From a virus, in IMG/VR virus record IMGVR_UViG_3300047469_000409, positions 1 to 63,022 of that record: a DNA stretch of 63,022 bases; one strand, written 5' to 3'. The number at the start of each line of letters is the position of its first letter. Position 1 is the stretch's first letter. The translations under genes were made by a program, and so were the position numbers. Positions 1 to 63,022 of this stretch are shown one piece after another. The notes below the pieces were generated by a model, which saw only the letters and a list, made by a program, of their open reading frames with translations, searched no databases and had not been told where the DNA came from.

Positions 1-1134
1 ATGGGCTCTATCTCGATTCGCAAGCGTAAAGACGGCTCGACGGCGTACCACGCGCAAGTCCGCATCATGCAGCAAGGCGTGACAGTTTATCAGGAAACCC
101 AGACCTTCGACCGCAAGACCGCGGCGCAGAACTGGGTGAAGAAAATTGAGACCGAGATGGCCGCACCAGGGGCTATCGCCAAGTCGAAGCGGGAAGGCGT
201 GACGGTCAAGGAAATGATCGATCGCTACCTGCTGGAATACGAAAAGCTGCGGCCCCTGGGTAAGACCAAGCGCGCAACACTGAAAGCTATCGGCGAAACA
301 TGGCTAGGTAAGCTGATGGACAAGGAGATCACCAGCCAGACGATCGTCGAGTACGCGAACGACCGGATGCAGAAAGATGGTATCCAGGCGCAGACGGTCG
401 GTAACGACCTCGCTCACTTCGGTGCGGTCCTGTCTGTGGCCCGTCCTGCATGGGGTTTCGACATTGACCCGATGGCAATGCCGGATGCCCGTCGAGTGCT
501 GCGCAAGATGGGCGCCGTCACTCGCAGCAAGGAGCGCAACCGTCGCCCGACTCTGGATGAGCTGGACGCTCTGCTGAAATACTTCGGTGAGATGCGCGAC
601 CGCCGCAAGCAGGAAATCGACATGGTGCGCGTGACGGCCTTCGCCTTGTTCTCGACTCGCCGCCAGGAAGAGATAACGCGGATACGCTGGGACGCCATGG
701 ACGAGGCACGCCAGTCAGTGCTGATCACCGACATGAAGAACCCCGGCCAGAAGTACGGCAATGACGTCTGGTGCCATGTACCGGATGAGGCGTGGCGCAT
801 ACTGAAGTCCATGCCCAAGATTGAAGATGAGGTGTTCCCGTACAACTCCCGGTCGGTGTCCGCCTCATTCACCCGGGCGTGTAACTTCCTTGAAATCGAC
901 GACCTGCACTTTCATGACCTGCGCCATGATGGTGTGAGCCGGTTGTTCGAAATGGGGTGGGATATCCCGAAAGTCGCCTCTGTATCTGGCCACCGGGATT
1001 GGAATTCGATGAGGCGCTACACGCACCTGAGAGGGAATGGCGACCCATACAAAGGTTGGCCATGGCTGGAAGAGATAATAGCGGGCCCCAAGATTGAGGC
1101 CCGGAAGCGTATCAAGAAACCCGGCGTAGCTTAG
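1..1134 (+). CDS. int: Tyrosine integrase of the prophage (dusA-type)
   Basis: Site-specific tyrosine recombinase that would insert and excise the phage. The 377-aa protein has an Arm-binding N-terminus (about 1-65), a core-binding domain (about 66-175) and a catalytic domain. Visible catalytic residues are Arg220 or Arg221 (in FSTRRQEEI), Lys246, His305 and Arg308 (HDLRH), His331 (SGHRDW) and the nucleophile Tyr340 (RRYTHL). It starts at the first base of the window, so its upstream att site is not visible. Its 3-prime end overlaps the convergent PrtN-family gene by 23 bp. The target is inferred to be dusA because the other prophage end abuts a dusA 5-prime fragment. A deleted relative of this gene lies at 59.6-60.2 kb. 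Family assignment is firm; target assignment is inference. Confidence 0.95.
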   Translation: MGSISIRKRKDGSTAYHAQVRIMQQGVTVYQETQTFDRKTAAQNWVKKIETEMAAPGAIAKSKREGVTVKEMIDRYLLEYEKLRPLGKTKRATLKAIGETWLGKLMDKEITSQTIVEYANDRMQKDGIQAQTVGNDLAHFGAVLSVARPAWGFDIDPMAMPDARRVLRKMGAVTRSKERNRRPTLDELDALLKYFGEMRDRRKQEIDMVRVTAFALFSTRRQEEITRIRWDAMDEARQSVLITDMKNPGQKYGNDVWCHVPDEAWRILKSMPKIEDEVFPYNSRSVSASFTRACNFLEIDDLHFHDLRHDGVSRLFEMGWDIPKVASVSGHRDWNSMRRYTHLRGNGDPYKGWPWLEEIIAGPKIEARKRIKKPGVA

Positions 1135-1396
1135 CTCGGCCCATCAGCTTTTCATGCTCGGTGCGCGCCTGCCCGTGTTGAGCGTCGAGGTAGGCTGCCA
1201 GGTCATTAAGGTGAACGCCTCGGGCCGCCTTTTGGCTACTCTCCATGCGGACAAGAGGAAGGTCAATTTCACCCGCGGCGACCTTCATCTTCATTTTCTC
1301 CGGCGTGAGGTGGCTGAAGTAATCGGCGCATACCCGCTCAAGCGGGATGATGGCCTGGCCGCTGTACTGCGCCATCAGTAGAAACGCTGTGTTCAT
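1112..1396 (-). CDS. PrtN-family (pyocin activator) small regulator, possible excisionase
   Basis: A 94-aa protein matching the PrtN family over its whole length: N-terminal MNTAFLLMAQY, then HLTPEKMKMKVAAGEI, then the SQKAARGVHLNDLAAYLDA block. PrtN of P. aeruginosa activates pyocin genes. Phage-borne relatives sitting next to integrases are small DNA-binding proteins and could act as directionality factors. Here the gene is convergent with int and overlaps it by 23 bp. The same int/PrtN arrangement recurs in the decayed element at 59.6-61.4 kb, which supports a functional link with the integrase. Family is seen in the sequence; an excisionase role is inference. Confidence 0.8.
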   Translation of the reverse strand: MNTAFLLMAQYSGQAIIPLERVCADYFSHLTPEKMKMKVAAGEIDLPLVRMESSQKAARGVHLNDLAAYLDAQHGQARTEHEKLMGRAKLRRVS

Positions 1397-1431
1397 TTAC
1401 TGCTCCGGGCCGCGTTGGGCGGCGGAAGGGG

Positions 1432-1869
1432 TTATTCAGATGGTGGTGGCAAAAGTTTCTGTGCGGCCTCGACCATTCGGCGACCGTCGGGCAGCAACAT
1501 GTGAGGCATGAACACCTCTTCGAATGTCATCAGCGAGCACTCGACGGCAGTTACCTGGGCTTTCACCCAGTCGCGGAGCAGTGAGCAGACGGCAATCTGT
1601 GCAATTTCAGATGCCTTCCGCTTGTGCTGCTCCAACGTTGAGCGCATGCGGCTTGTATGCGGGTGCTCGCGCAACCAGGCCGTGGCATATCCACCCCAGT
1701 GGCCGGGTAGCTGAACTGTCCGGCCGCGATGCTCGAACTGCACCAGCGTTACCTGCTCCTTGGCCTTGTGCATGATTCCGTAGTTGTCGCATCCGAACCG
1801 GCCGAGGATCTTCTGAATTTCAGCAAAGGCTTTGTCGCCGCTGGTGGCGTTCTCGTAGGGTAGGGGCAT
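1432..1869 (-). CDS. Hypothetical protein, left early operon
   Basis: A 145-aa protein that I do not recognise. ATG at 1869 is chosen because a GAGG Shine-Dalgarno lies 8-9 nt upstream; a longer reading would add eight residues without a ribosome site. The middle part (QFEHRGRTVQLP...GWATAWL-like) suggests a compact globular fold, and the C-terminal half is helical with a proline-rich end (LLPPPSE). It is the second-last gene of the leftward operon, 54 bp after the preceding gene. No transmembrane segment or metal motif is visible. Confidence 0.6.
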   Translation of the reverse strand: MPLPYENATSGDKAFAEIQKILGRFGCDNYGIMHKAKEQVTLVQFEHRGRTVQLPGHWGGYATAWLREHPHTSRMRSTLEQHKRKASEIAQIAVCSLLRDWVKAQVTAVECSLMTFEEVFMPHMLLPDGRRMVEAAQKLLPPPSE

Positions 1870-1923
1870 TGCTTTGCCTCGCCCGCCGATCACCGGCAGG
1901 CTGTATATAGAAGAAGGGAAGGG

Positions 1924-2535
1924 TTAGGCGATTGTCTTGGCGATGGTCGATTCGAATCGGGACGCCAGCGCCGCGTTGACTTCAGCCTTTGCGGTGCTCT
2001 CATCCGTCCCTTTGGCTCGGTGCAATTCCTCGTACCGGCGCAGAGTGGTGGCGGCTGCCTGAAGGTCTGTCAGCAGTACATCGCGCTGAGCTTCGAGCTT
2101 TGTGGCGTGTTCGCGCACATTCTCGGCATCATCCATCCACTCTTGAGCCATGATTTCGAAGTGCTCGGCAGGCTGCCATGGGGACGGGATTACGTTTGTC
2201 ACCCAGTCACTCCACATTTCGACGCTTTCGCCGCGAGCTATCCGCTCGGCCTTCATCTGGTCACCAAGTGCGCGAAGTTTCTGAGCCTGTTGCCCGGCGT
2301 CTTCCTTACTCATGCACGGGTATTCCTCGCCTGGGCCAACGCTATGTATTGCCCAGAGCTGGATAGCTTGCTCGGCAAGTAGCCCGCGCAGCTCTAGAAG
2401 GTTGCTGGCGCTTGCTCCGATCTGCTCCATTGCCGCGAGCCCTTGCTCGGCCAAGGCACGAGGCATCGTCACGACCTCAACGGCAGGCTGTGAAGGTGCG
2501 GTCATTGCTTCAATCATTTGCTCGATATTGGACAT
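1924..2535 (-). CDS. Hypothetical helical protein, left early operon
   Basis: A 203-aa protein, predominantly helical and rich in Glu, Ala and Gln, with a likely coiled-coil stretch near the C-terminus (about 130-180, ENVREHATKLEAQRDVLL region). ATG at 2535 is preferred over a start 13 codons upstream because GAGGT sits 11 nt before it. No family recognised. It belongs to the leftward early operon between two other hypotheticals. Confidence 0.6.
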   Translation of the reverse strand: MSNIEQMIEAMTAPSQPAVEVVTMPRALAEQGLAAMEQIGASASNLLELRGLLAEQAIQLWAIHSVGPGEEYPCMSKEDAGQQAQKLRALGDQMKAERIARGESVEMWSDWVTNVIPSPWQPAEHFEIMAQEWMDDAENVREHATKLEAQRDVLLTDLQAAATTLRRYEELHRAKGTDESTAKAEVNAALASRFESTIAKTIA

Positions 2536-2603
2536 AGGAATACCTCGCCACGCCGCATTCACGGCTGACTTCAATTAATGGATTAGGCCAGAAAGGCCAG
2601 GGC

Positions 2604-2828
2604 TTACGGGTTTCGCGAAGGGGTTACTGGATTCGCTGGATATCCGTCACGAATGCGCTCGGCTACTGCCTCAAGCTTTTCAGCCATGTAGTACATGTCG
2701 TTGTTGTCGCGGCGGGAAACTACTCGGCAGCGGTGCACGTTGCGGCCGGACAGGATCTTCACGGCCAGCAGGATCGCCCACGCCTCAAAGCGTCGGCGGA
2801 TAGGTCCATCTCTCGGAATCAGGTGCAT
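2604..2828 (-). CDS. Small hypothetical protein
   Basis: A 74-aa basic protein (MHLIPRDGPIRRRFEAW start) of unknown function. Its start overlaps the end of the 47-aa gene to its right by 10 bp, so the two are probably translationally coupled. No recognisable motif. Confidence 0.5.
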   Translation of the reverse strand: MHLIPRDGPIRRRFEAWAILLAVKILSGRNVHRCRVVSRRDNNDMYYMAEKLEAVAERIRDGYPANPVTPSRNP

Positions 2829-2962
2829 TGCTTTATCCTCTCAGCACTCGGCGCAGGCATGTACATGCCATTGCAGCGCCATACACCCCATTGATCGACT
2901 GTGCATTCAGTCCAGCGGGGAGGGTTGCCGTATTGGGCTGGGAAGTGGACGAGGTGGGTCAT
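2819..2962 (-). CDS. 47-aa hypothetical protein in ATGA-coupled chain
   Basis: A short gene read directly from the minus strand. It encodes 47 residues beginning MTHLVHFPAQYGNPPRW and has several Trp and Cys residues. Its ATG overlaps the stop of the preceding gene as ATGA, and its stop lies inside the start of the following gene. This coupling on both sides is the main reason to call it real. No function recognised. Confidence 0.5.
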   Translation of the reverse strand: MTHLVHFPAQYGNPPRWTECTVDQWGVWRCNGMYMPAPSAERIKQCT

Positions 2963-3621
2963 GGTTGGCGGTCAGGGCATGAGCCCGCCACGGGCCGCCC
3001 ATAAATCATCTCAGCCCAACCCCATTGCGCCTCACCCTGAACCGACTTCTCAAACCGTCCTTTCGGGATACGCCCAGCCTCAGTCGTTTCCGGCTTGCTC
3101 TCGTAGAACACCCAGAAGCCGTTAGGGTCGAGGCCGACGAATTGCGCCCAGGCGGGCCAGGTTGATGGGGCGGAGTGGGGTAACTTGGTGGGCTCCTGCT
3201 GGGCCTCAAGCTCTGCAAGACGACAGCGCAGATACGTGATTAGGTGCTCTGCTTCCAGCGCTTCACCCTCAAGCGCCATGGTGTTGGTTCGGAGCTCTTC
3301 GATCTCATCCTGTAGCGCGGCGAATGCCTTTCCTTCGTACAGAGGAGCGCAAAATCGAGTGTCAGGCTTGAACTTACAGCCAATGCGCCCAGTGCCACCA
3401 TCTTCCCTCATGGCTTCTGCGATACCGATCATTCCATAGGTCGTGAAGCAGAACGGCTTCCCGCCAACCGCTGGCGTCTGCTCGGCAGAAAGAAGCTTCC
3501 ACAGCTCAGTTGTCAGTGAAGTTTCAGGGCAATAACTGGTTGAAAGCGCCATTTGCAGGCGCTCCAGCAATTCACGCTCAACCAGCACCGTCGCGCCGGG
3601 GGTTTTGGTTTGGTCGTTCAT
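2959..3621 (-). CDS. Hypothetical protein, left early operon
   Basis: A 220-aa protein with a central coiled-coil-like stretch (about 100-150, LQDEIEELRTNTMALEGEA) and a C-terminal aromatic segment (GFWVFYESKP). ATG at 3621 is chosen because it overlaps the stop of the upstream gene as ATGA; an in-frame start five codons earlier lies inside that gene. Phage proteins of this type, with a short conserved head and a variable coiled coil, are common in early operons. No function assigned. Confidence 0.6.
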   Translation of the reverse strand: MNDQTKTPGATVLVERELLERLQMALSTSYCPETSLTTELWKLLSAEQTPAVGGKPFCFTTYGMIGIAEAMREDGGTGRIGCKFKPDTRFCAPLYEGKAFAALQDEIEELRTNTMALEGEALEAEHLITYLRCRLAELEAQQEPTKLPHSAPSTWPAWAQFVGLDPNGFWVFYESKPETTEAGRIPKGRFEKSVQGEAQWGWAEMIYGRPVAGSCPDRQP

Positions 3622-3962
3622 GATCTTGCCTCGCATTCGGCGGCCAGCCTGAGAAGATTCCGCGTGGTGGACTTAAACTGCTGGGTATTCGGGTAGTGGG
3701 CAAGGGGGTGTTCGTGAGGGTATTCCTCAAAATCGCCGTGCCACGGCCAATTGGTTTTCCAGTCAGCCCAGAGCGTGTAAGCGTCTTGCCCTTCACCCCA
3801 GTAATCCGTGCCACCCCCAACACTCCAGACGTGACTGACGCGGGACCGTTGCTCGTATGCCAGATCGCTTGGCTCGTCCTTATCAACCCAGACACCACGA
3901 AACAAAGAAGGAGCAGTGAGCGCGAGCCGCTTGCTTAGCTTCTTCTCTATGCGTGCCTTCAT
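3618..3962 (-). CDS. Hypothetical protein, left early operon
   Basis: A 114-aa protein starting MKARIEKKLSKRLALTAPSL, with a Trp/Tyr/His-rich second half (WPWHGDFEEYPHEHPLAHYP). Its start at 3962 forms an ATGA overlap with the gene to its right, and its stop overlaps the next start in the same way. Unrecognised family. Confidence 0.6.
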   Translation of the reverse strand: MKARIEKKLSKRLALTAPSLFRGVWVDKDEPSDLAYEQRSRVSHVWSVGGGTDYWGEGQDAYTLWADWKTNWPWHGDFEEYPHEHPLAHYPNTQQFKSTTRNLLRLAAECEARS

Positions 3963-4483
3963 GACCCAGCCCCCTGTTCGTCTGTGGCTGTCGAGAGTCG
4001 TGCCGCCCTGATCTTCGCTGACTCGCATTCGGTCACGCATACGCCCACAACAAATGAGCAGTTTCCGCAGTCAACCTTTGTGGCTGGCGCGGACTGGGCG
4101 AGAACAGCCATTGCCCTGATGTACTCCGGGTTGTCGTTCATCATCTTCTCCACGCTGTCGCAATCCCCGCCAAGCCGGGTGATTCGCTCATATCCAGCTT
4201 CGAGAGCGCAGACGTAGTTTGTGGTCATGGACGAAAGCGAGCCGGTTAACGCAGTATTCCGCGCCTCGCTGGCATTGAGCAGTACGACAGCCTGTAGCAA
4301 CTCGACCGCAAGAGAATCACGATCTTTTGCCACCTCATCCCGCTCATTCGATACATCTGCCAGTTGCTGGCGCAGGGCTGCCTCGGCCTGGCACTCGCCG
4401 CAAATCTTGGGACCGCCACACTTGGCGACCACTCCGTCAGCCCTTGGCGTGACCCAGCCGTGACCAACATTCAATAAACTCAT
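3959..4483 (-). CDS. Cys-rich hypothetical protein with possible zinc site
   Basis: A 174-aa protein. ATG at 4483 is supported by a perfect AGGAGG six nt upstream; the frame stays open far into the neighbouring methyltransferase gene, but that extension is a shadow. An N-terminal CGGPKICGEC cluster and a C-terminal DCGNCSFVVGVCVTEC cluster look like metal-binding knuckles that flank a helical coiled-coil centre. The start overlaps the stop of the 59-aa gene as ATGA. Function unknown. Confidence 0.6.
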   Translation of the reverse strand: MSLLNVGHGWVTPRADGVVAKCGGPKICGECQAEAALRQQLADVSNERDEVAKDRDSLAVELLQAVVLLNASEARNTALTGSLSSMTTNYVCALEAGYERITRLGGDCDSVEKMMNDNPEYIRAMAVLAQSAPATKVDCGNCSFVVGVCVTECESAKIRAARLSTATDEQGAGS

Positions 4484-4659
4484 GCAACCTCCTGCGGGTA
4501 AGTGTGTACACCCTTGGCACCTTGAAGCGCATCGACGCCAGCTTGGTGAATAGCGCGTGCGAGCAGTAGAGCGTCTTCCGGCGTTACGCTCGGTGGTAGG
4601 CTCTCGAAGACGATCAGGTTGTGTTCGGGGGCGTGGGTGACGGTCAGAGGCTTGAGCAT
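4480..4659 (-). CDS. 59-aa hypothetical protein between dcm and the Cys-rich gene
   Basis: A short gene of 59 residues beginning MLKPLTVTHAPEHNLIVFES. Its start overlaps the stop of the methyltransferase gene (TAATG) and its stop overlaps the next start (ATGA). It fills the only gap between those genes exactly, so I take it as real. No motif recognised. Confidence 0.5.
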   Translation of the reverse strand: MLKPLTVTHAPEHNLIVFESLPPSVTPEDALLLARAIHQAGVDALQGAKGVHTYPQEVA

Positions 4660-5582
4660 TACGCGGCCTCCCGCACTGCTTCGAGGATTCGTTGACCTGC
4701 CAGAGGCGGAACGGCATTGCCAGCCATATGCATCGTGAGACGGTGATTCGCGGGGCGTTTTGTGTCGGCGGGGAACGACATGGCAGCCAGCGCTTCGTTG
4801 GCCGATAGCATTCGCATCTCATCGCCGCGTACCAGGGCCCATCGATCCAGGGTGGTAATGGTGCCGATAGGGCGATCCAGGCAGCGGCCGGTGAGGCCTG
4901 ACCCAGACCCGTAGTAGGGCATGATGAACCGCTCACCGAAGCGCTCGCGGCCGTTCTTCACGCGGGTCAACGTTGACTCGGCCCGGCCAGGCTTCACAAT
5001 CTGACTCCACTTGCCGGAATCAAAGTCGATAAACGATGACGCAGGGACGTGCTGGCGCTGGTGCAGTTGCAGGTTTAGCGGAGCTTTGCTGCGGGTGCAG
5101 ACCAGGAACAGGCGTACTCGATGCTGCGGCACGCCCAGGTCAGCACAGTCAACGACATGCGGGGCGATCATGTAGCCCAGGGCGGCCATGGCCAGCGACC
5201 AGGCCGGGTACAAAGTCCACGCGCTGAACTCCTCGACATTCTCAACCAGAACCACTTCGGGACGATGGTATTCGGCGGCAGCCACGACTGCCCAGGCGGT
5301 TGACCGGGATTCATCGTGCTGGGCATTGCCTGAGGATTTGCCACGGGCCTTCGAGTGCCCCTGGCAGCATGGCGAGGCCAGCATAATGTCGTGTGCGGGC
5401 ACCTTCGACCAATCGGCTTGGTGCAGGTCCTGGCAAATGTGAGTCGCACCAGGGTGATTGGCGCTGTGCCATTCGACGGCGACCGGCCAGTGATTCGCGG
5501 CCCAGAGAACGTCCACGCCCGCATTGCGGGCACCAGTGGACCATCCGCCGAGACCGGCGAACAAATCGATTGCAGTAGGCAT
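4659..5582 (-). CDS. DNA cytosine-5 methyltransferase
   Basis: Transfers a methyl group from S-adenosylmethionine to C5 of cytosine in DNA; in a phage this usually protects against host restriction or marks the genome. The 307-aa protein shows the family order: motif I DLFAGLGG (6-13), motif IV SPCCQGHS with the catalytic Cys73, motif VI ENVEEF (114-119), motif VIII QHRVRLF (153-159) and motif X GNAVPP (288-293). The Cys before Gln74 replaces the first proline-type residue of the usual PCQ, as in other short phage enzymes. No restriction gene is adjacent, so it is an orphan. It is followed by a 59-aa gene with a TAATG overlap. Confidence 0.92.
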   Translation of the reverse strand: MPTAIDLFAGLGGWSTGARNAGVDVLWAANHWPVAVEWHSANHPGATHICQDLHQADWSKVPAHDIMLASPCCQGHSKARGKSSGNAQHDESRSTAWAVVAAAEYHRPEVVLVENVEEFSAWTLYPAWSLAMAALGYMIAPHVVDCADLGVPQHRVRLFLVCTRSKAPLNLQLHQRQHVPASSFIDFDSGKWSQIVKPGRAESTLTRVKNGRERFGERFIMPYYGSGSGLTGRCLDRPIGTITTLDRWALVRGDEMRMLSANEALAAMSFPADTKRPANHRLTMHMAGNAVPPLAGQRILEAVREAA

Positions 5583-5643
5583 GAGTTACCTCGCCGGTGT
5601 GGCGTGATTCGTTGAAGTGGGGGAGGGTGGGATTGTCGGGGTA

Positions 5644-6414
5644 TTAGCCACCGCAGTAGCCTGAATCGCACTGCGCGGTGAGCAGCTGCATCTGATCGCG
5701 CTGCCTGGGGGCCTCTGCCCACTTGATAACGGCTCTGATGCCGACGGCGCCTTTGCGCCTGCTGGATCTGAACATCACCCTCGGCTTCCCCTTCTTCGTG
5801 AAGCCAAGGGCCTTTTCCGTGACATCAACCAGCGCGATTCTTTCGGCAGACAAAAGCCTCAGGTCGTCTATATTGGCGTTTATGCACGGATAGCACTCAA
5901 GTGACCGGTGAGGCAGAACCTCAAACCCGGATCGGGCGAGCAGGGCGTTTCTCATCTCATCGGTATGCCGCACTAAGGGCTGCCAAAGCTCTCGGCCGCC
6001 GTGACGCTCCGACTCAAGGATGTGCTCTGGCGCATCGGACCGGTGCGCGCTCTCGCTACGCCGGACACCAGTGAGCGCGGTAGCCTCTTTCTCGGGATCG
6101 TGCTCGTTCAGCCATTTGAGTGCTGGCACGACCTTCAACTCGCCGGTGCAGAACTGGCCTTGGCCGCCAGATCCAGGCCATCCCCGCTTGCGCATGACGA
6201 GTGAGACCATTCCTTCGGATTTGGTCTGGACCGTTTTGAATCCGTAACTCTGTGCCAATGCCTCACCTCGGGCGACCCTGGCCGGCCACTCCTCAGCAGA
6301 CCATCCCGTGTCGGAATAAAGGCAGGTCACGTCTTTCAGCTTATTTTCATGCGCCCATTGGATCAGGGCGATGGAGTCGTTCCCGTAACTGCAGAACAGG
6401 ACGTGCATGCGCAA
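5644..6414 (-). CDS. PAPS-reductase-like / adenine nucleotide alpha-hydrolase family protein
   Basis: A 256-aa protein with an N-terminal PP-loop-like element (SYGNDSIAL, 9-17), the signature of the ATP-pyrophosphatase fold used by PAPS reductases and related enzymes. It also carries Cys pairs in the middle (CYPCINAN) and at the very end (CDSGYCGG) that could bind a metal or Fe-S cluster. Phage copies are common in early regions; their substrate is not known. It lies 61 bp upstream of the methyltransferase in the same operon. ATG at 6414 has GGAG eight nt upstream. A role in DNA or tRNA modification is only a possibility. Confidence 0.8.
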   Translation of the reverse strand: MRMHVLFCSYGNDSIALIQWAHENKLKDVTCLYSDTGWSAEEWPARVARGEALAQSYGFKTVQTKSEGMVSLVMRKRGWPGSGGQGQFCTGELKVVPALKWLNEHDPEKEATALTGVRRSESAHRSDAPEHILESERHGGRELWQPLVRHTDEMRNALLARSGFEVLPHRSLECYPCINANIDDLRLLSAERIALVDVTEKALGFTKKGKPRVMFRSSRRKGAVGIRAVIKWAEAPRQRDQMQLLTAQCDSGYCGG

Positions 6415-6519
6415 TCTCCAGTCAGGCGCAGCCCTCCCGATACCGGATGAGGTGGCGCAGGTGAGTTAAGTGGGGTATTACGGGTGACCGGCATGGAGCC
6501 GGATCAAAGGAGCAAGAAA

Positions 6520-6939
6520 TTGAGCGCAGGAGAACGCAGTCTCATTGCACATGCCGCATTTCGCGAGAGCAGCGATAAGTTCGACCATTTAGTCCTAGCC
6601 ATCATCTTGGCCACGTGCGGGTTTATGGTTCAGACAATACCGTTCGGAGTCATCGGGGCGAATGTCCAGACTATGTTTCTGTATTCACTAATTCTGTTCG
6701 GGTGCGCCGGAATATGCGCCTTTAAGCGTGCCGAATGGGCGATTCAAGTTCACGCGAAAAACCATGCCATGCTTGATGCATATGAGAAGGGAAATCAGGA
6801 TGCGCACTCGGCTAGCAAGATCCAGCTACTGGCCTGTCAGGAGAGGACTTACAAATACTACAGAGCGAGGAATATCTTCATTTTTTCCGGGTTTATTTGC
6901 TTCATAGCGACAAAGGTTTTCGAACAGTATTTGAAATGA
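6520..6939 (+). CDS. Putative membrane protein against the left operon (moron candidate)
   Basis: The only rightward gene inside the 1.4-14 kb leftward operon. I choose TTG at 6520 because AAAGGAG sits eight nt before it; ATG codons further upstream (6493) lack a ribosome site. The 139-aa product has two hydrophobic segments near residues 25-75 (LVLAIILATCGFMVQT and FLYSLILFGCAGICAF) and a third near the C-terminus (IFIFSGFICFIATKVF), with a charged loop between. Independent orientation and a membrane product fit a lysogenic-conversion or superinfection-exclusion gene, but this is inference. It is convergent with the next gene, leaving 9 bp between stops. Confidence 0.65.
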   Translation: MSAGERSLIAHAAFRESSDKFDHLVLAIILATCGFMVQTIPFGVIGANVQTMFLYSLILFGCAGICAFKRAEWAIQVHAKNHAMLDAYEKGNQDAHSASKIQLLACQERTYKYYRARNIFIFSGFICFIATKVFEQYLK

Positions 6940-6948
6940 ATGAAGTCG

Positions 6949-7260
6949 TTATTCTTCCAGGCCGATCCGCAACGCTTCACGCTGATAGGCCAGCTCCAAT
7001 TTTCGCGCCACAACTGGCGATACCGTTATTTCGTGGCGCGGAACCTCAAGCAAGGGCAGGGACCTTTCAGGCCCTAATGCATGAAGATGGTGAATCATCA
7101 GCGTCAGCGCTTCACCTTGCTCCTCGATGCCTGCCCATTCCATCAGCTCAGCCAGGGCTTGCCGTGTACCGGGCCTGACCCGTAACCGTAATTCTTCTTC
7201 CTGCGCTGCCGATCGCTTCTGCGCGGTTCGCTCGTTCCGCTGTTGTGGACTCATCGCCAT
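6949..7260 (-). CDS. Small protein with ribbon-helix-helix-like segment
   Basis: A 103-aa protein. Residues about 22-62 (LRLRVRPGTRQALAELMEW then a turn and a second helix) have the strand-helix-helix pattern of Arc/MetJ-type DNA-binding proteins. AGGGG lies about 10 nt before ATG at 7260. It sits in the leftward operon just left of an 81-bp gap. The DNA-binding role is a guess from pattern only. Confidence 0.6.
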   Translation of the reverse strand: MAMSPQQRNERTAQKRSAAQEEELRLRVRPGTRQALAELMEWAGIEEQGEALTLMIHHLHALGPERSLPLLEVPRHEITVSPVVARKLELAYQREALRIGLEE

Positions 7261-7341
7261 AAACTGACCCCTTTAAGCCGCTGGGCGGCAGGTTTATATG
7301 CTGCTGGCGCAGGCCGTGCCGGACGCGAGATTTAATCCGCC

Positions 7342-7800
7342 TCATGCTGCTTTCACCTGGTGCCAGGCCCCGGCCGCGTAGAGCAGACTTGCCGCCTGCG
7401 ACTCTTCCAAGGATATCTCGGCCGGTATCGCGATCCAGCCCGACGCCACCAGATGGTTCTGATTGCAGCTGCCGCGCAACTCCAGATAGTAGTGTTCGAT
7501 CGCATCCGTCAGCCGCTCGACCTTGTAGATGCCCTCGGGCGATATCTCCACCGACTTGACGTACTCAGCGCCACGCTCATCGCGACACATGGCGCTGATG
7601 TAGATCGTCCAGCGGTAGGAAAACTCGAACAGCGCGTTGGCGATCGCCAGACTCCGGATCTGCTTGTGGCTTTTCCAGTTCACCATGATCTGCAAACCGC
7701 TTGGGTCGATGTTCACGACCGCGACGTGATTGGTGTTGAGCAGTGCGCGGCAACTGCGCTCGGCGCGTGCGAAACAGTTATTCGCTTTGCGCCTTTTCAT
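7342..7800 (-). CDS. Hypothetical protein, left early operon
   Basis: A 152-aa basic protein starting MKRRKANNCFARAER, with an alternating strand pattern in its middle part. The start overlaps the stop of the 77-aa gene as ATGA. I do not recognise it. Confidence 0.6.
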   Translation of the reverse strand: MKRRKANNCFARAERSCRALLNTNHVAVVNIDPSGLQIMVNWKSHKQIRSLAIANALFEFSYRWTIYISAMCRDERGAEYVKSVEISPEGIYKVERLTDAIEHYYLELRGSCNQNHLVASGWIAIPAEISLEESQAASLLYAAGAWHQVKAA

Positions 7801-8030
7801 AGCGAGTCCGCCATCTGCCGAAGTTTCTTACGACCAGCCGGCGAGATGTTCTTCGTCTTTCTGACGAGGACAGTTTCCGGGTCGATCCAGTCGCGGCGCA
7901 CTGGCGGGATTGGATGGTCTGGGACGCCTGGGCCTACTTTGACCTGTCCGCCAGATGCGAAGAAGGCGGCTTTAGCCGCCTCCAGTGGAGCCTGCCGCTC
8001 GTTGGCGGCGACAATGTAGTTGTCAGTCAT
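7797..8030 (-). CDS. 77-aa hypothetical protein downstream of exonuclease
   Basis: A 77-aa protein (MTDNYIVAANERQAPLEAAK start) with a basic C-terminus (RKTKNISPAGRKKLRQM) that could contact nucleic acid. ATGA overlaps join it to the exonuclease gene upstream and to the 152-aa gene downstream. No family recognised; a link with recombination is suggested only by position. Confidence 0.6.
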   Translation of the reverse strand: MTDNYIVAANERQAPLEAAKAAFFASGGQVKVGPGVPDHPIPPVRRDWIDPETVLVRKTKNISPAGRKKLRQMADSL

Positions 8031-8794
8031 GCTGCTTTACTCCTCAACTTCTCCTCGTATCCGTCCACCAGCAGCTTGAACTGCCAAAGGTCTTCTTCGA
8101 GTTGTTCGATGTAGTCATCGTCGCGCTTGAATTCCTGCAGCCAGAGCTGACGGCCGACCGGTTTCAGAAGAGGGCAGTACATCCCGATATGCCACCACTT
8201 GCGGCCGGTGATCCACATGCAGCCCTGCACCTGGTCAATGACCTCGCTGGCGTCGTTGTCGATGTGGAAAGCGCGGAGCTTGTCGGGGGCGAGGAAGCAC
8301 TTATATTCGGAGCCGCCATCTTCACCGATGAACCCGTCAGCACTTGCACCGAAAACGCCGTCATCCGTTTTGACCAGACCGACCTGGGTGACGACCAGCC
8401 CTGTCCGTATTTCATGCTCCATCCGGGCGTCTGGTTCGAGTTCGTGGCCGCGCCGCATCTGCCAAGTTTCGAATCCGCCGTCCAGCGGCGCACCGCCGAT
8501 CCGTTCGACGGCCAGTTCGAAGGCGTAGGAGAGGGCCGCATTGGAGGGCTCACCTACCTTTTCGCCATCCAAGGCGCGCTGCACGACCTCCGCCTTCGGC
8601 GCAGCCTTGTACCCGGCCAGATCGCGCGCCCTTGCTTCGCTGTGCCCGGCGAGCATCGCGTCCACATACTTGCGCTGCTGGGAGGTAAGTCCGTTGACCT
8701 TGCTTCGGGCGGTGCTGAACATACTTGCTGTGATGACCCCGGCGCGGCCTTGAAGCCACTCCGCTGACCCTTGTGTGCAGTTGACGATGATCAT
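8027..8794 (-). CDS. YqaJ-type viral recombinase exonuclease
   Basis: Lambda-exonuclease-family 5-prime to 3-prime nuclease that resects DNA ends for the partner annealing protein. The 255-aa protein has the conserved head GSAEWLQGRAGVITAS (9-24), Glu120, Asp153 in GASADGFIGEDGG, and the Glu163-x-Lys165 pair in SEYK, followed by a QVQGCMWITGRKWW segment. These are the metal-binding and catalytic positions of the PD-(D/E)XK fold. It overlaps the erf gene by ATGA, so the two form a Red-like recombination module used in phage replication and concatemer formation. Confidence 0.9.
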   Translation of the reverse strand: MIIVNCTQGSAEWLQGRAGVITASMFSTARSKVNGLTSQQRKYVDAMLAGHSEARARDLAGYKAAPKAEVVQRALDGEKVGEPSNAALSYAFELAVERIGGAPLDGGFETWQMRRGHELEPDARMEHEIRTGLVVTQVGLVKTDDGVFGASADGFIGEDGGSEYKCFLAPDKLRAFHIDNDASEVIDQVQGCMWITGRKWWHIGMYCPLLKPVGRQLWLQEFKRDDDYIEQLEEDLWQFKLLVDGYEEKLRSKAA

Positions 8795-9549
8795 TTCGAA
8801 GCCTCCAGACTCTTGCCACGCTCTGTCACCGCAGCCTTGACCGTTTCATAGCCGACCTTGTCGCCAGCCGCTTGCAGCACTTTCACGCTGGCTTGCCATA
8901 CCGCCTTCAGGTCATCGGCGGTCGATGTCTCACCGACGCGCTCAAGAATGTCCGCAACGACCTGCTCGCGAAGATCGTCGCCTGCCGGGTCCCCGGCAGC
9001 GTGCCCGTCATCGTCCTGCATCTCGCCGGTCGTAATGTTCAGAAGGGCGCACATCACGTACCGCTTGCCGTAGGTGGTCGACGACCCGACGGCCTGGACG
9101 GCGTTGCGGCCTTTGCCGATATCTACCGGCAGCAACATTGTCGTCTCTTCCCGGTGACCATCTCGATGCATCAGGATGCCGGTTACGCTCACGCCTGCTC
9201 CGGTGTGCTCTACCTTGAAGCTGATTGCGAAGCCATGGGCCTGCATGATCGGCTTGAGCGTGACGTTGATGTCGTCGAGGGTGGCGTACGTCTTGTCCGT
9301 GTGAGTGTTCAGCGCGCCCTGGCCTACAGTCGGGATTTGGCACTGCATCTCGGCCATCGCTGCGTTGAATGCCGCCTCGGCAGTCTTGGCCTGCATCCGC
9401 TCATGCATGGCCAGCAGCCTTTCCATTTTCTCGATATCGCACGTCGGGTCAGCAGCAGCGCGGCTGATAACAGCCATGATGCTGGTGTCGTTCGAGATAG
9501 GCACAACTGCCTGACGCCGCTGCTCGGGCATTATGATTTCGGTAGACAT
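8791..9549 (-). CDS. erf: Erf-family single-strand annealing recombinase
   Basis: ERF-type protein that anneals complementary single strands, partner of the adjacent exonuclease. The 252-aa protein shows the ERF domain from about 35 to 185, including FNAAMAEMQ, the TYATLDDI element and the Y160GKRY signature, ended by the acidic DDDGHAAG stretch. The C-terminal 60 residues are a variable helical tail. GAGG precedes ATG at 9549. Phage P22 Erf promotes genome circularisation, which fits a headful, terminally redundant phage. Confidence 0.9.
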   Translation of the reverse strand: MSTEIIMPEQRRQAVVPISNDTSIMAVISRAAADPTCDIEKMERLLAMHERMQAKTAEAAFNAAMAEMQCQIPTVGQGALNTHTDKTYATLDDINVTLKPIMQAHGFAISFKVEHTGAGVSVTGILMHRDGHREETTMLLPVDIGKGRNAVQAVGSSTTYGKRYVMCALLNITTGEMQDDDGHAAGDPAGDDLREQVVADILERVGETSTADDLKAVWQASVKVLQAAGDKVGYETVKAAVTERGKSLEASK

Positions 9550-9559
9550 TCGGTCTGCC

Positions 9560-10717
9560 TCAGTAAGTAATTTTGATGTTCGGGATCATGCCGCTGGCAA
9601 TCAGCTTCACAGCCAGGCGGGCGCATTCCTCGGTCATGTTGTTATCCATGAACGCTTCCTTTGCGGCCTTGTAGATCGCGCCTTTGTGAGCCTTGTCGGC
9701 TTCACGGGCGGCGGCCTCACGGGCTGCTTGAGCGGCGATCTGTTCCTGGCGGGCAATCTCGGCCAGTCGGGCTTGCTCAACCGCTGCGGCCTGGCGTTGC
9801 TCTGCTGCAATGCGCTCCTGCTCGCCGCGCTGGATGGCTGCGACACGGTCGGCCTCGGCCTGCGCCTTCAAGCGCTCGGCCTGTTCGGCAGCCAGTTGTA
9901 ATTGAAGGGCTTGATTGGCTGCGGCCTGTTCGGCATCGCGGGCGGCCTGCTCAGCGTCGCGCTGCTGGGCGGCGGCTTGATCAATGAGCGCCTGCTCGCG
10001 GGCGGCGGCTGCATCACGTTCGGCCTGCTGTTCCAGGGCAACTCGCTGGCGCTCAAGCTCTACAGCTGCTTCCTGTGCCAATCGAATTCGGTCTTGCTCG
10101 GCTCGGGCTTCGGATTCGGCGCGGAGGCGCGCGAGTTCAGCCTGTTCAGCTTCGTACCGTTGAAGCTCGACAAGGATTGCCCGGAGCGCATTTATTGCCA
10201 GGTCCTTGACGCCGGCTGCTTCAGCTTTGAACTCCTCCCACTTGTCGTCAATCGCCACTGCTTCGGCCTGCTCGATCAGGCCCTGTACGTGGGCTGACGT
10301 GGCACCGGTCAAGTTCAGCGGCAACCCGCGCAGCCACTCCAGCCGGTCGTTGTGCGCATCAATCCGCGCATCATTGGCCGTTTCCCAATCAGTCAGCGGC
10401 TGGCGGGTGGCATCACGCAGCGCGTCCATCTTGGTGACGAACTCACGCAGCTCGGTCTCGACGACCTTCGGCATTTCCTTGAGACGCTTCAGGTAGTCGC
10501 GACCGGGTTTCTCGACCGCTGCCTTCGACTTGCTGACCTGCGCAGCCAAGCTGGCGATACGCTCACGGCCCTTGCGGGTGGTCAGATCAGGCACTTCGCC
10601 GGTGGCTTGGGCGGTGGCGTGCTCCAGGAACTGCTTCAGTCCGCCTGCCACGTAAATGACCGGCGCGTTGTCGGCGCTAATGTCGTCGATGGTGATGAGT
10701 TGCTGTGCTGCGGACAT
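9560..10717 (-). CDS. Long coiled-coil protein upstream of erf
   Basis: A 385-aa protein with a globular N-terminal part (about 1-190) and a long Ala/Gln/Glu/Arg-rich coiled coil (about 190-350, with repeats such as AEQAERLKAQAEADR), then a short conserved tail ending in IPNIKITY. ATG at 10717 is chosen for its GGAG five nt upstream; a start six codons earlier has none. Similar proteins (DUF1351-like) often precede phage annealing proteins. A structural or accessory role in recombination is inferred from position alone. Confidence 0.7.
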   Translation of the reverse strand: MSAAQQLITIDDISADNAPVIYVAGGLKQFLEHATAQATGEVPDLTTRKGRERIASLAAQVSKSKAAVEKPGRDYLKRLKEMPKVVETELREFVTKMDALRDATRQPLTDWETANDARIDAHNDRLEWLRGLPLNLTGATSAHVQGLIEQAEAVAIDDKWEEFKAEAAGVKDLAINALRAILVELQRYEAEQAELARLRAESEARAEQDRIRLAQEAAVELERQRVALEQQAERDAAAAREQALIDQAAAQQRDAEQAARDAEQAAANQALQLQLAAEQAERLKAQAEADRVAAIQRGEQERIAAEQRQAAAVEQARLAEIARQEQIAAQAAREAAAREADKAHKGAIYKAAKEAFMDNNMTEECARLAVKLIASGMIPNIKITY

Positions 10718-10771
10718 GATTGCTCCATGCGCCATGCCGTTGCCGGGGCGCTGCGGTTAAATGGGGAAGGG

Positions 10772-10888
10772 TTACTGCGTGATGTGCCCAGCGTAAGCGC
10801 TGGCCAGCATCCAGATTGTTGCGGCGGTGAGGGCGATTGCCGATCCTCGCCAGAAGGCGATGCGCTTGGCGCGCTGGTAGCCGGTCAT
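10772..10888 (-). CDS. 38-aa single-span membrane peptide
   Basis: A very short gene encoding MTGYQRAKRIAFWR then one hydrophobic span (SAIALTAATIWMLASAYAG). The start overlaps the stop of the zinc-ribbon gene as ATGA. Basic residues before the span place the N-terminus inside by the positive-inside rule. Function unknown. Confidence 0.55.
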   Translation of the reverse strand: MTGYQRAKRIAFWRGSAIALTAATIWMLASAYAGHITQ

Positions 10889-11127
10889 GGCGAGCACATC
10901 GGCAAGCTGCTGTGACAGTAGTAGCGCCGCTCTTGCCCGTCGTCGTAGTTGACCTCGCCGCGTGCGCCACAACCGCAGTCGGCAAGCTCCGAATCCTGCT
11001 CCTCGACCTGGTCGGCCACTTGGCAGTTTTTTCCGCCGCAGTGCGGGCATTCGGTGCCCGTAAGATTTCCGAAAGGGCCGACCCAGCGAATTCCGATCTG
11101 ATTGCAGTTTCCGCAGATCATGCTCAT
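10885..11127 (-). CDS. Zinc-ribbon-like small protein
   Basis: An 80-aa protein with two CxxC pairs in its first half (CGNCNQIG and CPHCGGKNC) and further cysteines later (DCGCGARG, YYCHSSLPMC), typical of a phage zinc-ribbon. It is coupled on both sides by ATGA overlaps. A nucleic-acid-binding or protein-adaptor role is plausible. Confidence 0.65.
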   Translation of the reverse strand: MSMICGNCNQIGIRWVGPFGNLTGTECPHCGGKNCQVADQVEEQDSELADCGCGARGEVNYDDGQERRYYCHSSLPMCSP

Positions 11128-11294
11128 GACCGAACCCTCACAGCAACCCGCCCACCCTTGATAGCCGCCGCAAGCCTTGGTGGCAGAGCTGACACAGGCA
11201 GCTCGCGCGGGAGGCCTGCGCCAAGAATCGCGAGGCTTTTCTCGATCTGTTCAAGCTGCTCGTCGATGAGCGATTTAACCGGTGCAGTGCTCAT
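11124..11294 (-). CDS. 56-aa hypothetical protein in coupled chain
   Basis: A short gene of 56 residues (MSTAPVKSLIDEQLEQIEKS start, basic C-terminus AIKGGRVAVRVRS). It fits exactly between its neighbours through ATGA overlaps at both ends. Unrecognised. Confidence 0.5.
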   Translation of the reverse strand: MSTAPVKSLIDEQLEQIEKSLAILGAGLPRELPVSALPPRLAAAIKGGRVAVRVRS

Positions 11295-11485
11295 GCCGCT
11301 CTCCTTGGCTGGCGCGCCTGGCTCTCGGCCCGAATCTGCGCGCAGTAGTCTTTGAATTCGTCGGAGTCGATGACCTGCGACGTGAAGTAGGCGATGACGA
11401 GGCCCTCGGCCAGCCCTGAGGCAAGGTCTGGGTTTTCGTGAGCCGGTATGTCGGCAATGGCCGCCTCGATTGCTTGGCGGCTCAT
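11291..11485 (-). CDS. 64-aa hypothetical protein
   Basis: A 64-aa helical protein (MSRQAIEAAIADIPAHENPD start) joined by ATGA overlaps to both neighbours in the leftward operon. No family recognised. Confidence 0.55.
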   Translation of the reverse strand: MSRQAIEAAIADIPAHENPDLASGLAEGLVIAYFTSQVIDSDEFKDYCAQIRAESQARQPRRAA

Positions 11486-11904
11486 AGCGCGTCGTCCTCG
11501 GCCTTGGCTATCAGCGCGTCATCGACAAGAGGCCGAAGTAGGGCCTCAGCGATTTCGAAGAGCTTGCCCATGGGGTGGCCGGTGCCAACCAGGTAGCCCG
11601 CGATGGTCGGCGATGCGTACCCGTAGGCGTTGTTCAGGACGAGCTGGGCCAGCCAGTCTTCCCGGTCTTCACCGTCCTTTTGGAACTGGTTCAGGTAATG
11701 CTGGAGGGAAACCAGATACTCAGCGTGCGTGACGCCTTGCTCTGGATGCCCAATGCGCTTGAAGCGGATGTCAGCACGGTGCCGGACGATCTGCTCGCAC
11801 GACTCGGCCAGCCATTCAGCCGCCGCTGTTTCCCGCGCCTCGTCATCCTCAGGAGGCAACGCGCGGTCGTAGTTCAGTTGCGCAATCTGCAATGCTGCGT
11901 TCAT
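11482..11904 (-). CDS. Hypothetical protein, left early operon
   Basis: A 140-aa acidic helical protein. GGAGG five nt before ATG at 11904 supports the start. Contains GYASPTIAGYLVGTGHPMG followed by a helical tail. Function unknown. Confidence 0.6.
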   Translation of the reverse strand: MNAALQIAQLNYDRALPPEDDEARETAAAEWLAESCEQIVRHRADIRFKRIGHPEQGVTHAEYLVSLQHYLNQFQKDGEDREDWLAQLVLNNAYGYASPTIAGYLVGTGHPMGKLFEIAEALLRPLVDDALIAKAEDDAL

Positions 11905-11924
11905 GGTCGCCTCCGTAGGCTGGG

Positions 11925-12185
11925 TTATGCGTTGCGAGCAGCAAGCATCGCGTCGGCGATGTCGTAGGATGTGCGCGCCACGGTCATGGCGAACTTGTCA
12001 AAACCGTAATCACGCACCGTTGCTGAAAAGTCAGGCAGACGGTCAAGTTGGCTTTGCAGCGCCTTGGCAGCGAAGTAATTGCGAAGGGTCATGCCGGGGA
12101 AATGATCCGCGCTGTGCTCGCCGAATTCTGCCTTGGCCGCATCTGGCGCGGGAAAGGCCGGACCACCTGTGTCCTTTTTCATCAC
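11925..12185 (-). CDS. Conserved phage protein of the GGPAFP / GMTLRxYFAAKA type
   Basis: An 86-aa protein with two hallmarks of a small family widely seen in phage early regions: GGPAFP near the N-terminus and GMTLRNYFAAKAL in the middle. A C-terminal helix carries YDIADAMLAAR. Two adjacent ATG codons could serve as the start (12185 or 12182). Function of the family is not known to me. It is the first gene to the left of a 524-bp gap. Confidence 0.65.
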   Translation of the reverse strand: MMKKDTGGPAFPAPDAAKAEFGEHSADHFPGMTLRNYFAAKALQSQLDRLPDFSATVRDYGFDKFAMTVARTSYDIADAMLAARNA

Positions 12186-12709
12186 TCAATCCTCACTGGT
12201 TCAAATCCACTCGCTCAGCCCTCGGCCGCTCGCTATTGCCGATGGGCGCGAGGGGAGGACTGGGAATGGATTAGGGAAATAGGTGCCGTCTTTCCGGCTG
12301 TCACGCTGCCTGTGCTTTAGCGTCGAACTGACGCAGCGATTCCCGACGTTGCAGATGGCCGGTTAACCCGGGCCGCTACGTCTATGTGAAGATCGCCCCA
12401 GCTCGCTGATTGTCCGGGGCCACATCCGCTTTCATCTGCGTGCTGGTCACGTCTCCAGCGCCGAGTTCCACGGTCCGTATTCATTTCGCCAGCGCTCGAT
12501 AACAACCGATTTTGTGCGATTGATGCAGGGGGCCGCTTTCGCGGTGTGTACTCATCCGCATCGGTCTGCAATCTCAGAGGGCGAACCCTCAGCCCGCCGT
12601 ATTGGCTGCCCCGTGCCGGGCTGGCGGGTAACCGGTACGCACGTTCCGGCGAGATTGCAGGCCGATGTCACCTCTCGCGAAGTGATCGGTACTCTTGCCC
12701 ATAGGGGGG
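12186..12709. other. 524-bp stretch without a convincing gene
   Basis: The only long gap within the otherwise tightly packed leftward operon. Short open frames exist on both strands (for example 12317-12484 on the minus strand, 12514-12726 on the plus), but none has a ribosome site or ATGA coupling. The stretch is GC-rich. It may be a decayed gene or a structured transcript; I cannot tell which. Confidence 0.5.
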
Positions 12710-12952
12710 TTATGCGGTGGCTTTGACGAGCCGCTCACACTCATGGCACCAAGTATTTTTGGTTGGTACCTTGAGGAATCGAGTGACCTCAACAGCATGA
12801 CCGCACTCAAGGACGATGGCTCGCGTGCGAGAGCGGTGGATCACCGATTTCTCGGTGTTCTTGGTTTTCGTAACCTTCACGATCTTTTCGACCTCTAGCC
12901 ACGTGTCGCCCACGACCAAGCGGCGAGAGTCAGAGAAGCTGTACCCACTCAT
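12710..12952 (-). CDS. Small protein with a C-H / C-x-x-C zinc-binding pattern
   Basis: An 80-aa protein whose second half has ECGHAVEV followed by TWCHECERL, a CxH...CxxC spacing that suggests one zinc site. GGAG seven nt upstream supports ATG at 12952. The first half is rich in Lys, Arg and Thr. Related Cys/His mini-proteins are common in phage early operons; function unknown. Confidence 0.6.
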   Translation of the reverse strand: MSGYSFSDSRRLVVGDTWLEVEKIVKVTKTKNTEKSVIHRSRTRAIVLECGHAVEVTRFLKVPTKNTWCHECERLVKATA

Positions 12953-12982
12953 TGTCTTGCTCCGTTGCGTTGATGGGGTGGG

Positions 12983-13264
12983 TTAGGCGGCCTCAGGCTC
13001 ATCCTTGTCGTACTTCTCGCCGCAGAACATGCAGAAGTTGGCCAGCATGCTCATCGACTTCTTCTTGTCCTTCATCACGCCAGCCTTGGTCGGGGCCTGA
13101 TACGTGACTTCAATCGGCATGACCTGTTTGAACTGCGCCCTTCCTTCGCCAAACATCATGGCGTAGCCGGTCAGACGCGCATTCAAACCCTTGAAGCCTT
13201 CCGGAAGCTCAGCGGGCAGGGCTTCCAGCAGCCGCGCCTCGGTGTCTTGTTTGCAAGTACACAT
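12983..13264 (-). CDS. Hypothetical phage protein with C-terminal CxxC
   Basis: A 93-aa protein (MCTCKQDTEARLLEALPAEL start) with two cysteines at the N-terminus and CMFCGEKY near the C-terminus, possibly a metal site formed across the two ends. GGGAGA precedes ATG at 13264. It looks like a conserved phage hypothetical, but I cannot name a family. Confidence 0.6.
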   Translation of the reverse strand: MCTCKQDTEARLLEALPAELPEGFKGLNARLTGYAMMFGEGRAQFKQVMPIEVTYQAPTKAGVMKDKKKSMSMLANFCMFCGEKYDKDEPEAA

Positions 13265-13326
13265 CTTCTATCTCCCATCCCAGTCATTTACCTCAGAGCC
13301 CGGTATAGGGGTGAGGGGGTGTGGTG

Positions 13327-13656
13327 TTAGCCAAACTTCGCGACATCACTCATGGATGTCAGGGCGACTTCGCGGAGCCTGATCACTTCCTTCTCAAGAC
13401 GGGACCGCTCGGCCTTAGCCAGATAGTCAAAGGTCGGATGGAAGTAGCACTCAGGTTTGTGGCCGTCCTTCTTCCAGTGGCCCAGCTCGCCAGCTTTTAC
13501 GGCGGCGTTCAGCGCCTTGCGCACGCTTGCTGGCAGGCCGTTGACGACAATCCGGTAACGATCATTGCGAACCAGCTGCACGTTTGCCTGATCGGCAGTC
13601 AGCTCGCCGCGCTGCATCAAGTCCAGCAGGCTAACTATGTCGTTCTGTCTGGACAT
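13327..13656 (-). CDS. Hypothetical protein, left early operon
   Basis: A 109-aa protein (MSRQNDIVSLLDLMQRGEL start) with a helix-rich N-terminus and a terminal coiled coil (AERSRLEKEVIRLREV). GGAGG seven nt upstream fixes ATG at 13656; the open frame continues nine codons further without a ribosome site. Unrecognised. Confidence 0.6.
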   Translation of the reverse strand: MSRQNDIVSLLDLMQRGELTADQANVQLVRNDRYRIVVNGLPASVRKALNAAVKAGELGHWKKDGHKPECYFHPTFDYLAKAERSRLEKEVIRLREVALTSMSDVAKFG

Positions 13657-13657
13657 C

Positions 13658-13726
13658 TCACTTCCTCCACTTGAATTCAACAAAGCGTCCGATGCGGGCG
13701 CTTGGGTAAATCTGTGGATTCTTCAT
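13658..13726 (-). CDS. 22-aa coupled mini-ORF
   Basis: A tiny reading frame (MKNPQIYPSARIGRF then a basic tail). Its ATG overlaps the stop of the 65-aa gene (ATGA), and its end carries the GGAGG that serves the next gene. It may be a translated spacer that couples its neighbours rather than a functional peptide. Confidence 0.3.
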   Translation of the reverse strand: MKNPQIYPSARIGRFVEFKWRK

Positions 13727-13920
13727 GCAGCCGCAAGATCGCGGCTTTCCAGCTCCTGAAGGATTGCGGCTTGCGCAATTGGCGCACCCCACAGCTCGGC
13801 GGCGAACTCAAGGTCGTGCAGCTCAAAATCAGTCCAGCCTTCAAGTCCGAAGTTATCGCCGCGCTCTATGGCGCTGATCATGCGGCGCTGAAAAGCTTCT
13901 TTAGTGGCTGAATAAGTCAT
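13723..13920 (-). CDS. First gene of the leftward early operon
   Basis: A 65-aa protein (MTYSATKEAFQRRMISAIERG start), helical, with an acidic centre. It is the first gene with a good ribosome site (GGGAG) after PL, about 390 nt downstream of the promoter. In lambda this place is taken by N, but this product is not basic and has no arginine-rich motif, so I do not call it an antiterminator. Confidence 0.6.
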   Translation of the reverse strand: MTYSATKEAFQRRMISAIERGDNFGLEGWTDFELHDLEFAAELWGAPIAQAAILQELESRDLAAA

Positions 13921-14030
13921 GTCGTATTGCTCCCGGTTGATTTCCCGTCAGCCCCTCGCGAGAAGGGCTGCCAGTGAAATCTGTTTGCTGTCACTCCAAG
14001 CGCCTATAGATGCCCTTTTTGCTGGACCTT

Positions 14031-14159
14031 TCAGGGAGACGGTTTGAAGTGCGCCCCTTGGCTTTGCTTGCGTGGCTGATCCTGTGTTTTGGTCAGCTGA
14101 CGTTCGCTCGGCTTCGAGTCGGCGGGTTCTCCCGCGATATCCAGTTCCAGCGCTGGCAT
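14031..14159 (-). CDS. Possible 42-aa basic peptide in the PL leader
   Basis: An open frame in the long PL leader that encodes 42 residues with a Lys/Arg/Gln-rich second half (SERQLTKTQDQPRKQSQG). It has no clear ribosome site. Its position is where a lambda-type N gene would be, and it is polar and basic, but the evidence is thin. Overlapping plus-strand frames are equally open. Confidence 0.2.
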   Translation of the reverse strand: MPALELDIAGEPADSKPSERQLTKTQDQPRKQSQGAHFKPSP

Positions 14160-14224
14160 GGGGATCGAAATTTATGTTTCGCGCTGTACCCGTTGCCGGG
14201 GGTCGATCCGCGAAGATTCCAGAT

Positions 14225-14275
14225 TGTATAAAGAGCGGTGGAGCGTTCCGGTTGCCCGAGGGCCTTTGAGGCCCT
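14225..14275 (-). promoter_or_regulatory. Candidate antitermination signals (boxA-like and hairpin) in the PL leader
   Basis: In the leftward transcript, a perfect hairpin AGGGCC-TCAAA-GGCCCT (14275-14259) with a five-base loop is followed by CGCTCTTTATACA (14237-14225). The latter is close to the boxA consensus CGCTCTTTAACA used by NusB/NusE. The order hairpin then boxA is reversed relative to a lambda nut site. Function is inference. Confidence 0.35.
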
Positions 14276-14308
14276 ATCGCGGATTCGGTGTGTCGCTGCG
14301 ATGGGTGA

Positions 14309-14338
14309 AAATTAGCACTGCTGATAAATATCTGTCAA
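14309..14338 (-). promoter_or_regulatory. PL, leftward early promoter
   Basis: On the minus strand, a consensus -35 TTGACA (14338-14333), an 18-bp spacer and -10 TAATTT (14314-14309). The core is flanked on both sides by repressor operator half-sites, so repressor binding would occlude it. It would drive the leftward early operon. Confidence 0.7.
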
Positions 14339-14350
14339 CAGCAGTGCTAA
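14312..14350. promoter_or_regulatory. OL operators for the phage repressor
   Basis: TTAGCACTGCTG (14312-14323) and its inverted copy CAGCAGTGCTAA (14339-14350), 15 bp apart. The same AGCA(C/G)TGCT core recurs at OR (18.6 kb) between cI and cro. This places PL under the control of CI and Cro, as in lambda. Confidence 0.75.
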
Positions 14351-14369
14351 TATATTTTCGAAGTAGCGT

Positions 14370-14395
14370 AAAAAAGCCCGCAGCAGAGGCGGGCT
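14370..14395 (-). terminator. Rho-independent terminator after the DUF1654 gene
   Basis: Stem AGCCCGC / GCGGGCT (14375-14395) with a run of six T in the minus-strand direction. It isolates the LexA-controlled DUF1654 transcript from PL. Confidence 0.7.
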
Positions 14396-14406
14396 CGGGC
14401 GGGCTA

Positions 14407-14655
14407 TCAGTCTTCTTTCGGAACGGTCCAGAGCAGCTGTATCAGGCCGTCATCTCGATGGGCAATGGTGACGTTCTCGTTCTCGGAGATCTCGTCCAGG
14501 ATACGGTCCCAGTCGGCGACAGCATCGCTATCAGACCTCTCCAGCAGCACCGACTTTGAGATCTGGGCTTTGGGCGTGTTGATCGCCCTTTGGATTCGCA
14601 TCCCCAGCAGCTCATAAGAGGAGGGTGGTTTCGGTGCTGCCTTTGCTTTAGCCAT
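14407..14655 (-). CDS. DUF1654 family protein, probably SOS-controlled
   Basis: An 82-aa protein that fits the pseudomonad DUF1654 family: SYELLGMRIQRAIN near the start, DWDRILDEI in the middle and HRDDGLIQLLW near the end. ATG at 14655 is chosen because the family similarity begins there. A near-perfect LexA box overlaps a promoter 19-34 nt upstream. The gene lies next to OL inside the immunity region and ends in its own terminator. Function of the family is unknown to me. A small SOS-induced protein in this position could be an antirepressor or an SOS-timed regulator, but that is inference. Confidence 0.75.
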   Translation of the reverse strand: MAKAKAAPKPPSSYELLGMRIQRAINTPKAQISKSVLLERSDSDAVADWDRILDEISENENVTIAHRDDGLIQLLWTVPKED

Positions 14656-14673
14656 TGGGATACTGCTCCATGT

Positions 14674-14689
14674 GTGTATGGATATACAG
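14674..14689 (-). promoter_or_regulatory. LexA box before the DUF1654 gene
   Basis: Minus strand CTGTATATCCATACAC: 15 of 16 positions agree with CTG-N10-CAG and the AT-rich centre is typical. A promoter TTGCCA-N17-TACTGT runs into the box, so LexA binding would cover the -10 element. Confidence 0.6.
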
Positions 14690-14756
14690 TATTTGGCATC
14701 GCGGTGGCTGGCAAGCGGAAAGAGTACAAACGTTCTCCTGCTCACGACAGGCAAAG

Positions 14757-14779
14757 AAAAGCCCGCTCAATGGCGGGCT
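14757..14779 (-). terminator. Rho-independent terminator after the 68-aa gene
   Basis: Stem AGCCCGC / GCGGGCT (14760-14779) with a short loop and TTTTC following in the minus direction. Confidence 0.6.
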
Positions 14780-14800
14780 ACTGCTTTGATTCGTAGCTGT

Positions 14801-15007
14801 TCAAGTCTGCATTAGAGCCCCGACGCACGCACCTACGACTGACTGGCTTTGCTCTAGCACCTGTAAGCGATCCCGAACTGCGGCAGCTACGGTTTCATGC
14901 CCGTTGCTCTCAGCCATGGAAGCCAGGTGCTGCAACGCCTCAGCAATAGCAATCTGATTGCGGAGCAGAGCGCTGAGCAACGTCGGGGCTACTTCGCTTC
15001 TATCCAT
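14801..15007 (-). CDS. Small helical protein in the immunity region
   Basis: A 68-aa protein (MDRSEVAPTLLSALLRNQIA start), helical throughout, ending in a hydrophobic-Gly stretch (VVGACVGALMQT). AGGAG eight nt upstream fixes ATG at 15007. It faces away from the DUF1652 gene and has its own terminator. Function unknown. Confidence 0.6.
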   Translation of the reverse strand: MDRSEVAPTLLSALLRNQIAIAEALQHLASMAESNGHETVAAAVRDRLQVLEQSQSVVGACVGALMQT

Positions 15008-15129
15008 TTGCGTGCTCCTGAGGTTGAAAGAGGAGCGTAGATGAGGATACAAAAAACGCAGATAAATCGTGGAACCTTTCAATCCAATAAGCATCGATTG
15101 CTCATAACGATGACATAAGGAAGTGAATC

Positions 15130-15393
15130 ATGATCTCCGACCTTGAGCTACGCCAGATAATTGAATCTGGATTTCTGCCGCTGAAATGTGTTTGCTCCAT
15201 CGATCCGGAAGGGCGGATGACTGTCTGCCTGTACCAATCGCAAAAGGGACACGCCGCTTTCATTGCGGAAGGGATTACGACTGAGCACCTCACTTCGAGC
15301 CGCGCCATTTCTGCCCTGGTGGGTGAGCTGAAGCAGGAGTTTGCCCGAAAGGGATTTGGGGCTGAGCCGGAGCAGTGGCTGCTGCGCGGGTGA
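15130..15393 (+). CDS. DUF1652 family protein
   Basis: An 87-aa protein with the DUF1652 start MISDLELRQIIESGFLPLKC and the conserved LTSSRAISALVGEL segment. This family is nearly restricted to pseudomonads and its function is unknown. AAGGA precedes the ATG. It is divergent from the 68-aa gene and precedes the RhuM gene on the same strand, with a hairpin between them. Confidence 0.8.
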   Translation: MISDLELRQIIESGFLPLKCVCSIDPEGRMTVCLYQSQKGHAAFIAEGITTEHLTSSRAISALVGELKQEFARKGFGAEPEQWLLRG

Positions 15394-15407
15394 CGAATCG
15401 CAGGCAA

Positions 15408-15433
15408 GAAAAAGCCCGGCGCTTGGCCGGGCT
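15408..15433. terminator. Hairpin after DUF1652 gene
   Basis: Stem AGCCCGGC / GCCGGGCT with an A-rich run on its left (AAGAAAAA), which makes it a better terminator for leftward than for rightward transcripts. It could stop leftward transcription coming from the cI operon. Confidence 0.5.
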
Positions 15434-15505
15434 GTGGGTATGGGGGTCAATTTGGTGGCAAACTGGGACATCGCCGAATCAGGCCTAGCGCACCGAGGAT
15501 ATGAG

Positions 15506-16540
15506 ATGTCGAAGGATGTGAATGGTGAAAACAAGGATGGGCCGGTCGATAATACGATCTCATTCGTGCGCGAAGGATCAAAGGTAAAGCTTAGGTTCGA
15601 GCCAGGACAACAGGCAATGTGGGCCACTGCCCAAAACATGGCCGATCTGTTTGAAACGACCGCAGACAACGTCGGACTTCACCTCAAGAACATATTTGCC
15701 GTCGGTGAGCTGGAAGAGAAGGCAACTACCGAGGAATTCTCGGTAGTTCGAAGAGAGGGCGGTCGCTTCGTTGAGCGAAACATAAAGCATTACAACCTGG
15801 ACGCGATACTTTCGGTTGGATATAGGGTTAACGCAAAAAACGCGGTTGCATTTCGTCAGTGGGCGACCCAAACGCTGAAAACTTACCTTGAACAAGGGTA
15901 TGTGCTCAATGAGAAGGCTCTGCGCGAGTCTCCCGAGAAGCTCAATAAGCTCGCTGCCGCCGTCCGAGCCCTCAGAAATGATGAAAGGCAGATCTACGCC
16001 AAGGTAAGAGAGTGCTTCAAAATCTGCTCGTCAGATTACGACCCAAACTCTAAGCAGGTGAAAAACTTCTATGCGTTGCTGCAGGACAAATTTCACCATG
16101 CAATCACTGGCATGCCCAGCGCCAAGTTGATTCTTGATCGTGCCAACCACACAGCTGAAAACATGGGGCTGCAATCTGTTAGAGGTGATGTTCCGACGCT
16201 GGAAGAAGCAAGGACGGGCAAAAACTACCTGAGCAACGAGGAGCTTTACCGCCTCCATTTGCTATCCGAGCAGTTCATGCTATTCGCCGAAAGCTCAGCG
16301 CTAGCTAAAAAACAAATGACTATGGCATCCCTTCACCAGAAGCTGGACGCGCTACTAATTTTTAATGAATACCCGGTTTTTGGTGGGTGGGAGGACCTAA
16401 TCAAGGACCAAGCTGTGAGCCATGCCCGCCAAGAGCTTGGGCTTTATAAAAAGCGACTGAAGATTGAGTCGCTCGGTTATACATACGACGAGGAAGCCTT
16501 GGCGGCCGGCGAGTATGACGAGCTACTGATTGACGCATAG
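15506..16540 (+). CDS. RhuM family protein in the immunity region
   Basis: A 344-aa protein of the RhuM (virulence protein RhuM) family. It has an N-terminal domain with AQNMADLFETT and LHLKNIF, then KHYNLDAILSVGYRV and FRQWATQTLKTYLEQGYVLN, followed by a helical C-terminal half. Named after a Salmonella island gene, the family is common on mobile elements and often accompanies defence or toxin genes; its activity is not settled. ATG at 15506 has GAGG seven nt upstream. The gene is relatively AT-rich and points opposite to the flanking small genes, so it looks like an acquired moron expressed in the lysogen. Confidence 0.85.
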   Translation: MSKDVNGENKDGPVDNTISFVREGSKVKLRFEPGQQAMWATAQNMADLFETTADNVGLHLKNIFAVGELEEKATTEEFSVVRREGGRFVERNIKHYNLDAILSVGYRVNAKNAVAFRQWATQTLKTYLEQGYVLNEKALRESPEKLNKLAAAVRALRNDERQIYAKVRECFKICSSDYDPNSKQVKNFYALLQDKFHHAITGMPSAKLILDRANHTAENMGLQSVRGDVPTLEEARTGKNYLSNEELYRLHLLSEQFMLFAESSALAKKQMTMASLHQKLDALLIFNEYPVFGGWEDLIKDQAVSHARQELGLYKKRLKIESLGYTYDEEALAAGEYDELLIDA

Positions 16541-16600
16541 GGCAAATGTAGGGGGGGCGTCCCGCTGGCGCCCCTCTCCTACAAATCCCCGCCGCACCAG

Positions 16601-16840
16601 CTACTCAGCCCTTTCCCGCACAATCCGCCCATCCCGAACCTCATCCGCATAGCCCAGCAAGGAGGACTCTGACGATTCGTAATTGCTGACCACCTCCAGC
16701 AGCGCGATGGCTTCGGCCTCGTTTCCTGCGTCAGTCATGGCGTTCGCTGTTTTGCCAAGATCGGCAGATGACCAATTGAGAAGAAATGCTGCCGATATGA
16801 GCGCTTCGCGTAATTGCTGGCTGTCCGTGGAGACTGTCAT
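16601..16840 (-). CDS. Small paralog 1 of the GYADEV family
   Basis: A 79-aa protein with the pattern QQLREALISAAFLLN...A...GNEAEAIALLE...GYADEVRDGRIVRERAE. It shares this layout with the products at 16892 and 17551: two amphipathic helices, an Ala/Leu-rich middle and a closing GYADEV-x-x-G-x-IVR motif. AAGGGA precedes the ATG. It is the last gene of the cI-side cluster. Unknown function; tandem duplication is evident. Confidence 0.65.
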   Translation of the reverse strand: MTVSTDSQQLREALISAAFLLNWSSADLGKTANAMTDAGNEAEAIALLEVVSNYESSESSLLGYADEVRDGRIVRERAE

Positions 16841-16891
16841 TCGATTCCCTTAATAAATTTACGAAATAATTGCACATGCCGCCGCGCCATC

Positions 16892-17131
16892 TCAATTAAT
16901 GCTGGCCCGCACAACGACCCCTGCATGAATTTCGTCGGCGTAAGCCTTGGTCACGTCCTCGATATCCCCAATATCGCGAGCCATTGCGAGCAGCTTCAGC
17001 GCTTCGCCATCCAGACCTGCTTCGCTTAATCGAACGGCCATGCCCAACATCCCTATGGCTATTCGTTTCAGATCCAAGGCGGCGCTGTTCAAATCCTGCT
17101 GCATATCGAGGGACGGCTTGTTGAGAGTCAT
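16892..17131 (-). CDS. Small paralog 2 of the GYADEV family
   Basis: A 79-aa protein starting MTLNKPSLDMQQDLNSAALD and ending AYADEIHAGVVVRASIN. The start MTLNKP matches MALNKP of paralog 3, and the C-terminal motif matches both others. ATG at 17131 is chosen by its GGAG and by this similarity. Unknown function. Confidence 0.65.
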   Translation of the reverse strand: MTLNKPSLDMQQDLNSAALDLKRIAIGMLGMAVRLSEAGLDGEALKLLAMARDIGDIEDVTKAYADEIHAGVVVRASIN

Positions 17132-17177
17132 GGCGAGCTCCAGCAATAGAAAAGGGCGTGTCTACTGCTGGTGAAGC

Positions 17178-17477
17178 TCAATCAGGTACCAGTTCGCACC
17201 TATCATGCTTGGCGGCTATTTTCTGGCGGCGCTCTGCTCTCAACTGCTCAAGCTCCGCCGGTGTCTTGGCGATGAGCGTTAAGGCGTAATCTTCAACTGT
17301 CGTGCCTCGATCCTCAGCAGCACGAGCAAACGCTGCTTTCGCGTAATCCTCACGACGTTCTGGTATGCGCAGGCCGCCTGGGTGGACGTGAAAGTTCTGG
17401 AGCTCTCGCTGAAGGTCAGCATTACGGCTGATGAATATCGCGAGCGCGCGGGCGAGTTGTTCTGTGTCGCGAAGCAT
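17178..17477 (-). CDS. Hypothetical protein among the GYADEV paralogs
   Basis: A 99-aa protein (MLRDTEQLARALAIFISRNA start), helical, with a charged C-terminus (LEQLRAERRQKIAAKHDRC). AAGGAG eight nt upstream fixes ATG at 17477. It is not a GYADEV paralog, although it is interleaved with them and probably co-transcribed. Unrecognised. Confidence 0.6.
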   Translation of the reverse strand: MLRDTEQLARALAIFISRNADLQRELQNFHVHPGGLRIPERREDYAKAAFARAAEDRGTTVEDYALTLIAKTPAELEQLRAERRQKIAAKHDRCELVPD

Positions 17478-17550
17478 GTACGTCTCTCCTTGAGTTGGCG
17501 GCGTCGTTATCGGCGGCCATCTGTATTTCATTACTCCATTCATCAGAAGG

Positions 17551-17778
17551 TCAATAGGCCAGCGTTCTCACTATCGAACCAGCCTTCACCTCATCGGCAT
17601 AACCCCTTAGAGCATCGATATGCTTATGGATTACGATAATCTTCTGAGCTGCGGCTAATAACGCAACGTCACCTTGGGCCTGCGCCTCACGAAACATATC
17701 GTGAGCCGCATCGTCTAGGGCGGAGGCGGCGTCCAGCAGGTCGCGCCTAAGCTGTTGGTTCGGTTTGTTGAGGGCCAT
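17551..17778 (-). CDS. Small paralog 3 of the GYADEV family, next to cI
   Basis: A 75-aa protein with MALNKPNQQLRRDLLDAASAL at the start and GYADEVKAGSIVRTLAY at the end. AGGAG five nt upstream fixes ATG at 17778. It begins 8 bp after the cI stop codon, so it is probably expressed from the cI promoter in the lysogen. This suggests a role in the lysogenic state for the whole small-gene cluster. Confidence 0.65.
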   Translation of the reverse strand: MALNKPNQQLRRDLLDAASALDDAAHDMFREAQAQGDVALLAAAQKIIVIHKHIDALRGYADEVKAGSIVRTLAY

Positions 17779-17786
17779 GGTTGCTC

Positions 17787-18584
17787 CTAGAGGTCGCCGC
17801 CGCGCCAAATTACCTTGCCGATGATGCGGTGCTCGTTCACTTCGCTGCGTGCCAGCATCACGTCCGCATAATCGTCGCAGTCGTCGTTGTCGCTGCGAAT
17901 GATCCATGCGCCCAGGGCGGTCTTGATCAGTCGCTTCACGATTGTTCCTTTGTCTGAGCTGGTCAGCACGAACACCTGGCCGTCGGCCGGTTCAGTCTTG
18001 GAGGTGTCCAGCAGCAGCACGTCGTGGTCGTTGATCGTCGGCCACATGCTGTCGCCGTCGGCGTAGATCACGATCAAGTGCTTTTCGTTGAGGCCCTTCA
18101 TCTTTAGCCAGTCACGTTTGAAGGCGAGGGTGGCCAGCGTTTCGACGTGAGGGTTTTCGTGGCCGAAGCCAGCCGCAGCCTTTGCCGAATACTGGGGGAT
18201 GAAGGCGTATTTCTCGTCTCGCTCATCGCTCAGGTCAGCTACGCCCGGAAATGGAGTATTGGCGGCAGGCGCAGGGGCTTTTTCCTCCGGCGCAAGTGCA
18301 ACGCCGTTAGCAAGGGTCGGGCTTACTTCGGCGGGCTGGAAATCAAGCGCCTTAGAGAGCCGTATAAGCGCTTCAAGGTTGAGTGCGACCTTGCCGTTAG
18401 CGTACTGACTGAATGCGCTCTGAGGCGAATTCCAGCCACACCGCTCCCCGACCTCGGTTTGGTTAAGGACTTTACCGTCGCCTCGATCCTTCGATTCCTT
18501 GACACGCTTTTTATAAATCTCGCGCAATCGCCCAGCATCTTCTAGCTGCCAGTCGGCGAGAGGCGTTCGAGTAGGTTTATTCAT
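17787..18584 (-). CDS. cI: CI-type phage repressor with S24 self-cleavage domain
   Basis: Maintains lysogeny by binding OL and OR and is inactivated after DNA damage. The 265-aa protein has an N-terminal helix-turn-helix (about 38-85, NQTEVGERCGWNSPQSAFSQY), a linker rich in Ala and Pro, and a C-terminal S24 peptidase domain. Visible there are the Ala138-Gly139 cleavage site (AKAAAGFG), the catalytic Ser179 in GDSMWPT and Lys217 in TIVKRL. The gene is divergent from cro across three operator sites. Its ATG has no Shine-Dalgarno and lies very close to the predicted promoter, so the message may be nearly leaderless, as for lambda cI from PRM. Confidence 0.93.
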   Translation of the reverse strand: MNKPTRTPLADWQLEDAGRLREIYKKRVKESKDRGDGKVLNQTEVGERCGWNSPQSAFSQYANGKVALNLEALIRLSKALDFQPAEVSPTLANGVALAPEEKAPAPAANTPFPGVADLSDERDEKYAFIPQYSAKAAAGFGHENPHVETLATLAFKRDWLKMKGLNEKHLIVIYADGDSMWPTINDHDVLLLDTSKTEPADGQVFVLTSSDKGTIVKRLIKTALGAWIIRSDNDDCDDYADVMLARSEVNEHRIIGKVIWRGGDL

Positions 18585-18597
18585 GTGCGCGATTAAG

Positions 18598-18670
18598 TAG
18601 CACCGCTGTTAGTTAATCAAACAGCACTGCTAATCCTTTCCTTGTTTTTTGCAAAACAGCAGTGCTAATA
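18598..18670. promoter_or_regulatory. OR region with three repressor sites and PR
   Basis: Cores AGCACCGCT (18599-18607), AGCACTGCT (18623-18631) and AGCAGTGCT (18658-18666) lie between cI and cro. The rightmost overlaps PR. The first differs at one position and may be the weakest site. The same core is found at OL. Confidence 0.75.
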
Positions 18671-18671
18671 T
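18642..18671 (+). promoter_or_regulatory. PR, rightward early promoter
   Basis: TTGTTT (18642-18647), an 18-bp spacer and TAATAT (18666-18671). The -10 region overlaps the third operator, so CI and Cro would both control it. Transcription would start about 20 nt before cro. Confidence 0.6.
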
Positions 18672-18699
18672 CTGCTCAAATCCATCGAGAGCACCGCCA

Positions 18700-18897
18700 A
18701 TGAAGACCGTAACCCTTGGGGAGTACCTGGCAGCTCATGGCACCCAGAGCGATCTCGCCAAGGCTCTGGGCATTCAGCAGAGCGCCGTCTCCCAGATGCA
18801 CAGATCAGCCCGAACCATCTCCATCACCCTGATGGATGACGGTTCAATCCTGGCGAATGAAATCCGCCCAATTCCAGCACGCAAAAACGCCGCTTAA
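18700..18897 (+). CDS. cro: Cro-type repressor
   Basis: A 65-aa protein resembling lambda Cro in length and layout: MKTVTLGEYLAAHGTQSDLAK, then the recognition segment LGIQQSAVSQMHRSARTI, then a beta strand with DGSILANEIRPIP. It would bind OR and OL and favour lytic growth. ATG at 18700 is chosen because similarity to Cro starts there; an in-frame ATG 17 codons earlier lies within the operator region. Confidence 0.85.
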   Translation: MKTVTLGEYLAAHGTQSDLAKALGIQQSAVSQMHRSARTISITLMDDGSILANEIRPIPARKNAA

Positions 18898-18926
18898 CCA
18901 TTTCACACCACATAGGAGCACCACCC

Positions 18927-19139
18927 ATGAACGAAGAACCACTGACACCCGAAGAGCCGCGACTAAACGAAAAACACGTTAACCAGATCAAGGTTCTGCT
19001 GGATGACAAGTACGAAGGCCTTTTGGATTACGCCGCGCAAATCCACGGCACAAAGAAGTCAGTGCTGGCCCGCGAAGTTTTGAAGTCCTGGCTGCTTGAC
19101 CTTGTTGGCAAGTCTATCCGCGATGACCGCGCCGCCTGA
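18927..19139 (+). CDS. Small hypothetical protein after cro
   Basis: A 70-aa protein (MNEEPLTPEEPRLNEKHVNQ start) whose second half (LLDYAAQIHGTKKSVLAREVLKSWLLD) has the helix-turn-helix look of a ribbon-helix-helix regulator. AGGAG precedes the ATG. It stands where lambda has cII, but no CII similarity is visible. Confidence 0.6.
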   Translation: MNEEPLTPEEPRLNEKHVNQIKVLLDDKYEGLLDYAAQIHGTKKSVLAREVLKSWLLDLVGKSIRDDRAA

Positions 19140-19146
19140 AGTAAAT

Positions 19147-19178
19147 CAGTAGGGACCCAGTAGGGACCCCGCAGGGAC
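19147..19178 (+). repeat. Tandem 11-bp repeat
   Basis: CAGTAGGGACC at 19147-19157 and 19158-19168, and a partial third copy (CAGGGAC, 19172-19178), directly upstream of the 63-aa gene. Could be a regulator site or a slippage product. Confidence 0.5.
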
Positions 19179-19188
19179 TGGAGGCCGT

Positions 19189-19380
19189 ATGCCAGAAGAG
19201 AAAGGCATGGAGCTTGGCGAATTACTTGATCCAGAAGAATTGCGAATGCTTGAAGCGGAGGCGGCGAGACGGGGGATGACCCCTGCGGAGCTGGCGAAGT
19301 TGGGAATTCAGCAGGAGCTAACCAGAAGGACAAGGCCAAGGGCTATGAGCGGGACGATTCAAGCGTTCCGAAAGAGATGA
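19189..19380 (+). CDS. Small hypothetical protein
   Basis: A 63-aa basic, helical protein (MPEEKGMELGELLDPEELRM start) with a segment RRGMTPAELAKLGIQQEL that could be a short DNA-binding helix pair. A GGAGG lies upstream of the ATG. It is followed by a hairpin terminator. Unrecognised. Confidence 0.55.
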   Translation: MPEEKGMELGELLDPEELRMLEAEAARRGMTPAELAKLGIQQELTRRTRPRAMSGTIQAFRKR

Positions 19381-19406
19381 GAAGTGAGCTGCCAAATTCC
19401 ACCCAC

Positions 19407-19434
19407 AAAAAAGCCGGTGGCTAGACCGGCTTCT
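19407..19434 (+). terminator. Hairpin in the PR operon (tR1-like position)
   Basis: Stem AAGCCGGT / ACCGGCTT (19411-19432) followed by a short T-rich tail (TTCTT). It lies after the cro cluster and before the replication genes, the place of lambda tR1. Confidence 0.6.
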
Positions 19435-19458
19435 TAAACAACATTTGCGAGGCTCAGT

Positions 19459-19671
19459 ATGAAACAAGAATTTGAAGATTACAACACCCACCCCGCGCCA
19501 CGTTTTACGCGTGATGAAAACGTGGCGCACACGAAAAGCTTTCACCAGTCGGCAGCTATGCACGCAGCCCGAATGATCGGCTTCCAGTACACCCGTGAAG
19601 CCAAGAACGAATTCCGCCGTGAATGCATCGACCACCTCAAGGCCTCTCTGGCCGGGAGTGCTCGCGCATGA
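19459..19671 (+). CDS. Small hypothetical protein before the T5orf172 gene
   Basis: A 70-aa protein (MKQEFEDYNTHPAPRFTRDE start), His-rich in the middle. GAGG precedes the ATG. Its stop overlaps the next start as ATGA. Unrecognised. Confidence 0.55.
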   Translation: MKQEFEDYNTHPAPRFTRDENVAHTKSFHQSAAMHAARMIGFQYTREAKNEFRRECIDHLKASLAGSARA

Positions 19672-20249
19672 ATTACGGATTTATCTACTGCCTGGGCAAT
19701 GAAACCATGCCCGGCATTTACAAAATCGGCATGACTGAGCGCGCTCCAAGCCAGCGGTGCTTCGAGCTTTCAAGCTCTACAAGCGCTGCCATGCCATTTT
19801 CCTTGCTCTGTTTCGGAGAAGTCGACAACGCCAAGATCGTTGAGCGCGAACTCCATGACCACTTCGCAGGGTACCGAGTTAATAAGGCTCGCGAGTTCTT
19901 CCGTGTTCACTACCGAAACATCCACGACGTTTTCGGGGAATACGCATGCCCAGTGGTTGAGACCGCTGATGCCGCAGAGTTGGCGCACAACCTATCGCTA
20001 ATGGACGACTTCTACTCGGCGGCAACTGACGCGGCCAGGGCATTAGCTCTGCTGGAAGCGCTGCGCGCCTCAGGAGTTCGCGTGTGGCGTGATGGCGAAT
20101 CCCTCAAGACATCAAGTCGCCTTCCTTATAACAGCTGGATGACGGGCGCCGTACTGGGCCTTCGCTCCAGCCTGATGCAGATCGTTCCGACCAAAGAGCC
20201 AGTTACTCACCTGATGACTCTTGTGCGATCCCTGGAGAAATCAGAATGA
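19668..20249 (+). CDS. T5orf172 / GIY-YIG-like domain protein
   Basis: A 193-aa protein whose N-terminal 85 residues match the T5orf172 (MUG113) branch of the GIY-YIG superfamily: FIYCLGNE...GIYKIGMTERAPSQR, then KIVERELHDHFAGYRV and REFFRVHY. The family is thought to act on DNA, but no activity is known for most members. ATG at 19668 overlaps the previous stop. It precedes the replication initiator by ATGA, so it may assist replication or recombination. Confidence 0.75.
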   Translation: MNYGFIYCLGNETMPGIYKIGMTERAPSQRCFELSSSTSAAMPFSLLCFGEVDNAKIVERELHDHFAGYRVNKAREFFRVHYRNIHDVFGEYACPVVETADAAELAHNLSLMDDFYSAATDAARALALLEALRASGVRVWRDGESLKTSSRLPYNSWMTGAVLGLRSSLMQIVPTKEPVTHLMTLVRSLEKSE

Positions 20250-21067
20250 GCAACGTTCATCAACTTCATGCGCGCAGCCCGGGAGGATTTACCCGGATGG
20301 ATAACGATCTCTATGGCGCTCTTATTCGAGCTGACCTGTCCGGTAGGGAGCTTCGTGTTGCTCTGGCTATCCATCGCCAGACGACTGGCTATAACGTCGC
20401 TAGCGCCCGCATAGCGGCTTCCTACATTGCCGAAATGGCAAACATACACCGTGAAGACGTATCTCGAATCATTGGGGAGTTGTTACGTCAGCGGATCATT
20501 TACCGCAACGGCGGAAGCAAGGCTCCTATCGGTATTTCGCCAGCTACTGATTGGCAGATTGATGCCAAAAATGTACGTAAAACAGAGAAGAAAAAAGAGC
20601 CACAGTGTGGCGTTTCCACCACGTCCTTAGTGGCGTTTCCACCACACAATAAAGACATAAATACAAATACTACTGCTAACGCAGTTGTCGCCGCTGTCGC
20701 TTCGACCGACCCGGTTTTCGAATCTGAAGCGGAACAAGCGGATAACACCGCCCCTGATCAACCCGAGGCACCAAAGGCCGAGCGAATCCCTTTCGACAAA
20801 ATCATGGGCCTATACAACCAGGTTTGCGGCGAGAAGCTGCCGCGCTGCCTGAAGCTGAATGACAAGCGCAAAGGAAACATCCGCAAGTGCTGGAACTTGG
20901 TCATAGACGGTGAGAAGCCATTCCGCAAGGGTGAGTTCTGGGAGGGTTACTTCAATGACTGCCTGCAGGACAAGCACTGGCTGGGCGAAAACGATCGTGG
21001 CTGGAGAGCGCACCTTGAGTTCCTGACCCGCGAAGAGAATGTCCTTCGTGTTCTGGAGGGCGTGTGA
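20246..21067 (+). CDS. Replication initiator, lambda O-like
   Basis: A 273-aa protein whose N-terminal 100 residues form a winged-helix like phage replication O proteins (FTRMDNDLYGALI...LSGRELRVALAIHRQTTGY...MANIHREDVSRII). A low-complexity Ala/Thr-rich linker follows, then a C-terminal domain likely to contact the helicase. It would bind iterons lying within its own gene. It overlaps the T5orf172 gene and the helicase gene. Confidence 0.85.
   Translation: MSNVHQLHARSPGGFTRMDNDLYGALIRADLSGRELRVALAIHRQTTGYNVASARIAASYIAEMANIHREDVSRIIGELLRQRIIYRNGGSKAPIGISPATDWQIDAKNVRKTEKKKEPQCGVSTTSLVAFPPHNKDINTNTTANAVVAAVASTDPVFESEAEQADNTAPDQPEAPKAERIPFDKIMGLYNQVCGEKLPRCLKLNDKRKGNIRKCWNLVIDGEKPFRKGEFWEGYFNDCLQDKHWLGENDRGWRAHLEFLTREENVLRVLEGV
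20607..20690. other. Candidate replication origin inside the initiator gene
   Basis: Two exact direct repeats GTGGCGTTTCCACCAC at 20607-20622 and 20630-20645, offset by 23 bp. Each contains an inverted GTGG/CCAC. An A/T-rich stretch (ACAATAAAGACATAAATACA and on) follows. Iterons within O followed by an AT-rich element is the lambda-type arrangement. Confidence 0.6.
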
Positions 21068-22455
21068 TGATTGCTGAGCGCCCCCTGATCGCAATGGAAG
21101 CCGAGCACGGCGTCCTTGGCGCCCTGATGCACAAGCCGGAGCAGTGTGAAGATATAGGCTCGTTCCTGGACTTCGCAGACTTCAGCCACGAAGACAATGG
21201 CACCCTGTACGCATTGATCCTCGCCAGCCACTCGAAGAAGATTCGCCCGGACCCGATCACTCTTGCCGAGATTCGCGCCGAACTTCCAAGCGGCGACAGC
21301 ACCATGGCTTACGCCGCCGAGGTGATGAGCAAGGTTCCGAGCGCAGCAAGTGGCAAGCATTACGCCAAGATCGTCGCGGAGCGCGCCCAGGCTCGCAAGC
21401 TGTACGCAGCAGGCCAAGCCCTGATCGATCTATCCATGACGGCCGGGAACCTGACTGAGCAAGTCTCGCAGGCTCAAGCGCTGGTCATGGAGCTAAACAC
21501 CCAAGACGACACGCCTGACGTGAAGACGATGAAGGAAGCCCTGGGGCCAGTCTTCGTGGATATGCAGGATCGCCTGGACGGCGTGCAGGTTATGGGTCTG
21601 GACTTTGGCTTTACCGACCTCGATAAGATCGTTCGCTGCCTGCGCCCGGGTAACTTGGCAATCATCGCGGGTCGCCCAGGTACTGGTAAAACCGTTCTTG
21701 GCACTGGATTGGCTGATCGCGTCGGCAAAAAAGGCGGGGCATCACTTATCTTCTCGCTGGAAATGCCACTGAAGGAATTGGCCAAGCGCTCGCTTGCTGC
21801 TGAGTCTGGCGTGAGTCAGGACTGGATCGAATCGGGCCAGGCCGTTACCAATCAAGAGGCCTCAGCCAAGATCACATGCGCCGTTGGCGTGCTTTCCACT
21901 GCTGACATCCGAATCTGCGACAAAGGCGCGCTCACCTTCGCCCGCATCTGCAGCATTGCCCGCTTCCAACACCGCGCCAAGCCGCTGAGCCTGATCGTGG
22001 TCGACTACCTCAGCCTGATCGCCACCGACCCAAACAGCCGCCTCCAGAACCGAAATCTCGAACTCGGCTCGTACACCCGTGGATTCAAGGCGCTGGCCAA
22101 GGAGCTGGGTATTCCGGTCGTTGTTCTGGCCCAGCTCAATCGCGGCATTGAAAACCGCACCGACCCCAAGCCGAAGATGAGCGACCTGCGCGACTCCGGC
22201 GAGATCGAACAAGACGCCGACGTAATCATCATGGCTCACCGGGATATGGACAGCGAGCGCGGCCAGAACGGCATCACCGAAGTTGACGTGGTCAAGGTCC
22301 GTCACGCAGCGCCGAACTTCTGCGTCCTCCAGTTCCAGGGTGAATTCGCCCGATTCGTTGGGGCTGCGCCAAGCGATTACCAAGAGCGCGAAGCTCCGGT
22401 AGCCAAAGAACGCAAGCCATCCGCCCGCGACATGATGAAAGGAGCCAGCCGATGA
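21067..22455 (+). CDS. DnaB-type replicative helicase
   Basis: A 462-aa protein that would unwind DNA at the phage fork. It has an N-terminal DnaB-N domain (about 8-105), Walker A GRPGTGKT (about 202-209), Walker B LIVVDYLSLI (about 309-318) and the RecA-like tail with QLNRGIENR and SGEIEQDAD. ATG at 21067 is preferred (GGAGG at good spacing, TGATG overlap with the initiator stop); a GTG one codon earlier is possible. A phage-encoded DnaB replaces the need for a helicase loader. Confidence 0.93.
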   Translation: MIAERPLIAMEAEHGVLGALMHKPEQCEDIGSFLDFADFSHEDNGTLYALILASHSKKIRPDPITLAEIRAELPSGDSTMAYAAEVMSKVPSAASGKHYAKIVAERAQARKLYAAGQALIDLSMTAGNLTEQVSQAQALVMELNTQDDTPDVKTMKEALGPVFVDMQDRLDGVQVMGLDFGFTDLDKIVRCLRPGNLAIIAGRPGTGKTVLGTGLADRVGKKGGASLIFSLEMPLKELAKRSLAAESGVSQDWIESGQAVTNQEASAKITCAVGVLSTADIRICDKGALTFARICSIARFQHRAKPLSLIVVDYLSLIATDPNSRLQNRNLELGSYTRGFKALAKELGIPVVVLAQLNRGIENRTDPKPKMSDLRDSGEIEQDADVIIMAHRDMDSERGQNGITEVDVVKVRHAAPNFCVLQFQGEFARFVGAAPSDYQEREAPVAKERKPSARDMMKGASR

Positions 22456-22538
22456 CCATTTCAGACCGTCGAGTAGTCATGCAGGACGGCAGCCAGAAGC
22501 GTGCTGGCAATCATTTTGAGTTGGGGGTGGGGCGATGA
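22452..22538 (+). CDS. 28-aa coupled mini-gene after dnaB
   Basis: A short frame (MTISDRRVVMQDGSQKRAGN start) joined by ATGA overlaps to the helicase gene and the next membrane-protein gene. The double coupling supports translation. Function unknown. Confidence 0.45.
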   Translation: MTISDRRVVMQDGSQKRAGNHFELGVGR

Positions 22539-22777
22539 GCGACAAGTCTTTTGATTATCGCGTGTTGCGATTGATGACGTGGATTCTCGGCGCTGCCGCC
22601 GCACTGTTCTTTGTCATTTCCCAGGTATCCATCGGCCAGCGCGACGAAGCCCGTCAGTTCCGCGCCCAGTTCGGTGATGCGTCGCTGTCCTGCCGCGTAA
22701 TTGAGGGTGGTGCTCAAATCGCCCCTAAAGCGGCTCAAACCCAATCAGAGCAAGGCGTTAAGGGTGGTGGGCAATGA
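22535..22777 (+). CDS. Small single-span membrane protein
   Basis: An 80-aa protein with one transmembrane segment (TWILGAAAALFFVISQVS, about 15-33) and a hydrophilic Gln/Ala/Gly-rich tail. Unknown function. Overlaps both neighbours by four bases. Confidence 0.6.
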   Translation: MSDKSFDYRVLRLMTWILGAAAALFFVISQVSIGQRDEARQFRAQFGDASLSCRVIEGGAQIAPKAAQTQSEQGVKGGGQ

Positions 22778-23181
22778 CTGAATTTGTGGAAATCAAAACG
22801 GCTGATCTGACTGGCGCGGCGCTTGACTGGGCTGTGATGGTGAGCGTGAAGGGAGAGCAGACCAAGCACGAATTCGAGGATGGAAAGCTCTACCTGGTAG
22901 TAAGCAAGCAGCTCATGGGCCATTGCCAGGAGATATCACAGCCATTCATGCCGTCCACCCGATGGCAAGAAGGCGGGCCACTGATCCTCAACTACGGCAT
23001 TTCACTCCGCTGCATCGCCCCTGCAAACGCATGGGAGGCCGACCGCTGGGATGACTCAGTGATTCCGAGCCGTCTGGTTGAGATGGAGGCGGAAACACCC
23101 CTCATCGCAGCATGCCGCGCCATCGTCGCCTCTGTACTCGGCGAGACAGTGAGCGTGCCTAAGGAGCTTTGTCATGAGTGA
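22774..23181 (+). CDS. DUF2591 / NinX-like protein
   Basis: A 135-aa protein with the layout of DUF2591 (NinX): VEIKTADLTGAALDWAVMVS at the start, WQEGGPLILNYGISLRC then NAWEADRW in the middle, and TPLIAACRAIVASVLGE near the end. Members occur in nin regions of lambdoid phages and have no known function. Its context with ninB and ninG downstream agrees. Confidence 0.75.
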   Translation: MTEFVEIKTADLTGAALDWAVMVSVKGEQTKHEFEDGKLYLVVSKQLMGHCQEISQPFMPSTRWQEGGPLILNYGISLRCIAPANAWEADRWDDSVIPSRLVEMEAETPLIAACRAIVASVLGETVSVPKELCHE

Positions 23182-23653
23182 CTACAGCGAACTGAAGCGG
23201 CTGACTGCCGCCATCTCTGAAGGCTCAAAGCTCCAGGGCATGGAAGCCGAAGAGGCCATGCATGCCTTTGAGTGTGCTGCCACCCCTAATGTGGTGTCGG
23301 AGCTGATCTCTGATTACGAGCGAGTCACCAACAACCGCGACATGTGGAAGGGTCAGTGCGAGCGCCAGAGTGAAATGCTGAGGCTTGCTCATGAGGCTGA
23401 CAAGCAGCTCAAGGCTGAGTGCGAAGGGCTGCGCAAGGATGCCAGTCTGCACGCTCAACTCCAGCGAGCAGCAGAGGTGCTGCCTGGAGCCTGGAGCATC
23501 GACGTTGTGGTTGAGCATCATGCTGGATGGGTTGATGTATTCGACGAGGGTGGAAATAAGGTCGTGTTCGACGGCGAAGGCCACCTTGGAGAGCAGGTTT
23601 CGGACGCCATTGACATGGTGCTTAGCCTGAACAAGGAGGTTTCCAATGGCTGA
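23174..23653 (+). CDS. Hypothetical nin-region protein
   Basis: A 159-aa protein with a coiled-coil centre (RDMWKGQCERQSEMLRLAH) and a C-terminal globular part (AGWVDVFDEGGNKVVFDGEG). It overlaps NinX-like and ninB genes. Unrecognised beyond its resemblance to many phage coiled-coil hypotheticals. Confidence 0.6.
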   Translation: MSDYSELKRLTAAISEGSKLQGMEAEEAMHAFECAATPNVVSELISDYERVTNNRDMWKGQCERQSEMLRLAHEADKQLKAECEGLRKDASLHAQLQRAAEVLPGAWSIDVVVEHHAGWVDVFDEGGNKVVFDGEGHLGEQVSDAIDMVLSLNKEVSNG

Positions 23654-24086
23654 TCACCAACTCCGCACGGAATCCGACCGCCTGCGCCTGATGGGTTTTA
23701 TCCAGAACATCGACCTGGCCAAGCCCCGCAAGGTGTCGATCAGCGAAAGCCGGAACAAGCGCTCTGACGCCCAAAACCGCCTCCTGTGGCAGTGGAACGG
23801 CCTGATCCAAACCCATCTACGCGAATCGTTCGGCCAGTTGGCCAGCGCCGAGCAGTGGCACGAGATATTGGTCGCGAAGCTGTGGCCCGCCGAACTCCAC
23901 CCGGTACAACTGCCCGACGGCTCGACATTCCGCGTTGGTCGGGCCAAGACCAGCAAGTTCACCACCGTGCAGATGACGACCTACCTGGAGTTGCTGGACG
24001 CCTACTGCGCCGAGTACCTGCAACTGCTGCTGCCGCACCCGGACGATTTGATGAATGCCATTTACGGCGAAAGGAGAGCGGCATGA
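23646..24086 (+). CDS. ninB: NinB recombination protein
   Basis: A 146-aa protein of the NinB (Orf) family, a single-strand DNA-binding recombination mediator. Visible features: RSDAQNRLLWQW near residue 40, WHEILVAKLWP in the middle and a C-terminal helical part with LLPHPDDL. It overlaps the following gene by ATGA. Confidence 0.85.
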   Translation: MADHQLRTESDRLRLMGFIQNIDLAKPRKVSISESRNKRSDAQNRLLWQWNGLIQTHLRESFGQLASAEQWHEILVAKLWPAELHPVQLPDGSTFRVGRAKTSKFTTVQMTTYLELLDAYCAEYLQLLLPHPDDLMNAIYGERRAA

Positions 24087-24394
24087 ATCATAACTTCAAG
24101 CCGGGCGATCTCGCGCTAATTGTGGGCGCTAGGAAGTACCCCCAAAACATTGGCCTGACATGCGAACTCGTTGAGTACCTTGGGGTTGGACAGGTCAGTG
24201 CCTGGCGAGACCCAGCAGACAATCGGTCTGTGCTCAACATCGCAAGCGCCCCCTGCTGGCTTGTCGTGGGGGATGACTTGGTTTCTGGGATAGAAAATAC
24301 GAAAGGAGCTTGCCTTGCCTTGCAATCACACCTGATGCCCCTACTTGGCGACCTCGCCCCGGCCGAACAGAAGTCTCAGGCGGTGCCGGTATGA
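24083..24394 (+). CDS. Hypothetical nin-region protein
   Basis: A 103-aa protein (MNHNFKPGDLALIVGARKYP start) with an N-terminal SH3-like strand pattern (KPGDLALIV, GLTCELVEYL). ATG at 24083 overlaps the ninB stop. Function unknown. Confidence 0.6.
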   Translation: MNHNFKPGDLALIVGARKYPQNIGLTCELVEYLGVGQVSAWRDPADNRSVLNIASAPCWLVVGDDLVSGIENTKGACLALQSHLMPLLGDLAPAEQKSQAVPV

Positions 24395-24567
24395 CCGACA
24401 CCCCCAAAGGAAAACCCTGTCCAGACTGCGGCGAACCCATGACCAACATGCCAAGTATCGACCTTCGCCAGTGCGCTACAGGCTGCAAGGAGAAGTTCGA
24501 CTGGAATCTGGACGAGGGGCAGAAGTCGCTGCTTGGCGATTCTCGGGATAAGGGGTTGCAGTCATGA
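24391..24567 (+). CDS. 58-aa zinc-knuckle protein
   Basis: A 58-aa protein with CPDCGEPM near the start and C-x5-C further on (RQCATGCKEKF), likely one metal site. Joined to both neighbours by ATGA overlaps. Unknown function. Confidence 0.55.
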   Translation: MTDTPKGKPCPDCGEPMTNMPSIDLRQCATGCKEKFDWNLDEGQKSLLGDSRDKGLQS

Positions 24568-24734
24568 ATGTACTGGATCTGCTTTTCGCAGAATGGCAGT
24601 GGTATCGCCGGGCGCGGGGCGGCAATTGGTTTCAAGTCGGCCCCGGCCCAGCCCAGCCATGCATCGGTCAGTTCTGGATCAAGGGTGAGCCAAAGATCAT
24701 GGAGCGGGTTTACGCAAGGGAGAGCTACCCATGA
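24564..24734 (+). CDS. 56-aa Trp/Arg-rich protein
   Basis: A 56-aa protein (MNVLDLLFAEWQWYRRARGG start) that fits exactly between its neighbours through ATGA overlaps. The conserved-looking start with several Trp resembles small nin-region proteins of other phages. Unknown function. Confidence 0.5.
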   Translation: MNVLDLLFAEWQWYRRARGGNWFQVGPGPAQPCIGQFWIKGEPKIMERVYARESYP

Positions 24735-24931
24735 ACGGCTACGTCATCAAGCTCAACCCCCGCGCAGTCAATTCCCTTCACGTCTACCGCCCAGGCGAGA
24801 GCGCTCCGGCGTTCATGGTTCAGAACGAGGCCGAAGCCAATCGACTGATCAAGGTTGATCGTGCCCAGCCAGAGCCCCTGAACCGCTGTGTGGATTGCGT
24901 AGAGGGGGAATGCCCATGCTTGCCAGTGTGA
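24731..24931 (+). CDS. Hypothetical small protein before ninG
   Basis: A 66-aa protein (MNGYVIKLNPRAVNSLHVYR start) with a Cys cluster at the C-terminus (RCVDCVEGECPC). It overlaps the start of ninG by about 20 bp. Unrecognised. Confidence 0.5.
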   Translation: MNGYVIKLNPRAVNSLHVYRPGESAPAFMVQNEAEANRLIKVDRAQPEPLNRCVDCVEGECPCLPV

Positions 24932-25512
24932 GTGCGCGCAAGCCGCCCAGGGCGAAGGTGTGCGGTAACCCGGCCTGCGCCATGAAGTTCGTGCCAACCC
25001 AGCTCGGCCAGAAGGTCTGCGGCTGGGCGTGCGGCCTGGCCATCGCATCGGTGAACCGGGCTCCGGCGCGCAAAGCGCTGGCCCAGGTGGAGCGCCGGGA
25101 GATCAAGGTTCGCAAGGAGAAGCTGAAGAGCAGGGCGGACCACCTCAGGGATACGCAGCAAGCTTTCAATGCCTGGATTCGTGAGCGTGACGCCGGACAG
25201 CCATGCATCAGCTGCGGGACGACTGCCGATGTTCAGTACTGCGCTGGCCACTACAGGACAACTGCGGCATGCCCAGAGCTCAGGTTTGACCCTCTGAATG
25301 TGCATCTCCAATGCAATCGCAATTGCAACATGGGTAAGTCGGGAAACCTGCTGGGATATCGCCCGCGGCTACTGCAGAAGATCGGTGCGGAAAAGCTCGC
25401 CTGGGTCGAAGGCCCGCACGAGCCGAAGAAATACACCGTTGATGACCTGAAAGCGATGACGGCCGATTACCGGGCGCGAGTCCGCGACTTGAAGAAAGCA
25501 GCAAACCAATAA
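24910..25512 (+). CDS. ninG: NinG recombination protein
   Basis: A 200-aa protein of the NinG (Rap) family, a Holliday-junction or branched-DNA nuclease. Features: N-terminal Cys cluster (VCGNPACAMKF, QKVCGWAC), a long basic helix (ERREIKVRKEKLKSRADHL), then the catalytic region CISCGTT, CAGHYRTTAACPELRFDP and NVHLQCNRNCN. GAGGGGG precedes ATG at 24910; ATG at 24916 is an alternative. Confidence 0.88.
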   Translation: MPMLASVSARKPPRAKVCGNPACAMKFVPTQLGQKVCGWACGLAIASVNRAPARKALAQVERREIKVRKEKLKSRADHLRDTQQAFNAWIRERDAGQPCISCGTTADVQYCAGHYRTTAACPELRFDPLNVHLQCNRNCNMGKSGNLLGYRPRLLQKIGAEKLAWVEGPHEPKKYTVDDLKAMTADYRARVRDLKKAANQ

Positions 25513-25528
25513 CCTGGGAGTGCCCGCC

Positions 25529-25879
25529 ATGCCCGAGCAAATGACACTGGAGTTGCCGAATCAGCCGGTCCGGCCACGTCTGCGTATTGTGCCTCGGGAG
25601 CGGGCCGATTTAGGGCCTCAGCCAGAACAGATGGCTATCGACTTTTCGGCCAGGGTGACCCGGATACCCCGCAGCCCCATCCGGAGCACGGTGTGTGCCG
25701 GCGCAACGCCGATCACCCGGGATGGCATAACCCTGCCTGCCGCTGAGTGGGCGGCAAGGCTTGGGCTGAAATGGCAGACGGTGAAAATGCGCAGGATGCG
25801 CGGGGAGAACTGGACAGAGGCGCTGACGCCGGAGTTGCGGCGCAGCACCTTCATGTCAGGCTGGAAGATGCACGGTTAG
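25529..25879 (+). CDS. Putative HTH regulator at the end of the early operon
   Basis: A 116-aa protein with a disordered, Pro/Arg-rich first half and a C-terminal helix-turn-helix-like segment (LPAAEWAARLGLKWQTVKMRRMRG). ATG at 25529 is taken because GGGAG lies eight nt upstream; GTG at 25520 is too close to it. It is the last rightward gene before the late region, the position of a Q-type or late activator, so it is the best candidate to act on the late promoters. That role is inference. Confidence 0.5.
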   Translation: MPEQMTLELPNQPVRPRLRIVPRERADLGPQPEQMAIDFSARVTRIPRSPIRSTVCAGATPITRDGITLPAAEWAARLGLKWQTVKMRRMRGENWTEALTPELRRSTFMSGWKMHG

Positions 25880-26142
25880 CGCCAGACGTGCAGCACTTTG
25901 TCGCCGTCGCCCTCGGAGGCTGCGCGGGACTTCAGTTCGTCCAGCAGGGATTGCAGGCGGCTGATTTTCTCGGCATCCAGCGTCCCGCCCAGGATAGCGT
26001 TCTCGCTCTTGCCGCCCAGGGTGATGACCAGCAGCGCGTCGGATTGGTTGTTGTCCATGGCATCGGCAGCCAGCCCCATAACTTCGGTGATGGCCATGAA
26101 TGCCGAATCCCGTGTCGCGCCGAGGTAGTTCTTCTTGCTCAT
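25876..26142 (-). CDS. Leftward small gene between early and late regions (moron candidate)
   Basis: An 88-aa protein (MSKKNYLGATRDSAFMAITE start) with a helical acidic middle and a basic-aromatic end (KVLHVWR). ATG at 26142 has AGGGG upstream. It points against the flanking operons, and its 3-prime end overlaps the preceding gene by four bases. A reverse copy of the AGTCACAT promoter motif lies about 30-60 nt upstream. Function unknown. Confidence 0.6.
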   Translation of the reverse strand: MSKKNYLGATRDSAFMAITEVMGLAADAMDNNQSDALLVITLGGKSENAILGGTLDAEKISRLQSLLDELKSRAASEGDGDKVLHVWR

Positions 26143-26170
26143 GAGTGATGCCCCTATTGATTGAGCCTCC

Positions 26171-26199
26171 AGTCCATGTGACTGACGGTAATGGCGCAA
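26171..26199 (-). promoter_or_regulatory. Reverse AGTCACAT promoter-like site
   Basis: On the minus strand: TTG (26199-26197), then AGTCACA (26183-26177) and TGGACT. The distance from TTG is one base longer than in the five forward copies and the -10 is weaker. It would serve the 88-aa leftward gene. Confidence 0.35.
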
Positions 26200-26202
26200 G
26201 GC

Positions 26203-26230
26203 TTGTACAGCGATTTGAGTCACATAGGCT
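26203..26230 (+). promoter_or_regulatory. Late promoter copy 1 (lysis operon)
   Basis: TTGTAC, 16-bp spacer containing AGTCACA, then TAGGCT. TTG starts exactly 15 nt before AGTCACATA, as in four other places. It lies 75 nt before the holin gene. Confidence 0.6.
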
Positions 26231-26305
26231 CGGTAGCAAGAAGCAACTCAGCCGAAGGGTCGGACATGACCAACAAATTCCACAGCACATCAGCGAGGGC
26301 CGGAC

Positions 26306-26632
26306 ATGGAGTTCGTATCTCGTCTGATCGATAAGCTCGACGTTATCGTGGCGGGCGTCGTCGGATCGCTGGTCGCCAGCTGGTGGCACCGGGACGACAT
26401 CGCCGACTGGAAGTCCTGGGTCATCTTCATGATCACCGGCATTGCCTGCGCCCTCTACCTGACTGGAATGGTCAGTTCCCACCTGGATATCACCGAGCCA
26501 AGCAATGTGGCCGGGGTGGGGTTCCTGCTGGGCACCTTTGGCGGATCACTGATGACCGCCGTTCACCGCGCCATTAAATCCGCCGACCTATGGGCGCTCA
26601 TCCGCTCCAAGTTCGGAGGGGGCAACCCATGA
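26306..26632 (+). CDS. Putative holin (three-span)
   Basis: A 108-aa protein with three hydrophobic segments: about 13-27 (VIVAGVVGSLVASWW), 38-56 (WVIFMITGIACALYLTGMV) and 68-86 (VAGVGFLLGTFGGSLM). A basic end follows. Size, topology and position as first gene of the lysis cluster fit a class I-type holin that permeabilises the inner membrane. GAGGG precedes the ATG. It overlaps the next membrane gene by ATGA. Confidence 0.7.
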   Translation: MEFVSRLIDKLDVIVAGVVGSLVASWWHRDDIADWKSWVIFMITGIACALYLTGMVSSHLDITEPSNVAGVGFLLGTFGGSLMTAVHRAIKSADLWALIRSKFGGGNP

Positions 26633-26955
26633 ATACTCAAATGCTCAGCACGATGTTCATCGGCACCATCACCCTATGGGCCTTCTGGTCGGTCTTCAGC
26701 TCCAAGGTACGTGATGGGGTGATCGGGAAGCTGATCTACGCCGCCATCGCAATATCTGGCTACGCCATCGCTACACGCAGCGAAACCATCATCTTCACGC
26801 CGACAGTTGCTGGCGTCACCTTCCACGGATCGCTCGCCCTGGCGGGCCTGAGGCATATCTTCATGGTCACGTACTGGGTTCGGGTGAAGCGCTGGATCTG
26901 CCAGCGAATCGACTGTGACGGCTGCCTGCATGGCAAGATGGAGGATCGCAAGTGA
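26629..26955 (+). CDS. Second lysis-cluster membrane protein
   Basis: A 108-aa protein with two or three hydrophobic stretches (TMFIGTITLWAFWSVF, KLIYAAIAISGYAIA and a weaker one near 75-90) and a Cys-containing basic end. It lies between holin and hydrolase genes, so it may be a second holin or an antiholin. ATG at 26629 overlaps the holin stop. Confidence 0.6.
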   Translation: MNTQMLSTMFIGTITLWAFWSVFSSKVRDGVIGKLIYAAIAISGYAIATRSETIIFTPTVAGVTFHGSLALAGLRHIFMVTYWVRVKRWICQRIDCDGCLHGKMEDRK

Positions 26956-27377
26956 CCGTTTCCGAAGAGGAACTAGACATCTTCGCCCGCACGCTGTGGG
27001 GTGAAGTCCGCGGTGAGTCGGCGCTTGGAAAAATCGCCGCAGCCTGGACCATTCGCAACCGGGTAGAGGATGGAAAGCGCAATTCCTGGTGGGGTGAAGG
27101 TTATGCGGGCGTGTGCCAGAAGCCATACCAGTTCAGTTGCTGGAACAGAAACGATCCAAATTATCCGTTCCTGAGTGGCGCAAAGGCCATTCCGGCGGGC
27201 GAGTACAGGGCTGCGATGGCGGCGGCGGTCGTTGTGATTGCTGGGGGCGAGCCCGATCCAACCTTCGGGGCAACTCACTACTACGCAACCACAATGCCCA
27301 AGCCCCCAGCTTGGGCGGCTAAGGCGACTAAAACCGCAACAATCGGACATCACGTCTTTTTCAGGGACGTTCCATGA
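26952..27377 (+). CDS. SleB-type cell wall hydrolase (endolysin)
   Basis: A 141-aa Hydrolase_2 (SleB) family protein that would cleave peptidoglycan during lysis. Visible are the catalytic-domain start IFARTLWGEVRGES, AAAWTIRNRV, CQKPYQFSCWN and the late GATHYYATTMPKPPAWA segment. Glu18 and Glu22 (in WGEVRGE) are the likely catalytic or structural acids. The start is GTG at 26952 in a GTGA overlap. No signal peptide is visible, so it depends on the holin. Confidence 0.85.
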   Translation: MTVSEEELDIFARTLWGEVRGESALGKIAAAWTIRNRVEDGKRNSWWGEGYAGVCQKPYQFSCWNRNDPNYPFLSGAKAIPAGEYRAAMAAAVVVIAGGEPDPTFGATHYYATTMPKPPAWAAKATKTATIGHHVFFRDVP

Positions 27378-27874
27378 CGGCCATTCTCAAGCTGGTCCCG
27401 GCATGGGTATGGGTCGCCCTGGGCCTAATCGCCACTACCGGTTACCTGGCATTGAGGCTGGACAGCGTAAAGGCCGACCGTGATGCCGTGACGGTTGAGC
27501 GTGACGCTGCGCAAGCCAAGGCCAAATCTCTCGCAGCAACACTAACCCTCCAGCGCCAGATAACCCAAGACGTCAACAAGGTGGCCGACGATGCCAAAGC
27601 CCAAACAGACAACATTGCTGCTGCCGTTGTTATTGCTGACGGCCACGCTGACAGCTTGCAGCAACAAATCGCCAAACTACTCGCCGCCCGAAAGACCTGT
27701 GAGTCCACGGTTGCCAGCGGAAGCAAAGCAAGAGCCGACCTTGCCGTTCTGCTTGCCGACCTGCGTAGAAGCGCTGACGAAAGAGCGGGAGTCCTGGCAG
27801 CAGCGCTTGACCGAAGCCGAGTAGCAGGAAAGGCGTGCGAAGCGACGTACAACACAGTGACAGCCAATCAATGA
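27374..27874 (+). CDS. Rz-like inner-membrane spanin
   Basis: A 166-aa protein with one N-terminal membrane anchor (VWVALGLIATTGYLALRL, about 12-29) and a long helical periplasmic part, the topology of i-spanins. An o-spanin gene is nested inside it in another frame. Together they fuse inner and outer membranes at the last step of lysis. Confidence 0.8.
   Translation: MTAILKLVPAWVWVALGLIATTGYLALRLDSVKADRDAVTVERDAAQAKAKSLAATLTLQRQITQDVNKVADDAKAQTDNIAAAVVIADGHADSLQQQIAKLLAARKTCESTVASGSKARADLAVLLADLRRSADERAGVLAAALDRSRVAGKACEATYNTVTANQ
27591..27824 (+). CDS. Rz1-like outer-membrane lipoprotein spanin (nested)
   Basis: A 77-aa protein encoded entirely inside the Rz gene in a different frame. It has a signal sequence (TTLLLPLLLLTATL) ending in a lipobox LTAC with Cys23, then a Pro-rich segment (SPPERPVSPRLP), as in Rz1 proteins. 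The nested arrangement is typical of lambdoid spanins and makes the call firm. Confidence 0.8.
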   Translation: MPKPKQTTLLLPLLLLTATLTACSNKSPNYSPPERPVSPRLPAEAKQEPTLPFCLPTCVEALTKERESWQQRLTEAE

Positions 27875-27890
27875 GCACGGGAGCAGTGCA

Positions 27891-28322
27891 ATGAAGAAGT
27901 TTCAGGTCGTAACAACAACGGGTGTCAAGGTCACTGTTGAGGCTGAGAAGGCGCGATGGAATGCCGAATCGGCCAGTCATGTCGAATTCCTCAATTCGGC
28001 CAATGAGCGGGTAGCTGTGTTCGCTCATTTCCAGCAGTGGATCGAGATGGCACAAGAGAAGCCAGGGCTGGGTATCACGGTAGAGTCAATCCGCATGGGC
28101 TCTTCGCTGGGTGGTAAGGATGATCCCTCGCTGAAAACTACAGCCTATTCAACCAGCACGCAGGAGCTTTTTTCCATCGCGGCTAAAGCGATTGGCGAGT
28201 GCGGGGGATTCCCGATGCACATAACCGTGCCTGATGAGCTTACGGAAGCCTATCTTGATGCCTGGTTCGCTAAATACTTCCCTTCTGTCGTCTTGGCTCG
28301 CAAGCAAGATGGTCCGCAATGA
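27891..28322 (+). CDS. Hypothetical protein between lysis and terminase genes
   Basis: A 143-aa mixed alpha/beta protein (MKKFQVVTTTGVKVTVEAEK start). A GGAG upstream supports the start, and its stop overlaps the exonuclease start by ATGA. Unrecognised. Confidence 0.6.
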   Translation: MKKFQVVTTTGVKVTVEAEKARWNAESASHVEFLNSANERVAVFAHFQQWIEMAQEKPGLGITVESIRMGSSLGGKDDPSLKTTAYSTSTQELFSIAAKAIGECGGFPMHITVPDELTEAYLDAWFAKYFPSVVLARKQDGPQ

Positions 28323-28753
28323 ACCTCTACATCGACACGGAATTCAATGAGTTCGGCGGTGCCTTGATCTCCATGGCGCTGGTATCTGAGTGTGGTCGGG
28401 AGTTCTACGAGGTTTTGCACTGCGCTGAGCCGGGCGAATGGGTTGCCGAGCATGTAATGCCGATCCTTGGGAAGGATCCGATCACTGGGAGTCAGTTGCA
28501 GGCCAAGCTGCAAGCATTCCTTCGGCAGTTCCCGGCAATCCACGTCATTGCTGACTGGCCCGAGGACATCCAGCACTTCTGCCATGCGCTTATCACTGGC
28601 CCAGGCATGCGCCTGGATACGCCGCCGCTCACCATGGAAATATGCCGGAATATTGATGCAGTGTCCGAGATTCCCCACAACGCCCTGTTTGACGCTCGCG
28701 CAATTCGTGAGTGCGTGATGTCGGGTCGCGCGGCAGAGACAATCAATGTGTGA
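28319..28753 (+). CDS. RNase H-fold 3-prime to 5-prime exonuclease-like protein
   Basis: A 144-aa protein with the DEDD-type start YIDTEFNEFGG (Asp and Glu of motif I), a middle Asp (VIADWPED) and a C-terminal HNALFDARAIREC that supplies His and Asp. This fits the small bacterial and phage 3-prime exonuclease family related to Rv2179c. Substrate (RNA or DNA) is not known. It lies upstream of the small terminase. Confidence 0.75.
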   Translation: MNLYIDTEFNEFGGALISMALVSECGREFYEVLHCAEPGEWVAEHVMPILGKDPITGSQLQAKLQAFLRQFPAIHVIADWPEDIQHFCHALITGPGMRLDTPPLTMEICRNIDAVSEIPHNALFDARAIRECVMSGRAAETINV

Positions 28754-28772
28754 TGAGTGCGAGGAGGTCTAA

Positions 28773-29375
28773 ATGACAGAGAAGACCGCACCAGACTGGG
28801 AGCTGATAGAGACGCTATACCGCGCCGGGCTTCTGTCTGTGCGCGAGATTGCTGCCGCTCAGGGGGTATCCCACACCGCCATCCAGAAGAAGGCCAAGGC
28901 CGGATCATGGGAGCGTGACCTCAAGGCGAAGATAAAAGCCAAGGCAGATGCACTGGTTGCCAAAGCAGAGGTTGCCACGCAGGTTGCCATTGAATCACTG
29001 GCAACCGAAAAGGGGATTGTCGACGCAAACGCTCAGGTCGTTGCTGATATCCGCATGACTCACCGCCGCGACATCAGCCGCTCCCGCAGATTGGCAATCA
29101 AGCTGCTGGAAGAGCTGGAGGGCATGACCGACGAGCGCGCCACCCTGAAAGAGTTGATCGCACAGCTCAAAGAAGGCGAGGACGCCGACACTGCCATGCT
29201 CGACCTGGCTACTAAAATGATGAGCCTGCCGAACCGCACGAAAATCATGAAAGAGATCGCTGAGACATTGCGCGTTCTCGTCGCTCTGGAGCGTCAGGCC
29301 TACAGCATTGATGAAAACAGCCAGGACGAATCCTACGAGGATCGCCTGGCGCGGTTGATGGGGGCGAAAGAATGA
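28773..29375 (+). CDS. terS: Small terminase subunit
   Basis: A 200-aa protein that would recognise the packaging site. An N-terminal helix-turn-helix (SVREIAAAQGVSHTAIQKKAKAGSWERDL, about 22-50) is followed by long helices for oligomerisation. GAGGAGG precedes ATG at 28773. The large subunit is separated from it by two small genes and the leftward hicAB pair. Confidence 0.8.
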   Translation: MTEKTAPDWELIETLYRAGLLSVREIAAAQGVSHTAIQKKAKAGSWERDLKAKIKAKADALVAKAEVATQVAIESLATEKGIVDANAQVVADIRMTHRRDISRSRRLAIKLLEELEGMTDERATLKELIAQLKEGEDADTAMLDLATKMMSLPNRTKIMKEIAETLRVLVALERQAYSIDENSQDESYEDRLARLMGAKE

Positions 29376-29581
29376 GCAAGCCAAGAAACACCACCGAGCC
29401 AATGACCCCGAAAGAGCGGGTGTTTGGCACTATTGAGCTGGTTCTGAGCCATGCACGCAGCGGCAGCAGTGATCTTGATCTGGATCGTGCCTACATCATC
29501 CGAGCGCTTGAGCGGGTTATGACTTGGGAGTCCGAGCTGGCAGACAGGCAGGATGAACCCTTGACTCAGGTTAAGGAATGA
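29372..29581 (+). CDS. Small protein between terminase subunits
   Basis: A 69-aa acidic protein (MSKPRNTTEPMTPKERVFGT start), helical. ATGA overlaps on both sides. Unrecognised. Confidence 0.55.
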   Translation: MSKPRNTTEPMTPKERVFGTIELVLSHARSGSSDLDLDRAYIIRALERVMTWESELADRQDEPLTQVKE

Positions 29582-29751
29582 ACCCCGCGCCACGAAACGC
29601 CCATATCGAAATCGTGGCGCGCAAAAAGAACTGGGCGGTCACTACGCCTGATCGCAGGCCATTCCCCATGATCCTTATGGATGAGGCGATGGATCATGAG
29701 CGCGCCCTGGCTCACGCGCGATGTATCTGGCCGGCCTGCACCGTCGAATGA
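29578..29751 (+). CDS. 57-aa protein convergent with hicB
   Basis: A 57-aa basic protein (MNPAPRNAHIEIVARKKNWA start). It overlaps the previous stop by ATGA and ends one base before the hicB stop. Unknown function. Confidence 0.5.
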   Translation: MNPAPRNAHIEIVARKKNWAVTTPDRRPFPMILMDEAMDHERALAHARCIWPACTVE

Positions 29752-29752
29752 A

Positions 29753-30178
29753 TCAAGCAGCCTCAACCGAAACTGTCAGCCGCTTGCCCAGGGCGCGCAA
29801 TGCCCCCTCAACCTGCTCAATCTTCGAGTTGTGCTCAAAGTCCACCAGCCTGGTTGCTACCGGGTGGGAAACGCCAAGCTTTCGTCCGAGATCGGCCACG
29901 CGCATTCCTTGCTCGCACATGGCGTTCCATAGTGCGATCTTGGCGACCACCTGGACAGGGAGCGCCACAGGCTTCAGCCATTCATTTGCAGGCGGCGTGG
30001 CAGGCGGAATAGACCGCCCCTGGTCAACGTAGATGGTCAGGGCCAGGGTTATGCCTTCGACGGCATTTGCCATCAGTTGCTCTGGCGTATCCCCGGCGCT
30101 GTGCGCTTCTGGAATATCTGGGCAGGAAGACCAAAAGCTGCCCGCCTCATCGTGTATGTGTACTGTGTATTCGTACAT
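29753..30178 (-). CDS. hicB: HicB-type antitoxin
   Basis: A 141-aa protein with an N-terminal HicB domain (MYEYTVHIHDEAGSFWSSCPDIP, then HSAGDTPEQLMANAVEGI) and a C-terminal helix-turn-helix (MRVADLGRKLGVSHPVATRL). It would neutralise HicA and repress the pair. ATG at 30178 is taken from the family start. Located 62 bp after hicA. Confidence 0.88.
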   Translation of the reverse strand: MYEYTVHIHDEAGSFWSSCPDIPEAHSAGDTPEQLMANAVEGITLALTIYVDQGRSIPPATPPANEWLKPVALPVQVVAKIALWNAMCEQGMRVADLGRKLGVSHPVATRLVDFEHNSKIEQVEGALRALGKRLTVSVEAA

Positions 30179-30240
30179 TTTCTGATTCCTATGTGTTGCC
30201 AGTATGTGGGGCCGACCAGCGTTCCACCAAGGGTGGAGCC

Positions 30241-30432
30241 TCATTCCTTGAGGCCCAGTTGCTTGATTATCTCCTTCCTTAACCCTTCGCCTATCTCCTT
30301 GGCTCCGTGGTTGGGGAAGGTCGTTTGGTTGCCGTTCGGGGCTTTGACTTTGAAGTGGCTTCCGCCGCCTCTAGCCTTCTTGAAAGTCACCCCTCGCGAC
30401 GCCAGCCATCGTTGGAACTCGCTGTACTTCAT
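30241..30432 (-). CDS. hicA: HicA-type mRNA interferase toxin
   Basis: A 63-aa protein with the HicA double-stranded-RNA-binding-like fold and the conserved His26 in GGGSHFKV, then TFPNHGAKEIGEGLRKEIIKQL. HicA cleaves mRNA when not bound by HicB. On a prophage it may stabilise the element or act against other phages. The pair lies between the terminase subunit genes on the opposite strand. Confidence 0.9.
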   Translation of the reverse strand: MKYSEFQRWLASRGVTFKKARGGGSHFKVKAPNGNQTTFPNHGAKEIGEGLRKEIIKQLGLKE

Positions 30433-30496
30433 CGACCCTCCTTGTGTTGTGTCGATGAGGTGATTCTACAGCACATATGATTCAATGCAACATAAA

Positions 30497-30525
30497 TGAT
30501 TAATTAAATCAGAAGTGATTAATCA
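30497..30525. promoter_or_regulatory. Putative hicAB operator
   Basis: Palindrome TGATTAATCA (30516-30525) and a related copy TGATTAATTA (30497-30506), in an AT-rich stretch upstream of hicA. Such sites suit autorepression by HicB. They lie within 20-50 bp of late promoter copy 2. Confidence 0.5.
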
Positions 30526-30543
30526 TGCATGGCGCTGACGGGA

Positions 30544-30571
30544 TTGCACAACAATTCCAGTCACATAACGT
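30544..30571 (+). promoter_or_regulatory. Late promoter copy 2 (packaging operon)
   Basis: TTGCAC, 16-bp spacer with CCAGTCACA, then TAACGT, 30 nt before the large terminase gene. Confidence 0.65.
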
Positions 30572-30601
30572 CGCCCTATCGAAATAGAACCGGGCACGCC
30601 C

Positions 30602-32140
30602 ATGTCAGCCGACGCCATGCTCTCTCAGCTCATCAGCGACGATGAGTTGTACTGCGCGCGCAACCTCAAGATCCGCACGAAGGAGGGCGAAATCCTCCCA
30701 TTCGTGTGGAACGACGCGCAGCGGATACTGCATGAGCGTCTTGAGGCCCAGGCGGCAGAGAAGGGCTGGGTCAGGGTCATCACGCTCAAGGGTCGCCAGC
30801 AGGGCATCAGCACCTACACGGCGGCACGCTTCTACAAGCGCACGTGCATGGGGTTCGGCAAGCGAACCATGATCCTGACGCACCTGGACGCCGCAACCCA
30901 GAACCTGTTCGGCATGGCCAAGACCTTTTTCGAGTTGAGCGACGCAACGCTGCGCCCGACCACGAAGGCGAACTCCGGCACCGAACTGTCATTCGCCAAG
31001 CTGCGTAGCGGGTACAAGGTGGCCACGGCCGGAAGTCCTGGCGCTGGCCGGTCCGACACCATCCAGTACCTGCACGGCTCTGAGATGGCCTTCTGGCCCA
31101 ACGCCCAGAAGATCATGGCGGGCCTGGGCCAGACGGTGCCCCTCATTGAGGGCAGCGAAGTCGTTATCGAGTCCACCGCCAATGGCATGGGCAACCTGTT
31201 CCATCAGATGTGGGTCATGGCCGTAGCTGGGAAGTCGGACTACATGGCTGTCTTCATCCCTTGGTTCGTAGAGCGTGGCTATCGCCGTACGCCGCCGAAA
31301 GGCTTCGAGCTGAGCGAGGACGACAACGAATACATGGAGGCTTACAACCTCGACGAAGAGCAGATGGCCTGGCGCCGGGCGAAGATCGATACCGACTTTG
31401 CGGGTGATGAGGACTGGTTTAACCAGGAGTACCCAGCGACACCGGACCTGGCATTCCAGAAGGTTGGCCACAAGCCGCTGATCAAGACCGTCAAGGTTTC
31501 CCTGGCCCGCAAGCAAGAAATCAAGCACATGAAGCGCATCGGCGCTCACGTTGTCGGCCTTGACCCGGCGCGCGGCGGCGACACCTCGACGTTCATCCAC
31601 CGCCAGGGCCGGGTGTCCTGGGGCATTGAGCGCAACAACGTGCCAGACACCATGGAAGTTGCCGGCCAGGCCGCTCGCATGCTCATGGACGACAAGACCA
31701 TCCGCATGATGTTCATCGACATTGGCGGCTTGGGCGCTGGCATCTATGACCGGCTCAGGGAGCTGGGCTTTGGCGATCGCGTAACAGCCGTCAACTTTGG
31801 CTCTTCCGCGTCCGACACCCGCAAATACTTCAACAAGCGCGCCGAGATGTGGGGCGAGATGGCTGAGTGGGTTCACGACGATATCACCCCCTGCATCCCT
31901 GATGACGACCAGCTCCACGGCGACCTCACGTCGGCATCCAAGGACAAGTACACCAGCAACGGCCAACTCAAGCTCCTACCGAAAGAAGACGCCAAGAAGG
32001 CTATCGGCCGCTCGCCAGACGATGGCGATGCACTGGCCCTGACGTTTGCCGAGCCGGTATCCGCCGACGACCAATACATTGACGACTGGAAGGCTCAACT
32101 AATGCGCAGAAATGCCCGCAAATCCGCGATGAGTGCCTGA
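30602..32140 (+). CDS. terL: Large terminase subunit
   Basis: ATP-driven DNA packaging motor and nuclease. The 512-aa protein has a variant Walker A (KGRQQGIST, 63-71), an acidic segment GSEMAFW near 150 that fits Walker B, and a C-terminal RNase H-like nuclease domain starting at GLDPARGGDTS (near residue 320), with a later DDGDALALTF close to the end. No separate endonuclease gene is needed. Headful packaging is likely for this type. Confidence 0.92.
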   Translation: MSADAMLSQLISDDELYCARNLKIRTKEGEILPFVWNDAQRILHERLEAQAAEKGWVRVITLKGRQQGISTYTAARFYKRTCMGFGKRTMILTHLDAATQNLFGMAKTFFELSDATLRPTTKANSGTELSFAKLRSGYKVATAGSPGAGRSDTIQYLHGSEMAFWPNAQKIMAGLGQTVPLIEGSEVVIESTANGMGNLFHQMWVMAVAGKSDYMAVFIPWFVERGYRRTPPKGFELSEDDNEYMEAYNLDEEQMAWRRAKIDTDFAGDEDWFNQEYPATPDLAFQKVGHKPLIKTVKVSLARKQEIKHMKRIGAHVVGLDPARGGDTSTFIHRQGRVSWGIERNNVPDTMEVAGQAARMLMDDKTIRMMFIDIGGLGAGIYDRLRELGFGDRVTAVNFGSSASDTRKYFNKRAEMWGEMAEWVHDDITPCIPDDDQLHGDLTSASKDKYTSNGQLKLLPKEDAKKAIGRSPDDGDALALTFAEPVSADDQYIDDWKAQLMRRNARKSAMSA

Positions 32141-32141
32141 C

Positions 32142-34310
32142 ATGGCTGAAGAGAAGAAGGCCCTGGGCGACAAAGAGAAGGCCACGGACAACTGGGAGCG
32201 CTACGAATACGGCCTGAATCGTGGTCAGCGCGACTACATCCAGCGTGCGCGTCTGTGCGAGAACTTCTACCTGGGCGGCGGGCGGCACTGGAATGAGTTG
32301 GACCGCCAGTTGCTGGCAGACTCCGGCCGTCCTGCGCTTGAGTTCAACCAGATCAAGAACAAGATCAACGCAGCCGTGGGCTACCAGATCGGGAACCGGA
32401 TGGACATCGGCTTCCGTCCCCGTGCAGGCGCTGCCGATGCTGATACAGCCAGCACGCTGTCGAAGCTCGCCATGCAAATCGCTGACAACAACCAACTGCA
32501 CTTCAAAGAGACTCAGGTTTTCAGTGATGGCGTGATCCAGCAGCGCGGCTACTTCGATGTCCGCATGAGCTACCGCGACACGATCCTGGGCGAGGTCAAA
32601 ATTGACATCCTCGACCCCATGGACGTGATTCCAGACCCGGACGCCAACAGCTACGACCCGGACGACTGGGCTGACGTTATCGTCAACCGCATGATGACGA
32701 AGATCGAGATCGAAGAGCTTTACGGCACCAAGGCCAAGGACTCAATCAACGAGGAAGACGCTGCCGGTGATACGTTTTTCGCCGAGCCGACGGACCTCGA
32801 CCGCAATGCATTTGGCGAGCCGGATACATTGTTCCCTGAGTATTCTGGCGCTGACCGCGACGATGACTCAACTAAGCGCTTTCGTGTGATCGATCGGCAG
32901 TTCTGGCAGATGGATCGGGCGAACGTGATCATCACCGCTACCGGCGACATTCGCCTGGTTGAAGACATCAACGCCAAGGCGGTGGCTGACATGGTGGCCG
33001 AAGGCGGGATAGTGCAGCGCCGCAGGGTGAAGCGCGTCCGCTGGCTGATCACCACCAAGGACAAGGTTCTGCACGACGACTGGTCCCCGTTCAACCACTT
33101 CACCGTCGTCCCATTCTTTCCAACCTTCCGTCGCGGGCAAACTCGCGGACTTGTGGATGACGCTATCGATCCACAGCAACTGCTCAACAAGTCGATGAGT
33201 CAGTTTCTGCACATCATCAATACCACGGCAAACAGTGGCTATATCCGCGTCGCCGGGACCCTGGCCAATATGTCCGACGATGAGTTCGCGAGTCGTGCCG
33301 CCGAGACTGGGGCAGATATCGTTATCAAGTCCGGGACCAAGATAGAGGACCGTCCGCAAAAGATTCAGCCAAACCCGGTGCCTACAGGCTTCGACAGAAT
33401 CATCGAGCGGGCAGGGCAGCTCCTTGAGTCCTCCACGGGTGTGAACGAGGCAATGTCCGGCAACCAGGGTAATGAGGTGTCAGGGATTGCCATCCAGACC
33501 CGCCAGTTCGCCGCACAGCAGCAATTGGCCGTGCCGCTGGATAACCTGGCTCGCACCCGTGGAATGCTCGCCACACGCATTTTGGAGATGATCCAGGCGT
33601 TCTATGATCAGGCGCGAATCATCCGCATCACTGAAACCGACCCGCGCGGCAAGGAAAGCACCAGCGAAATCCCTCTGAACTGGCCTCAACCTGATGGGCG
33701 AATCCTCAACGACCTGACCATCGGCGAATACGACGTCATCGTCACCGAGGCCCCGGCACAGATCACCTTCGAGAACAGCCAGTTCCTGCAAGCCATCGAA
33801 CTGAACGAGAAGGGTGCCAACATCCCCTGGTCCTTCATCATCGGCTACTCGAATCTCGCCAATAAGCAGGAAATCGTGGACGCCATGGAGCAGCAGCCCC
33901 AGGCACCAGTCGACCCAACTCTGCAAGCCAAGGCCGACCTTCTCTCGGCGCAGGGCATCAAGGCTCAGGCAGACGCGGAGAAGGCCCAGGCCGGTATTGG
34001 GTTGGCTCAGGCGCAAATCGACCTGATCAGGGCCGAGACGGTCGCCAAGTCCGTCGAGTCCGTCTACTCGTCCATCCAGACCGCAGGCGTCATCGCCACG
34101 CAGCCGGCTGTATCCAGCCTGGCCGACGCGATCCTGCTGTCATCCAACTACGTCGATCACGATGCAGCGCCAATCGTCCCCGAGTACAGCGGCACCGTGC
34201 TTGCGGCGGCTGGACTACCTGCAAACACCAATCCACTTACGCCAGCCAACCCGGGCGTCGGCCTGAACGCAGGCATCGAAACCCCAACGATTGAGGGAGT
34301 ACCAGCATGA
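32142..34310 (+). CDS. Portal protein (P22-like)
   Basis: Forms the dodecameric DNA channel of the capsid. At 722 aa it is almost exactly the size of P22 gp1 (725). The start WERYEYGLNRGQRDYIQRAR, ALEFNQIKNKINAAVGYQIGNR and a DPMDVIPDP turn are typical of P22-like portals. The C-terminal 150 residues are Ala/Gln-rich helix, as expected for a barrel. ATG at 32142 is preferred over GTG at 32133. It overlaps the next small gene by ATGA. Confidence 0.9.
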   Translation: MAEEKKALGDKEKATDNWERYEYGLNRGQRDYIQRARLCENFYLGGGRHWNELDRQLLADSGRPALEFNQIKNKINAAVGYQIGNRMDIGFRPRAGAADADTASTLSKLAMQIADNNQLHFKETQVFSDGVIQQRGYFDVRMSYRDTILGEVKIDILDPMDVIPDPDANSYDPDDWADVIVNRMMTKIEIEELYGTKAKDSINEEDAAGDTFFAEPTDLDRNAFGEPDTLFPEYSGADRDDDSTKRFRVIDRQFWQMDRANVIITATGDIRLVEDINAKAVADMVAEGGIVQRRRVKRVRWLITTKDKVLHDDWSPFNHFTVVPFFPTFRRGQTRGLVDDAIDPQQLLNKSMSQFLHIINTTANSGYIRVAGTLANMSDDEFASRAAETGADIVIKSGTKIEDRPQKIQPNPVPTGFDRIIERAGQLLESSTGVNEAMSGNQGNEVSGIAIQTRQFAAQQQLAVPLDNLARTRGMLATRILEMIQAFYDQARIIRITETDPRGKESTSEIPLNWPQPDGRILNDLTIGEYDVIVTEAPAQITFENSQFLQAIELNEKGANIPWSFIIGYSNLANKQEIVDAMEQQPQAPVDPTLQAKADLLSAQGIKAQADAEKAQAGIGLAQAQIDLIRAETVAKSVESVYSSIQTAGVIATQPAVSSLADAILLSSNYVDHDAAPIVPEYSGTVLAAAGLPANTNPLTPANPGVGLNAGIETPTIEGVPA

Positions 34311-34471
34311 GCAAGGCAGACGCGGCAGTAGACGACCTGAAATGGAGAACAGAAAGCGACCTCCGCTCGCTGGCTGAGGCGGCAGAAATCAACAAGGACC
34401 CGAAGCGCCTCAAGGCAGCTCAGGCCCTAGCAAAAGAAAAGATGGCTGACCTGTCCAAGATCGCCAAATAA
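34307..34471 (+). CDS. 54-aa helical protein after portal
   Basis: A short Lys/Ala-rich protein (MSKADAAVDDLKWRTESDLR start) coupled to the portal gene by ATGA. Perhaps a small head accessory; unknown. Confidence 0.55.
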   Translation: MSKADAAVDDLKWRTESDLRSLAEAAEINKDPKRLKAAQALAKEKMADLSKIAK

Positions 34472-34497
34472 GCAATCCGAAACTCAAGGGGCAAACC

Positions 34498-35439
34498 ATG
34501 AGCACAGCAGCAAGCGCAGCACAGCAAGAATCCCAAGCCGACATCGATGCACGCCTGGAGCAGGAACGAATCGACAGCGGCGAGCACTTTGATCCTGATG
34601 ACGCAGCCGAAGCGTCTGCCTCCACAGACGCGGCCGATACGCCGAAGCCTGCCGCCACCGACATCAGCGCCGAAACCCTGGCCCTGATCGCTGGTGAAGA
34701 CAAGCCAGCAACCGTGCCTCACGCCCGGTTCAACGAGGTGAACCTCGCCCGCAAGGCTGCCGAGGCTCGCACTCACGAGCTGGAGCTTGAGCTGGCACGC
34801 ATGAACGGCAAGGCAGAGGCCTCTACCACCAAGGACGTGGCCAAGCCCGAAGTGAAGGCTCCCACCTACGACTACGATGCGGCTGAAGACCTGTACGCCG
34901 CAGCAATCCTCGACGGTGACCAGACCAAGGCGAAGCAAATTCGCGCTGACATCCGCAAGAACGAGCAGGAAGCAGCCGACGTCCGCGCCGAAGCCGTGGC
35001 TGATCGCCGCTACAGCGCCAACCGCGCCGAAGACGATGCCAAGCGCACCAAGCTGGAGTTCGATATTGAACTGAGCAAAGCCTATGAGGCGTATCCGTTC
35101 CTGAATTCCGACAACGCAGACAAGAACGCAGACGCCATCGAAGAAACCATGGTGTGGACCCAGCACTTTATCGGCAAAGGCAAGACTTCGGCCCAGGCCC
35201 TGGCTGCTGCTGTCGCGAAGGTAGGCCCAGCTCACGCACCGAAGGCCATCGAGCAGCCAGCCGTCGCGGCGCCAAGGGTCGATATTCAGCAGGGGCTGGA
35301 CCGTGCGGCGAAGATCCCGGCGAAAGCCCAGGGCGTTGGCGTCCGAGCGTCGACACTGGATGTATCGAAAATGTCTGGCAAAGACCTCAAGGCGCTTTCT
35401 GCTGAGGATGAGGCGAGCCTGGCGGGCGATATCGTTTAG
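34498..35439 (+). CDS. Putative scaffolding protein
   Basis: A 313-aa acidic, Ala-rich, mostly helical protein located between portal and coat genes, the standard place of the scaffold. It has a charged coiled-coil middle (ARKAAEARTHELELELARMNG) and a small C-terminal block. No protease motif is visible. The call rests on position and composition. Confidence 0.7.
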   Translation: MSTAASAAQQESQADIDARLEQERIDSGEHFDPDDAAEASASTDAADTPKPAATDISAETLALIAGEDKPATVPHARFNEVNLARKAAEARTHELELELARMNGKAEASTTKDVAKPEVKAPTYDYDAAEDLYAAAILDGDQTKAKQIRADIRKNEQEAADVRAEAVADRRYSANRAEDDAKRTKLEFDIELSKAYEAYPFLNSDNADKNADAIEETMVWTQHFIGKGKTSAQALAAAVAKVGPAHAPKAIEQPAVAAPRVDIQQGLDRAAKIPAKAQGVGVRASTLDVSKMSGKDLKALSAEDEASLAGDIV

Positions 35440-35467
35440 TTGACACGCTAATCCAGTCACATAATTT
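35440..35467 (+). promoter_or_regulatory. Late promoter copy 3 (capsid operon)
   Basis: Consensus TTGACA immediately after the scaffold stop codon, a 16-bp spacer with CCAGTCACA, then TAATTT. The strongest copy by consensus, and it precedes the coat gene. Confidence 0.7.
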
Positions 35468-35688
35468 GCACCTTGCGGCATCCATTGAGACAGGGACGTC
35501 ACCTCCGCCTTCACGGGCGGATTTGACCCAGGACCAATAGGAAGCCGCTCGCTCACCGAGTCACGGTGTTCTCGCCAGCAGGGCGTAAAGCTGACCCGTT
35601 TCAAGCGCATCAGGAGCGCCCAAACCTGTCCTCGCAAGGGTGGCGACATACCCAGAACCACAAAGCCACCTTTATAGGAATTGCCCTC
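35468..35688 (+). other. Long untranslated leader before the coat gene
   Basis: About 220 nt between the promoter and the coat ATG with no supported gene. It contains a hairpin CCGCC-TTCACG-GGCGG near 35506-35521. An in-frame open stretch upstream of the coat ATG exists from 35566, but coat homology starts at 35689. Confidence 0.5.
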
Positions 35689-36807
35689 ATGGCACTTACC
35701 AACTTTGCGGCGTTGCAGCCGCAGCAAAAGACGTACTGGTCTAAAAAGACCTGGGAAGCCGCTCGGGACGACATGTTCCTGAACAAATTTCTGGGCGACG
35801 GCGAATCGGCCATCATTCAGCACATTACCGAGCTGACCAAAACCGAGAAGGGCACGCAGGTCATCATGAACCTGGTGGCCGATCTGGTCGGCGACGGCGT
35901 GACCGGTGACAACTGGCGCGAAGGCAACGAAGAAGAAATGCAGGCGTACTTCCAGGAGATTCAGATTGATCTGGTCTCCAACGCCGTTCGAAGCAAAGGC
36001 AAGCTGGCCGAGCAGAAGTCCGTAATCGACTTCCGTCGCATGGCTCGCGGCCGTCTCTCCAACTGGCTGGCTCAGCGCGTTGATGAACTGGCGATCCTGA
36101 CCCTGTCCGGCATCGCCTACAGCTTCAACACTGATGGCTCGGCCCGTGTCGGTTCCGCCTTCCCAGGTCTGGCTTTTGCCGCCGACGTGAGTGCCCCCTC
36201 ATCGAAGCGGTATTTGACCTGGGACGGCTCTAATTTGGTCGCTGGCAGCACTGCCTCGATCACCACGGCAGCCATCCCCAAATACAAGATGATCGTGGAC
36301 CTCATCGCTTACGCGAAGTCCCACCACATCCGCCCGGTGATCGCCAATGGCAAGGAATACTTCGTGCTGCTGGTTCAGCCAGGCACCTTGGCGGCTCTCA
36401 AAATGGACCCGCTGTGGCAGAACGGCCTGACCAATGCAGGCGTGCGCGGCGACAACAACCCGTGGTTCACCGGCGCAACTATCACGGTTGACGGCGCGAT
36501 CATCCACGAATCGAACAAGGTGTTCACCACCCTGGGCGCTACAGCACCTAACAAGTGGGGCGCAGGCGGCGCAATCAATGGCACCCGCACCTTGCTGCTG
36601 GGCTCCCAGGCGCTGGGCTTCGCCGACATCGAGCAGGGCGGCGCTGGCTGGGTTGAGAAGCTTTTCAACTACGACACCCAAATGGGCGTCTCGCTGGATC
36701 GCTTCATCGGCTTCAAAAAACCACAGTTCTACAGCATCTACGACAAGTCGGTTCAAGACTTCGGCGTTGTGGCTGTCGATCACTACCTGCCGAACTCGGG
36801 CGCTTAA
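35689..36807 (+). CDS. Major capsid (coat) protein, N4gp56 family
   Basis: A 372-aa coat protein. It matches the N4gp56 family from its first residues (MALTNFAALQPQQKTYWSKK) through HITELTKTEKGTQVIMNLVADL, VGDGVTGDN, EQKSVIDFRR and NWLAQRVDELAILTLSGIAY. The ATG at 35689 is chosen because family similarity begins there; AGGAA lies upstream. It forms the HK97-fold icosahedral shell with the putative scaffold and the downstream decoration candidate. Confidence 0.92.
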   Translation: MALTNFAALQPQQKTYWSKKTWEAARDDMFLNKFLGDGESAIIQHITELTKTEKGTQVIMNLVADLVGDGVTGDNWREGNEEEMQAYFQEIQIDLVSNAVRSKGKLAEQKSVIDFRRMARGRLSNWLAQRVDELAILTLSGIAYSFNTDGSARVGSAFPGLAFAADVSAPSSKRYLTWDGSNLVAGSTASITTAAIPKYKMIVDLIAYAKSHHIRPVIANGKEYFVLLVQPGTLAALKMDPLWQNGLTNAGVRGDNNPWFTGATITVDGAIIHESNKVFTTLGATAPNKWGAGGAINGTRTLLLGSQALGFADIEQGGAGWVEKLFNYDTQMGVSLDRFIGFKKPQFYSIYDKSVQDFGVVAVDHYLPNSGA

Positions 36808-36816
36808 GGAGGCCTC

Positions 36817-37209
36817 ATGAATTACTTCCATTACGAGCATCAGTGGCCGCTGGTTGGCTACAACGAAATGCTCGCCGCCGACTTCGCTGCCGGTGCGGTC
36901 CAGAACGTCGTGGTGCTGCCTGAGGGCGCACTGGTGATCCGCGCCTTCGTGCTGGTCACCACTGCATACAACTCGGCGACCACGGCCACGTTTAGCGTTG
37001 GCGACGCGGTTACCCCTGCTCGCTACGGCTCGGCAATCGACCTGAAGACGGTGGGCGTTAAAAACCTGACGCCCACCGGTTACATCACGCCAGGCCAGGG
37101 TCCGGTGACCGTGACGTTCGCGCAAACCGGTGCCGCCGCTACCGCAGGGGCTGCTCGGGTTTACGTCGAGTATGTCGTCGAGCGCAAAGCGGACGAAGTG
37201 TCCGAGTAA
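36817..37209 (+). CDS. Putative head decoration or accessory protein
   Basis: A 130-aa beta-rich protein (MNYFHYEHQWPLVGYNEMLA start; many Thr and Val, then YVEYVVERKADE) directly behind the coat gene. A jelly-roll-like strand pattern and its position suggest capsid decoration. No family named. GGAGG precedes the ATG. Confidence 0.6.
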   Translation: MNYFHYEHQWPLVGYNEMLAADFAAGAVQNVVVLPEGALVIRAFVLVTTAYNSATTATFSVGDAVTPARYGSAIDLKTVGVKNLTPTGYITPGQGPVTVTFAQTGAAATAGAARVYVEYVVERKADEVSE

Positions 37210-37211
37210 CC

Positions 37212-37236
37212 AAAACGCCCCGGTCCGCCGGGGCAT
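37212..37236. terminator. Hairpin after the decoration gene
   Basis: Stem GCCCCGG / CCGGGGC (37217-37234) with AAAA to the left and only ATTC to the right. Probably a partial attenuator in the late operon that lowers expression of genes after the coat cluster. Confidence 0.5.
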
Positions 37237-37260
37237 TCAACATGCAAAGGGGCAATAACC

Positions 37261-37656
37261 ATGGCTGAAGCACTACGTATCCTCCCGCCAAAAGGCGAAG
37301 AATCCTTTCCCGTGTTCCTGCCTTCCGGGCATAGCGTGCGCGTTTATCGCACCGACCCCGAAGACCAGAAGCAGGGTAGCGTCATCCCAAGCAAGTATCA
37401 CAAGCATGCGCTCAAGGCTGGCTGCATCTACCTGGGTGCCGAGTACGACGAAGACGACGGCGAAGATCAGGGTGGTACCGAGAATGGCGCTCTGATCATC
37501 GCGGCCGTCGAAGCAATCGTGCAGCGCGACTCGGCAGACGACCTCGATAGCACCGGCAAGCCAACCCTCAAGGCGATGAAGGCCCAGGCGGGCTTCAATG
37601 TGACCCGTGCACAGTTCAACGATGCCTGGGACCACTTCCAAGACTCGCTGGCATAA
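37261..37656 (+). CDS. Hypothetical structural-region protein
   Basis: A 131-aa acidic protein (MAEALRILPPKGEESFPVFL start; YDEDDGEDQGG in the middle). Adjacent to the adaptor gene; may be a head completion or chaperone factor. Unrecognised. Confidence 0.6.
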   Translation: MAEALRILPPKGEESFPVFLPSGHSVRVYRTDPEDQKQGSVIPSKYHKHALKAGCIYLGAEYDEDDGEDQGGTENGALIIAAVEAIVQRDSADDLDSTGKPTLKAMKAQAGFNVTRAQFNDAWDHFQDSLA

Positions 37657-37659
37657 GTC

Positions 37660-38322
37660 ATGGCCTACGAAACCGTCGCCCATCTCATCCAGGCCTTTCG
37701 TGAAGACGAAAAGGATGCCATCGAGCCGTTTTTCTGGTCCGACAGGCAGCTCACGCGCTGGATTAATGAAGGGCTGACGGTTTTCGCCGAAGAGTCGCGC
37801 AGTTTCTACGATGAAGAAAGCTCGGTTACCGAACTCCCCTACGGGATTGGCGAAGACCGATTCGACCTCGACCCATGCGTCATTGATGTTGTGGGCGCCT
37901 GGATCGATGGCCACCCGGAGTGCGCCCTGAACCGCTGGGCCACTGGTTTCGGGAGTGCTTTCCGTGGCGGTTATTGGCTGACTTACAACGGCTGCTCGTC
38001 ACATTTCCACTTCAACCCTGCTGGCCTGCTGATGCTTCATCCGAAGCCACTGGAAGCTGGCATGGTTCGCCTGCGGGTTATCCGCCGGCCGGTCCAGGAT
38101 ATCGAAAAGTGCGACAAGGTCCCGGACATGCTTCCCGCTGATCGCCGCCACTTGCTTTCCTACATGGCTTACAAGGCCTATCGAGTGAACGAGGGCGAGA
38201 CGTACAGCATTGAATCCTCTGACAACCATCTCGCTCGCTTCATGCAGGCATGCCAGAAAGCCCTGGAGTCCTCGATTCTGCGTCGCGGTGCATGCGCAGG
38301 GCCTATCAGGAGTCACTGGTAA
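37660..38322 (+). CDS. Putative head-tail adaptor
   Basis: A 220-aa protein starting with a helical domain (HLIQAFREDEKDAIEPFFWSD, TRWINEGLTVFAEE) like the adaptor proteins that follow coat genes in short-tailed phages. The C-terminal helical part ends in GPIRSHW. It overlaps the next gene as TAATG. Assignment by layout and position. Confidence 0.6.
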   Translation: MAYETVAHLIQAFREDEKDAIEPFFWSDRQLTRWINEGLTVFAEESRSFYDEESSVTELPYGIGEDRFDLDPCVIDVVGAWIDGHPECALNRWATGFGSAFRGGYWLTYNGCSSHFHFNPAGLLMLHPKPLEAGMVRLRVIRRPVQDIEKCDKVPDMLPADRRHLLSYMAYKAYRVNEGETYSIESSDNHLARFMQACQKALESSILRRGACAGPIRSHW

Positions 38323-39533
38323 TGGCCGAGTCGAGCCCGGTACTGCGCGGCCCATGGCCTGCTGGCATCAACAACAAGGCGAATGAGAAAGCTGTCCCCG
38401 AGGGCGCGGTTCGTGATTCGGTCAACTATGACCCGGCCGCCGACGGCGTCCTGCGAGCCCGCACCGGTTATCAGAAGGTCATGAGCGGTACGAGTATTCG
38501 CGGCGCCCTGGCTGTCGGCAGTCATATCCTGATTGCAGACGGCACGATGCTGGTCGACTTCAATGCCGACACAAATTCCTACACCGCGCTCAAAACGATT
38601 GCAGGCTCCGGGCGTTTCGCCGGGGCAGTGCTGAACGACGAGCTTTTCTTCTGCACGGAGAACGAATCCCTGCGTTACAAGGCGGGCGCGCTGCGGCGCT
38701 GGGGGGTTCCAACTGTCACCAATCAGCTGGTGCCATCGATTGGCTCTGGTGCATTGCTGGCCGGGACCTACCAGTGCGCAGCCACCTTTGTGGACGCCTA
38801 TGGCGACGAAGGCGGCACCACTAACGCGATCATCATCACCGTGCCCGAGGGCAGCTCGCTGTCGTTCCCGGCCCTCACACCCCCGGATGGCGGGCGAGTG
38901 CGGCTATATGTCAGCGCGGTGAATGGTGGAACGCTCTATCTGCAGTACGACGGCGCCGGCCCCTATGTCTGCTCAAGCGTCGTTGACGCCGGAGCCAGGC
39001 TCGACACTCAGTTCATGCATGAGCCGACCCCAGGCGACCGTATTGCCGCGCACAACGGCGTACTGCTGACTGCTGACGACTCTGTTCTGCACATGACCAT
39101 GCCATTGCGGCCCCACCTTCGGAGCGCGATCAAGGGCTGGTTCCAATTCCCGGCACCGGTCGACTTGGTCATCTCTGGCGATGGCGGCCTCTTCGTGTCT
39201 TCCGACAAGACCTACTTTCTGACCGATATCGAGGGCCGGGCCCCGGTCAGTCGCAAGGTGTTCGACTTCGGCGCAGTCCGTGGCAGCGAAACCAAGGGCC
39301 TGCGCAACGAAGTCATGTGGATGACGCGCTACGGCCTGGCCAAAACAGACGGCACCGGTAACGCGATTCTGACCAGCGAAGCAAATTTCGTCCCTGAGCT
39401 GGCTACTTCGGCCAACTCAACCCTGCTCGAAAGCAATGGCAGTCAACTGGTCGTCACGACCATGCAGGCCGTCAAAGGGCAAAACCCACTTGCTGCGAGT
39501 GACACCTATGACATGGAGATCGTATACCCATGA
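38322..39533 (+). CDS. Putative tail hub or nozzle protein (beta-rich)
   Basis: A 403-aa beta-rich protein with repeated strand-turn units (RGALAVGSHILIADGTMLVDF, RFAGAVLNDELFFCTENES) that suggest a beta-propeller. The beginning PVLRGPWPAGINNKANEKAV resembles tail proteins that plug the adaptor in short-tailed phages. AGGAG nine nt upstream fixes ATG at 38322. Function by position only. Confidence 0.6.
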   Translation: MAESSPVLRGPWPAGINNKANEKAVPEGAVRDSVNYDPAADGVLRARTGYQKVMSGTSIRGALAVGSHILIADGTMLVDFNADTNSYTALKTIAGSGRFAGAVLNDELFFCTENESLRYKAGALRRWGVPTVTNQLVPSIGSGALLAGTYQCAATFVDAYGDEGGTTNAIIITVPEGSSLSFPALTPPDGGRVRLYVSAVNGGTLYLQYDGAGPYVCSSVVDAGARLDTQFMHEPTPGDRIAAHNGVLLTADDSVLHMTMPLRPHLRSAIKGWFQFPAPVDLVISGDGGLFVSSDKTYFLTDIEGRAPVSRKVFDFGAVRGSETKGLRNEVMWMTRYGLAKTDGTGNAILTSEANFVPELATSANSTLLESNGSQLVVTTMQAVKGQNPLAASDTYDMEIVYP

Positions 39534-40051
39534 GCAACGTTGAAGACTTCAATCAGGCGCTGCCCTTGGGCTATGTCTATACGCTTGAGGTTGTCGATAA
39601 GGACGGGAAAGTCCTCGACAGCCGAACTTGCACCAACATCATCCCCCAGGTGGGCGTGAACCATATCGTTGGTCTGTTGCGCGGCACGGCCACGCCTATC
39701 GCGAACTGGTATCTCGGTATCTACGAGGGCAACTTCGTTCCAAGCTCCGGGACCACGGCGGCGAACCTGCAAACTGATGCCCAGGAATGCGTCGCCTACA
39801 GCGAGGCTACCCGGCCCGCCTGGCAGCACGCTTATGACGGCGTTCAGTTGGTCAGCAATATCGCGAATCGCTCCGAGTTCACGTTTACCGCGGCGAAGCG
39901 TATTTACGGCGGGTTCATCTGCGCCAATAGCGCGAAGGGCTCGAACACGGGTGTCTTGCAGTCCATCGCACGGTTCTCGTCCCCCTTGGATATGCCGGTG
40001 GGCACGATTGGGCGCCTGGCCATCTCCATCACCATCATTCCAGCGTCCTGA
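39530..40051 (+). CDS. Tail-region structural protein
   Basis: A 173-aa beta-rich protein with GYVYTLEVVDKDGKVLDSRT at the start and GGFICANSAKG near the end. Phage tail genes of this kind often carry a short adhesin or connector fold. Four-base overlap with the preceding gene. Confidence 0.55.
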   Translation: MSNVEDFNQALPLGYVYTLEVVDKDGKVLDSRTCTNIIPQVGVNHIVGLLRGTATPIANWYLGIYEGNFVPSSGTTAANLQTDAQECVAYSEATRPAWQHAYDGVQLVSNIANRSEFTFTAAKRIYGGFICANSAKGSNTGVLQSIARFSSPLDMPVGTIGRLAISITIIPAS

Positions 40052-40061
40052 GGGCTGACCT

Positions 40062-40457
40062 ATGTCCATGTCGCCCATCACCGCCCAGGAATCGCTTGGC
40101 TACTTCTTTACCGGGGTGGCAGCGGCCGCCCGCCCGACCGCCTGGACCGTGAGCCTGCACACCGCCGCCCCGGGCAATGCAGGTACTGCCAACGAGGTCA
40201 CTGACTCGGCCTATGCCCGCAGGCCCGCCGCATTCGCGCTGAACACCACGGATGCGGCCTTCCCGCTGGTAGCCAACACCGCAAACATCGCCTACGCGAG
40301 CGCCGCGACTGGCTATACGGCTACCCACGCCGTTGTCTGGGACACCACAAACAACCGGCCGCTGGTCATTCAGCGCCTGGCTACTGACAAAGTCGTTCCT
40401 GCTGGCAGTCCTGCCCAGTTCGCGACCGGCGAACTAATCATTGGAGGTCGTAACTGA
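40062..40457 (+). CDS. Tail-region structural protein
   Basis: A 131-aa Ala/Thr-rich beta protein (MSMSPITAQESLGYFFTGVA start; TWTVSLHTAAPGNAG-like segment). GAGGG precedes the ATG. Its layout recalls small structural proteins encoded next to tail fibres. It overlaps the next gene as TGATG. Confidence 0.55.
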   Translation: MSMSPITAQESLGYFFTGVAAAARPTAWTVSLHTAAPGNAGTANEVTDSAYARRPAAFALNTTDAAFPLVANTANIAYASAATGYTATHAVVWDTTNNRPLVIQRLATDKVVPAGSPAQFATGELIIGGRN

Positions 40458-40894
40458 TGAAACGAAGCACAGGATTTCGTAACTCAATGCTGAGCACGGG
40501 CGCTATTCCGGCCCTGAACGGCCAGGTCATCAAGATTTATAACTTCCCCACTGTCCCGGCCAGTGCGGACGATGCCATTCCTGCGGGCTCGACCCTGCTG
40601 TGCATCATCTCCGTCAACGATTCCGGTACCGGTGTCACCTTCGGCGCGCCCGCCGGTGGACAGGTGTCAAAAAACACCTCGGAGGTGTGGTCCGGCACCA
40701 TCCTGGCCAGCGGCACGGCCAATGGTTTCCGCATGGAGGCATCAGCCGATGCTGGCGCTGCGAGCACAACGCTCTCCCGCATCCAGGGCACTATTGGCCT
40801 GGATGGCGCGGACATGAATTTCGGCACCACCTCCTTGGTGGCGGGCAATCTGCGCAATCTGAACCTGTTTGTCATCTCTGTCAGCGCTGGCTGA
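40457..40894 (+). CDS. Tail-region structural protein
   Basis: A 145-aa beta-rich protein (MKRSTGFRNSMLSTGAIPAL start; LFVISVSAG end). GGAGG nine nt upstream. Together with its neighbours it forms a run of small beta proteins likely to be displayed on the virion. No family recognised. Confidence 0.55.
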   Translation: MKRSTGFRNSMLSTGAIPALNGQVIKIYNFPTVPASADDAIPAGSTLLCIISVNDSGTGVTFGAPAGGQVSKNTSEVWSGTILASGTANGFRMEASADAGAASTTLSRIQGTIGLDGADMNFGTTSLVAGNLRNLNLFVISVSAG

Positions 40895-40904
40895 GGCCTG
40901 AACC

Positions 40905-42734
40905 ATGGCCCATCGACTGATCAAGCAGGCTGTCGCAGTTTATGTGCCTGCCGTCGCGGAGGTCGTAGCCACCCCGGCCTATTCGGAGGTCATCTACGTC
41001 AAGCAGCAGGTCTTGAAGTGGACCAGCGAATACAAAACGGTCAGCTACACCTATCTGTTCAACGATCAGTACATCACCGTCCCGACGAGGGTTTTCGCCG
41101 GGAAGCCGTACTACGTCGAAGAGACGGTGCCGGTCTATGTCAACCATCCAGCAGTCGCCGGTGTTCCTGGGCGCGACGCGGTGAACTCAACAGACGGCCA
41201 GATCGGCTGGAACGGCGGGGCGCAGAGCGTTTACGTGGCCGACGGTGACTTCTCCATGCTGTGCACCATCAGGTCGACTGTCCAGGGCGTATTGGTTGGC
41301 ATGCAGCCCCCAGGCGCTGCGTCCGGCAACTTCAACGCAATTGAACATGGAGTGCTGATCTCCGGCGCTCGCCCGTCGGCGGTAGAGCGGGGCGCTATTA
41401 AAGCCTCCGGTGCGCAGTTCGCTGGCGACTTCCAGGTTCTGATATCTCGCAGTGCCGGTATCGTGACGTGCAGGGCGGGATCGCTCACCTACACCAGCAC
41501 GACACCCTCCATCGGGCCCATGGTCATGTCGGCCGTTATGTACGCCGGCACGGACTACGTGGATGATCCTGAATTCGCGGACCTTGTCTCGCTGTCTTCC
41601 GCCGGCGGCTGGGGCTGGGGTGACGGGTCCGGCGTGTACGCCCTTCGCGTGCTTTCGCCCTGGGGCTGGGGTGGTTATGCCTCGGTCAACAATGGCGAGG
41701 TCTTCCTCTCCATCGACGTGGACATGCTCGCTACGGACGAAGAGCTATCCAGTGCCAGCATGGTGATGGATGAGCCAACGATTCTTAAGGCCGCGGGCTT
41801 TAGCGATATCGACCTGGGCGCAGCCACCCTGGTCATTCCGATGGCCATGCAAGCGCTCGGCACCAGCAGTGATGTCGGGAACGTGGCGATGAGCTTCGGT
41901 ATGACGATGCGTGCAGCCGATTACGACTACGGCGAAGCATCACTGGTGATCGACGGTATCGACCTGTTCGCGCTGTCGGATGAGCAGCCTGAGGGCTACG
42001 TCAGCGCGGATGATGCCGCGTTTATGGGCGACTTCTACATTGTCGACCCGGTCGCTTACGCCTCGCTGGTAGAAAGCCTCACCGTCTCCTCCTCAATTGA
42101 TTTGCTGATGAGCATGGATGTCGACCTGGCCGACCACCTGGTGCTGATGGATGACGCAAGCGTGGCGCTGATCATCCAGGCCCTGCTGGAGAACAAGATT
42201 GGCCTGGCCGACGCCTCGATCCGCTCATCTCGCGACATCTTCAACTACGTCAACAGCATCACCGGGCTCTCTGGTGGTTATGACTTCTCGGGCCACACCT
42301 ACGCCACCAATCTGGTAACCGGTGCGGTCAGCCGCTATGCGGGCTTTGACTTCAACGGGTTCTGCCGGGTCGGAATGAAATCCTACGCCTTCCGCCCTGA
42401 TGGCCTGTACGTGTTGGGTGCCGAGAGCGACAACGGGACCGCCATCGGCACCCGGGTCGATTTTGCTGCCGAGGACTTCGGCTCGCCCCAATCCAAGCGC
42501 GTCGGGAACATCTTCATGGGGTTGAGCACGGACGGCCAGGTCTTCGTGCGGACCGAAGAGGATGGGGAGCAAGAAATGATCTACCGCGCCTACCAGCGCG
42601 AAAACGAGTTCAGGGCCGACATGCAGCGCGGCCGGGCGTCTCGCTTCTGGCGCCTGCGCCTTGAGGTGGTGGATGCCTCCTATGTCGAACTCGACAACAT
42701 CGAATGGGTCATCACGCCGACCGGTCGCCGATAG
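40905..42734 (+). CDS. Large tail protein with repeated segments
   Basis: A 609-aa protein. A beta-rich N-terminal third (about 1-270) carries Gly-Trp-rich turns (GGWGWGDGSG, WGWGGYASV). A middle third (about 270-440) has imperfect repeats built on Asp, Met and Ser (for example DLGAATLVIPMAMQAL, DYGEASLVIDGIDL, DDASVALIIQALL). The C-terminal part binds the next module. The repeats suggest a fibrous or solenoid section. Likely tail tip or fibre base. Confidence 0.6.
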   Translation: MAHRLIKQAVAVYVPAVAEVVATPAYSEVIYVKQQVLKWTSEYKTVSYTYLFNDQYITVPTRVFAGKPYYVEETVPVYVNHPAVAGVPGRDAVNSTDGQIGWNGGAQSVYVADGDFSMLCTIRSTVQGVLVGMQPPGAASGNFNAIEHGVLISGARPSAVERGAIKASGAQFAGDFQVLISRSAGIVTCRAGSLTYTSTTPSIGPMVMSAVMYAGTDYVDDPEFADLVSLSSAGGWGWGDGSGVYALRVLSPWGWGGYASVNNGEVFLSIDVDMLATDEELSSASMVMDEPTILKAAGFSDIDLGAATLVIPMAMQALGTSSDVGNVAMSFGMTMRAADYDYGEASLVIDGIDLFALSDEQPEGYVSADDAAFMGDFYIVDPVAYASLVESLTVSSSIDLLMSMDVDLADHLVLMDDASVALIIQALLENKIGLADASIRSSRDIFNYVNSITGLSGGYDFSGHTYATNLVTGAVSRYAGFDFNGFCRVGMKSYAFRPDGLYVLGAESDNGTAIGTRVDFAAEDFGSPQSKRVGNIFMGLSTDGQVFVRTEEDGEQEMIYRAYQRENEFRADMQRGRASRFWRLRLEVVDASYVELDNIEWVITPTGRR

Positions 42735-42750
42735 AGCCAAGGGGTAATTT

Positions 42751-43857
42751 ATGGCATCAGATTACAGCAGCACTACCAGCCAGCTATTCTCCCAGGCATC
42801 GCGGGCCGTCTCGCTGGCCAGCGGCAGTGCGGGGCGCATCACGACCTCCAGCAAGCCAAGCCTTAGCGCGGTCACGCTCGCCTATACCGAAAATACCCCG
42901 GCCCTGGGCTACTCCGGCAATTCCCCGGTGTTCAGCTACACGCCTGGCAATATCGATGCCGGTAACATGCCGCAGTTTTCGGACCTGTTCGACGGTGCTG
43001 ACAACTCCAATCCACTGATTTCCGACTTGAACGACAAGGTCGACGCCTGGCTGGCGAAGTACTTCCCAGCCATCAATGGCTCATTCAAGACCCTGAATGA
43101 GGATTGGTGCGCCGGCGTTATCTCTGGCACCACGCCATTCGGCACCAGCTCGACTGTGTTTGAGCTGGTATGGCAGCAGGCACGTGATCGGGCGTATCGC
43201 ACAGCCAGCAGCGAGCAGCGCCAGATTGAAGCCTCCATGTCTTCGCGCGGGTTCAGCCTGCCTACTGGTGCGCTTGCTGACCTGTTGAGCCAGTCCGAAC
43301 AGGCAGCAACGTCATCGATCCTCGATGTCAGCCGCGATCAAGCGATCAAGGACGCAGATATCAAGGTGGACTTGCTCAAGCATGCCACCACCATCGCGTC
43401 ACAGCTCAAGCTGGGCATCCTCAGCGCGAGCGCCGACTACTTCCGGTCATTCTATGCGGTGCACGGCACGGCTATCGAGAAGGCGAGGATTCAGGCGCAG
43501 CTCTACAGCACCTATTACGGCGCGCTGTCCAATTACGCAAACGTCGAAGTATCCATCGAGGAGCTACGCTTGCGCGCCGCCCAGGCCCAGGCGAACGTGT
43601 CGTTGTCCGGAGAGGAGCTGAAACTGCGGGCAGCCCAGGCGTCGGCCGGCATTGCCGTGAGCAGCGAACAGCTCAAGCTGCAGGCCGCCGAAGCGCGCGC
43701 AAACACCGTGATCAACAGCGACAGGAACAAGGTAGGGCTGTACGGCGGCGATGCACAGCCAGCGGCGCATGCCCAGGCCGCCAGGGCGTTTGGCGATGCA
43801 GCGGCGGCAGCTTATGGCGCGGCAGGGTCCCTCACAGCGCAGATCGAATCTGTCTAA
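42751..43857 (+). CDS. Helical structural protein, tail tube or ejection candidate
   Basis: A 368-aa protein, Ala/Ser/Gln-rich. Its C-terminal half is strongly helical with a tandem repeat of about 22 residues (EELRLRAAQAQANVSLS / EELKLRAAQASAGIAVS / EQLKLQAAEARANTVIN), giving three successive copies. Similar helical repeats occur in proteins that line the injection channel. Function is inference. Confidence 0.6.
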   Translation: MASDYSSTTSQLFSQASRAVSLASGSAGRITTSSKPSLSAVTLAYTENTPALGYSGNSPVFSYTPGNIDAGNMPQFSDLFDGADNSNPLISDLNDKVDAWLAKYFPAINGSFKTLNEDWCAGVISGTTPFGTSSTVFELVWQQARDRAYRTASSEQRQIEASMSSRGFSLPTGALADLLSQSEQAATSSILDVSRDQAIKDADIKVDLLKHATTIASQLKLGILSASADYFRSFYAVHGTAIEKARIQAQLYSTYYGALSNYANVEVSIEELRLRAAQAQANVSLSGEELKLRAAQASAGIAVSSEQLKLQAAEARANTVINSDRNKVGLYGGDAQPAAHAQAARAFGDAAAAAYGAAGSLTAQIESV

Positions 43858-45860
43858 TGGCGCTGCTCATCACAAATAGGCTCATGACCCGGGTCGGCAC
43901 TGTCTTCATGAAGACGGCCCGTACCCTGGCAGAAGCCGCTTTCAAATCCAGGCAGATCAACAAGTACCAGATCATCAACGGGTTCCTGCTCAGGGCAACC
44001 GGGCGGCGCTCGGAGTCGCCAAATGCTCTCGAGCAGAAGGATAAAGGCTACTACGTGGCTATCGTGATGGACCTGCCTGGCTTCGTGTTCTTTGGCGGAT
44101 CACTGTCCCTGCCACTATTCGCTGCGCAGGGCCTGGCAGTGCCCGTGGGCATTCGGGATGATTTCGACGACCCCGGAACGGATGCAAGCTTTACCGTGCT
44201 CGACAAATCCACTTACTTCATCCTGCCTGCTCCCACCCGGCGCCGACAGGCCAGCCAGGAAAACGTGACCGACTGGTTCCCGGCGGTTCAGCAGCAGGAC
44301 TGGTTTTTGGGCTATAGCCGGATGGATTTACCGTTGCTTCGGGGATTCCCGGACAGGCTTGCGTGGTATCTGGACGATGAAACCTACTTCACCTACGACA
44401 CCATTGTGGCGCTGACTGGGTCTATCACGTCCATGTTCACGTCGGCCCGCAGCCTGTCCATCATCGACGGCGGCATCACGGTTGGGGAGGTGGCCACCAA
44501 CTACTTCCTGCGCAACCAGTACGCTATCGACGAATCAGACCTCCCTGGCGACTGGAAGCTGTACCCGCGTCGACTGGTGCCTCGCGAGGACTGCGCGCCG
44601 GACTATGCTGGCCGGCGATACCCCGGCATAACGCTCAGCGGGTTTGCAATTGCCCCGGTATCGGCCTCTACCTTGCTTGAGGGGATTGACCGGTACTGCC
44701 ATGCCGCGAGGACGTTCCGGCAGCATCAAGAACCCTGGGGCGACGCAGGGGCAATGGCCTACGACCGATACGGCGAACAGGGCATGCTGGTGGCGGTAGG
44801 CGGGCAGAATCGCGCAGATTACGAACCGGAGTCGGGCAACTCAGTGTTTGCCGACACTCAGAGCATGGCAGTGATCGTCCCGACCGACATCGAGCAGGCG
44901 TATTTGCACCCGGCCCCGGTGACGCTGCCTTCCGATCTATCTGGAAGACCAGAACTGCCGAACTTCGGGATTTTCTATACGCCGACTCCCGCTCGATGCG
45001 GCAGCAGTTTTGCCGTGTTCAGCGCCTACAACACCTTCCGCAACCTCGGCGGCCAGGCCGCAGGCCCACAGTCAGGCGATCTATGGTCGCTGCTGACCAC
45101 TCTCCCGGGCGGGCGCACTGTATCGCTGCGTGCCGACTGGAATGCTGTTGATGGCGAGATTGCGACCGGAGTGCCCGGCGAATTCATGCAGCCCTGGATC
45201 GTTGGCGCTACCTCAATCCAGGGCGAGGAAGATGGCGCGACGGCCTACTGCCTTGTCTGGGAGCAAACCTATGTACGCGGCGGGACAACCCCGATCAAGG
45301 GTGAGTGGGCGCTGTACGGCACATCCGGCGCAACCCCCACCAGGACAACCATCACCGGCGGCGCGCCTCTTTTTGCCGTCCTGATGAAGACGGGGCCGAC
45401 CAAATTCGAAGAGTCAACCTACGACGTGTCGAACCCCATGTCAGGCCTTTATTACGCGGGGAACAACAGGCTGGTCACCGCCTGCGTCGATTACCCGGTG
45501 CCAGCCAGTGGGCGGTCAATCAAGTGCGCGGTTTTCGATGTCTCGACTGGCTCCCTCTCAATCGGTGGGGAGATCGCTATATCCAACGATCCCCTGGACA
45601 AGTGCTTCGTCACGGCCGTGCAGCCCTTCCTGCCTGCTATCGGCGATGTTGAGGCAAAGCCAGCGGTACTGCTGGCCACAATTACCCGAAATACCGTGGG
45701 CAACGATGGGGCCGGGAAAACCTACGTCTCAGTCGATGGCGGCGACACCTGGCGCGAATACATTGCCGACGCTGGCGGCCAGGGCGGGGCGTTTTACGTC
45801 GGCAACAAGCTGTGGAAGTTCGATATCAATCTTGGGCTGGACGGCAGGAGCAGGGCATGA
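43857..45860 (+). CDS. Large tail protein with C-terminal BNR-like motif
   Basis: A 667-aa beta-rich protein. Near the end is an Asp-box-like repeat (VSVDGGDTWREY), as in beta-propeller sialidases and some tail proteins. The N-terminal 50 residues are helical. It follows the previous gene as TAATG. It may be part of the tail tip or a receptor-binding module. Confidence 0.6.
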   Translation: MALLITNRLMTRVGTVFMKTARTLAEAAFKSRQINKYQIINGFLLRATGRRSESPNALEQKDKGYYVAIVMDLPGFVFFGGSLSLPLFAAQGLAVPVGIRDDFDDPGTDASFTVLDKSTYFILPAPTRRRQASQENVTDWFPAVQQQDWFLGYSRMDLPLLRGFPDRLAWYLDDETYFTYDTIVALTGSITSMFTSARSLSIIDGGITVGEVATNYFLRNQYAIDESDLPGDWKLYPRRLVPREDCAPDYAGRRYPGITLSGFAIAPVSASTLLEGIDRYCHAARTFRQHQEPWGDAGAMAYDRYGEQGMLVAVGGQNRADYEPESGNSVFADTQSMAVIVPTDIEQAYLHPAPVTLPSDLSGRPELPNFGIFYTPTPARCGSSFAVFSAYNTFRNLGGQAAGPQSGDLWSLLTTLPGGRTVSLRADWNAVDGEIATGVPGEFMQPWIVGATSIQGEEDGATAYCLVWEQTYVRGGTTPIKGEWALYGTSGATPTRTTITGGAPLFAVLMKTGPTKFEESTYDVSNPMSGLYYAGNNRLVTACVDYPVPASGRSIKCAVFDVSTGSLSIGGEIAISNDPLDKCFVTAVQPFLPAIGDVEAKPAVLLATITRNTVGNDGAGKTYVSVDGGDTWREYIADAGGQGGAFYVGNKLWKFDINLGLDGRSRA

Positions 45861-46849
45861 GAGCAAACATCATCAAAAAGCCGGACTCATCCGGGCTCGG
45901 CGAGACACTACAGTTCAGCAGCTACTCAGGATCTACCGAACTGCTTTCTTGGAGTGTTGCCCTGGCGGGGCGAGAGATACTGACGCAGTGGGCTCATGAC
46001 TCGGTAGCTTATGGGGTCATTGCGAATTCGGCCAGCGAAGCCTCGGGCTACCAAAGAACGCTTGGTGCAGCATTCTACGGCCCGGCGACTCCTTCGCCGA
46101 CGGCATGTACCGTCGTTGATTTTACGCCAATCCTCAATCCGACCGGGCTTATCATCGCCACTGATTCGACTCGCTCGCTAGTGCAGGGGCGTCTCATTGC
46201 CAATGGGTCCTACACCCTGGCGACGGTAAATGTTTCTGCGACAGAGGCCTCAGTTTCATATCAGCCTCAAACCGCCCAAGAGATCGCTCAAAACACGACG
46301 ATGACGTTTGAGGACGGGCACTGCCGGGTGATCACCATCAGCAGCGATGCGACGACAATGAGCCTGTCGACAATCGTGGGCGACGGTACTGGGCTTGATA
46401 TCGCCCTGACCATACCGCTAACCGCACCAGTGCTTGACCAAGATAACGTTTCTGGCTCCATCGTCGCTATGGTGCTCGCGCTGTACGGGCTGGCTGATGC
46501 CGCAGAAAGCCAGGGCCTTGGGGTGGTCAAGGATTTCGGCCCCTGGTTCATTATTCGGAGTGCGCCAGGTGTCAATGGCGGCGCTTCCCCCGCGCACGGG
46601 CAGGTTGCGGCGCGAAATGAGGACGGCATTATTCGTGCGTGTTTCGGGGCCGAGAATGGAGCAGGCCTTGACCTGTACGAAATCATGATCAAGTCGGCGT
46701 CTGATTATGAGCAGGTTTACTCGGGATCGCTCGCCAATCCATCTGGCTGGGTAACCCCTACCTACCGGGTTTCTCTCGATGAAATACCTGAAAACCCGCC
46801 GTTCTGGACAAACTTCGTGAGTTCTTTCGAGGAGATCGACTCCGCTTGA
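45857..46849 (+). CDS. Tail-region protein of unknown role
   Basis: A 330-aa protein (MRANIIKKPDSSGLGETLQF start), Ser/Thr/Ala-rich and beta-rich. It ends in an aromatic tail (PPFWTNFVSSFEEIDSA). ATG at 45857 overlaps the previous stop. Unrecognised; last gene of this late sub-operon before late promoter copy 4. Confidence 0.55.
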   Translation: MRANIIKKPDSSGLGETLQFSSYSGSTELLSWSVALAGREILTQWAHDSVAYGVIANSASEASGYQRTLGAAFYGPATPSPTACTVVDFTPILNPTGLIIATDSTRSLVQGRLIANGSYTLATVNVSATEASVSYQPQTAQEIAQNTTMTFEDGHCRVITISSDATTMSLSTIVGDGTGLDIALTIPLTAPVLDQDNVSGSIVAMVLALYGLADAAESQGLGVVKDFGPWFIIRSAPGVNGGASPAHGQVAARNEDGIIRACFGAENGAGLDLYEIMIKSASDYEQVYSGSLANPSGWVTPTYRVSLDEIPENPPFWTNFVSSFEEIDSA

Positions 46850-46873
46850 TCGCCCTCGCCAGTCACATAGGCT
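46846..46873 (+). promoter_or_regulatory. Late promoter copy 4 (ejection-protein operon)
   Basis: TTGATC, 16-bp spacer with CCAGTCACA, then TAGGCT, 30 nt before the 575-aa gene. The -35 overlaps the end of the preceding gene. Confidence 0.65.
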
Positions 46874-46902
46874 GGCCGCAATAGCACTCGGAGTACTAAA
46901 TT

Positions 46903-48630
46903 ATGCCAGTTGGTGATCTCGTCGGGGACTTGGCAACTGCCTACCTGACCCCCGCGCAGCGTCAGGCTCAATTGCTCAAGGGCGCCGTCAAGCAAACGTC
47001 TTTCGATGCGACTAATACCGCTACCGGTCCAGTTGCGCGCGCCCAGCAGCAGTTGCCGCCGGTCAGCCTTGCGTCGCTCGCCCCAGGTGGCGCAGTCGCC
47101 GCCCAGCCGCCAGCGGCGCCGAGCCTTGCCAGCCTTGGCGCAGGGTACTCCACGCAACCCGCAGCAAACCCCTCGACTGCCGTCAAGCCTCAAGCGTCGG
47201 GGCTCGGCTCGCTGGCACCCGTCGGCGCACCGCCCACTACGGATTCGCCTTCATACCCGGGAGCAAGTCAGCAGTCAGCGAGTCTTGGCAGCTTGTCGCC
47301 GGTAGCGGCGCAGACGCCCGTCGCTGCCGCCACGCCAGCGGGCCTCGAAGCCGCGTACCGCCCGGTTGGCAACAGGCAGGGGACGAACGCTATCGTCGGC
47401 AGGCTTGGCGCCGATGGTGCCCCGGAATTCTCTAACCGCACGACCGATCTCGCCAGTGCTGCGGGCATGGCCCCGGTGAGCAATCCGCCACAACAGAGCG
47501 GCGACCTTGCATCGCTTGCCAGTCTGGCGCCAGGTGCAGCATCAAGCCCCGAATTCGCAGCTCTTGGGTCAGCCCGAAACCTCGGCGATGGCGTAGGGAC
47601 ATTCAGCCAATCGAATGCAGGCGACGCAGCGCTATCGCTCGCTCGCTTTGGCCGCGCAAACGACATCCGCCGCGCAGGACAGGATCAGGACCGCCTGGAC
47701 CTCGCCAATGCTCGCAATGCCCAGGCCGGTCAGCTCACAGTGGTTCGCGACAGCAGCAAGCCGCTCACCAAAAGCGATATTGCTCAGGCGCAGCTTGACC
47801 AGCAGGGCCGGCAGAGCCTGGCCGATGCCGCTACCGGCGCCCAGGGCATCATTAATGATCGTCGCCAGGGTGCGGCGGCAGACCAGCAGTTACGCCAGGC
47901 TACTCGACTGGAAGACTTGGCGAACGCCGCTTCCGGCCCAAACGCGACGCCTCAGGCGAAAGCTGCCTACCTGGCCGCTACCGATCCAACCGGCGACAAG
48001 GCTCTTGCTCGGCAGCAGGCCCAGGCCCAGCTATCCAATACTCAAAAAGAAGGGCAGATCAAGCAGCAGCAATACGAGCAGAGCGCTGTGAAGCAAACCC
48101 AGGACCAGCAAACACTGGCCACCCAGAAGACAGGCAGCCTGGATATTGCCAAGCGCGCACGGGATCTGGCCCAGACGATTGGGAGCAATGGGCAGTTCGA
48201 CAAGATCACCGGGACGGTTGACTCCATAACCCCGACCTTTTTCGGCGGCAGTCAGGACCTCATTAACCAGGCCAGCCAGCTCCAAACGCTACTCACCGCC
48301 GACAACCTCAAGCTCATGACGGGCGTTCTCACCGACAAAGACATCGCGTTCCTGACGCAAATTGGCTCCGGCCTCAATGTGGGCAAGAACGGCATCAACG
48401 GCTCGGAAGAGGGCGCACGCAAGGTGCTTGGGGAAATCACAGGCAGGCTCAATCAGAAAATTACGGAGTACGAGAAAACGAACCCCGCGCAGCCTGCATC
48501 GAGCCAGCCTGCAAGCACCTCTCAGGCAGCCCAGCCATCAGTTCCTACGATCACCTCCAAGGCCCAAGCGGACGCTCTGCCAGCAGGTAGCCTGTTCATT
48601 GGGCCAGACGGCAAGCAGTACAGGAAATAA
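46903..48630 (+). CDS. Putative ejection (internal virion) protein with SLAP repeats
   Basis: A 575-aa Ala/Gln/Ser-rich protein. The first 220 residues carry about five copies of a short motif of the type (S/D)LASLAPG or LGSLAPV, separated by disordered Ala/Pro-rich linkers. The rest is helical and Gln-rich (about 250-480), with a globular part near 430-500. Large, low-complexity helical proteins at this place are delivered into the host with the DNA in short-tailed phages. Inferred from composition and position. Confidence 0.6.
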   Translation: MPVGDLVGDLATAYLTPAQRQAQLLKGAVKQTSFDATNTATGPVARAQQQLPPVSLASLAPGGAVAAQPPAAPSLASLGAGYSTQPAANPSTAVKPQASGLGSLAPVGAPPTTDSPSYPGASQQSASLGSLSPVAAQTPVAAATPAGLEAAYRPVGNRQGTNAIVGRLGADGAPEFSNRTTDLASAAGMAPVSNPPQQSGDLASLASLAPGAASSPEFAALGSARNLGDGVGTFSQSNAGDAALSLARFGRANDIRRAGQDQDRLDLANARNAQAGQLTVVRDSSKPLTKSDIAQAQLDQQGRQSLADAATGAQGIINDRRQGAAADQQLRQATRLEDLANAASGPNATPQAKAAYLAATDPTGDKALARQQAQAQLSNTQKEGQIKQQQYEQSAVKQTQDQQTLATQKTGSLDIAKRARDLAQTIGSNGQFDKITGTVDSITPTFFGGSQDLINQASQLQTLLTADNLKLMTGVLTDKDIAFLTQIGSGLNVGKNGINGSEEGARKVLGEITGRLNQKITEYEKTNPAQPASSQPASTSQAAQPSVPTITSKAQADALPAGSLFIGPDGKQYRK

Positions 48631-48632
48631 CC

Positions 48633-51140
48633 ATGGCCGATAATAGTTGGTTGAGCGATTACACCCCGGTAGACGCCAAGGCGATAGAGCCGGCTACCCA
48701 GGCGGCGCCGGTAGCGGACAACTCCTGGCTTTCCTCTTTTACCCCGGTTGATGCCGGCCAGGTTTCCGCACAGCCGCCTGTGCCCGCTGCCGCCGCTGAT
48801 GACCCGCGCCAGAAGTTCGCCCAAGATGCGATGGCGAGGTTCCCTACAGAGGGCGAGCAGTTCGCCAAGGATCAGGAGGCTCGTGGTAGCCGCGGCGTAC
48901 TCGGCTCGGTCAGCGACTTTTTCACCGGAGCGGACAGAGAGACAGCGCGTAGCAAAAACCTTCCCGAGCTGTCCGGCCTACTTCAGAACCAGGGCACATG
49001 GGACAATATCAAGACCACCGCAGCCCTCGCGATCACACCAAACAACGACGAGGCTAGCCAGATACTGAAGTCGGCAAACCCGAACCTTACGTTCGACAAG
49101 GATGCAGCAGGCAACATCATCGGGTATGACCCCACAACCGGGGCTAGAGCGTTGGTCAACTCGCCTGGTGCCTCCTTGCTCGACGGCCTGCAAGCTGCGA
49201 CCGGCATTGCTGCATACACCCCGGCATCTGGTGCCGCTGGCCTGCTTGGCGCTGGCGCACTACGGGGAGCTGCCGCCATAGGCGGTGCGACCGCCCTCAC
49301 CGAAACAGGAATTCAAACAGCGCAGGCGGCCGCCGGGGGCGAGTTCAATCCGGAAGACGTGGCGATATCAGCCATTGCGGGGGCTGGCGGCGAACTACTG
49401 GCGCGCGGCATTGGCGCGGTAGGTGGGAGCGCACGTACCGGAATTGCCGATCGTACGGCCCAGGCAACCCAGCTTCGGGGAGATTTCGATGCGGCAGTGG
49501 CGGCAGGCGAGGCACCTGATCTTGCCGCGCAGCGCCTACTCGGCCAGCCAGCACCGCCTCCGCAAGATACCGCTGGGGCAGCGCAGTCCGTGGTGACGGC
49601 GGCTAACGCTTCCACTCGACAGCAAATACCGACCATTGAGCGTCTGGCGGCAGACGCCGCACCTGATCAGCGAATCCTTGACGCTGCTGGGCGCCTGGGT
49701 GTGGCCGAAAAACTGATTCCAAGCCAATACTCCGGCAGTCAGGCGTACCGTGAGATTGAGCAGGGACTGGCCTCTATCCCTGGCAGCCAGCTCAATGTCC
49801 AGCAGAAGGAGGCCTACGCCGCCGTAGCGCAGCAGGCCGACGATCTGATCACGCGCTACGGCGGGACCACGGACAAGAGTGCGCTGTCCGACAAATTCAA
49901 GCAGCAGGGCCTCAGCACTATCGAGGACTTGGAGAAGAAATCCGATTCGCTTTACAGCCAGGTGAGCGCTGCCATCCCGGCCGCAACCCAAACGGCGCCG
50001 ACATCTACCATTGGTTACCTCAATAGTAAGATCGCGGAGCTTGGTGATCGCACGCTTTTGAGTGCGGCCGAGCGGCGAACCCTCAGCTCATTGTCGCGTG
50101 TAGATGATGCCGGCAACCCCATCGCCCCAACTTATGCAGCTCTCGACCTGATTCGCAAGGAGGTCGGCAGCGGCCTGCGTGGCGCCGGGCGCTTCAAGGA
50201 CACGGAGAGCGGTGCGCTGCGCAGGCTGTACGCCACGCTGAGCGACGACCAGCAACGCACGGCCGATTCCATGGGTGTCGGCCAGGCGTTCAATGCGGCC
50301 AAGGCCCTAGTTGCGCAGCGAAAGAGTGTCGAGGACGGCCTCGTGCAGGTGCTGGGTAAGGATTTGACTGGCGCACTGGCTTCCACCTTCGGGAATTCGG
50401 TCAAGCAGCTTGGCGCAGGCAACTTCAAAAGCTTCGACAAGGTCATCGAGCAGATTCCCCAGAATATGCGCCAGGAGGCTGTGCTCACTGCACTGAACGA
50501 CGCATTCACGGCCGGCAGTCGTGCTGAAAAGCAGATGAGCGCGCCAGGGTTTGTCGATTGGTACGGCGGCCTGTCCCGCAACGACGCAGCCAGGCAGCGC
50601 CTGCAACAGTATCTGCCCATCGGGGCGTCGCAGCAGTTGGACGACATCTATACCGTGGCCAAGGGCATGCGTGATGCAAGCAAGGAGAGGATCACGACGG
50701 GCCGCATAACAGCTCTGCTGGACAATTTCGCTAACGACGGCGGGATGCTTGGCAAATTGTGGGATGTCGGCAAGAAGGTTGGGGCGGCCGAGGGGGTTAC
50801 GTCTGGCCTGGGCCTTCCCGGCGCCGGGACTGTCGGGGTGATTGCGTCCACCCTTAATAAGCAGAAAACACCAATTGCCGAAGCCGCAGGGAAACTCCTG
50901 TCTTCTCAACGGTTCAAGGATACCGTCAATGCGTTCGCCAGATCGGGCGGCACCGGCGCCGCAAACATTACCGCCCAAGAACGCCGACTGATGCGCACGC
51001 CGGTATATAAGAAGTGGGCGGCAGCGCTGGGAGAGGAATCGAAGGCCAGGGTAGCCACGGTCGGCCCCCTGGTCTATTTGTCCGAAGGGGCTTCCGCTCC
51101 TGCCGCCATCGAGCTGCCAGCTACCACAGTGACGCCTTAG
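48633..51140 (+). CDS. Putative large ejection protein with duplicated N-terminal tag
   Basis: An 835-aa protein, the largest in the window. The N-terminus has a duplicated block, ADNSWLSDYTPVDA (2-15) and ADNSWLSSFTPVDA (28-41). A hydrophobic Ala/Gly-rich segment follows at about 190-235 (AAGLLGAGALRGAAAIGGAT), able to insert in a membrane, and the remainder is helical. This fits a protein ejected into the periplasm to form a DNA conduit. Two bases separate it from the previous stop. Confidence 0.65.
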   Translation: MADNSWLSDYTPVDAKAIEPATQAAPVADNSWLSSFTPVDAGQVSAQPPVPAAAADDPRQKFAQDAMARFPTEGEQFAKDQEARGSRGVLGSVSDFFTGADRETARSKNLPELSGLLQNQGTWDNIKTTAALAITPNNDEASQILKSANPNLTFDKDAAGNIIGYDPTTGARALVNSPGASLLDGLQAATGIAAYTPASGAAGLLGAGALRGAAAIGGATALTETGIQTAQAAAGGEFNPEDVAISAIAGAGGELLARGIGAVGGSARTGIADRTAQATQLRGDFDAAVAAGEAPDLAAQRLLGQPAPPPQDTAGAAQSVVTAANASTRQQIPTIERLAADAAPDQRILDAAGRLGVAEKLIPSQYSGSQAYREIEQGLASIPGSQLNVQQKEAYAAVAQQADDLITRYGGTTDKSALSDKFKQQGLSTIEDLEKKSDSLYSQVSAAIPAATQTAPTSTIGYLNSKIAELGDRTLLSAAERRTLSSLSRVDDAGNPIAPTYAALDLIRKEVGSGLRGAGRFKDTESGALRRLYATLSDDQQRTADSMGVGQAFNAAKALVAQRKSVEDGLVQVLGKDLTGALASTFGNSVKQLGAGNFKSFDKVIEQIPQNMRQEAVLTALNDAFTAGSRAEKQMSAPGFVDWYGGLSRNDAARQRLQQYLPIGASQQLDDIYTVAKGMRDASKERITTGRITALLDNFANDGGMLGKLWDVGKKVGAAEGVTSGLGLPGAGTVGVIASTLNKQKTPIAEAAGKLLSSQRFKDTVNAFARSGGTGAANITAQERRLMRTPVYKKWAAALGEESKARVATVGPLVYLSEGASAPAAIELPATTVTP

Positions 51141-51162
51141 CGATTATGCTGGACGCCTAAAT

Positions 51163-51399
51163 ATGCGGAATGCGGCGCTCATGGGCAAAACATATTCAAA
51201 TACCTCATCGAAGGCCGGGTATCGCCGCGCGTGGCTGGTTTTTTCCGTGCTATGGATTCTCGCCGTGGTGGGGATGACGTTTGATTATTACGACAGGGTG
51301 AAACTCTTCTTCCTTGTCGGGCTGCTGCCCATGGCTGCCTTGTACGCTCTAGGCTCTGCGGTCGCATGGGTGAGGCGGGGCTTCGCGCGGGCGGATTGA
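51163..51399 (+). CDS. Small two-span membrane protein
   Basis: A 78-aa protein with two hydrophobic stretches (AWLVFSVLWILAVVGMTF and LFFLVGLLPMAALYALGSAVAW) and a basic tail. ATG at 51163 or 51181 could be the start; neither has a strong ribosome site. Perhaps a superinfection-exclusion or lysis-accessory protein; unknown. Confidence 0.5.
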   Translation: MRNAALMGKTYSNTSSKAGYRRAWLVFSVLWILAVVGMTFDYYDRVKLFFLVGLLPMAALYALGSAVAWVRRGFARAD

Positions 51400-51584
51400 T
51401 AGGCGATTCCTGCGCGCCACCCCTTAGCCGCACAAATTCTCTATTTAACTATATATTGAATTCCTGCCCCTCCATGGTTAACCTGACTACGGATTGATCA
51501 ATTCTGATCGTCCACGTAGTAAATATTGCTGTGCCCGGTCACCTCTGGACAAGGTATTGTCCCTGTGACTTTTCGGAGATGATG
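51400..51584 (+). promoter_or_regulatory. AT-rich gap with promoter for the YafO pair
   Basis: Includes TTGATC (near 51496) with a 17-bp spacer to TAGTAA. The stretch is clearly more AT-rich than the surroundings and contains repeated TGATC motifs. No late-promoter copy is present, so the pair is probably expressed independently in the lysogen. Confidence 0.45.
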
Positions 51585-52145
51585 ATGATTCAAGGTCAAC
51601 AGGTAGCTGCTTCGGCGGCAATGGCTCTCGCTTTGAGCGTGACCACTTCCTTTGCGCACGTCGCGGCAGATCCGCTTCATTGGGCGCAGCCTGCCTCGTC
51701 GGAATCCCTCAGATCGGACACACAAACCATTCTTGCAGCTAAGGCCAGGCTCAGAGCGCATATGAAGGTCTCGGTGGAGCGACTTTCTAGCCTGCGCAAA
51801 GAATTGGAATTTTCCTGCAAAATGATCGTTACCAAAAACGTGACCCGCGCAGCCCTCGAGAATGAGCCGTTTACGCAAGTGGCCTTCGCCTTGCGTGAAT
51901 TAGAGTCTGCCATGGCCGACAGATGGGAGTCGCTTTACCGGATGCCTATCATCGGCGACGAGGCTCGCGGCCTGAGGAAGCTATTGGCTCAGACGCGCTC
52001 CCTGTCCTCCCGCAACGCCATGATGCTCAGGCAGATGGTCGAGCTTCCTCAGTTTGTAGAAGCGGCAGCAGACCTGAAGGGTCTCAGCACCCTTGCAACA
52101 ATGGCGACAGAACGCGCAGGCCAGATGGCCTCTAAGCGCGTGTAA
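51585..52145 (+). CDS. Helical protein with a signal-like N-terminus, partner of the YafO toxin
   Basis: A 186-aa helical protein. Three ATG codons stand in a row (51579-51587); I take the third because CGGAG is six nt upstream. The first 25 residues (QQVAASAAMALALSVTTSFAHVAA) form a hydrophobic stretch like a signal peptide, although no basic residue precedes it. The gene ends exactly one base before the toxin ATG, so translation is coupled. It is not YafN-like. It could be an unusual antitoxin or an unrelated exported protein. Confidence 0.55.
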   Translation: MIQGQQVAASAAMALALSVTTSFAHVAADPLHWAQPASSESLRSDTQTILAAKARLRAHMKVSVERLSSLRKELEFSCKMIVTKNVTRAALENEPFTQVAFALRELESAMADRWESLYRMPIIGDEARGLRKLLAQTRSLSSRNAMMLRQMVELPQFVEAAADLKGLSTLATMATERAGQMASKRV

Positions 52146-52583
52146 ATGCCCTGCACGGTACATTTCAGCGAGCTCACCTACGACGATTTCTTCAAGCCAG
52201 TTCTGGACTTATATCCTGACCTACTGAATCAGGTCAGCCTGGATTTCAAGAACTATATCGATTCTGAGCGATTGGACCTGCCTGAGTATTTTGGTTGCGA
52301 TGTCGCCTATGTGAAGCAGGATGCTGCGATTAAGCAGGGCCTGATGCACATTCATCTTGCTATCCCGCCCGTGACTTTCCCCAAGAACAAGCCCAAGTCA
52401 GACCGGAAGTGCCCGCGAGACCCAGCTACTGATGCAGCGCTCGTTTACGCCCAAGGGCTATACGACGAGGATCAGTACGTCCTCATCGCAATTCTCTACC
52501 CTGGCGCGCACGGCAAGGCCAATGAGCGATGGATAATGCTCAAGCTTATAGAGGCTGCGAAGCGCTTCCGAGACCAATACTGA
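52146..52583 (+). CDS. YafO-family toxin
   Basis: A 145-aa protein whose C-terminal half matches the YafO ribosome-dependent mRNA interferase family: DAALVYAQGLYDEDQYVLIAIL, then the closing helix LIEAAKRFRDQY. The central LMHIHLAIP block corresponds to the similar stretch in YafO. No yafN antitoxin gene is near; the only partner is the coupled helical protein upstream. It lies in the late region among structural genes but has its own promoter. GC content is lower than its neighbours, suggesting later acquisition. Confidence 0.75.
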   Translation: MPCTVHFSELTYDDFFKPVLDLYPDLLNQVSLDFKNYIDSERLDLPEYFGCDVAYVKQDAAIKQGLMHIHLAIPPVTFPKNKPKSDRKCPRDPATDAALVYAQGLYDEDQYVLIAILYPGAHGKANERWIMLKLIEAAKRFRDQY

Positions 52584-52609
52584 CGTCTCAATCTAACCGG
52601 CTAGTCCGG

Positions 52610-52637
52610 TTGCCCTCCCAATCCAGTCACATACGCT
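52610..52637 (+). promoter_or_regulatory. Late promoter copy 5 (tail-fibre operon)
   Basis: TTGCCC, 16-bp spacer with CCAGTCACA, then TACGCT, 24 nt before the 201-aa gene. Confidence 0.6.
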
Positions 52638-52661
52638 CACCGGAAATCGCTGGAGATTTCC

Positions 52662-53267
52662 ATGGGCGCTCCCGTCGTCGACATCAATATTGTCAAAGGC
52701 AAGACCTTCGAGTTCATGTACCGCTATGCGGACGAAGAGCTGGTCTACCTGCCTATCTCTGGCATGCCAAACACGGCCCCGGTACGGCTGACCATCACTA
52801 ATCATGGAATTCCTGATGGTTGGCCGATCCGCATCGAAGGCGTTCGCCAGCCAGCAGAGCTGAATAGCGCCGACGACGACTATTACATCGCCACCTACCT
52901 TGATGCCAATACCGTAGAGCTGAACGCAGTCCGTGCCGACCTTTGGCGCACCTACGTGCCTGGCGGGGTAGCGATCATCAATCGTCCATTCGACCTGACC
53001 GGCTGTTCTGCGCGCATGCAGATCCGCGACAGGATCGGCGGCACCGTGCTACTCAGCCTGGATTCCGACACGACAACAGAGCCTGACGGTGAGATTGAGG
53101 TTGATGAGACCCTGGCCGCGCTGATTGTCCGCCTGACCCCGACTGTCACCGCCGCCATCGCATGGCTTAAAGGCGTCTACGACCTTGAGCTTGTGACACC
53201 TGGTGGCAGCGTCTATCCGATCACCGCTATCAGCAAGGTCACCGTAGGCGCCGAGGTGACGCGATGA
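52662..53267 (+). CDS. Tail-region structural protein
   Basis: A 201-aa beta-rich protein (MGAPVVDINIVKGKTFEFMY start; NRPFDLTGCSARMQIRDRIGG). GGAG precedes the ATG. It overlaps the next gene by ATGA. It likely serves as a fibre connector; no family named. Confidence 0.6.
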   Translation: MGAPVVDINIVKGKTFEFMYRYADEELVYLPISGMPNTAPVRLTITNHGIPDGWPIRIEGVRQPAELNSADDDYYIATYLDANTVELNAVRADLWRTYVPGGVAIINRPFDLTGCSARMQIRDRIGGTVLLSLDSDTTTEPDGEIEVDETLAALIVRLTPTVTAAIAWLKGVYDLELVTPGGSVYPITAISKVTVGAEVTR

Positions 53268-53728
53268 ATTCCGCCTTCGTGGTGCGCGGGACTGGCTGCT
53301 GCCTGCGGCGCGACGGTGGCGCATTCACCATCATGGTCGGTCAGCGCGGAGCTCAGGGCCGCCCAGGCACCGATACCGGTGGCGGCATTCAGTCCATTAC
53401 CCGCATTGCTGGCGAAACCATCAGCGCGCTAAAGGTCGTCTTCGAGAGCCAGGCAAAGGCTTATCTGGTCGACCCATCCACTGAATCCGTGCTCCAGGCG
53501 CTGGGCGTATCGCTCACCACTGGCAGCGCTGACGCCGAGCTTGTCATCCAGACCCAGGGATTCATCGACGATCTCGCGTGGTCGTGGACCGAGGGCCTTG
53601 TCTGGTGTGGCCCTGGCGGTGTTCTCACCCAGGTCCCGCCCATTGATGGCTGGGATTTCGTAATCGGCTTTGCAACAAGCCCAACCCGACTTTACATCGA
53701 CCTAAACGTGCCGGTTCTGCTGGCGTAG
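53264..53728 (+). CDS. Tail-region protein with Gly-rich start
   Basis: A 154-aa protein with a collagen-like piece near residue 24-40 (MVGQRGAQGRPGTDTGGG) followed by a beta domain. Start at 53264 by overlap; ATG at 53333 is an alternative. A short fibre or head-fibre type component is possible. Confidence 0.55.
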   Translation: MNSAFVVRGTGCCLRRDGGAFTIMVGQRGAQGRPGTDTGGGIQSITRIAGETISALKVVFESQAKAYLVDPSTESVLQALGVSLTTGSADAELVIQTQGFIDDLAWSWTEGLVWCGPGGVLTQVPPIDGWDFVIGFATSPTRLYIDLNVPVLLA

Positions 53729-53737
53729 GAGAGCAAT

Positions 53738-54256
53738 ATGGCTGGCAAAAAGTACCAAACGCGCGACAACGGCAATAACAAACTCGTAGCGGCTACCCAG
53801 GTCTCGGCGGGTGCCGCGAACGCAGGCGACATCGTGGCCCTTGGCCCGGACGGCAAGATCGACTCATCCATGGTCACCGGCGGCTCTGGTCCCTCGACCA
53901 CACCGTACGTGGCCAGCGAGGCTATCGGCGCGGGCAAGTTCGTCAATATCTACGCGAACGCTGGTGTGATGAACATCCGCCTGGCCGACAACTCTAACAA
54001 CCGTCCGGCCCATGGGTTCGTGATCGCGGCGGTTGCGAACGCGGGCACCGGCGCAGTCTACGAGCTGGATGCGGTGAACACCGGCCTGACCGGCCTGACC
54101 CTGGGCGCGAACTACTACCTGGGCACAGCCGGCGGCGTGATCACCCCGGCCCTGGACTCGACTACGGCAACCGCAGGCAGCCTCGACCAGAAGCTTGGCT
54201 TTGCGAAGTCCGCGACTGAGTTGAAAACCGACGACTACGACTTCGTGGTGCTCTGA
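53738..54256 (+). CDS. Structural protein, head-fibre or decoration type
   Basis: A 172-aa protein (MAGKKYQTRDNGNNKLVAAT start; ALGPDGKIDSSMV, then a beta domain with NIRLADNSNN and YYLGTAGGV). The layout (short disordered N-terminus, small trimeric beta domain) resembles capsid-fibre or decoration proteins. It overlaps the fibre gene as TGATG. Confidence 0.55.
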   Translation: MAGKKYQTRDNGNNKLVAATQVSAGAANAGDIVALGPDGKIDSSMVTGGSGPSTTPYVASEAIGAGKFVNIYANAGVMNIRLADNSNNRPAHGFVIAAVANAGTGAVYELDAVNTGLTGLTLGANYYLGTAGGVITPALDSTTATAGSLDQKLGFAKSATELKTDDYDFVVL

Positions 54257-56490
54257 TGGTCGACCGCTATCCGCTGGTTACCAAGAACGGTCAGCCCGCC
54301 CAGATCCCGCCCAACGACACGCTCAAGCTTCGTGGCCCGATCAACGAAGCGGCTCCCGGCACGACGGTGATCAGCGGGACCCTGCAGTTCACTGAGGTGC
54401 AGGCGAACACGGTTACCTTCACTGGCGGTGGGGTTGCCCAGGTAACCAACGCCGTGGACTTACCGGCGGGTAGCAGGCGCACGGCTGTGTTCGCCGTCAC
54501 GGGCACTTACACGCTTCGACACGACCCGGCCCTTTTCATCCTGCCTACGGCGGCGAACATCGTCATCCGCCAGGGCGATGTCGCAGAGTTCCTGTCGTTT
54601 GGGGACTTCGCGTGGCGGTGCGTGTCCTACACCCGGGCCGACGGTACTGCATTGGCGGCGAGCGCTGGCGCAGATCCGACCAAGCTGCCCCTGGCCGGCG
54701 GCACGATGGCGGGCGCAATTAACGAAGCGCCCATCGTTCAGGCAAGCCTACTGACTGACGGCAACCGCCTGCGCCCAGACCGCGACCCGGCCAACACGAT
54801 ACAGGTCAGCACTGCTGGATACGGGCTGTCGTCCATCTTCACCATGCCCTCGGGCACCACTCGCAGGGTTATCCTCAACGACTTCACGATAACCCACAGC
54901 TCGACGCTCCAATTGATCGGGTCGGCGAACATCGTCGCAAAACTCGGCGACGTGGCAGACTTTATCTCCCTGGGCGGCGGCACGTGGGTGATGACCAGCT
55001 ACACCCGCAAGGACGGCACTGCCCTGGTGTCCAGCGGCGGGGGCTCAGGCCCGGCCAGCACAGATGCCCTACCCGAGGGCACGACCAATCTGTACTTCAC
55101 CGGCGCGCGCACCATCGCCTCGCTGCTCGTGGGGTTCACCTCGTCCGTCGGCACCGTCACCGCCGCCGACTCTGTCCTGACTGCCCTGGGCAAGTTGCAG
55201 GGCACCAAGGTGGACGCCGTGGCGGGCAAAGGCTTGTCGACCAACGACTACACGACGACGGAGCAAACCAAGCTGGCAGGAATCGCTTCCGGCGCAACCG
55301 CGAATGCTACTGATGCCAATCTGCGCGACCGTGCAACCCACACCGGCACGCAGCCGATCTCGACAGTCACCAGCCTGCAAGCGACCCTCGACATCAAGGT
55401 CGACAAGGTAACTGGGTTCGGCCTGTCTTCGAACGACTACACCTCAGCCGAGAAGGCCAAGCTCGCTGGGCTCGACGGTAACCACTTCCGGGGCACGTTC
55501 GCTACCTTTGCGGCGATGACCTCGGGCGTCACCTCACCGGTGGCAGGCGATTACGCCGACGTGGACCCTGGCACCGGGACCGACGCCCTGCGCTACATCT
55601 GGGACGCCAACGACGCCAAGTGGACAGGGGGCGGGGCGTCCACCTCCCTGACTGCCGCCCAGGTCAAGACCCTCTACGAGTCGAACGCGGACACCAACGC
55701 CTACACCAACGCAGAGAAGTCAAAGCTTGGCGGGGTCGCGGCAGGCGCACAGGTCAACACTGTCACGTCGGTAGCAGGCAAGACCGGCGTTATCACTCTG
55801 GTAAAGGCCGACGTAGGCCTCGCAGATGTCGACAACACCGCCGACAGCGCCAAGCCGATCAGCACGCTACAGGCTGCGGCCATCAACGCCAAAGAGCCGA
55901 CCATCGCCGGAAGCACGGCCACCAACTACTGGAACGGCCTAAAAGGCTGGTCTGATTTCGCTGGGTCCGTGCGGGCTGCGCTGCTCACAGGCCTTGACCT
56001 GACCGTCTCAACTGCCGTGGAGGCGGGCGATACCGTGCTGGCGGGTATTGGGAAGTTGCAAAAACAGATCACCGATCTGGCCGCGCTCCTTGCTGCCAAG
56101 GCCAATCTGTCGGGCGCAACCTTCACCGGGAAGATCATCGGCACGCTGTTGAGCATGGCCGGATACCTGGACAAGACCGTCACGAACGCAGCCGCCACGG
56201 GCACTGTGACGCTCGACCTGTCCGCCGGTTCGGTATTCGACCTGACACTGACCGGGAACACCACCCTGGCGTTCAGCAATGTTCCGACGCTGACTGGCGA
56301 GACGTACTGCGTTCTTGTGCGGGCGCGTCAGGGCGGCACGGCCTACACACTCACCCAGCCATCCGGGACTACGCCGATCACCTCCGGCGGGGCTGTGCCT
56401 GCGACACCAGCAGCCAACAAGATCGCCGAGTACATCTACTCGACAGCGAACGGCACGGCCTGGAACCTGTATGCGGGGCCTTCGACATGA
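54256..56490 (+). CDS. Tail fibre protein
   Basis: A 744-aa fibre. Two related N-terminal modules (INEAAPGTTVISGTLQF...; INEAPIVQASLLTDG...) are followed by a Gly linker and by repeats of a ca. 60-residue unit with the signatures GLSTNDYTTTEQTKLAGI, GLSSNDYTSAEKAKLAGL and NAYTNAEKSKLGGV. A C-terminal beta domain (TLDLSAGSVFDLTLTGN) follows. Such KLAGI repeats are typical for phage fibres. It would mediate host recognition together with the following gene. Confidence 0.88.
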   Translation: MVDRYPLVTKNGQPAQIPPNDTLKLRGPINEAAPGTTVISGTLQFTEVQANTVTFTGGGVAQVTNAVDLPAGSRRTAVFAVTGTYTLRHDPALFILPTAANIVIRQGDVAEFLSFGDFAWRCVSYTRADGTALAASAGADPTKLPLAGGTMAGAINEAPIVQASLLTDGNRLRPDRDPANTIQVSTAGYGLSSIFTMPSGTTRRVILNDFTITHSSTLQLIGSANIVAKLGDVADFISLGGGTWVMTSYTRKDGTALVSSGGGSGPASTDALPEGTTNLYFTGARTIASLLVGFTSSVGTVTAADSVLTALGKLQGTKVDAVAGKGLSTNDYTTTEQTKLAGIASGATANATDANLRDRATHTGTQPISTVTSLQATLDIKVDKVTGFGLSSNDYTSAEKAKLAGLDGNHFRGTFATFAAMTSGVTSPVAGDYADVDPGTGTDALRYIWDANDAKWTGGGASTSLTAAQVKTLYESNADTNAYTNAEKSKLGGVAAGAQVNTVTSVAGKTGVITLVKADVGLADVDNTADSAKPISTLQAAAINAKEPTIAGSTATNYWNGLKGWSDFAGSVRAALLTGLDLTVSTAVEAGDTVLAGIGKLQKQITDLAALLAAKANLSGATFTGKIIGTLLSMAGYLDKTVTNAAATGTVTLDLSAGSVFDLTLTGNTTLAFSNVPTLTGETYCVLVRARQGGTAYTLTQPSGTTPITSGGAVPATPAANKIAEYIYSTANGTAWNLYAGPST

Positions 56491-57098
56491 GGCTGGCTCA
56501 GGCGTTGCGTCGGTGGAAGGCGCCTACATCTGGTGGGCTCACCATAGGCGACGCTTATGGTGGTGGGTTTTACGGGGGACTGATCAACATAGACGGGCTG
56601 ATATATAGGCTGGTACTGGCTACTAAATCGGCCGAGACTATCAGCCCCGCAAACGCCTCGCGCCCTGGAGGAGCAGGCGGCTCGCGGTATGATGGCGCGC
56701 TGAACACCACCCAAACTGCAAACAATGCAGGTGCCGTGTATTGCAGGTCCTACATTGATCCGCTGGGAAACAACGACTACTACATGGCGTCGATGGATGA
56801 GTGGGAGGTAATCCAAAGAAACCTCAAGAACACTGCCGACTTAAACGACGTGGGGTACGGCGCCAACCCGAATAGTGTGCCGCCCGGAGCCGCTTACACC
56901 TCCACCGACCCAGCGCAGACATCCGTGCCTGCCTTTAGAGCGGGTGGAGCACAGGCCCTCGCGACTGATACCTACTGGACTTCCACGGCTGGCCCAGGCG
57001 CCAATTGGATGTACCAGACATACACTGGGCTGCAAAGTGCTACAGGTGGGCAGTCGTCGTTTTATATCCGCCCTATGCGAAAAGTCCTCGTAACATAA
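56487..57098 (+). CDS. Fibre tip / receptor-binding protein with DUF1566-like end
   Basis: A 203-aa protein whose C-terminal part (TYWTSTAGPGANWMYQTY ... FYIRPMRKV) matches the DUF1566 type ending found in many tail-tip and adhesin proteins. It overlaps the fibre gene by ATGA, so it is probably mounted on it. The N-terminal WKAPTSGGLTIGDAYGGGFY piece is Gly-rich. Confidence 0.75.
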   Translation: MRLAQALRRWKAPTSGGLTIGDAYGGGFYGGLINIDGLIYRLVLATKSAETISPANASRPGGAGGSRYDGALNTTQTANNAGAVYCRSYIDPLGNNDYYMASMDEWEVIQRNLKNTADLNDVGYGANPNSVPPGAAYTSTDPAQTSVPAFRAGGAQALATDTYWTSTAGPGANWMYQTYTGLQSATGGQSSFYIRPMRKVLVT

Positions 57099-57108
57099 GG
57101 AAACACAG

Positions 57109-57651
57109 ATGAAATATGTAGTGCTGTCGACTTTGGAAGTTATAAACATTGTACAACTGCAAGCCATGTTCCCCCTCGTTGGTTTTCCACCAGACGTCGG
57201 TAATGAGGCGCTGGAAGAATACGGAGTCGCGGTGCTTGAGTACGATCAGGTCCCAGAGCTAACTGGGCTCGACGAGTACATTCCTGGCCCCGTGCGCATC
57301 AAGGACGGCCACGCTTACCAGGGCTGGGTCATCGTTCCCGCCACTACGGCGCAATGGGTCGCCTACCAGACCCTGGAAGTCGAACGCCTGCAGCGCCTGT
57401 CGAACGCCCAGGTCACCGCCCTGCAAGGCCGCGTCGACGCCCTGAACGATGCGGTTGAGCTGGACATGGCCACGCCCGAGGAGATCGCCGAGCAGCCCGT
57501 ACGCGCCGCTCAGCTCAAGGCCTGGAAGACCTACCGCGTACTCGTGGGCCGCGTCCCTACCCAGGCGACCTGGCCACAGGCTCCGGTGTGGCCGGTACAG
57601 TCCGAGGCGTACACGAACGAAACGTCGGCGGTAACCCCGCAGACGGTGTGA
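57109..57651 (+). CDS. tfa: Tail fibre assembly chaperone (Tfa type)
   Basis: A 180-aa protein of the caudovirus tail fibre assembly family. The C-terminal segment LKAWKTYRVLVGRVPTQATW is diagnostic. Tfa proteins help the fibre trimerise. It is the last gene of the rightward late region. Confidence 0.85.
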   Translation: MKYVVLSTLEVINIVQLQAMFPLVGFPPDVGNEALEEYGVAVLEYDQVPELTGLDEYIPGPVRIKDGHAYQGWVIVPATTAQWVAYQTLEVERLQRLSNAQVTALQGRVDALNDAVELDMATPEEIAEQPVRAAQLKAWKTYRVLVGRVPTQATWPQAPVWPVQSEAYTNETSAVTPQTV

Positions 57652-57668
57652 CGACTACAAATTCCGGC

Positions 57669-57902
57669 TCACCGCCCCAGTTCAACGGCTCGCAAGTCAA
57701 TCGCAACGCTGAATATCACCTCAAGCGTATCGACATCCTTGGGCACCATGGCTTTCAGGCAGTTGATGCCAATCATGAAGCCCTCGGCCGCCGCCCCGGC
57801 GATGGACAGTTCCAGCGGTGTGGCGGCCTGCTCAATGCGGCGGATCATGTCGGCCGCTTCCTTCTTTATTATCTCGGGGATGTTCATCTCTTCGATGGTC
57901 AT
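57669..57902 (-). CDS. Small protein co-transcribed with SRAP gene 1
   Basis: A 77-aa helical protein (MTIEEMNIPEIIKKEAADMI start). It overlaps the SRAP stop by ATGA and so belongs to the LexA-controlled leftward unit. Unrecognised. Confidence 0.6.
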   Translation of the reverse strand: MTIEEMNIPEIIKKEAADMIRRIEQAATPLELSIAGAAAEGFMIGINCLKAMVPKDVDTLEVIFSVAIDLRAVELGR

Positions 57903-58594
57903 GGCGCTGTCACCGGTTGAATGAGTTCTGGCCCCTGATTCCGCACGTTGCCCACGGCTCTGCCGACTGGATACCACTCGAAATCCTCGACCGGCCGGCA
58001 ACACTCCTTGGCGATTTCCTCGGCGCGGGCGGCATCAGTGGCCGGGTCAATCCATTCCAGGGCGAGTTCGGGCGTCAGCACCAGCGGCCGGCGGTCGTGG
58101 ATGTCTACCATGCCCTGATCACTCGCCGCAGTGATGATCACGAAGCCATCCCCGTCGCCAGGTTCCAGGCCAGGCGTCACCTGGGCCAGCGCGCCATAGA
58201 ACATTGGCGCACCACCTTTGAGTCGGATCAGGTAGGGCTGCTTCTTCTTCGGGTCGTCTGGATCCTTCACCCACTCGTACCACGCATCGCTGGGCACCAG
58301 GGCCCGGCCATTGGGCCAGAGCTGCTTGAAGAATTTCCCCGTGGTCACCGTCTCGACCCTGGCATTGATCGGGTCCGGTCTTTTCCCCTTCGCCCAGAAC
58401 GGCGCCCATCCCCAGCGAACCGGATCGATATGGATACCGGCTTCGTCCGCTCGCAGAATGTTGACCTTCGTTGTCGGCGCCACGTTGTACCGGGCAATCG
58501 GTTCGGCGTTGTAGCCGCCTATAATCCGATACCTCGGTGCCAGTTCGCTAAAGTAGTCATCCATCCCACTGCGCTGCACAATCCTTCCGCACAT
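57899..58594 (-). CDS. SRAP / HMCES-type protein 1 (phage copy)
   Basis: SOS-response-associated peptidase family protein that crosslinks to abasic sites in single-stranded DNA through Cys2. The 231-aa protein starts MCGR, and Cys2, Asn37 (RYNVAP), Asn77 (INAR), Glu107 (WYEW) and His166 (IHDRRP) are all present. The start at 58594 is forced because Cys2 must become the N-terminus; an in-frame ATG 36 codons upstream cannot be right. A LexA box lies 60 nt upstream. It sits just inside the right end of the prophage. It is about three-quarters identical to the copy at 61.8-62.5 kb by eye. Confidence 0.92.
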   Translation of the reverse strand: MCGRIVQRSGMDDYFSELAPRYRIIGGYNAEPIARYNVAPTTKVNILRADEAGIHIDPVRWGWAPFWAKGKRPDPINARVETVTTGKFFKQLWPNGRALVPSDAWYEWVKDPDDPKKKQPYLIRLKGGAPMFYGALAQVTPGLEPGDGDGFVIITAASDQGMVDIHDRRPLVLTPELALEWIDPATDAARAEEIAKECCRPVEDFEWYPVGRAVGNVRNQGPELIQPVTAP

Positions 58595-58654
58595 AGCGTC
58601 ACCCGTCGAAATTCCCCTTATCCAGTATTGACCGCAAATCCGTGGCTTGGTTGA

Positions 58655-58670
58655 CTGTATGCATATCCAG
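58655..58670. promoter_or_regulatory. LexA box between SRAP gene 1 and the 100-aa gene
   Basis: CTGTATGCATATCCAG, a full CTG-N10-CAG match with AT-rich centre, between two divergent genes. It would make both SOS-inducible. Confidence 0.8.
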
Positions 58671-58679
58671 TATTGAGTA

Positions 58680-58982
58680 ATGGAAATGCGATATTTGATC
58701 ACCGCCAGGCGGCGCTACGGTGTTGCCATCCCGGCGCAGCAACTCTCCAAGGTCCAGCCCATCAGGGGTGACGTCCACATTGGTGAATCCGTGAGCGAAC
58801 AGCTCGGCAGGCCATCTCTCACCGCCTGGATTTTCGTCTCCTCGCCCAGCATGCCCGATCCACTGCCGCCACTCCTCGACGTACGGGTCACCGGCATGGC
58901 TCAGAACGGAATGAACCTGAACGGCGTCGAAGAGGTGGATGGCGTCCTGTACGCTCAGTCATGGCTGTGCAAAGTGGAGTAG
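58680..58982 (+). CDS. Small LexA-controlled hypothetical protein
   Basis: A 100-aa protein (MEMRYLITARRRYGVAIPAQ start) that begins 9 bp after the LexA box. The start is uncertain; two ATG codons are close together and no strong ribosome site is present. No family recognised. In the second SRAP locus the same divergent position holds umuD. Confidence 0.5.
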   Translation: MEMRYLITARRRYGVAIPAQQLSKVQPIRGDVHIGESVSEQLGRPSLTAWIFVSSPSMPDPLPPLLDVRVTGMAQNGMNLNGVEEVDGVLYAQSWLCKVE

Positions 58983-58985
58983 GCG

Positions 58986-59222
58986 ATGGAAGTCAAAGAG
59001 CGTGAGCTGAAAATCTGGAATGACCACCTGGACCATGAAGCGCGCCGGGAGTGCGCGACGGATCATTGGCATGGCGAGTTACTGGGGCATGCCAATGCCC
59101 TGGCCAGGCTCGGGGTAATAGATGAAGAGGAATTGAGGGAAATGCTGGAGCTTGCCGATTCGGCGCTTGAGCATGTGAGGGCGCAGCTTGAGACGCAGGA
59201 GTGGCTGACTGATCCTGGGTGA
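58986..59222 (+). CDS. Small hypothetical protein at the right prophage end
   Basis: A 78-aa acidic helical protein (MEVKERELKIWNDHLDHEAR start). GGAG precedes the ATG. It is last in the phage before the attachment region, probably co-transcribed with the SOS-linked gene before it. Unrecognised. Confidence 0.55.
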   Translation: MEVKERELKIWNDHLDHEARRECATDHWHGELLGHANALARLGVIDEEELREMLELADSALEHVRAQLETQEWLTDPG

Positions 59223-59399
59223 GGGTGATCGTCGGCAGGACGCCGGGGAGGGGTTCGAATCAGCTTTTGATTGGACAGACCGGCAATGGGTATAGATCGA
59301 AAACGGCCGTATCTGGGAGGGTTTGCTGATAATTTGCTGAAGCAAGGCGTACCGTCCACTCAAGCATATGATTTATAACAATATTTTCGGCCAGTAGTG
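59223..59399. other. Phage right-end sequence before the attachment site
   Basis: No supported gene in 177 bp. It becomes AT-rich toward the junction (ATATGATTTATAACAATATT), as is usual near phage attachment cores. Confidence 0.5.
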
Positions 59400-59483
59400 C
59401 CGATCCATCATCGGCGCCACAGAAAAGCGGCGGGAGGGCTCGGGGCTTGTGGGACGGGTGTTGTAGAGCGTTTCGGGTAACAT
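59400..59483 (-). pseudogene. dusA: Displaced dusA 5-prime fragment / attR
   Basis: The minus strand from 59483 encodes 27 residues that end SRRFSVAPMMD, the characteristic start of tRNA-dihydrouridine synthase A (normally continuing WTDRHCRYF). Right after Asp the sequence turns into phage DNA and reaches a stop within about ten codons. The rest of dusA is missing and should lie left of position 1, given a new 5-prime end by the phage. The junction near 59400 is therefore attR. Integrases that target the 5-prime part of dusA are a known group. Confidence 0.8.
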
Positions 59484-59584
59484 TTTGATCAACGTTTTAA
59501 GGGCGGTTTTGGGTCGATTTCGGTCGTATTTTTGAGGTCGGGGGTACAATGTACCGCTCACTTTTCAATTTGTACCACCGGCGT

Positions 59585-60179
59585 ATGGCAACGATAAGAG
59601 CACGGAAAAAGGTCGACGGGACCGTTAGCTATACGCCTCAGATCCGCATTAAGAAACACGGTGCGACAGTCTACCAAGAGAACCAGACCTTCGCCCGTAA
59701 ACAGGCTGCTGTAGCGTGGGCCAGGCGACGCGAAGCTGAGCTGTACGAGCCAGGAGCGATTGATCGCGCGAATCGCAAGGGGACGACGGTCAAGGAGGTG
59801 ATTGATCGGTATCTGGTGTCATCTGCCCGAGGAAGCCTGGCTCATTATGAACAGCATGCCTCGGACCTGTGCCGAGATCTTCCCGTACAACTCAGGATCC
59901 GTTTCGACAGCCTGGGCGAAGGCCTGCAAGTTTTTGGAGATCGAGGACCTGCATTTCCATGATCTGCGCCACGAGGGCGTGAGCCGACTTTATGAAATGG
60001 ACTGGGATATTCCAAGAGTTGCCAGCGTGTCAGGGCATCGGGACTGGAATTCTTTGCGCCGATACACACATCTGCGCGGGCGAGGTGATCACTACGCGAA
60101 TTGGCCGTGGCTGGACAAAATAGTCCAGGCACCCGTGAAGCTTGGAGCCAAGTCGCTACAGCGCGCACTCAAGAAATAG
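59585..60179 (+). pseudogene. Internally deleted integrase of an older dusA element
   Basis: A relative of the integrase at position 1. The first frame encodes the N-terminal arm (MATIRARKKVDGTVSYTPQI ... KEVIDRYL), and after about 59811-59815 the homology continues in another frame from WCHLPEEAW to the end (HDLRHEGVSRL, SGHRDWNSLRRYTHL). Compared with the intact gene, residues about 78-256 (some 540 bp) are gone and the frame is shifted. A short TCTGG is shared at the break. Catalytic His, Arg, His and Tyr remain, but the first Arg and the core-binding domain are lost, so it is inactive. Confidence 0.88.
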
Positions 60180-60240
60180 GGGCGAGCTTATCTCCCGATT
60201 TTACCTAATGAAAAAAACGCAGCTGGATGTCGCAAGGAAT

Positions 60241-60258
60241 GTACGATAATCTTCGTAC
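60241..60258. promoter_or_regulatory. Palindromic operator before the toxin-antitoxin-like pair
   Basis: GTACGA-TAATCT-TCGTAC, a perfect 6-bp inverted repeat with a 6-base centre, 15 bp before the first gene. Its position suits autoregulation. Confidence 0.6.
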
Positions 60259-60273
60259 GCAGTAGGAGTCGGA

Positions 60274-60564
60274 ATGGAAAAGGGCTTCAAAAAAGCCAAG
60301 CACGATGTGATAGCCGCTCTGGAGGCGGGTGATTATCAGCATGCGGCTCGTGGCTCTATCGATGTCAAAAATCTGCTGGCGACTGGGGAGGTCTCAGCCC
60401 AGGAGGTGATTTCGATCATTAAGAAATGTAGCGGTACTCAGCACAGCTGCAGTCCGCATCACTCGGTACCCAGTATTGAAGTCCATGTGCTGAAAACAGG
60501 GACTTGGTACATAAAGTTCTATTTTATCGATCCAAGCGCTTGGTTCATCAGCGTCCATCGGTGA
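60274..60564 (+). CDS. Putative toxin (MqsR/DUF4258-like)
   Basis: A 96-aa basic protein. The ending HVLKTGTWYIKFYFIDPSAWFISVHR and the early helix DVIAALEAGDYQHAARGS recall the small MqsR / DUF4258 type of RNase-fold toxins, but the match is weak. AGGAG precedes the ATG, and the partner gene starts 9 bp after its stop. Operator, size, order (toxin first) and a zinc-ribbon partner support an MqsRA-like pair. Confidence 0.5.
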   Translation: MEKGFKKAKHDVIAALEAGDYQHAARGSIDVKNLLATGEVSAQEVISIIKKCSGTQHSCSPHHSVPSIEVHVLKTGTWYIKFYFIDPSAWFISVHR

Positions 60565-60572
60565 GTACATTC

Positions 60573-61205
60573 ATGAAGATTTTATTGGAAGGAGACCACG
60601 GCAAGGCTCTGTGTGAGCACTGCCAGCAAGTGGTCGCTACGACATACGTCCGTCGTAATATGCCGTTCAGTGATTGCCAAGGCGAGGCCAAGGATATCTT
60701 GGTCGGAGTCTGCGACGTCTGCGAAACCATCGTTGCGATCCCGGCTCAATCCACCCCCGCCATCAAGGAAGCGCGTAAGCAGCAGTTGACTCCAATCGAG
60801 GCGCGCCTCCCGGCTGTCTACCTGGACGTTCTGGACGCGGCTATGTTTTCGGTCACTCAAGACGCGGGCGTGCAAACTCGTAAGCTGTTTTTCAGTTATT
60901 ACTTCAGAGAGCTGGTTGAGGCAAAAGCCAGTGAAAGCCTGCATAGGGCCCATTCAGAGTTTTCCGAGTCACTCAGAACGCAGATGACCGCTCGTGATTT
61001 GGCACCTTCGCATTCGATGAAGCGCCTATCCATGAAGGTGAATCATTACGTGGCTGACGATTTTGTGGTGCTCCTCGAAGCGACACATATGACGCGCACG
61101 GAGCTGCTCAAGTCGGTGATCTGCCAGATCCAGGAGGACGTGATTGAAGCCAGAAATCCTGCGGTCATTTCAGACCTGCAGCGACTTGCAAGAGTCGCCA
61201 TGTAA
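60573..61205 (+). CDS. Putative antitoxin with zinc-ribbon (MqsA-like)
   Basis: A 210-aa protein. N-terminal CEHCQQVV and VCDVCETIV pairs form a probable zinc-ribbon, as in MqsA. The C-terminus (MKVNHYVADDFVVLLEATHMTRTELLKSV) has a strand-helix-helix pattern that could bind DNA. It is longer than MqsA. ATG at 60573 is taken; an earlier in-frame ATG lies inside the toxin gene. A strong terminator follows. Confidence 0.55.
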   Translation: MKILLEGDHGKALCEHCQQVVATTYVRRNMPFSDCQGEAKDILVGVCDVCETIVAIPAQSTPAIKEARKQQLTPIEARLPAVYLDVLDAAMFSVTQDAGVQTRKLFFSYYFRELVEAKASESLHRAHSEFSESLRTQMTARDLAPSHSMKRLSMKVNHYVADDFVVLLEATHMTRTELLKSVICQIQEDVIEARNPAVISDLQRLARVAM

Positions 61206-61209
61206 ATCG

Positions 61210-61235
61210 AAATGACCCGCTTATGCGGGTCATTT
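61210..61235 (+). terminator. Rho-independent terminator after the antitoxin-like gene
   Basis: AAATGACCCGC-TTAT-GCGGGTCATTT, a perfect 11-bp stem that ends in T residues (61210-61235). Confidence 0.8.
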
Positions 61236-61330
61236 GTTATGAGTCATACGGCCTGTAGACACGCCGCTCAGGCGGATGACTTCGATATTCGGTCACCTTG
61301 CTAGCCCCAGCGAGGTCCATTGAGTTGATT

Positions 61331-61430
61331 TCATTCTTTAACCGCAGCAGCCCGTTGGGTTTCTAGGTAGCTAGCCAGATCGGCAATATGGATACCTCTC
61401 GCGCTTTTTTGACTGCCGAGTAATCGGAAT
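61331..61430 (-). pseudogene. Truncated PrtN-family gene of the older element
   Basis: The minus strand encodes LLGSQKSARGIHIADLASYL and then ETQRAAAVKE, matching the C-terminal third of the PrtN-family protein at 1112-1396 (SQKAARGVHLNDLAAYLDA). The N-terminal 45 or so residues are absent and replaced by unrelated sequence. As in the intact prophage, it lies downstream of and convergent with an integrase. Confidence 0.75.
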
Positions 61431-61457
61431 TTTGAGACGATCCGCCGGTACTCAGAG

Positions 61458-61778
61458 TTGCTGCTCAAAAAGCAGATTGAGCTGTTTAAGCCGCAGACGA
61501 TCATCTTCGCCAATGGTGCGAGCAGTGCCCATCACCGCAAGGGTTTCTTCCCCTCCAAGGGAGAGTTCAGCGTCTGCTCCGAGTCCGGCGACTACGTGGC
61601 TGACGGGATACCTCGGGATCACCTATGGCGGTTTCGCCTGAATGGCAATATTCAGTGTTACCGGATCCAGCACCCTAGTAGCCGAAGCAAAGACGCTAGG
61701 GCCGCCCGGCAATACTTGATCAATGAGATCCTGGCGCAGCGAGCTGACCAGCTTGTCAGTGCTGGCGGTGCATTTTAG
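61458..61778 (+). pseudogene. C-terminal fragment of an unidentified protein (UDG-like?)
   Basis: An open frame of 106 codons with IELFKPQTIIFANG near the start and YRIQHPSSRSKDARAARQYL near the end. Both recall uracil-DNA-glycosylase-fold proteins (KPKxIILxG and the HPS motif), but similarity is weak. It abuts the truncated PrtN piece and has no proper start, so it is probably the remains of a larger gene. Confidence 0.35.
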
Positions 61779-62491
61779 AAGTCGAGGGGTAGTGTTTCGG
61801 GGGGATCAAGGGGCAACACGAGCTGTGGTCCTTGATTCCTCACATTCCCCACCGCCCGGTCAACCGTAAACCATTCGAAGTCATCTACCGGTCGGCAGCA
61901 TTCCTTCGCGATTTCCTCGGCGCGTTTTGCGCTCGTAGCGGGATCCAGCCATTCGTTTGCCAACTCCGGCGTCAACACCAATGGCCGCCGATCATGAATG
62001 TCCACCATCCCTGAATCACTCGCCGCCGTGATTATCACAAACCCATCATCGTCACTCGGCTCAAGCCCTGGCGTTACCTGAGCCAGCGCCCCATAGAACA
62101 TCGGTGCCTTGCTTTTAAGCCGGATGTAGTACGGCTGCTTCTTCTTCGGATCAGCCGGATCCTTCACCCACTCAAACCAGCCGTTCGCTGGCGCGATTGC
62201 CCGGCCATTAGGCCATAGCTGCTTGAAAAACTTCCCCGTCGCCACCGTCTCGACCCGCGCATTGATCGGGTCTGGTCGTTTGCCTTTCGCCCAGAATGGC
62301 GACCATCCCCAGCGCACCTTGTCCACGCTCAGGCCTTGTTCAGTGCTGCGGATTATCTCGACGCGAGTGGAGGGCACGACGTTGTAGCGCTCTATAGGCC
62401 AGAGGTCGTATCCGTTGATCACCAGCTGCTTTGGGGCCAGTTCGCGCAGGTAATGGTCCATGGATTCGTAGATCGAATAGCGCCCGCACAT
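61775..62491 (-). CDS. SRAP / HMCES-type protein 2
   Basis: A 238-aa SRAP-family protein with Cys2 (MCGRYS), Asn37 (RYNVVP), Glu107 (WFEW) and His166 (IHDRRP) intact. It differs from copy 1 mainly in the first 60 residues and at the C-terminus (PPETLPLDF). A perfect LexA box about 60 nt upstream is shared with umuD. The upstream sequence (TGTCACCCGTCGAAATT) is nearly the same as at copy 1, so the two loci share ancestry. Confidence 0.92.
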   Translation of the reverse strand: MCGRYSIYESMDHYLRELAPKQLVINGYDLWPIERYNVVPSTRVEIIRSTEQGLSVDKVRWGWSPFWAKGKRPDPINARVETVATGKFFKQLWPNGRAIAPANGWFEWVKDPADPKKKQPYYIRLKSKAPMFYGALAQVTPGLEPSDDDGFVIITAASDSGMVDIHDRRPLVLTPELANEWLDPATSAKRAEEIAKECCRPVDDFEWFTVDRAVGNVRNQGPQLVLPLDPPETLPLDF

Positions 62492-62551
62492 GCTGTCACC
62501 CGTCGAAATTTCCTACATATGAGATTGACCGCAAACGGCCTTCGTCGTTAA

Positions 62552-62567
62552 CTGTATATACATACAG
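62552..62567. promoter_or_regulatory. LexA box between SRAP gene 2 and umuD
   Basis: CTGTATATACATACAG, a perfect palindromic match to the LexA consensus, located between divergent SOS genes. Confidence 0.92.
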
Positions 62568-62590
62568 CAATCATTCGCAAGGTTCGCATC

Positions 62591-63022
62591 ATGAGTGTCA
62601 CTATCCTTGGCCCGTTGTCGGCAGGGGGCGAGAAGCTCCCACTTTATTCCTTCCAGGTACCGGCCGGTTTCCCGTCCCCGGCGGCTGACCACATCGAAAA
62701 GCACATTTCCCTGGATGAGCTGTTCGACATCCGCGCGCCGCATGTGTACCTGGTGAAGATCGAAGGCGACAGCATGGTGGGGGCCGGGATTTACTCGGGT
62801 GACCTGGTGGTTGTAGACCGAAGCCTGTACGCCGAACACGGCGATATTGTCATCGCTGCGCTTAATTCCGAGCCGGTCTGCAAGCGGCTGCACATGCGCA
62901 ATAACGTGTTCATTCTGCAATCGGAAAACCCGAAATACCCGCCGCGCTACGTGATGGAGGGCGATGATCTTGTGATCTGGGGCGTGGTGAAATACAGCGT
63001 GCGCGATCATGACAAAGCCTGA
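62591..63022 (+). CDS. umuD: UmuD-family translesion polymerase subunit
   Basis: A 143-aa protein that self-cleaves with RecA help and then joins UmuC in the error-prone polymerase V. Cleavage site Ala25-Gly26 (VPAGFPSPAADHIE), catalytic Ser61 (GDSMVGAG) and Lys98 (VCKRL) are visible. It is complete and ends with the window, so a umuC (rulB-type) gene may follow. The LexA box 24 nt upstream of the ATG makes it SOS-controlled. Confidence 0.92.
   Translation: MSVTILGPLSAGGEKLPLYSFQVPAGFPSPAADHIEKHISLDELFDIRAPHVYLVKIEGDSMVGAGIYSGDLVVVDRSLYAEHGDIVIAALNSEPVCKRLHMRNNVFILQSENPKYPPRYVMEGDDLVIWGVVKYSVRDHDKA

Follow-up and report, generated by a model that had tools for sequence, protein, structure and literature searches.

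The window analyzed in this study is the whole stretch of 63,022 nucleotides of the IMG/VR virus record IMGVR_UViG_3300047469_000409. At the end of its lambda-like early region, the gene of a small helix-turn-helix (HTH) protein directly follows NinG, which is the position of Q in lambda-like phages. This position is filled by a protein that is apparently unrelated to Q and seems to work differently. A leftward gene and a reverse copy of a promoter-like motif are found beside the HTH gene, and five further copies of the motif are found ahead of late genes. The features are as follows.

25520..25879, + strand: small helix-turn-helix protein, proposed late-promoter activator; the frame may begin at GTG 25520 (119 aa) or at ATG 25529 (116 aa)
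25766..25795, + strand: predicted recognition helix LKWQTVKMRR, residues 83-92 (AlphaFold helix 85-93)
25876..26142, - strand: leftward gene ('antigene') of 88 aa, in tail-to-tail orientation to the proposed activator gene
26171..26199, - strand: reverse copy, TTGCGC-N17-TGGACT with AGTCACA beside the -10 box; presumed promoter of the leftward gene
26203..26230, + strand: predicted late promoter 1, TTGTAC-N16-TAGGCT, ahead of holins, endolysin, Rz, an RNase H-like gene, and TerS
30544..30571, + strand: predicted late promoter 2, TTGCAC-N16-TAACGT, ahead of TerL and portal; predicted leader ~24 nt
35440..35467, + strand: predicted late promoter 3, TTGACA-N16-TAATTT, ahead of the major coat gene; begins directly after a stop codon
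46846..46873, + strand: predicted late promoter 4, TTGATC-N16-TAGGCT, ahead of 46903 (575 aa) and 48633 (835 aa); predicted leader ~23 nt
52610..52637, + strand: predicted late promoter 5, TTGCCC-N16-TACGCT, ahead of 52662 and tail-fibre genes; predicted leader ~18 nt

An earlier note on this DNA had reported five sites with TTG 15 nt ahead of AGTCACATA and a TAnnnT -10 box, each standing before late genes. All five sites (TTG-N12-AGTCACATA-NNNT at 26203, 30544, 35440, 46846, and 52610) are exact in the sequence and lie on the late strand. They are intergenic, except that 46846 overlaps the last 4 nt of the upstream ORF, and by annotation they precede the lysis/TerS, TerL/portal, coat, 46903, and 52662 groups. 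AGTCACATA is absent from the window outside these sites, and the motif does not occur in its genes. The pattern TTG-N12-AGTCACATA-NNN-T, which occurs five times in the window, occurred in none of 100 dinucleotide shuffles and in none of 400 Markov simulations. The site observation is confirmed, and it is stronger than first claimed. The sites contain TTG and TAnnnT within the 15-18 bp separation used to define a sigma-70 promoter, with a spacing of 16 in the aligned sites, and the hexamers are otherwise weak. A standard scan for four of six consensus positions passed none of the five sites, the boxes being too weak (TAgccT, TTGcac). The conserved box positions are those most important to sigma-70, and a word of ~12 bases ahead of the -10 box is no sigma-70 requirement. 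Judged by this anatomy, the sites have the core of a weak sigma-70 promoter, in which the 16-bp spacer ends in a fixed word abutting the -10 box.

The motif recurs in related phages, for which the earlier note had proposed a search. Relatives were picked by coat protein, and the search of whole records was limited to 16 records with a coat identity of at least 75%. All 16 near relatives, among records that are in many cases metagenomic and in some cases near duplicates, carry 3-7 copies each (77 in total), all on their own late strand, and a reversed control pattern gave no match in the same 16. An alignment of 82 distinct sites, collected via AGYCACATA with TTG in place, reads TTGc, then a variable stretch followed by AATCC, AGYCACA, and TAnnnT, with 16 bp between the boxes, and the spacer word AATCCAGYCACA lies between the -35 and -10 boxes. 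Within these sites, T7 of the -10 box is conserved in 81 of 82, and most have AATCC ahead of the word. A few additional sites in the relatives contain TTC in place of TTG. These phages thus have several predicted late promoters that share a word outside the core boxes, five in the window and 3-7 in the relatives.

The motif is also very rare in unrelated Pseudomonas genomes, so that the refuting result named in the earlier note, a motif just as frequent inside genes and in unrelated phages, did not appear. A search of 400 Pseudomonas genomes (~2.4 Gb) gave 13 matches, including five in one related prophage of G026, two in G431, and six singletons. All three genome matches that show the host genus are Pseudomonas. 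No near match to the window was found among named phages, and literature searches returned no description of this motif. Acidovorax phage AP1 and Pseudomonas phiR18 were searched blind for motifs as well, and neither showed a TTG/TAnnnT family. We note that AP1 (L147), the nearest named phage, contains another repeat, TAGGGTTCGCGCGC or similar, before several late genes (upstream of 18320, 32940, and 45283). The proposed system offers a concrete candidate for the late-gene switch of a Pseudomonas prophage group that is not represented among the named phages searched.

A homolog of the HTH protein is present in all motif-bearing phages whose region was read. In one comparison of the early genes, the motif-bearing relatives all contain the HTH gene and the leftward gene, and most contain NinG, while other early genes are patchy and mosaic. 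The AlphaFold model of the HTH protein consists of a beta hairpin followed by the HTH, with the second helix at residues 85-93 and the remainder at low confidence. No Pfam family was found for the protein. A profile search against PDB sequences and a fold search with the model, whose confident region is limited to the small HTH, gave no useful match, no solved relative, and no match to Q or AlpA. There is weak profile similarity to the HTH of phage HNH endonucleases, and the 50,697 phage records searched gave no convincing match, just weak ones of the HNH type. Neither the protein nor the system is named in Pfam or in these records. No relatives turned up when the proteins of G318 and G087 were used to scan viral sequences, and no HTH relative was found among 369 sampled genomes of Gammaproteobacteria outside Pseudomonas (G026, a Pseudomonas, was the exception). 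Some homologs are only ~65-75 aa in length.

It is worth noting that the segment QMAIDF (25628-25645; residues 37-42 of the HTH protein), which is QLSLDF or QLTIDF in relatives, resembles a bacterial clamp-binding motif. Such a motif is present in the first 50 residues of nearly all proteins of the AGTC and AGCC classes described below, versus 0.8% of other ORFs; proteins of the AGTG and AGGG classes did not show it.

The recognition helix of the HTH protein changes together with the spacer word. Four pairs were found.

LKWQTVKMRR, word AGTCACA: 21 records
IKWNTVKMRR, word AGCCACA: 4 records
IAWDTVRQRR, word AGTGACA: 6 records
LCWETAKKRR, word AGGGACA: 1 record (one genome, G318)

Four relatives with a 94% identical coat contain AGCCACATA at every site and the helix IKWNTVKMRR, versus LKWQTVKMRR in the phages with AGTCACATA. 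The AGTGACA and AGGGACA words were obtained blind, with the known spacer word left out of the search: a search by TTG, spacing, and TAnnnT alone gave AGTGACATA in a distant group with the helix IAWDTVRQRR, and the same type of search with spacers of 15-17 gave AGGGACATA in G318, whose helix is LCWETAKKRR. The classes are distinguished by helix residues 83, 84, 86, 88, 89, and 90, and proteins of the AGTGACA and AGGGACA classes differ at many residues beyond the helix. The pairing holds over 32 records, except for one AGCCACATA site in the AGTGACATA record G019; these records represent about three independent motif shifts. G228 and G421 have the LKWQTVKMRR helix and no exact site in their genomes. 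Phage kinship does not explain the word, because G032 has the same helix and word with a portal of 26% identity and no detectable coat or TerL match, yet G318 has a different helix and a different word with a TerL of 74% identity. By these comparisons, the word tracks the helix, not kinship. The earlier note had named the HTH protein as an activator that reads the fixed spacer, and the covariation in four classes supports this proposal. Because the word changes in step with its DNA-reading helix, the HTH protein is very probably the trans-acting factor of this switch. The natural pairs Q86/AGTC, N86/AGCC, D86/AGTG, and E86/AGGG provide a testable specificity code.

The leftward gene is kept in motif-bearing phages and was not found in G032. 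Its protein had no match in Pfam, and a low-confidence model suggests a helix-hairpin-helix and no HTH. The looser reverse copy proposed ahead of this gene proved to be real and conserved (TTG-N13-AGTCACA-TGGACT at 26199-26171). Every relative examined has a counterpart ahead of its leftward gene, ~41 nt before the ATG in most, and this copy varies with the motif class (CAGTCACATG, CAGCCACATG, GTGACATA, and AGGGACAG). Since it is conserved and class-dependent, the reverse copy is likely a sixth target of the factor. The leftward gene could take part in the system, as it is conserved almost as widely as the HTH gene.

We then considered how the HTH protein may act. Lambda-type Q and Pseudomonas aeruginosa AlpA also use a spacer word, and both act by antitermination, for which they depend on a -10-like pause as well as a terminator farther downstream (PMC7969949, PMC9371919). 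Similar to AlpA and the Q proteins of lambda, 21, and 82, the HTH protein here would read a word between -35 and -10 and control late or lysis genes. It might therefore bind the spacer word at each of the five promoters, load on the paused polymerase, and read through terminators; its genome place is that of Q, its HTH is C-terminal behind a conserved N-terminal segment, and the coat leader is long and may contain hairpins. The most likely start of the coat gene is 35689, which gives this leader ~215 nt; a start at 35566 (leader 92 nt) is less likely. However, AlpA and Q are processive antiterminators with a pause and a terminator, and we found neither here. No -10-like element was found at a fixed place, and none was enriched in the first 20 nt. 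The predicted leaders at three of the five sites are just 18-24 nt, unlike the coat leader, and so leave no room for a terminator; no intrinsic terminator was found in the leaders on the + strand. In addition, the shortest homologs speak against an antiterminator, as does the lack of a sequence match to any solved one. Q serves a single late promoter, and the AlpA word, GGGACG-N5-GGTA, differs from the word here. We consider antitermination unlikely, although it is the main rival, and activation of initiation is favored because of the missing pause element and the short leaders without terminators. Based on the promoter anatomy, the HTH protein most likely activates initiation instead of loading as an antiterminator.

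Two other explanations are less probable. It is very improbable that the HTH protein represses the late promoters from an operator placed between -35 and -10. Repressor operators often lie in that interval, and autoregulation might account for the reverse copy beside the HTH gene, but the boxes are weak (TAgccT and TTGcac), with no site of the five passing the consensus scan, and the gene is at the end of the early operon, away from the cI-like repressor. We also give very little credence to the idea that the word is read by a different factor, of phage or host origin, and that the HTH protein just travels along. The leftward gene (25876-26142) would be a candidate by its wide conservation, but its modelled fold, at low confidence, has no HTH, the helix that changes with the word belongs to the HTH protein, and a host factor is not expected to covary with phage lineages.

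From the computed sites, their conservation, and the helix-word covariation, we infer binding, activation of initiation, and feedback in the following scheme, which we regard as probable as a whole. In a temperate P22-like Pseudomonas phage, five weak sigma-70 promoters (TTGnnn, 16 bp, TAnnnT) would drive the late operons. The HTH protein, whose gene (25520-25879) closes the early operon, would bind the word AATCCAGTCACA in the promoter spacer and help the host RNA polymerase initiate, so that each late operon is switched on separately. The same protein may act at the weaker divergent copy (26199-26171) to drive the leftward gene. Transcription of the leftward gene would continue in antisense through part of the activator gene, pointing to a possible feedback loop.

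Activators of several promoters are found in other phages. P2 Ogr/delta is one phage activator for several scattered late promoters; it and Mu C belong to other protein families, and their binding sites overlap the -35 box or lie upstream of it. Mu C is one activator for several scattered late promoters as well (lys, I, P, and mom; PMC4461284). The proposed factor is similar to Mu C and P2 Ogr in this respect, and differs in that its word abuts the -10 box within the spacer. With the HTH domain that phage HNH endonucleases carry (phrog_3377), it shares a weak profile similarity in the W...G....T...R..RG....A motif, whereas the protein here is stand-alone and small and contains no nuclease domain. 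A more speculative likeness is to T4 late transcription (gp55, gp33, and the gp45 clamp), as the N-terminal Q-hydrophobic-x-hydrophobic-x-F segment is like clamp-binding peptides. Unlike T4, there is no sigma-like factor here, the sigma-70 boxes are kept, and the segment was not seen among proteins of the AGTG or AGGG class. A tentative and rather doubtful extension is that these proteins form an unnamed class of late activators derived from the HNH-endonuclease HTH, with the word at the -10 box inside the spacer and no antitermination, and that the clamp-like QLxLDF of the main lineage ties late transcription to replication, as in T4 with an unrelated protein.

HTH relatives were also observed in other settings. 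In L143, L144 (G026:C29), L140, and L142 (G421), the LKWQ helix or a near version of it is found in another element, where AGTCACA words are present and matching promoter boxes are absent. The relatives L132, L136, and L138 lie closely upstream of a TerS-like gene, with one short gene between, and have no repeated promoter word; in G087, G075, and G112, where HTH relatives are closely upstream of a TerS-like gene, the repeated promoter word was not found.

A part of the coat leader, 35547-35648, had no match in Rfam, and no pair covariation can be demonstrated for it because the sequence hardly varies. These ~100 nt are nearly invariant where coats share just 60% identity, and they may be a structured RNA.
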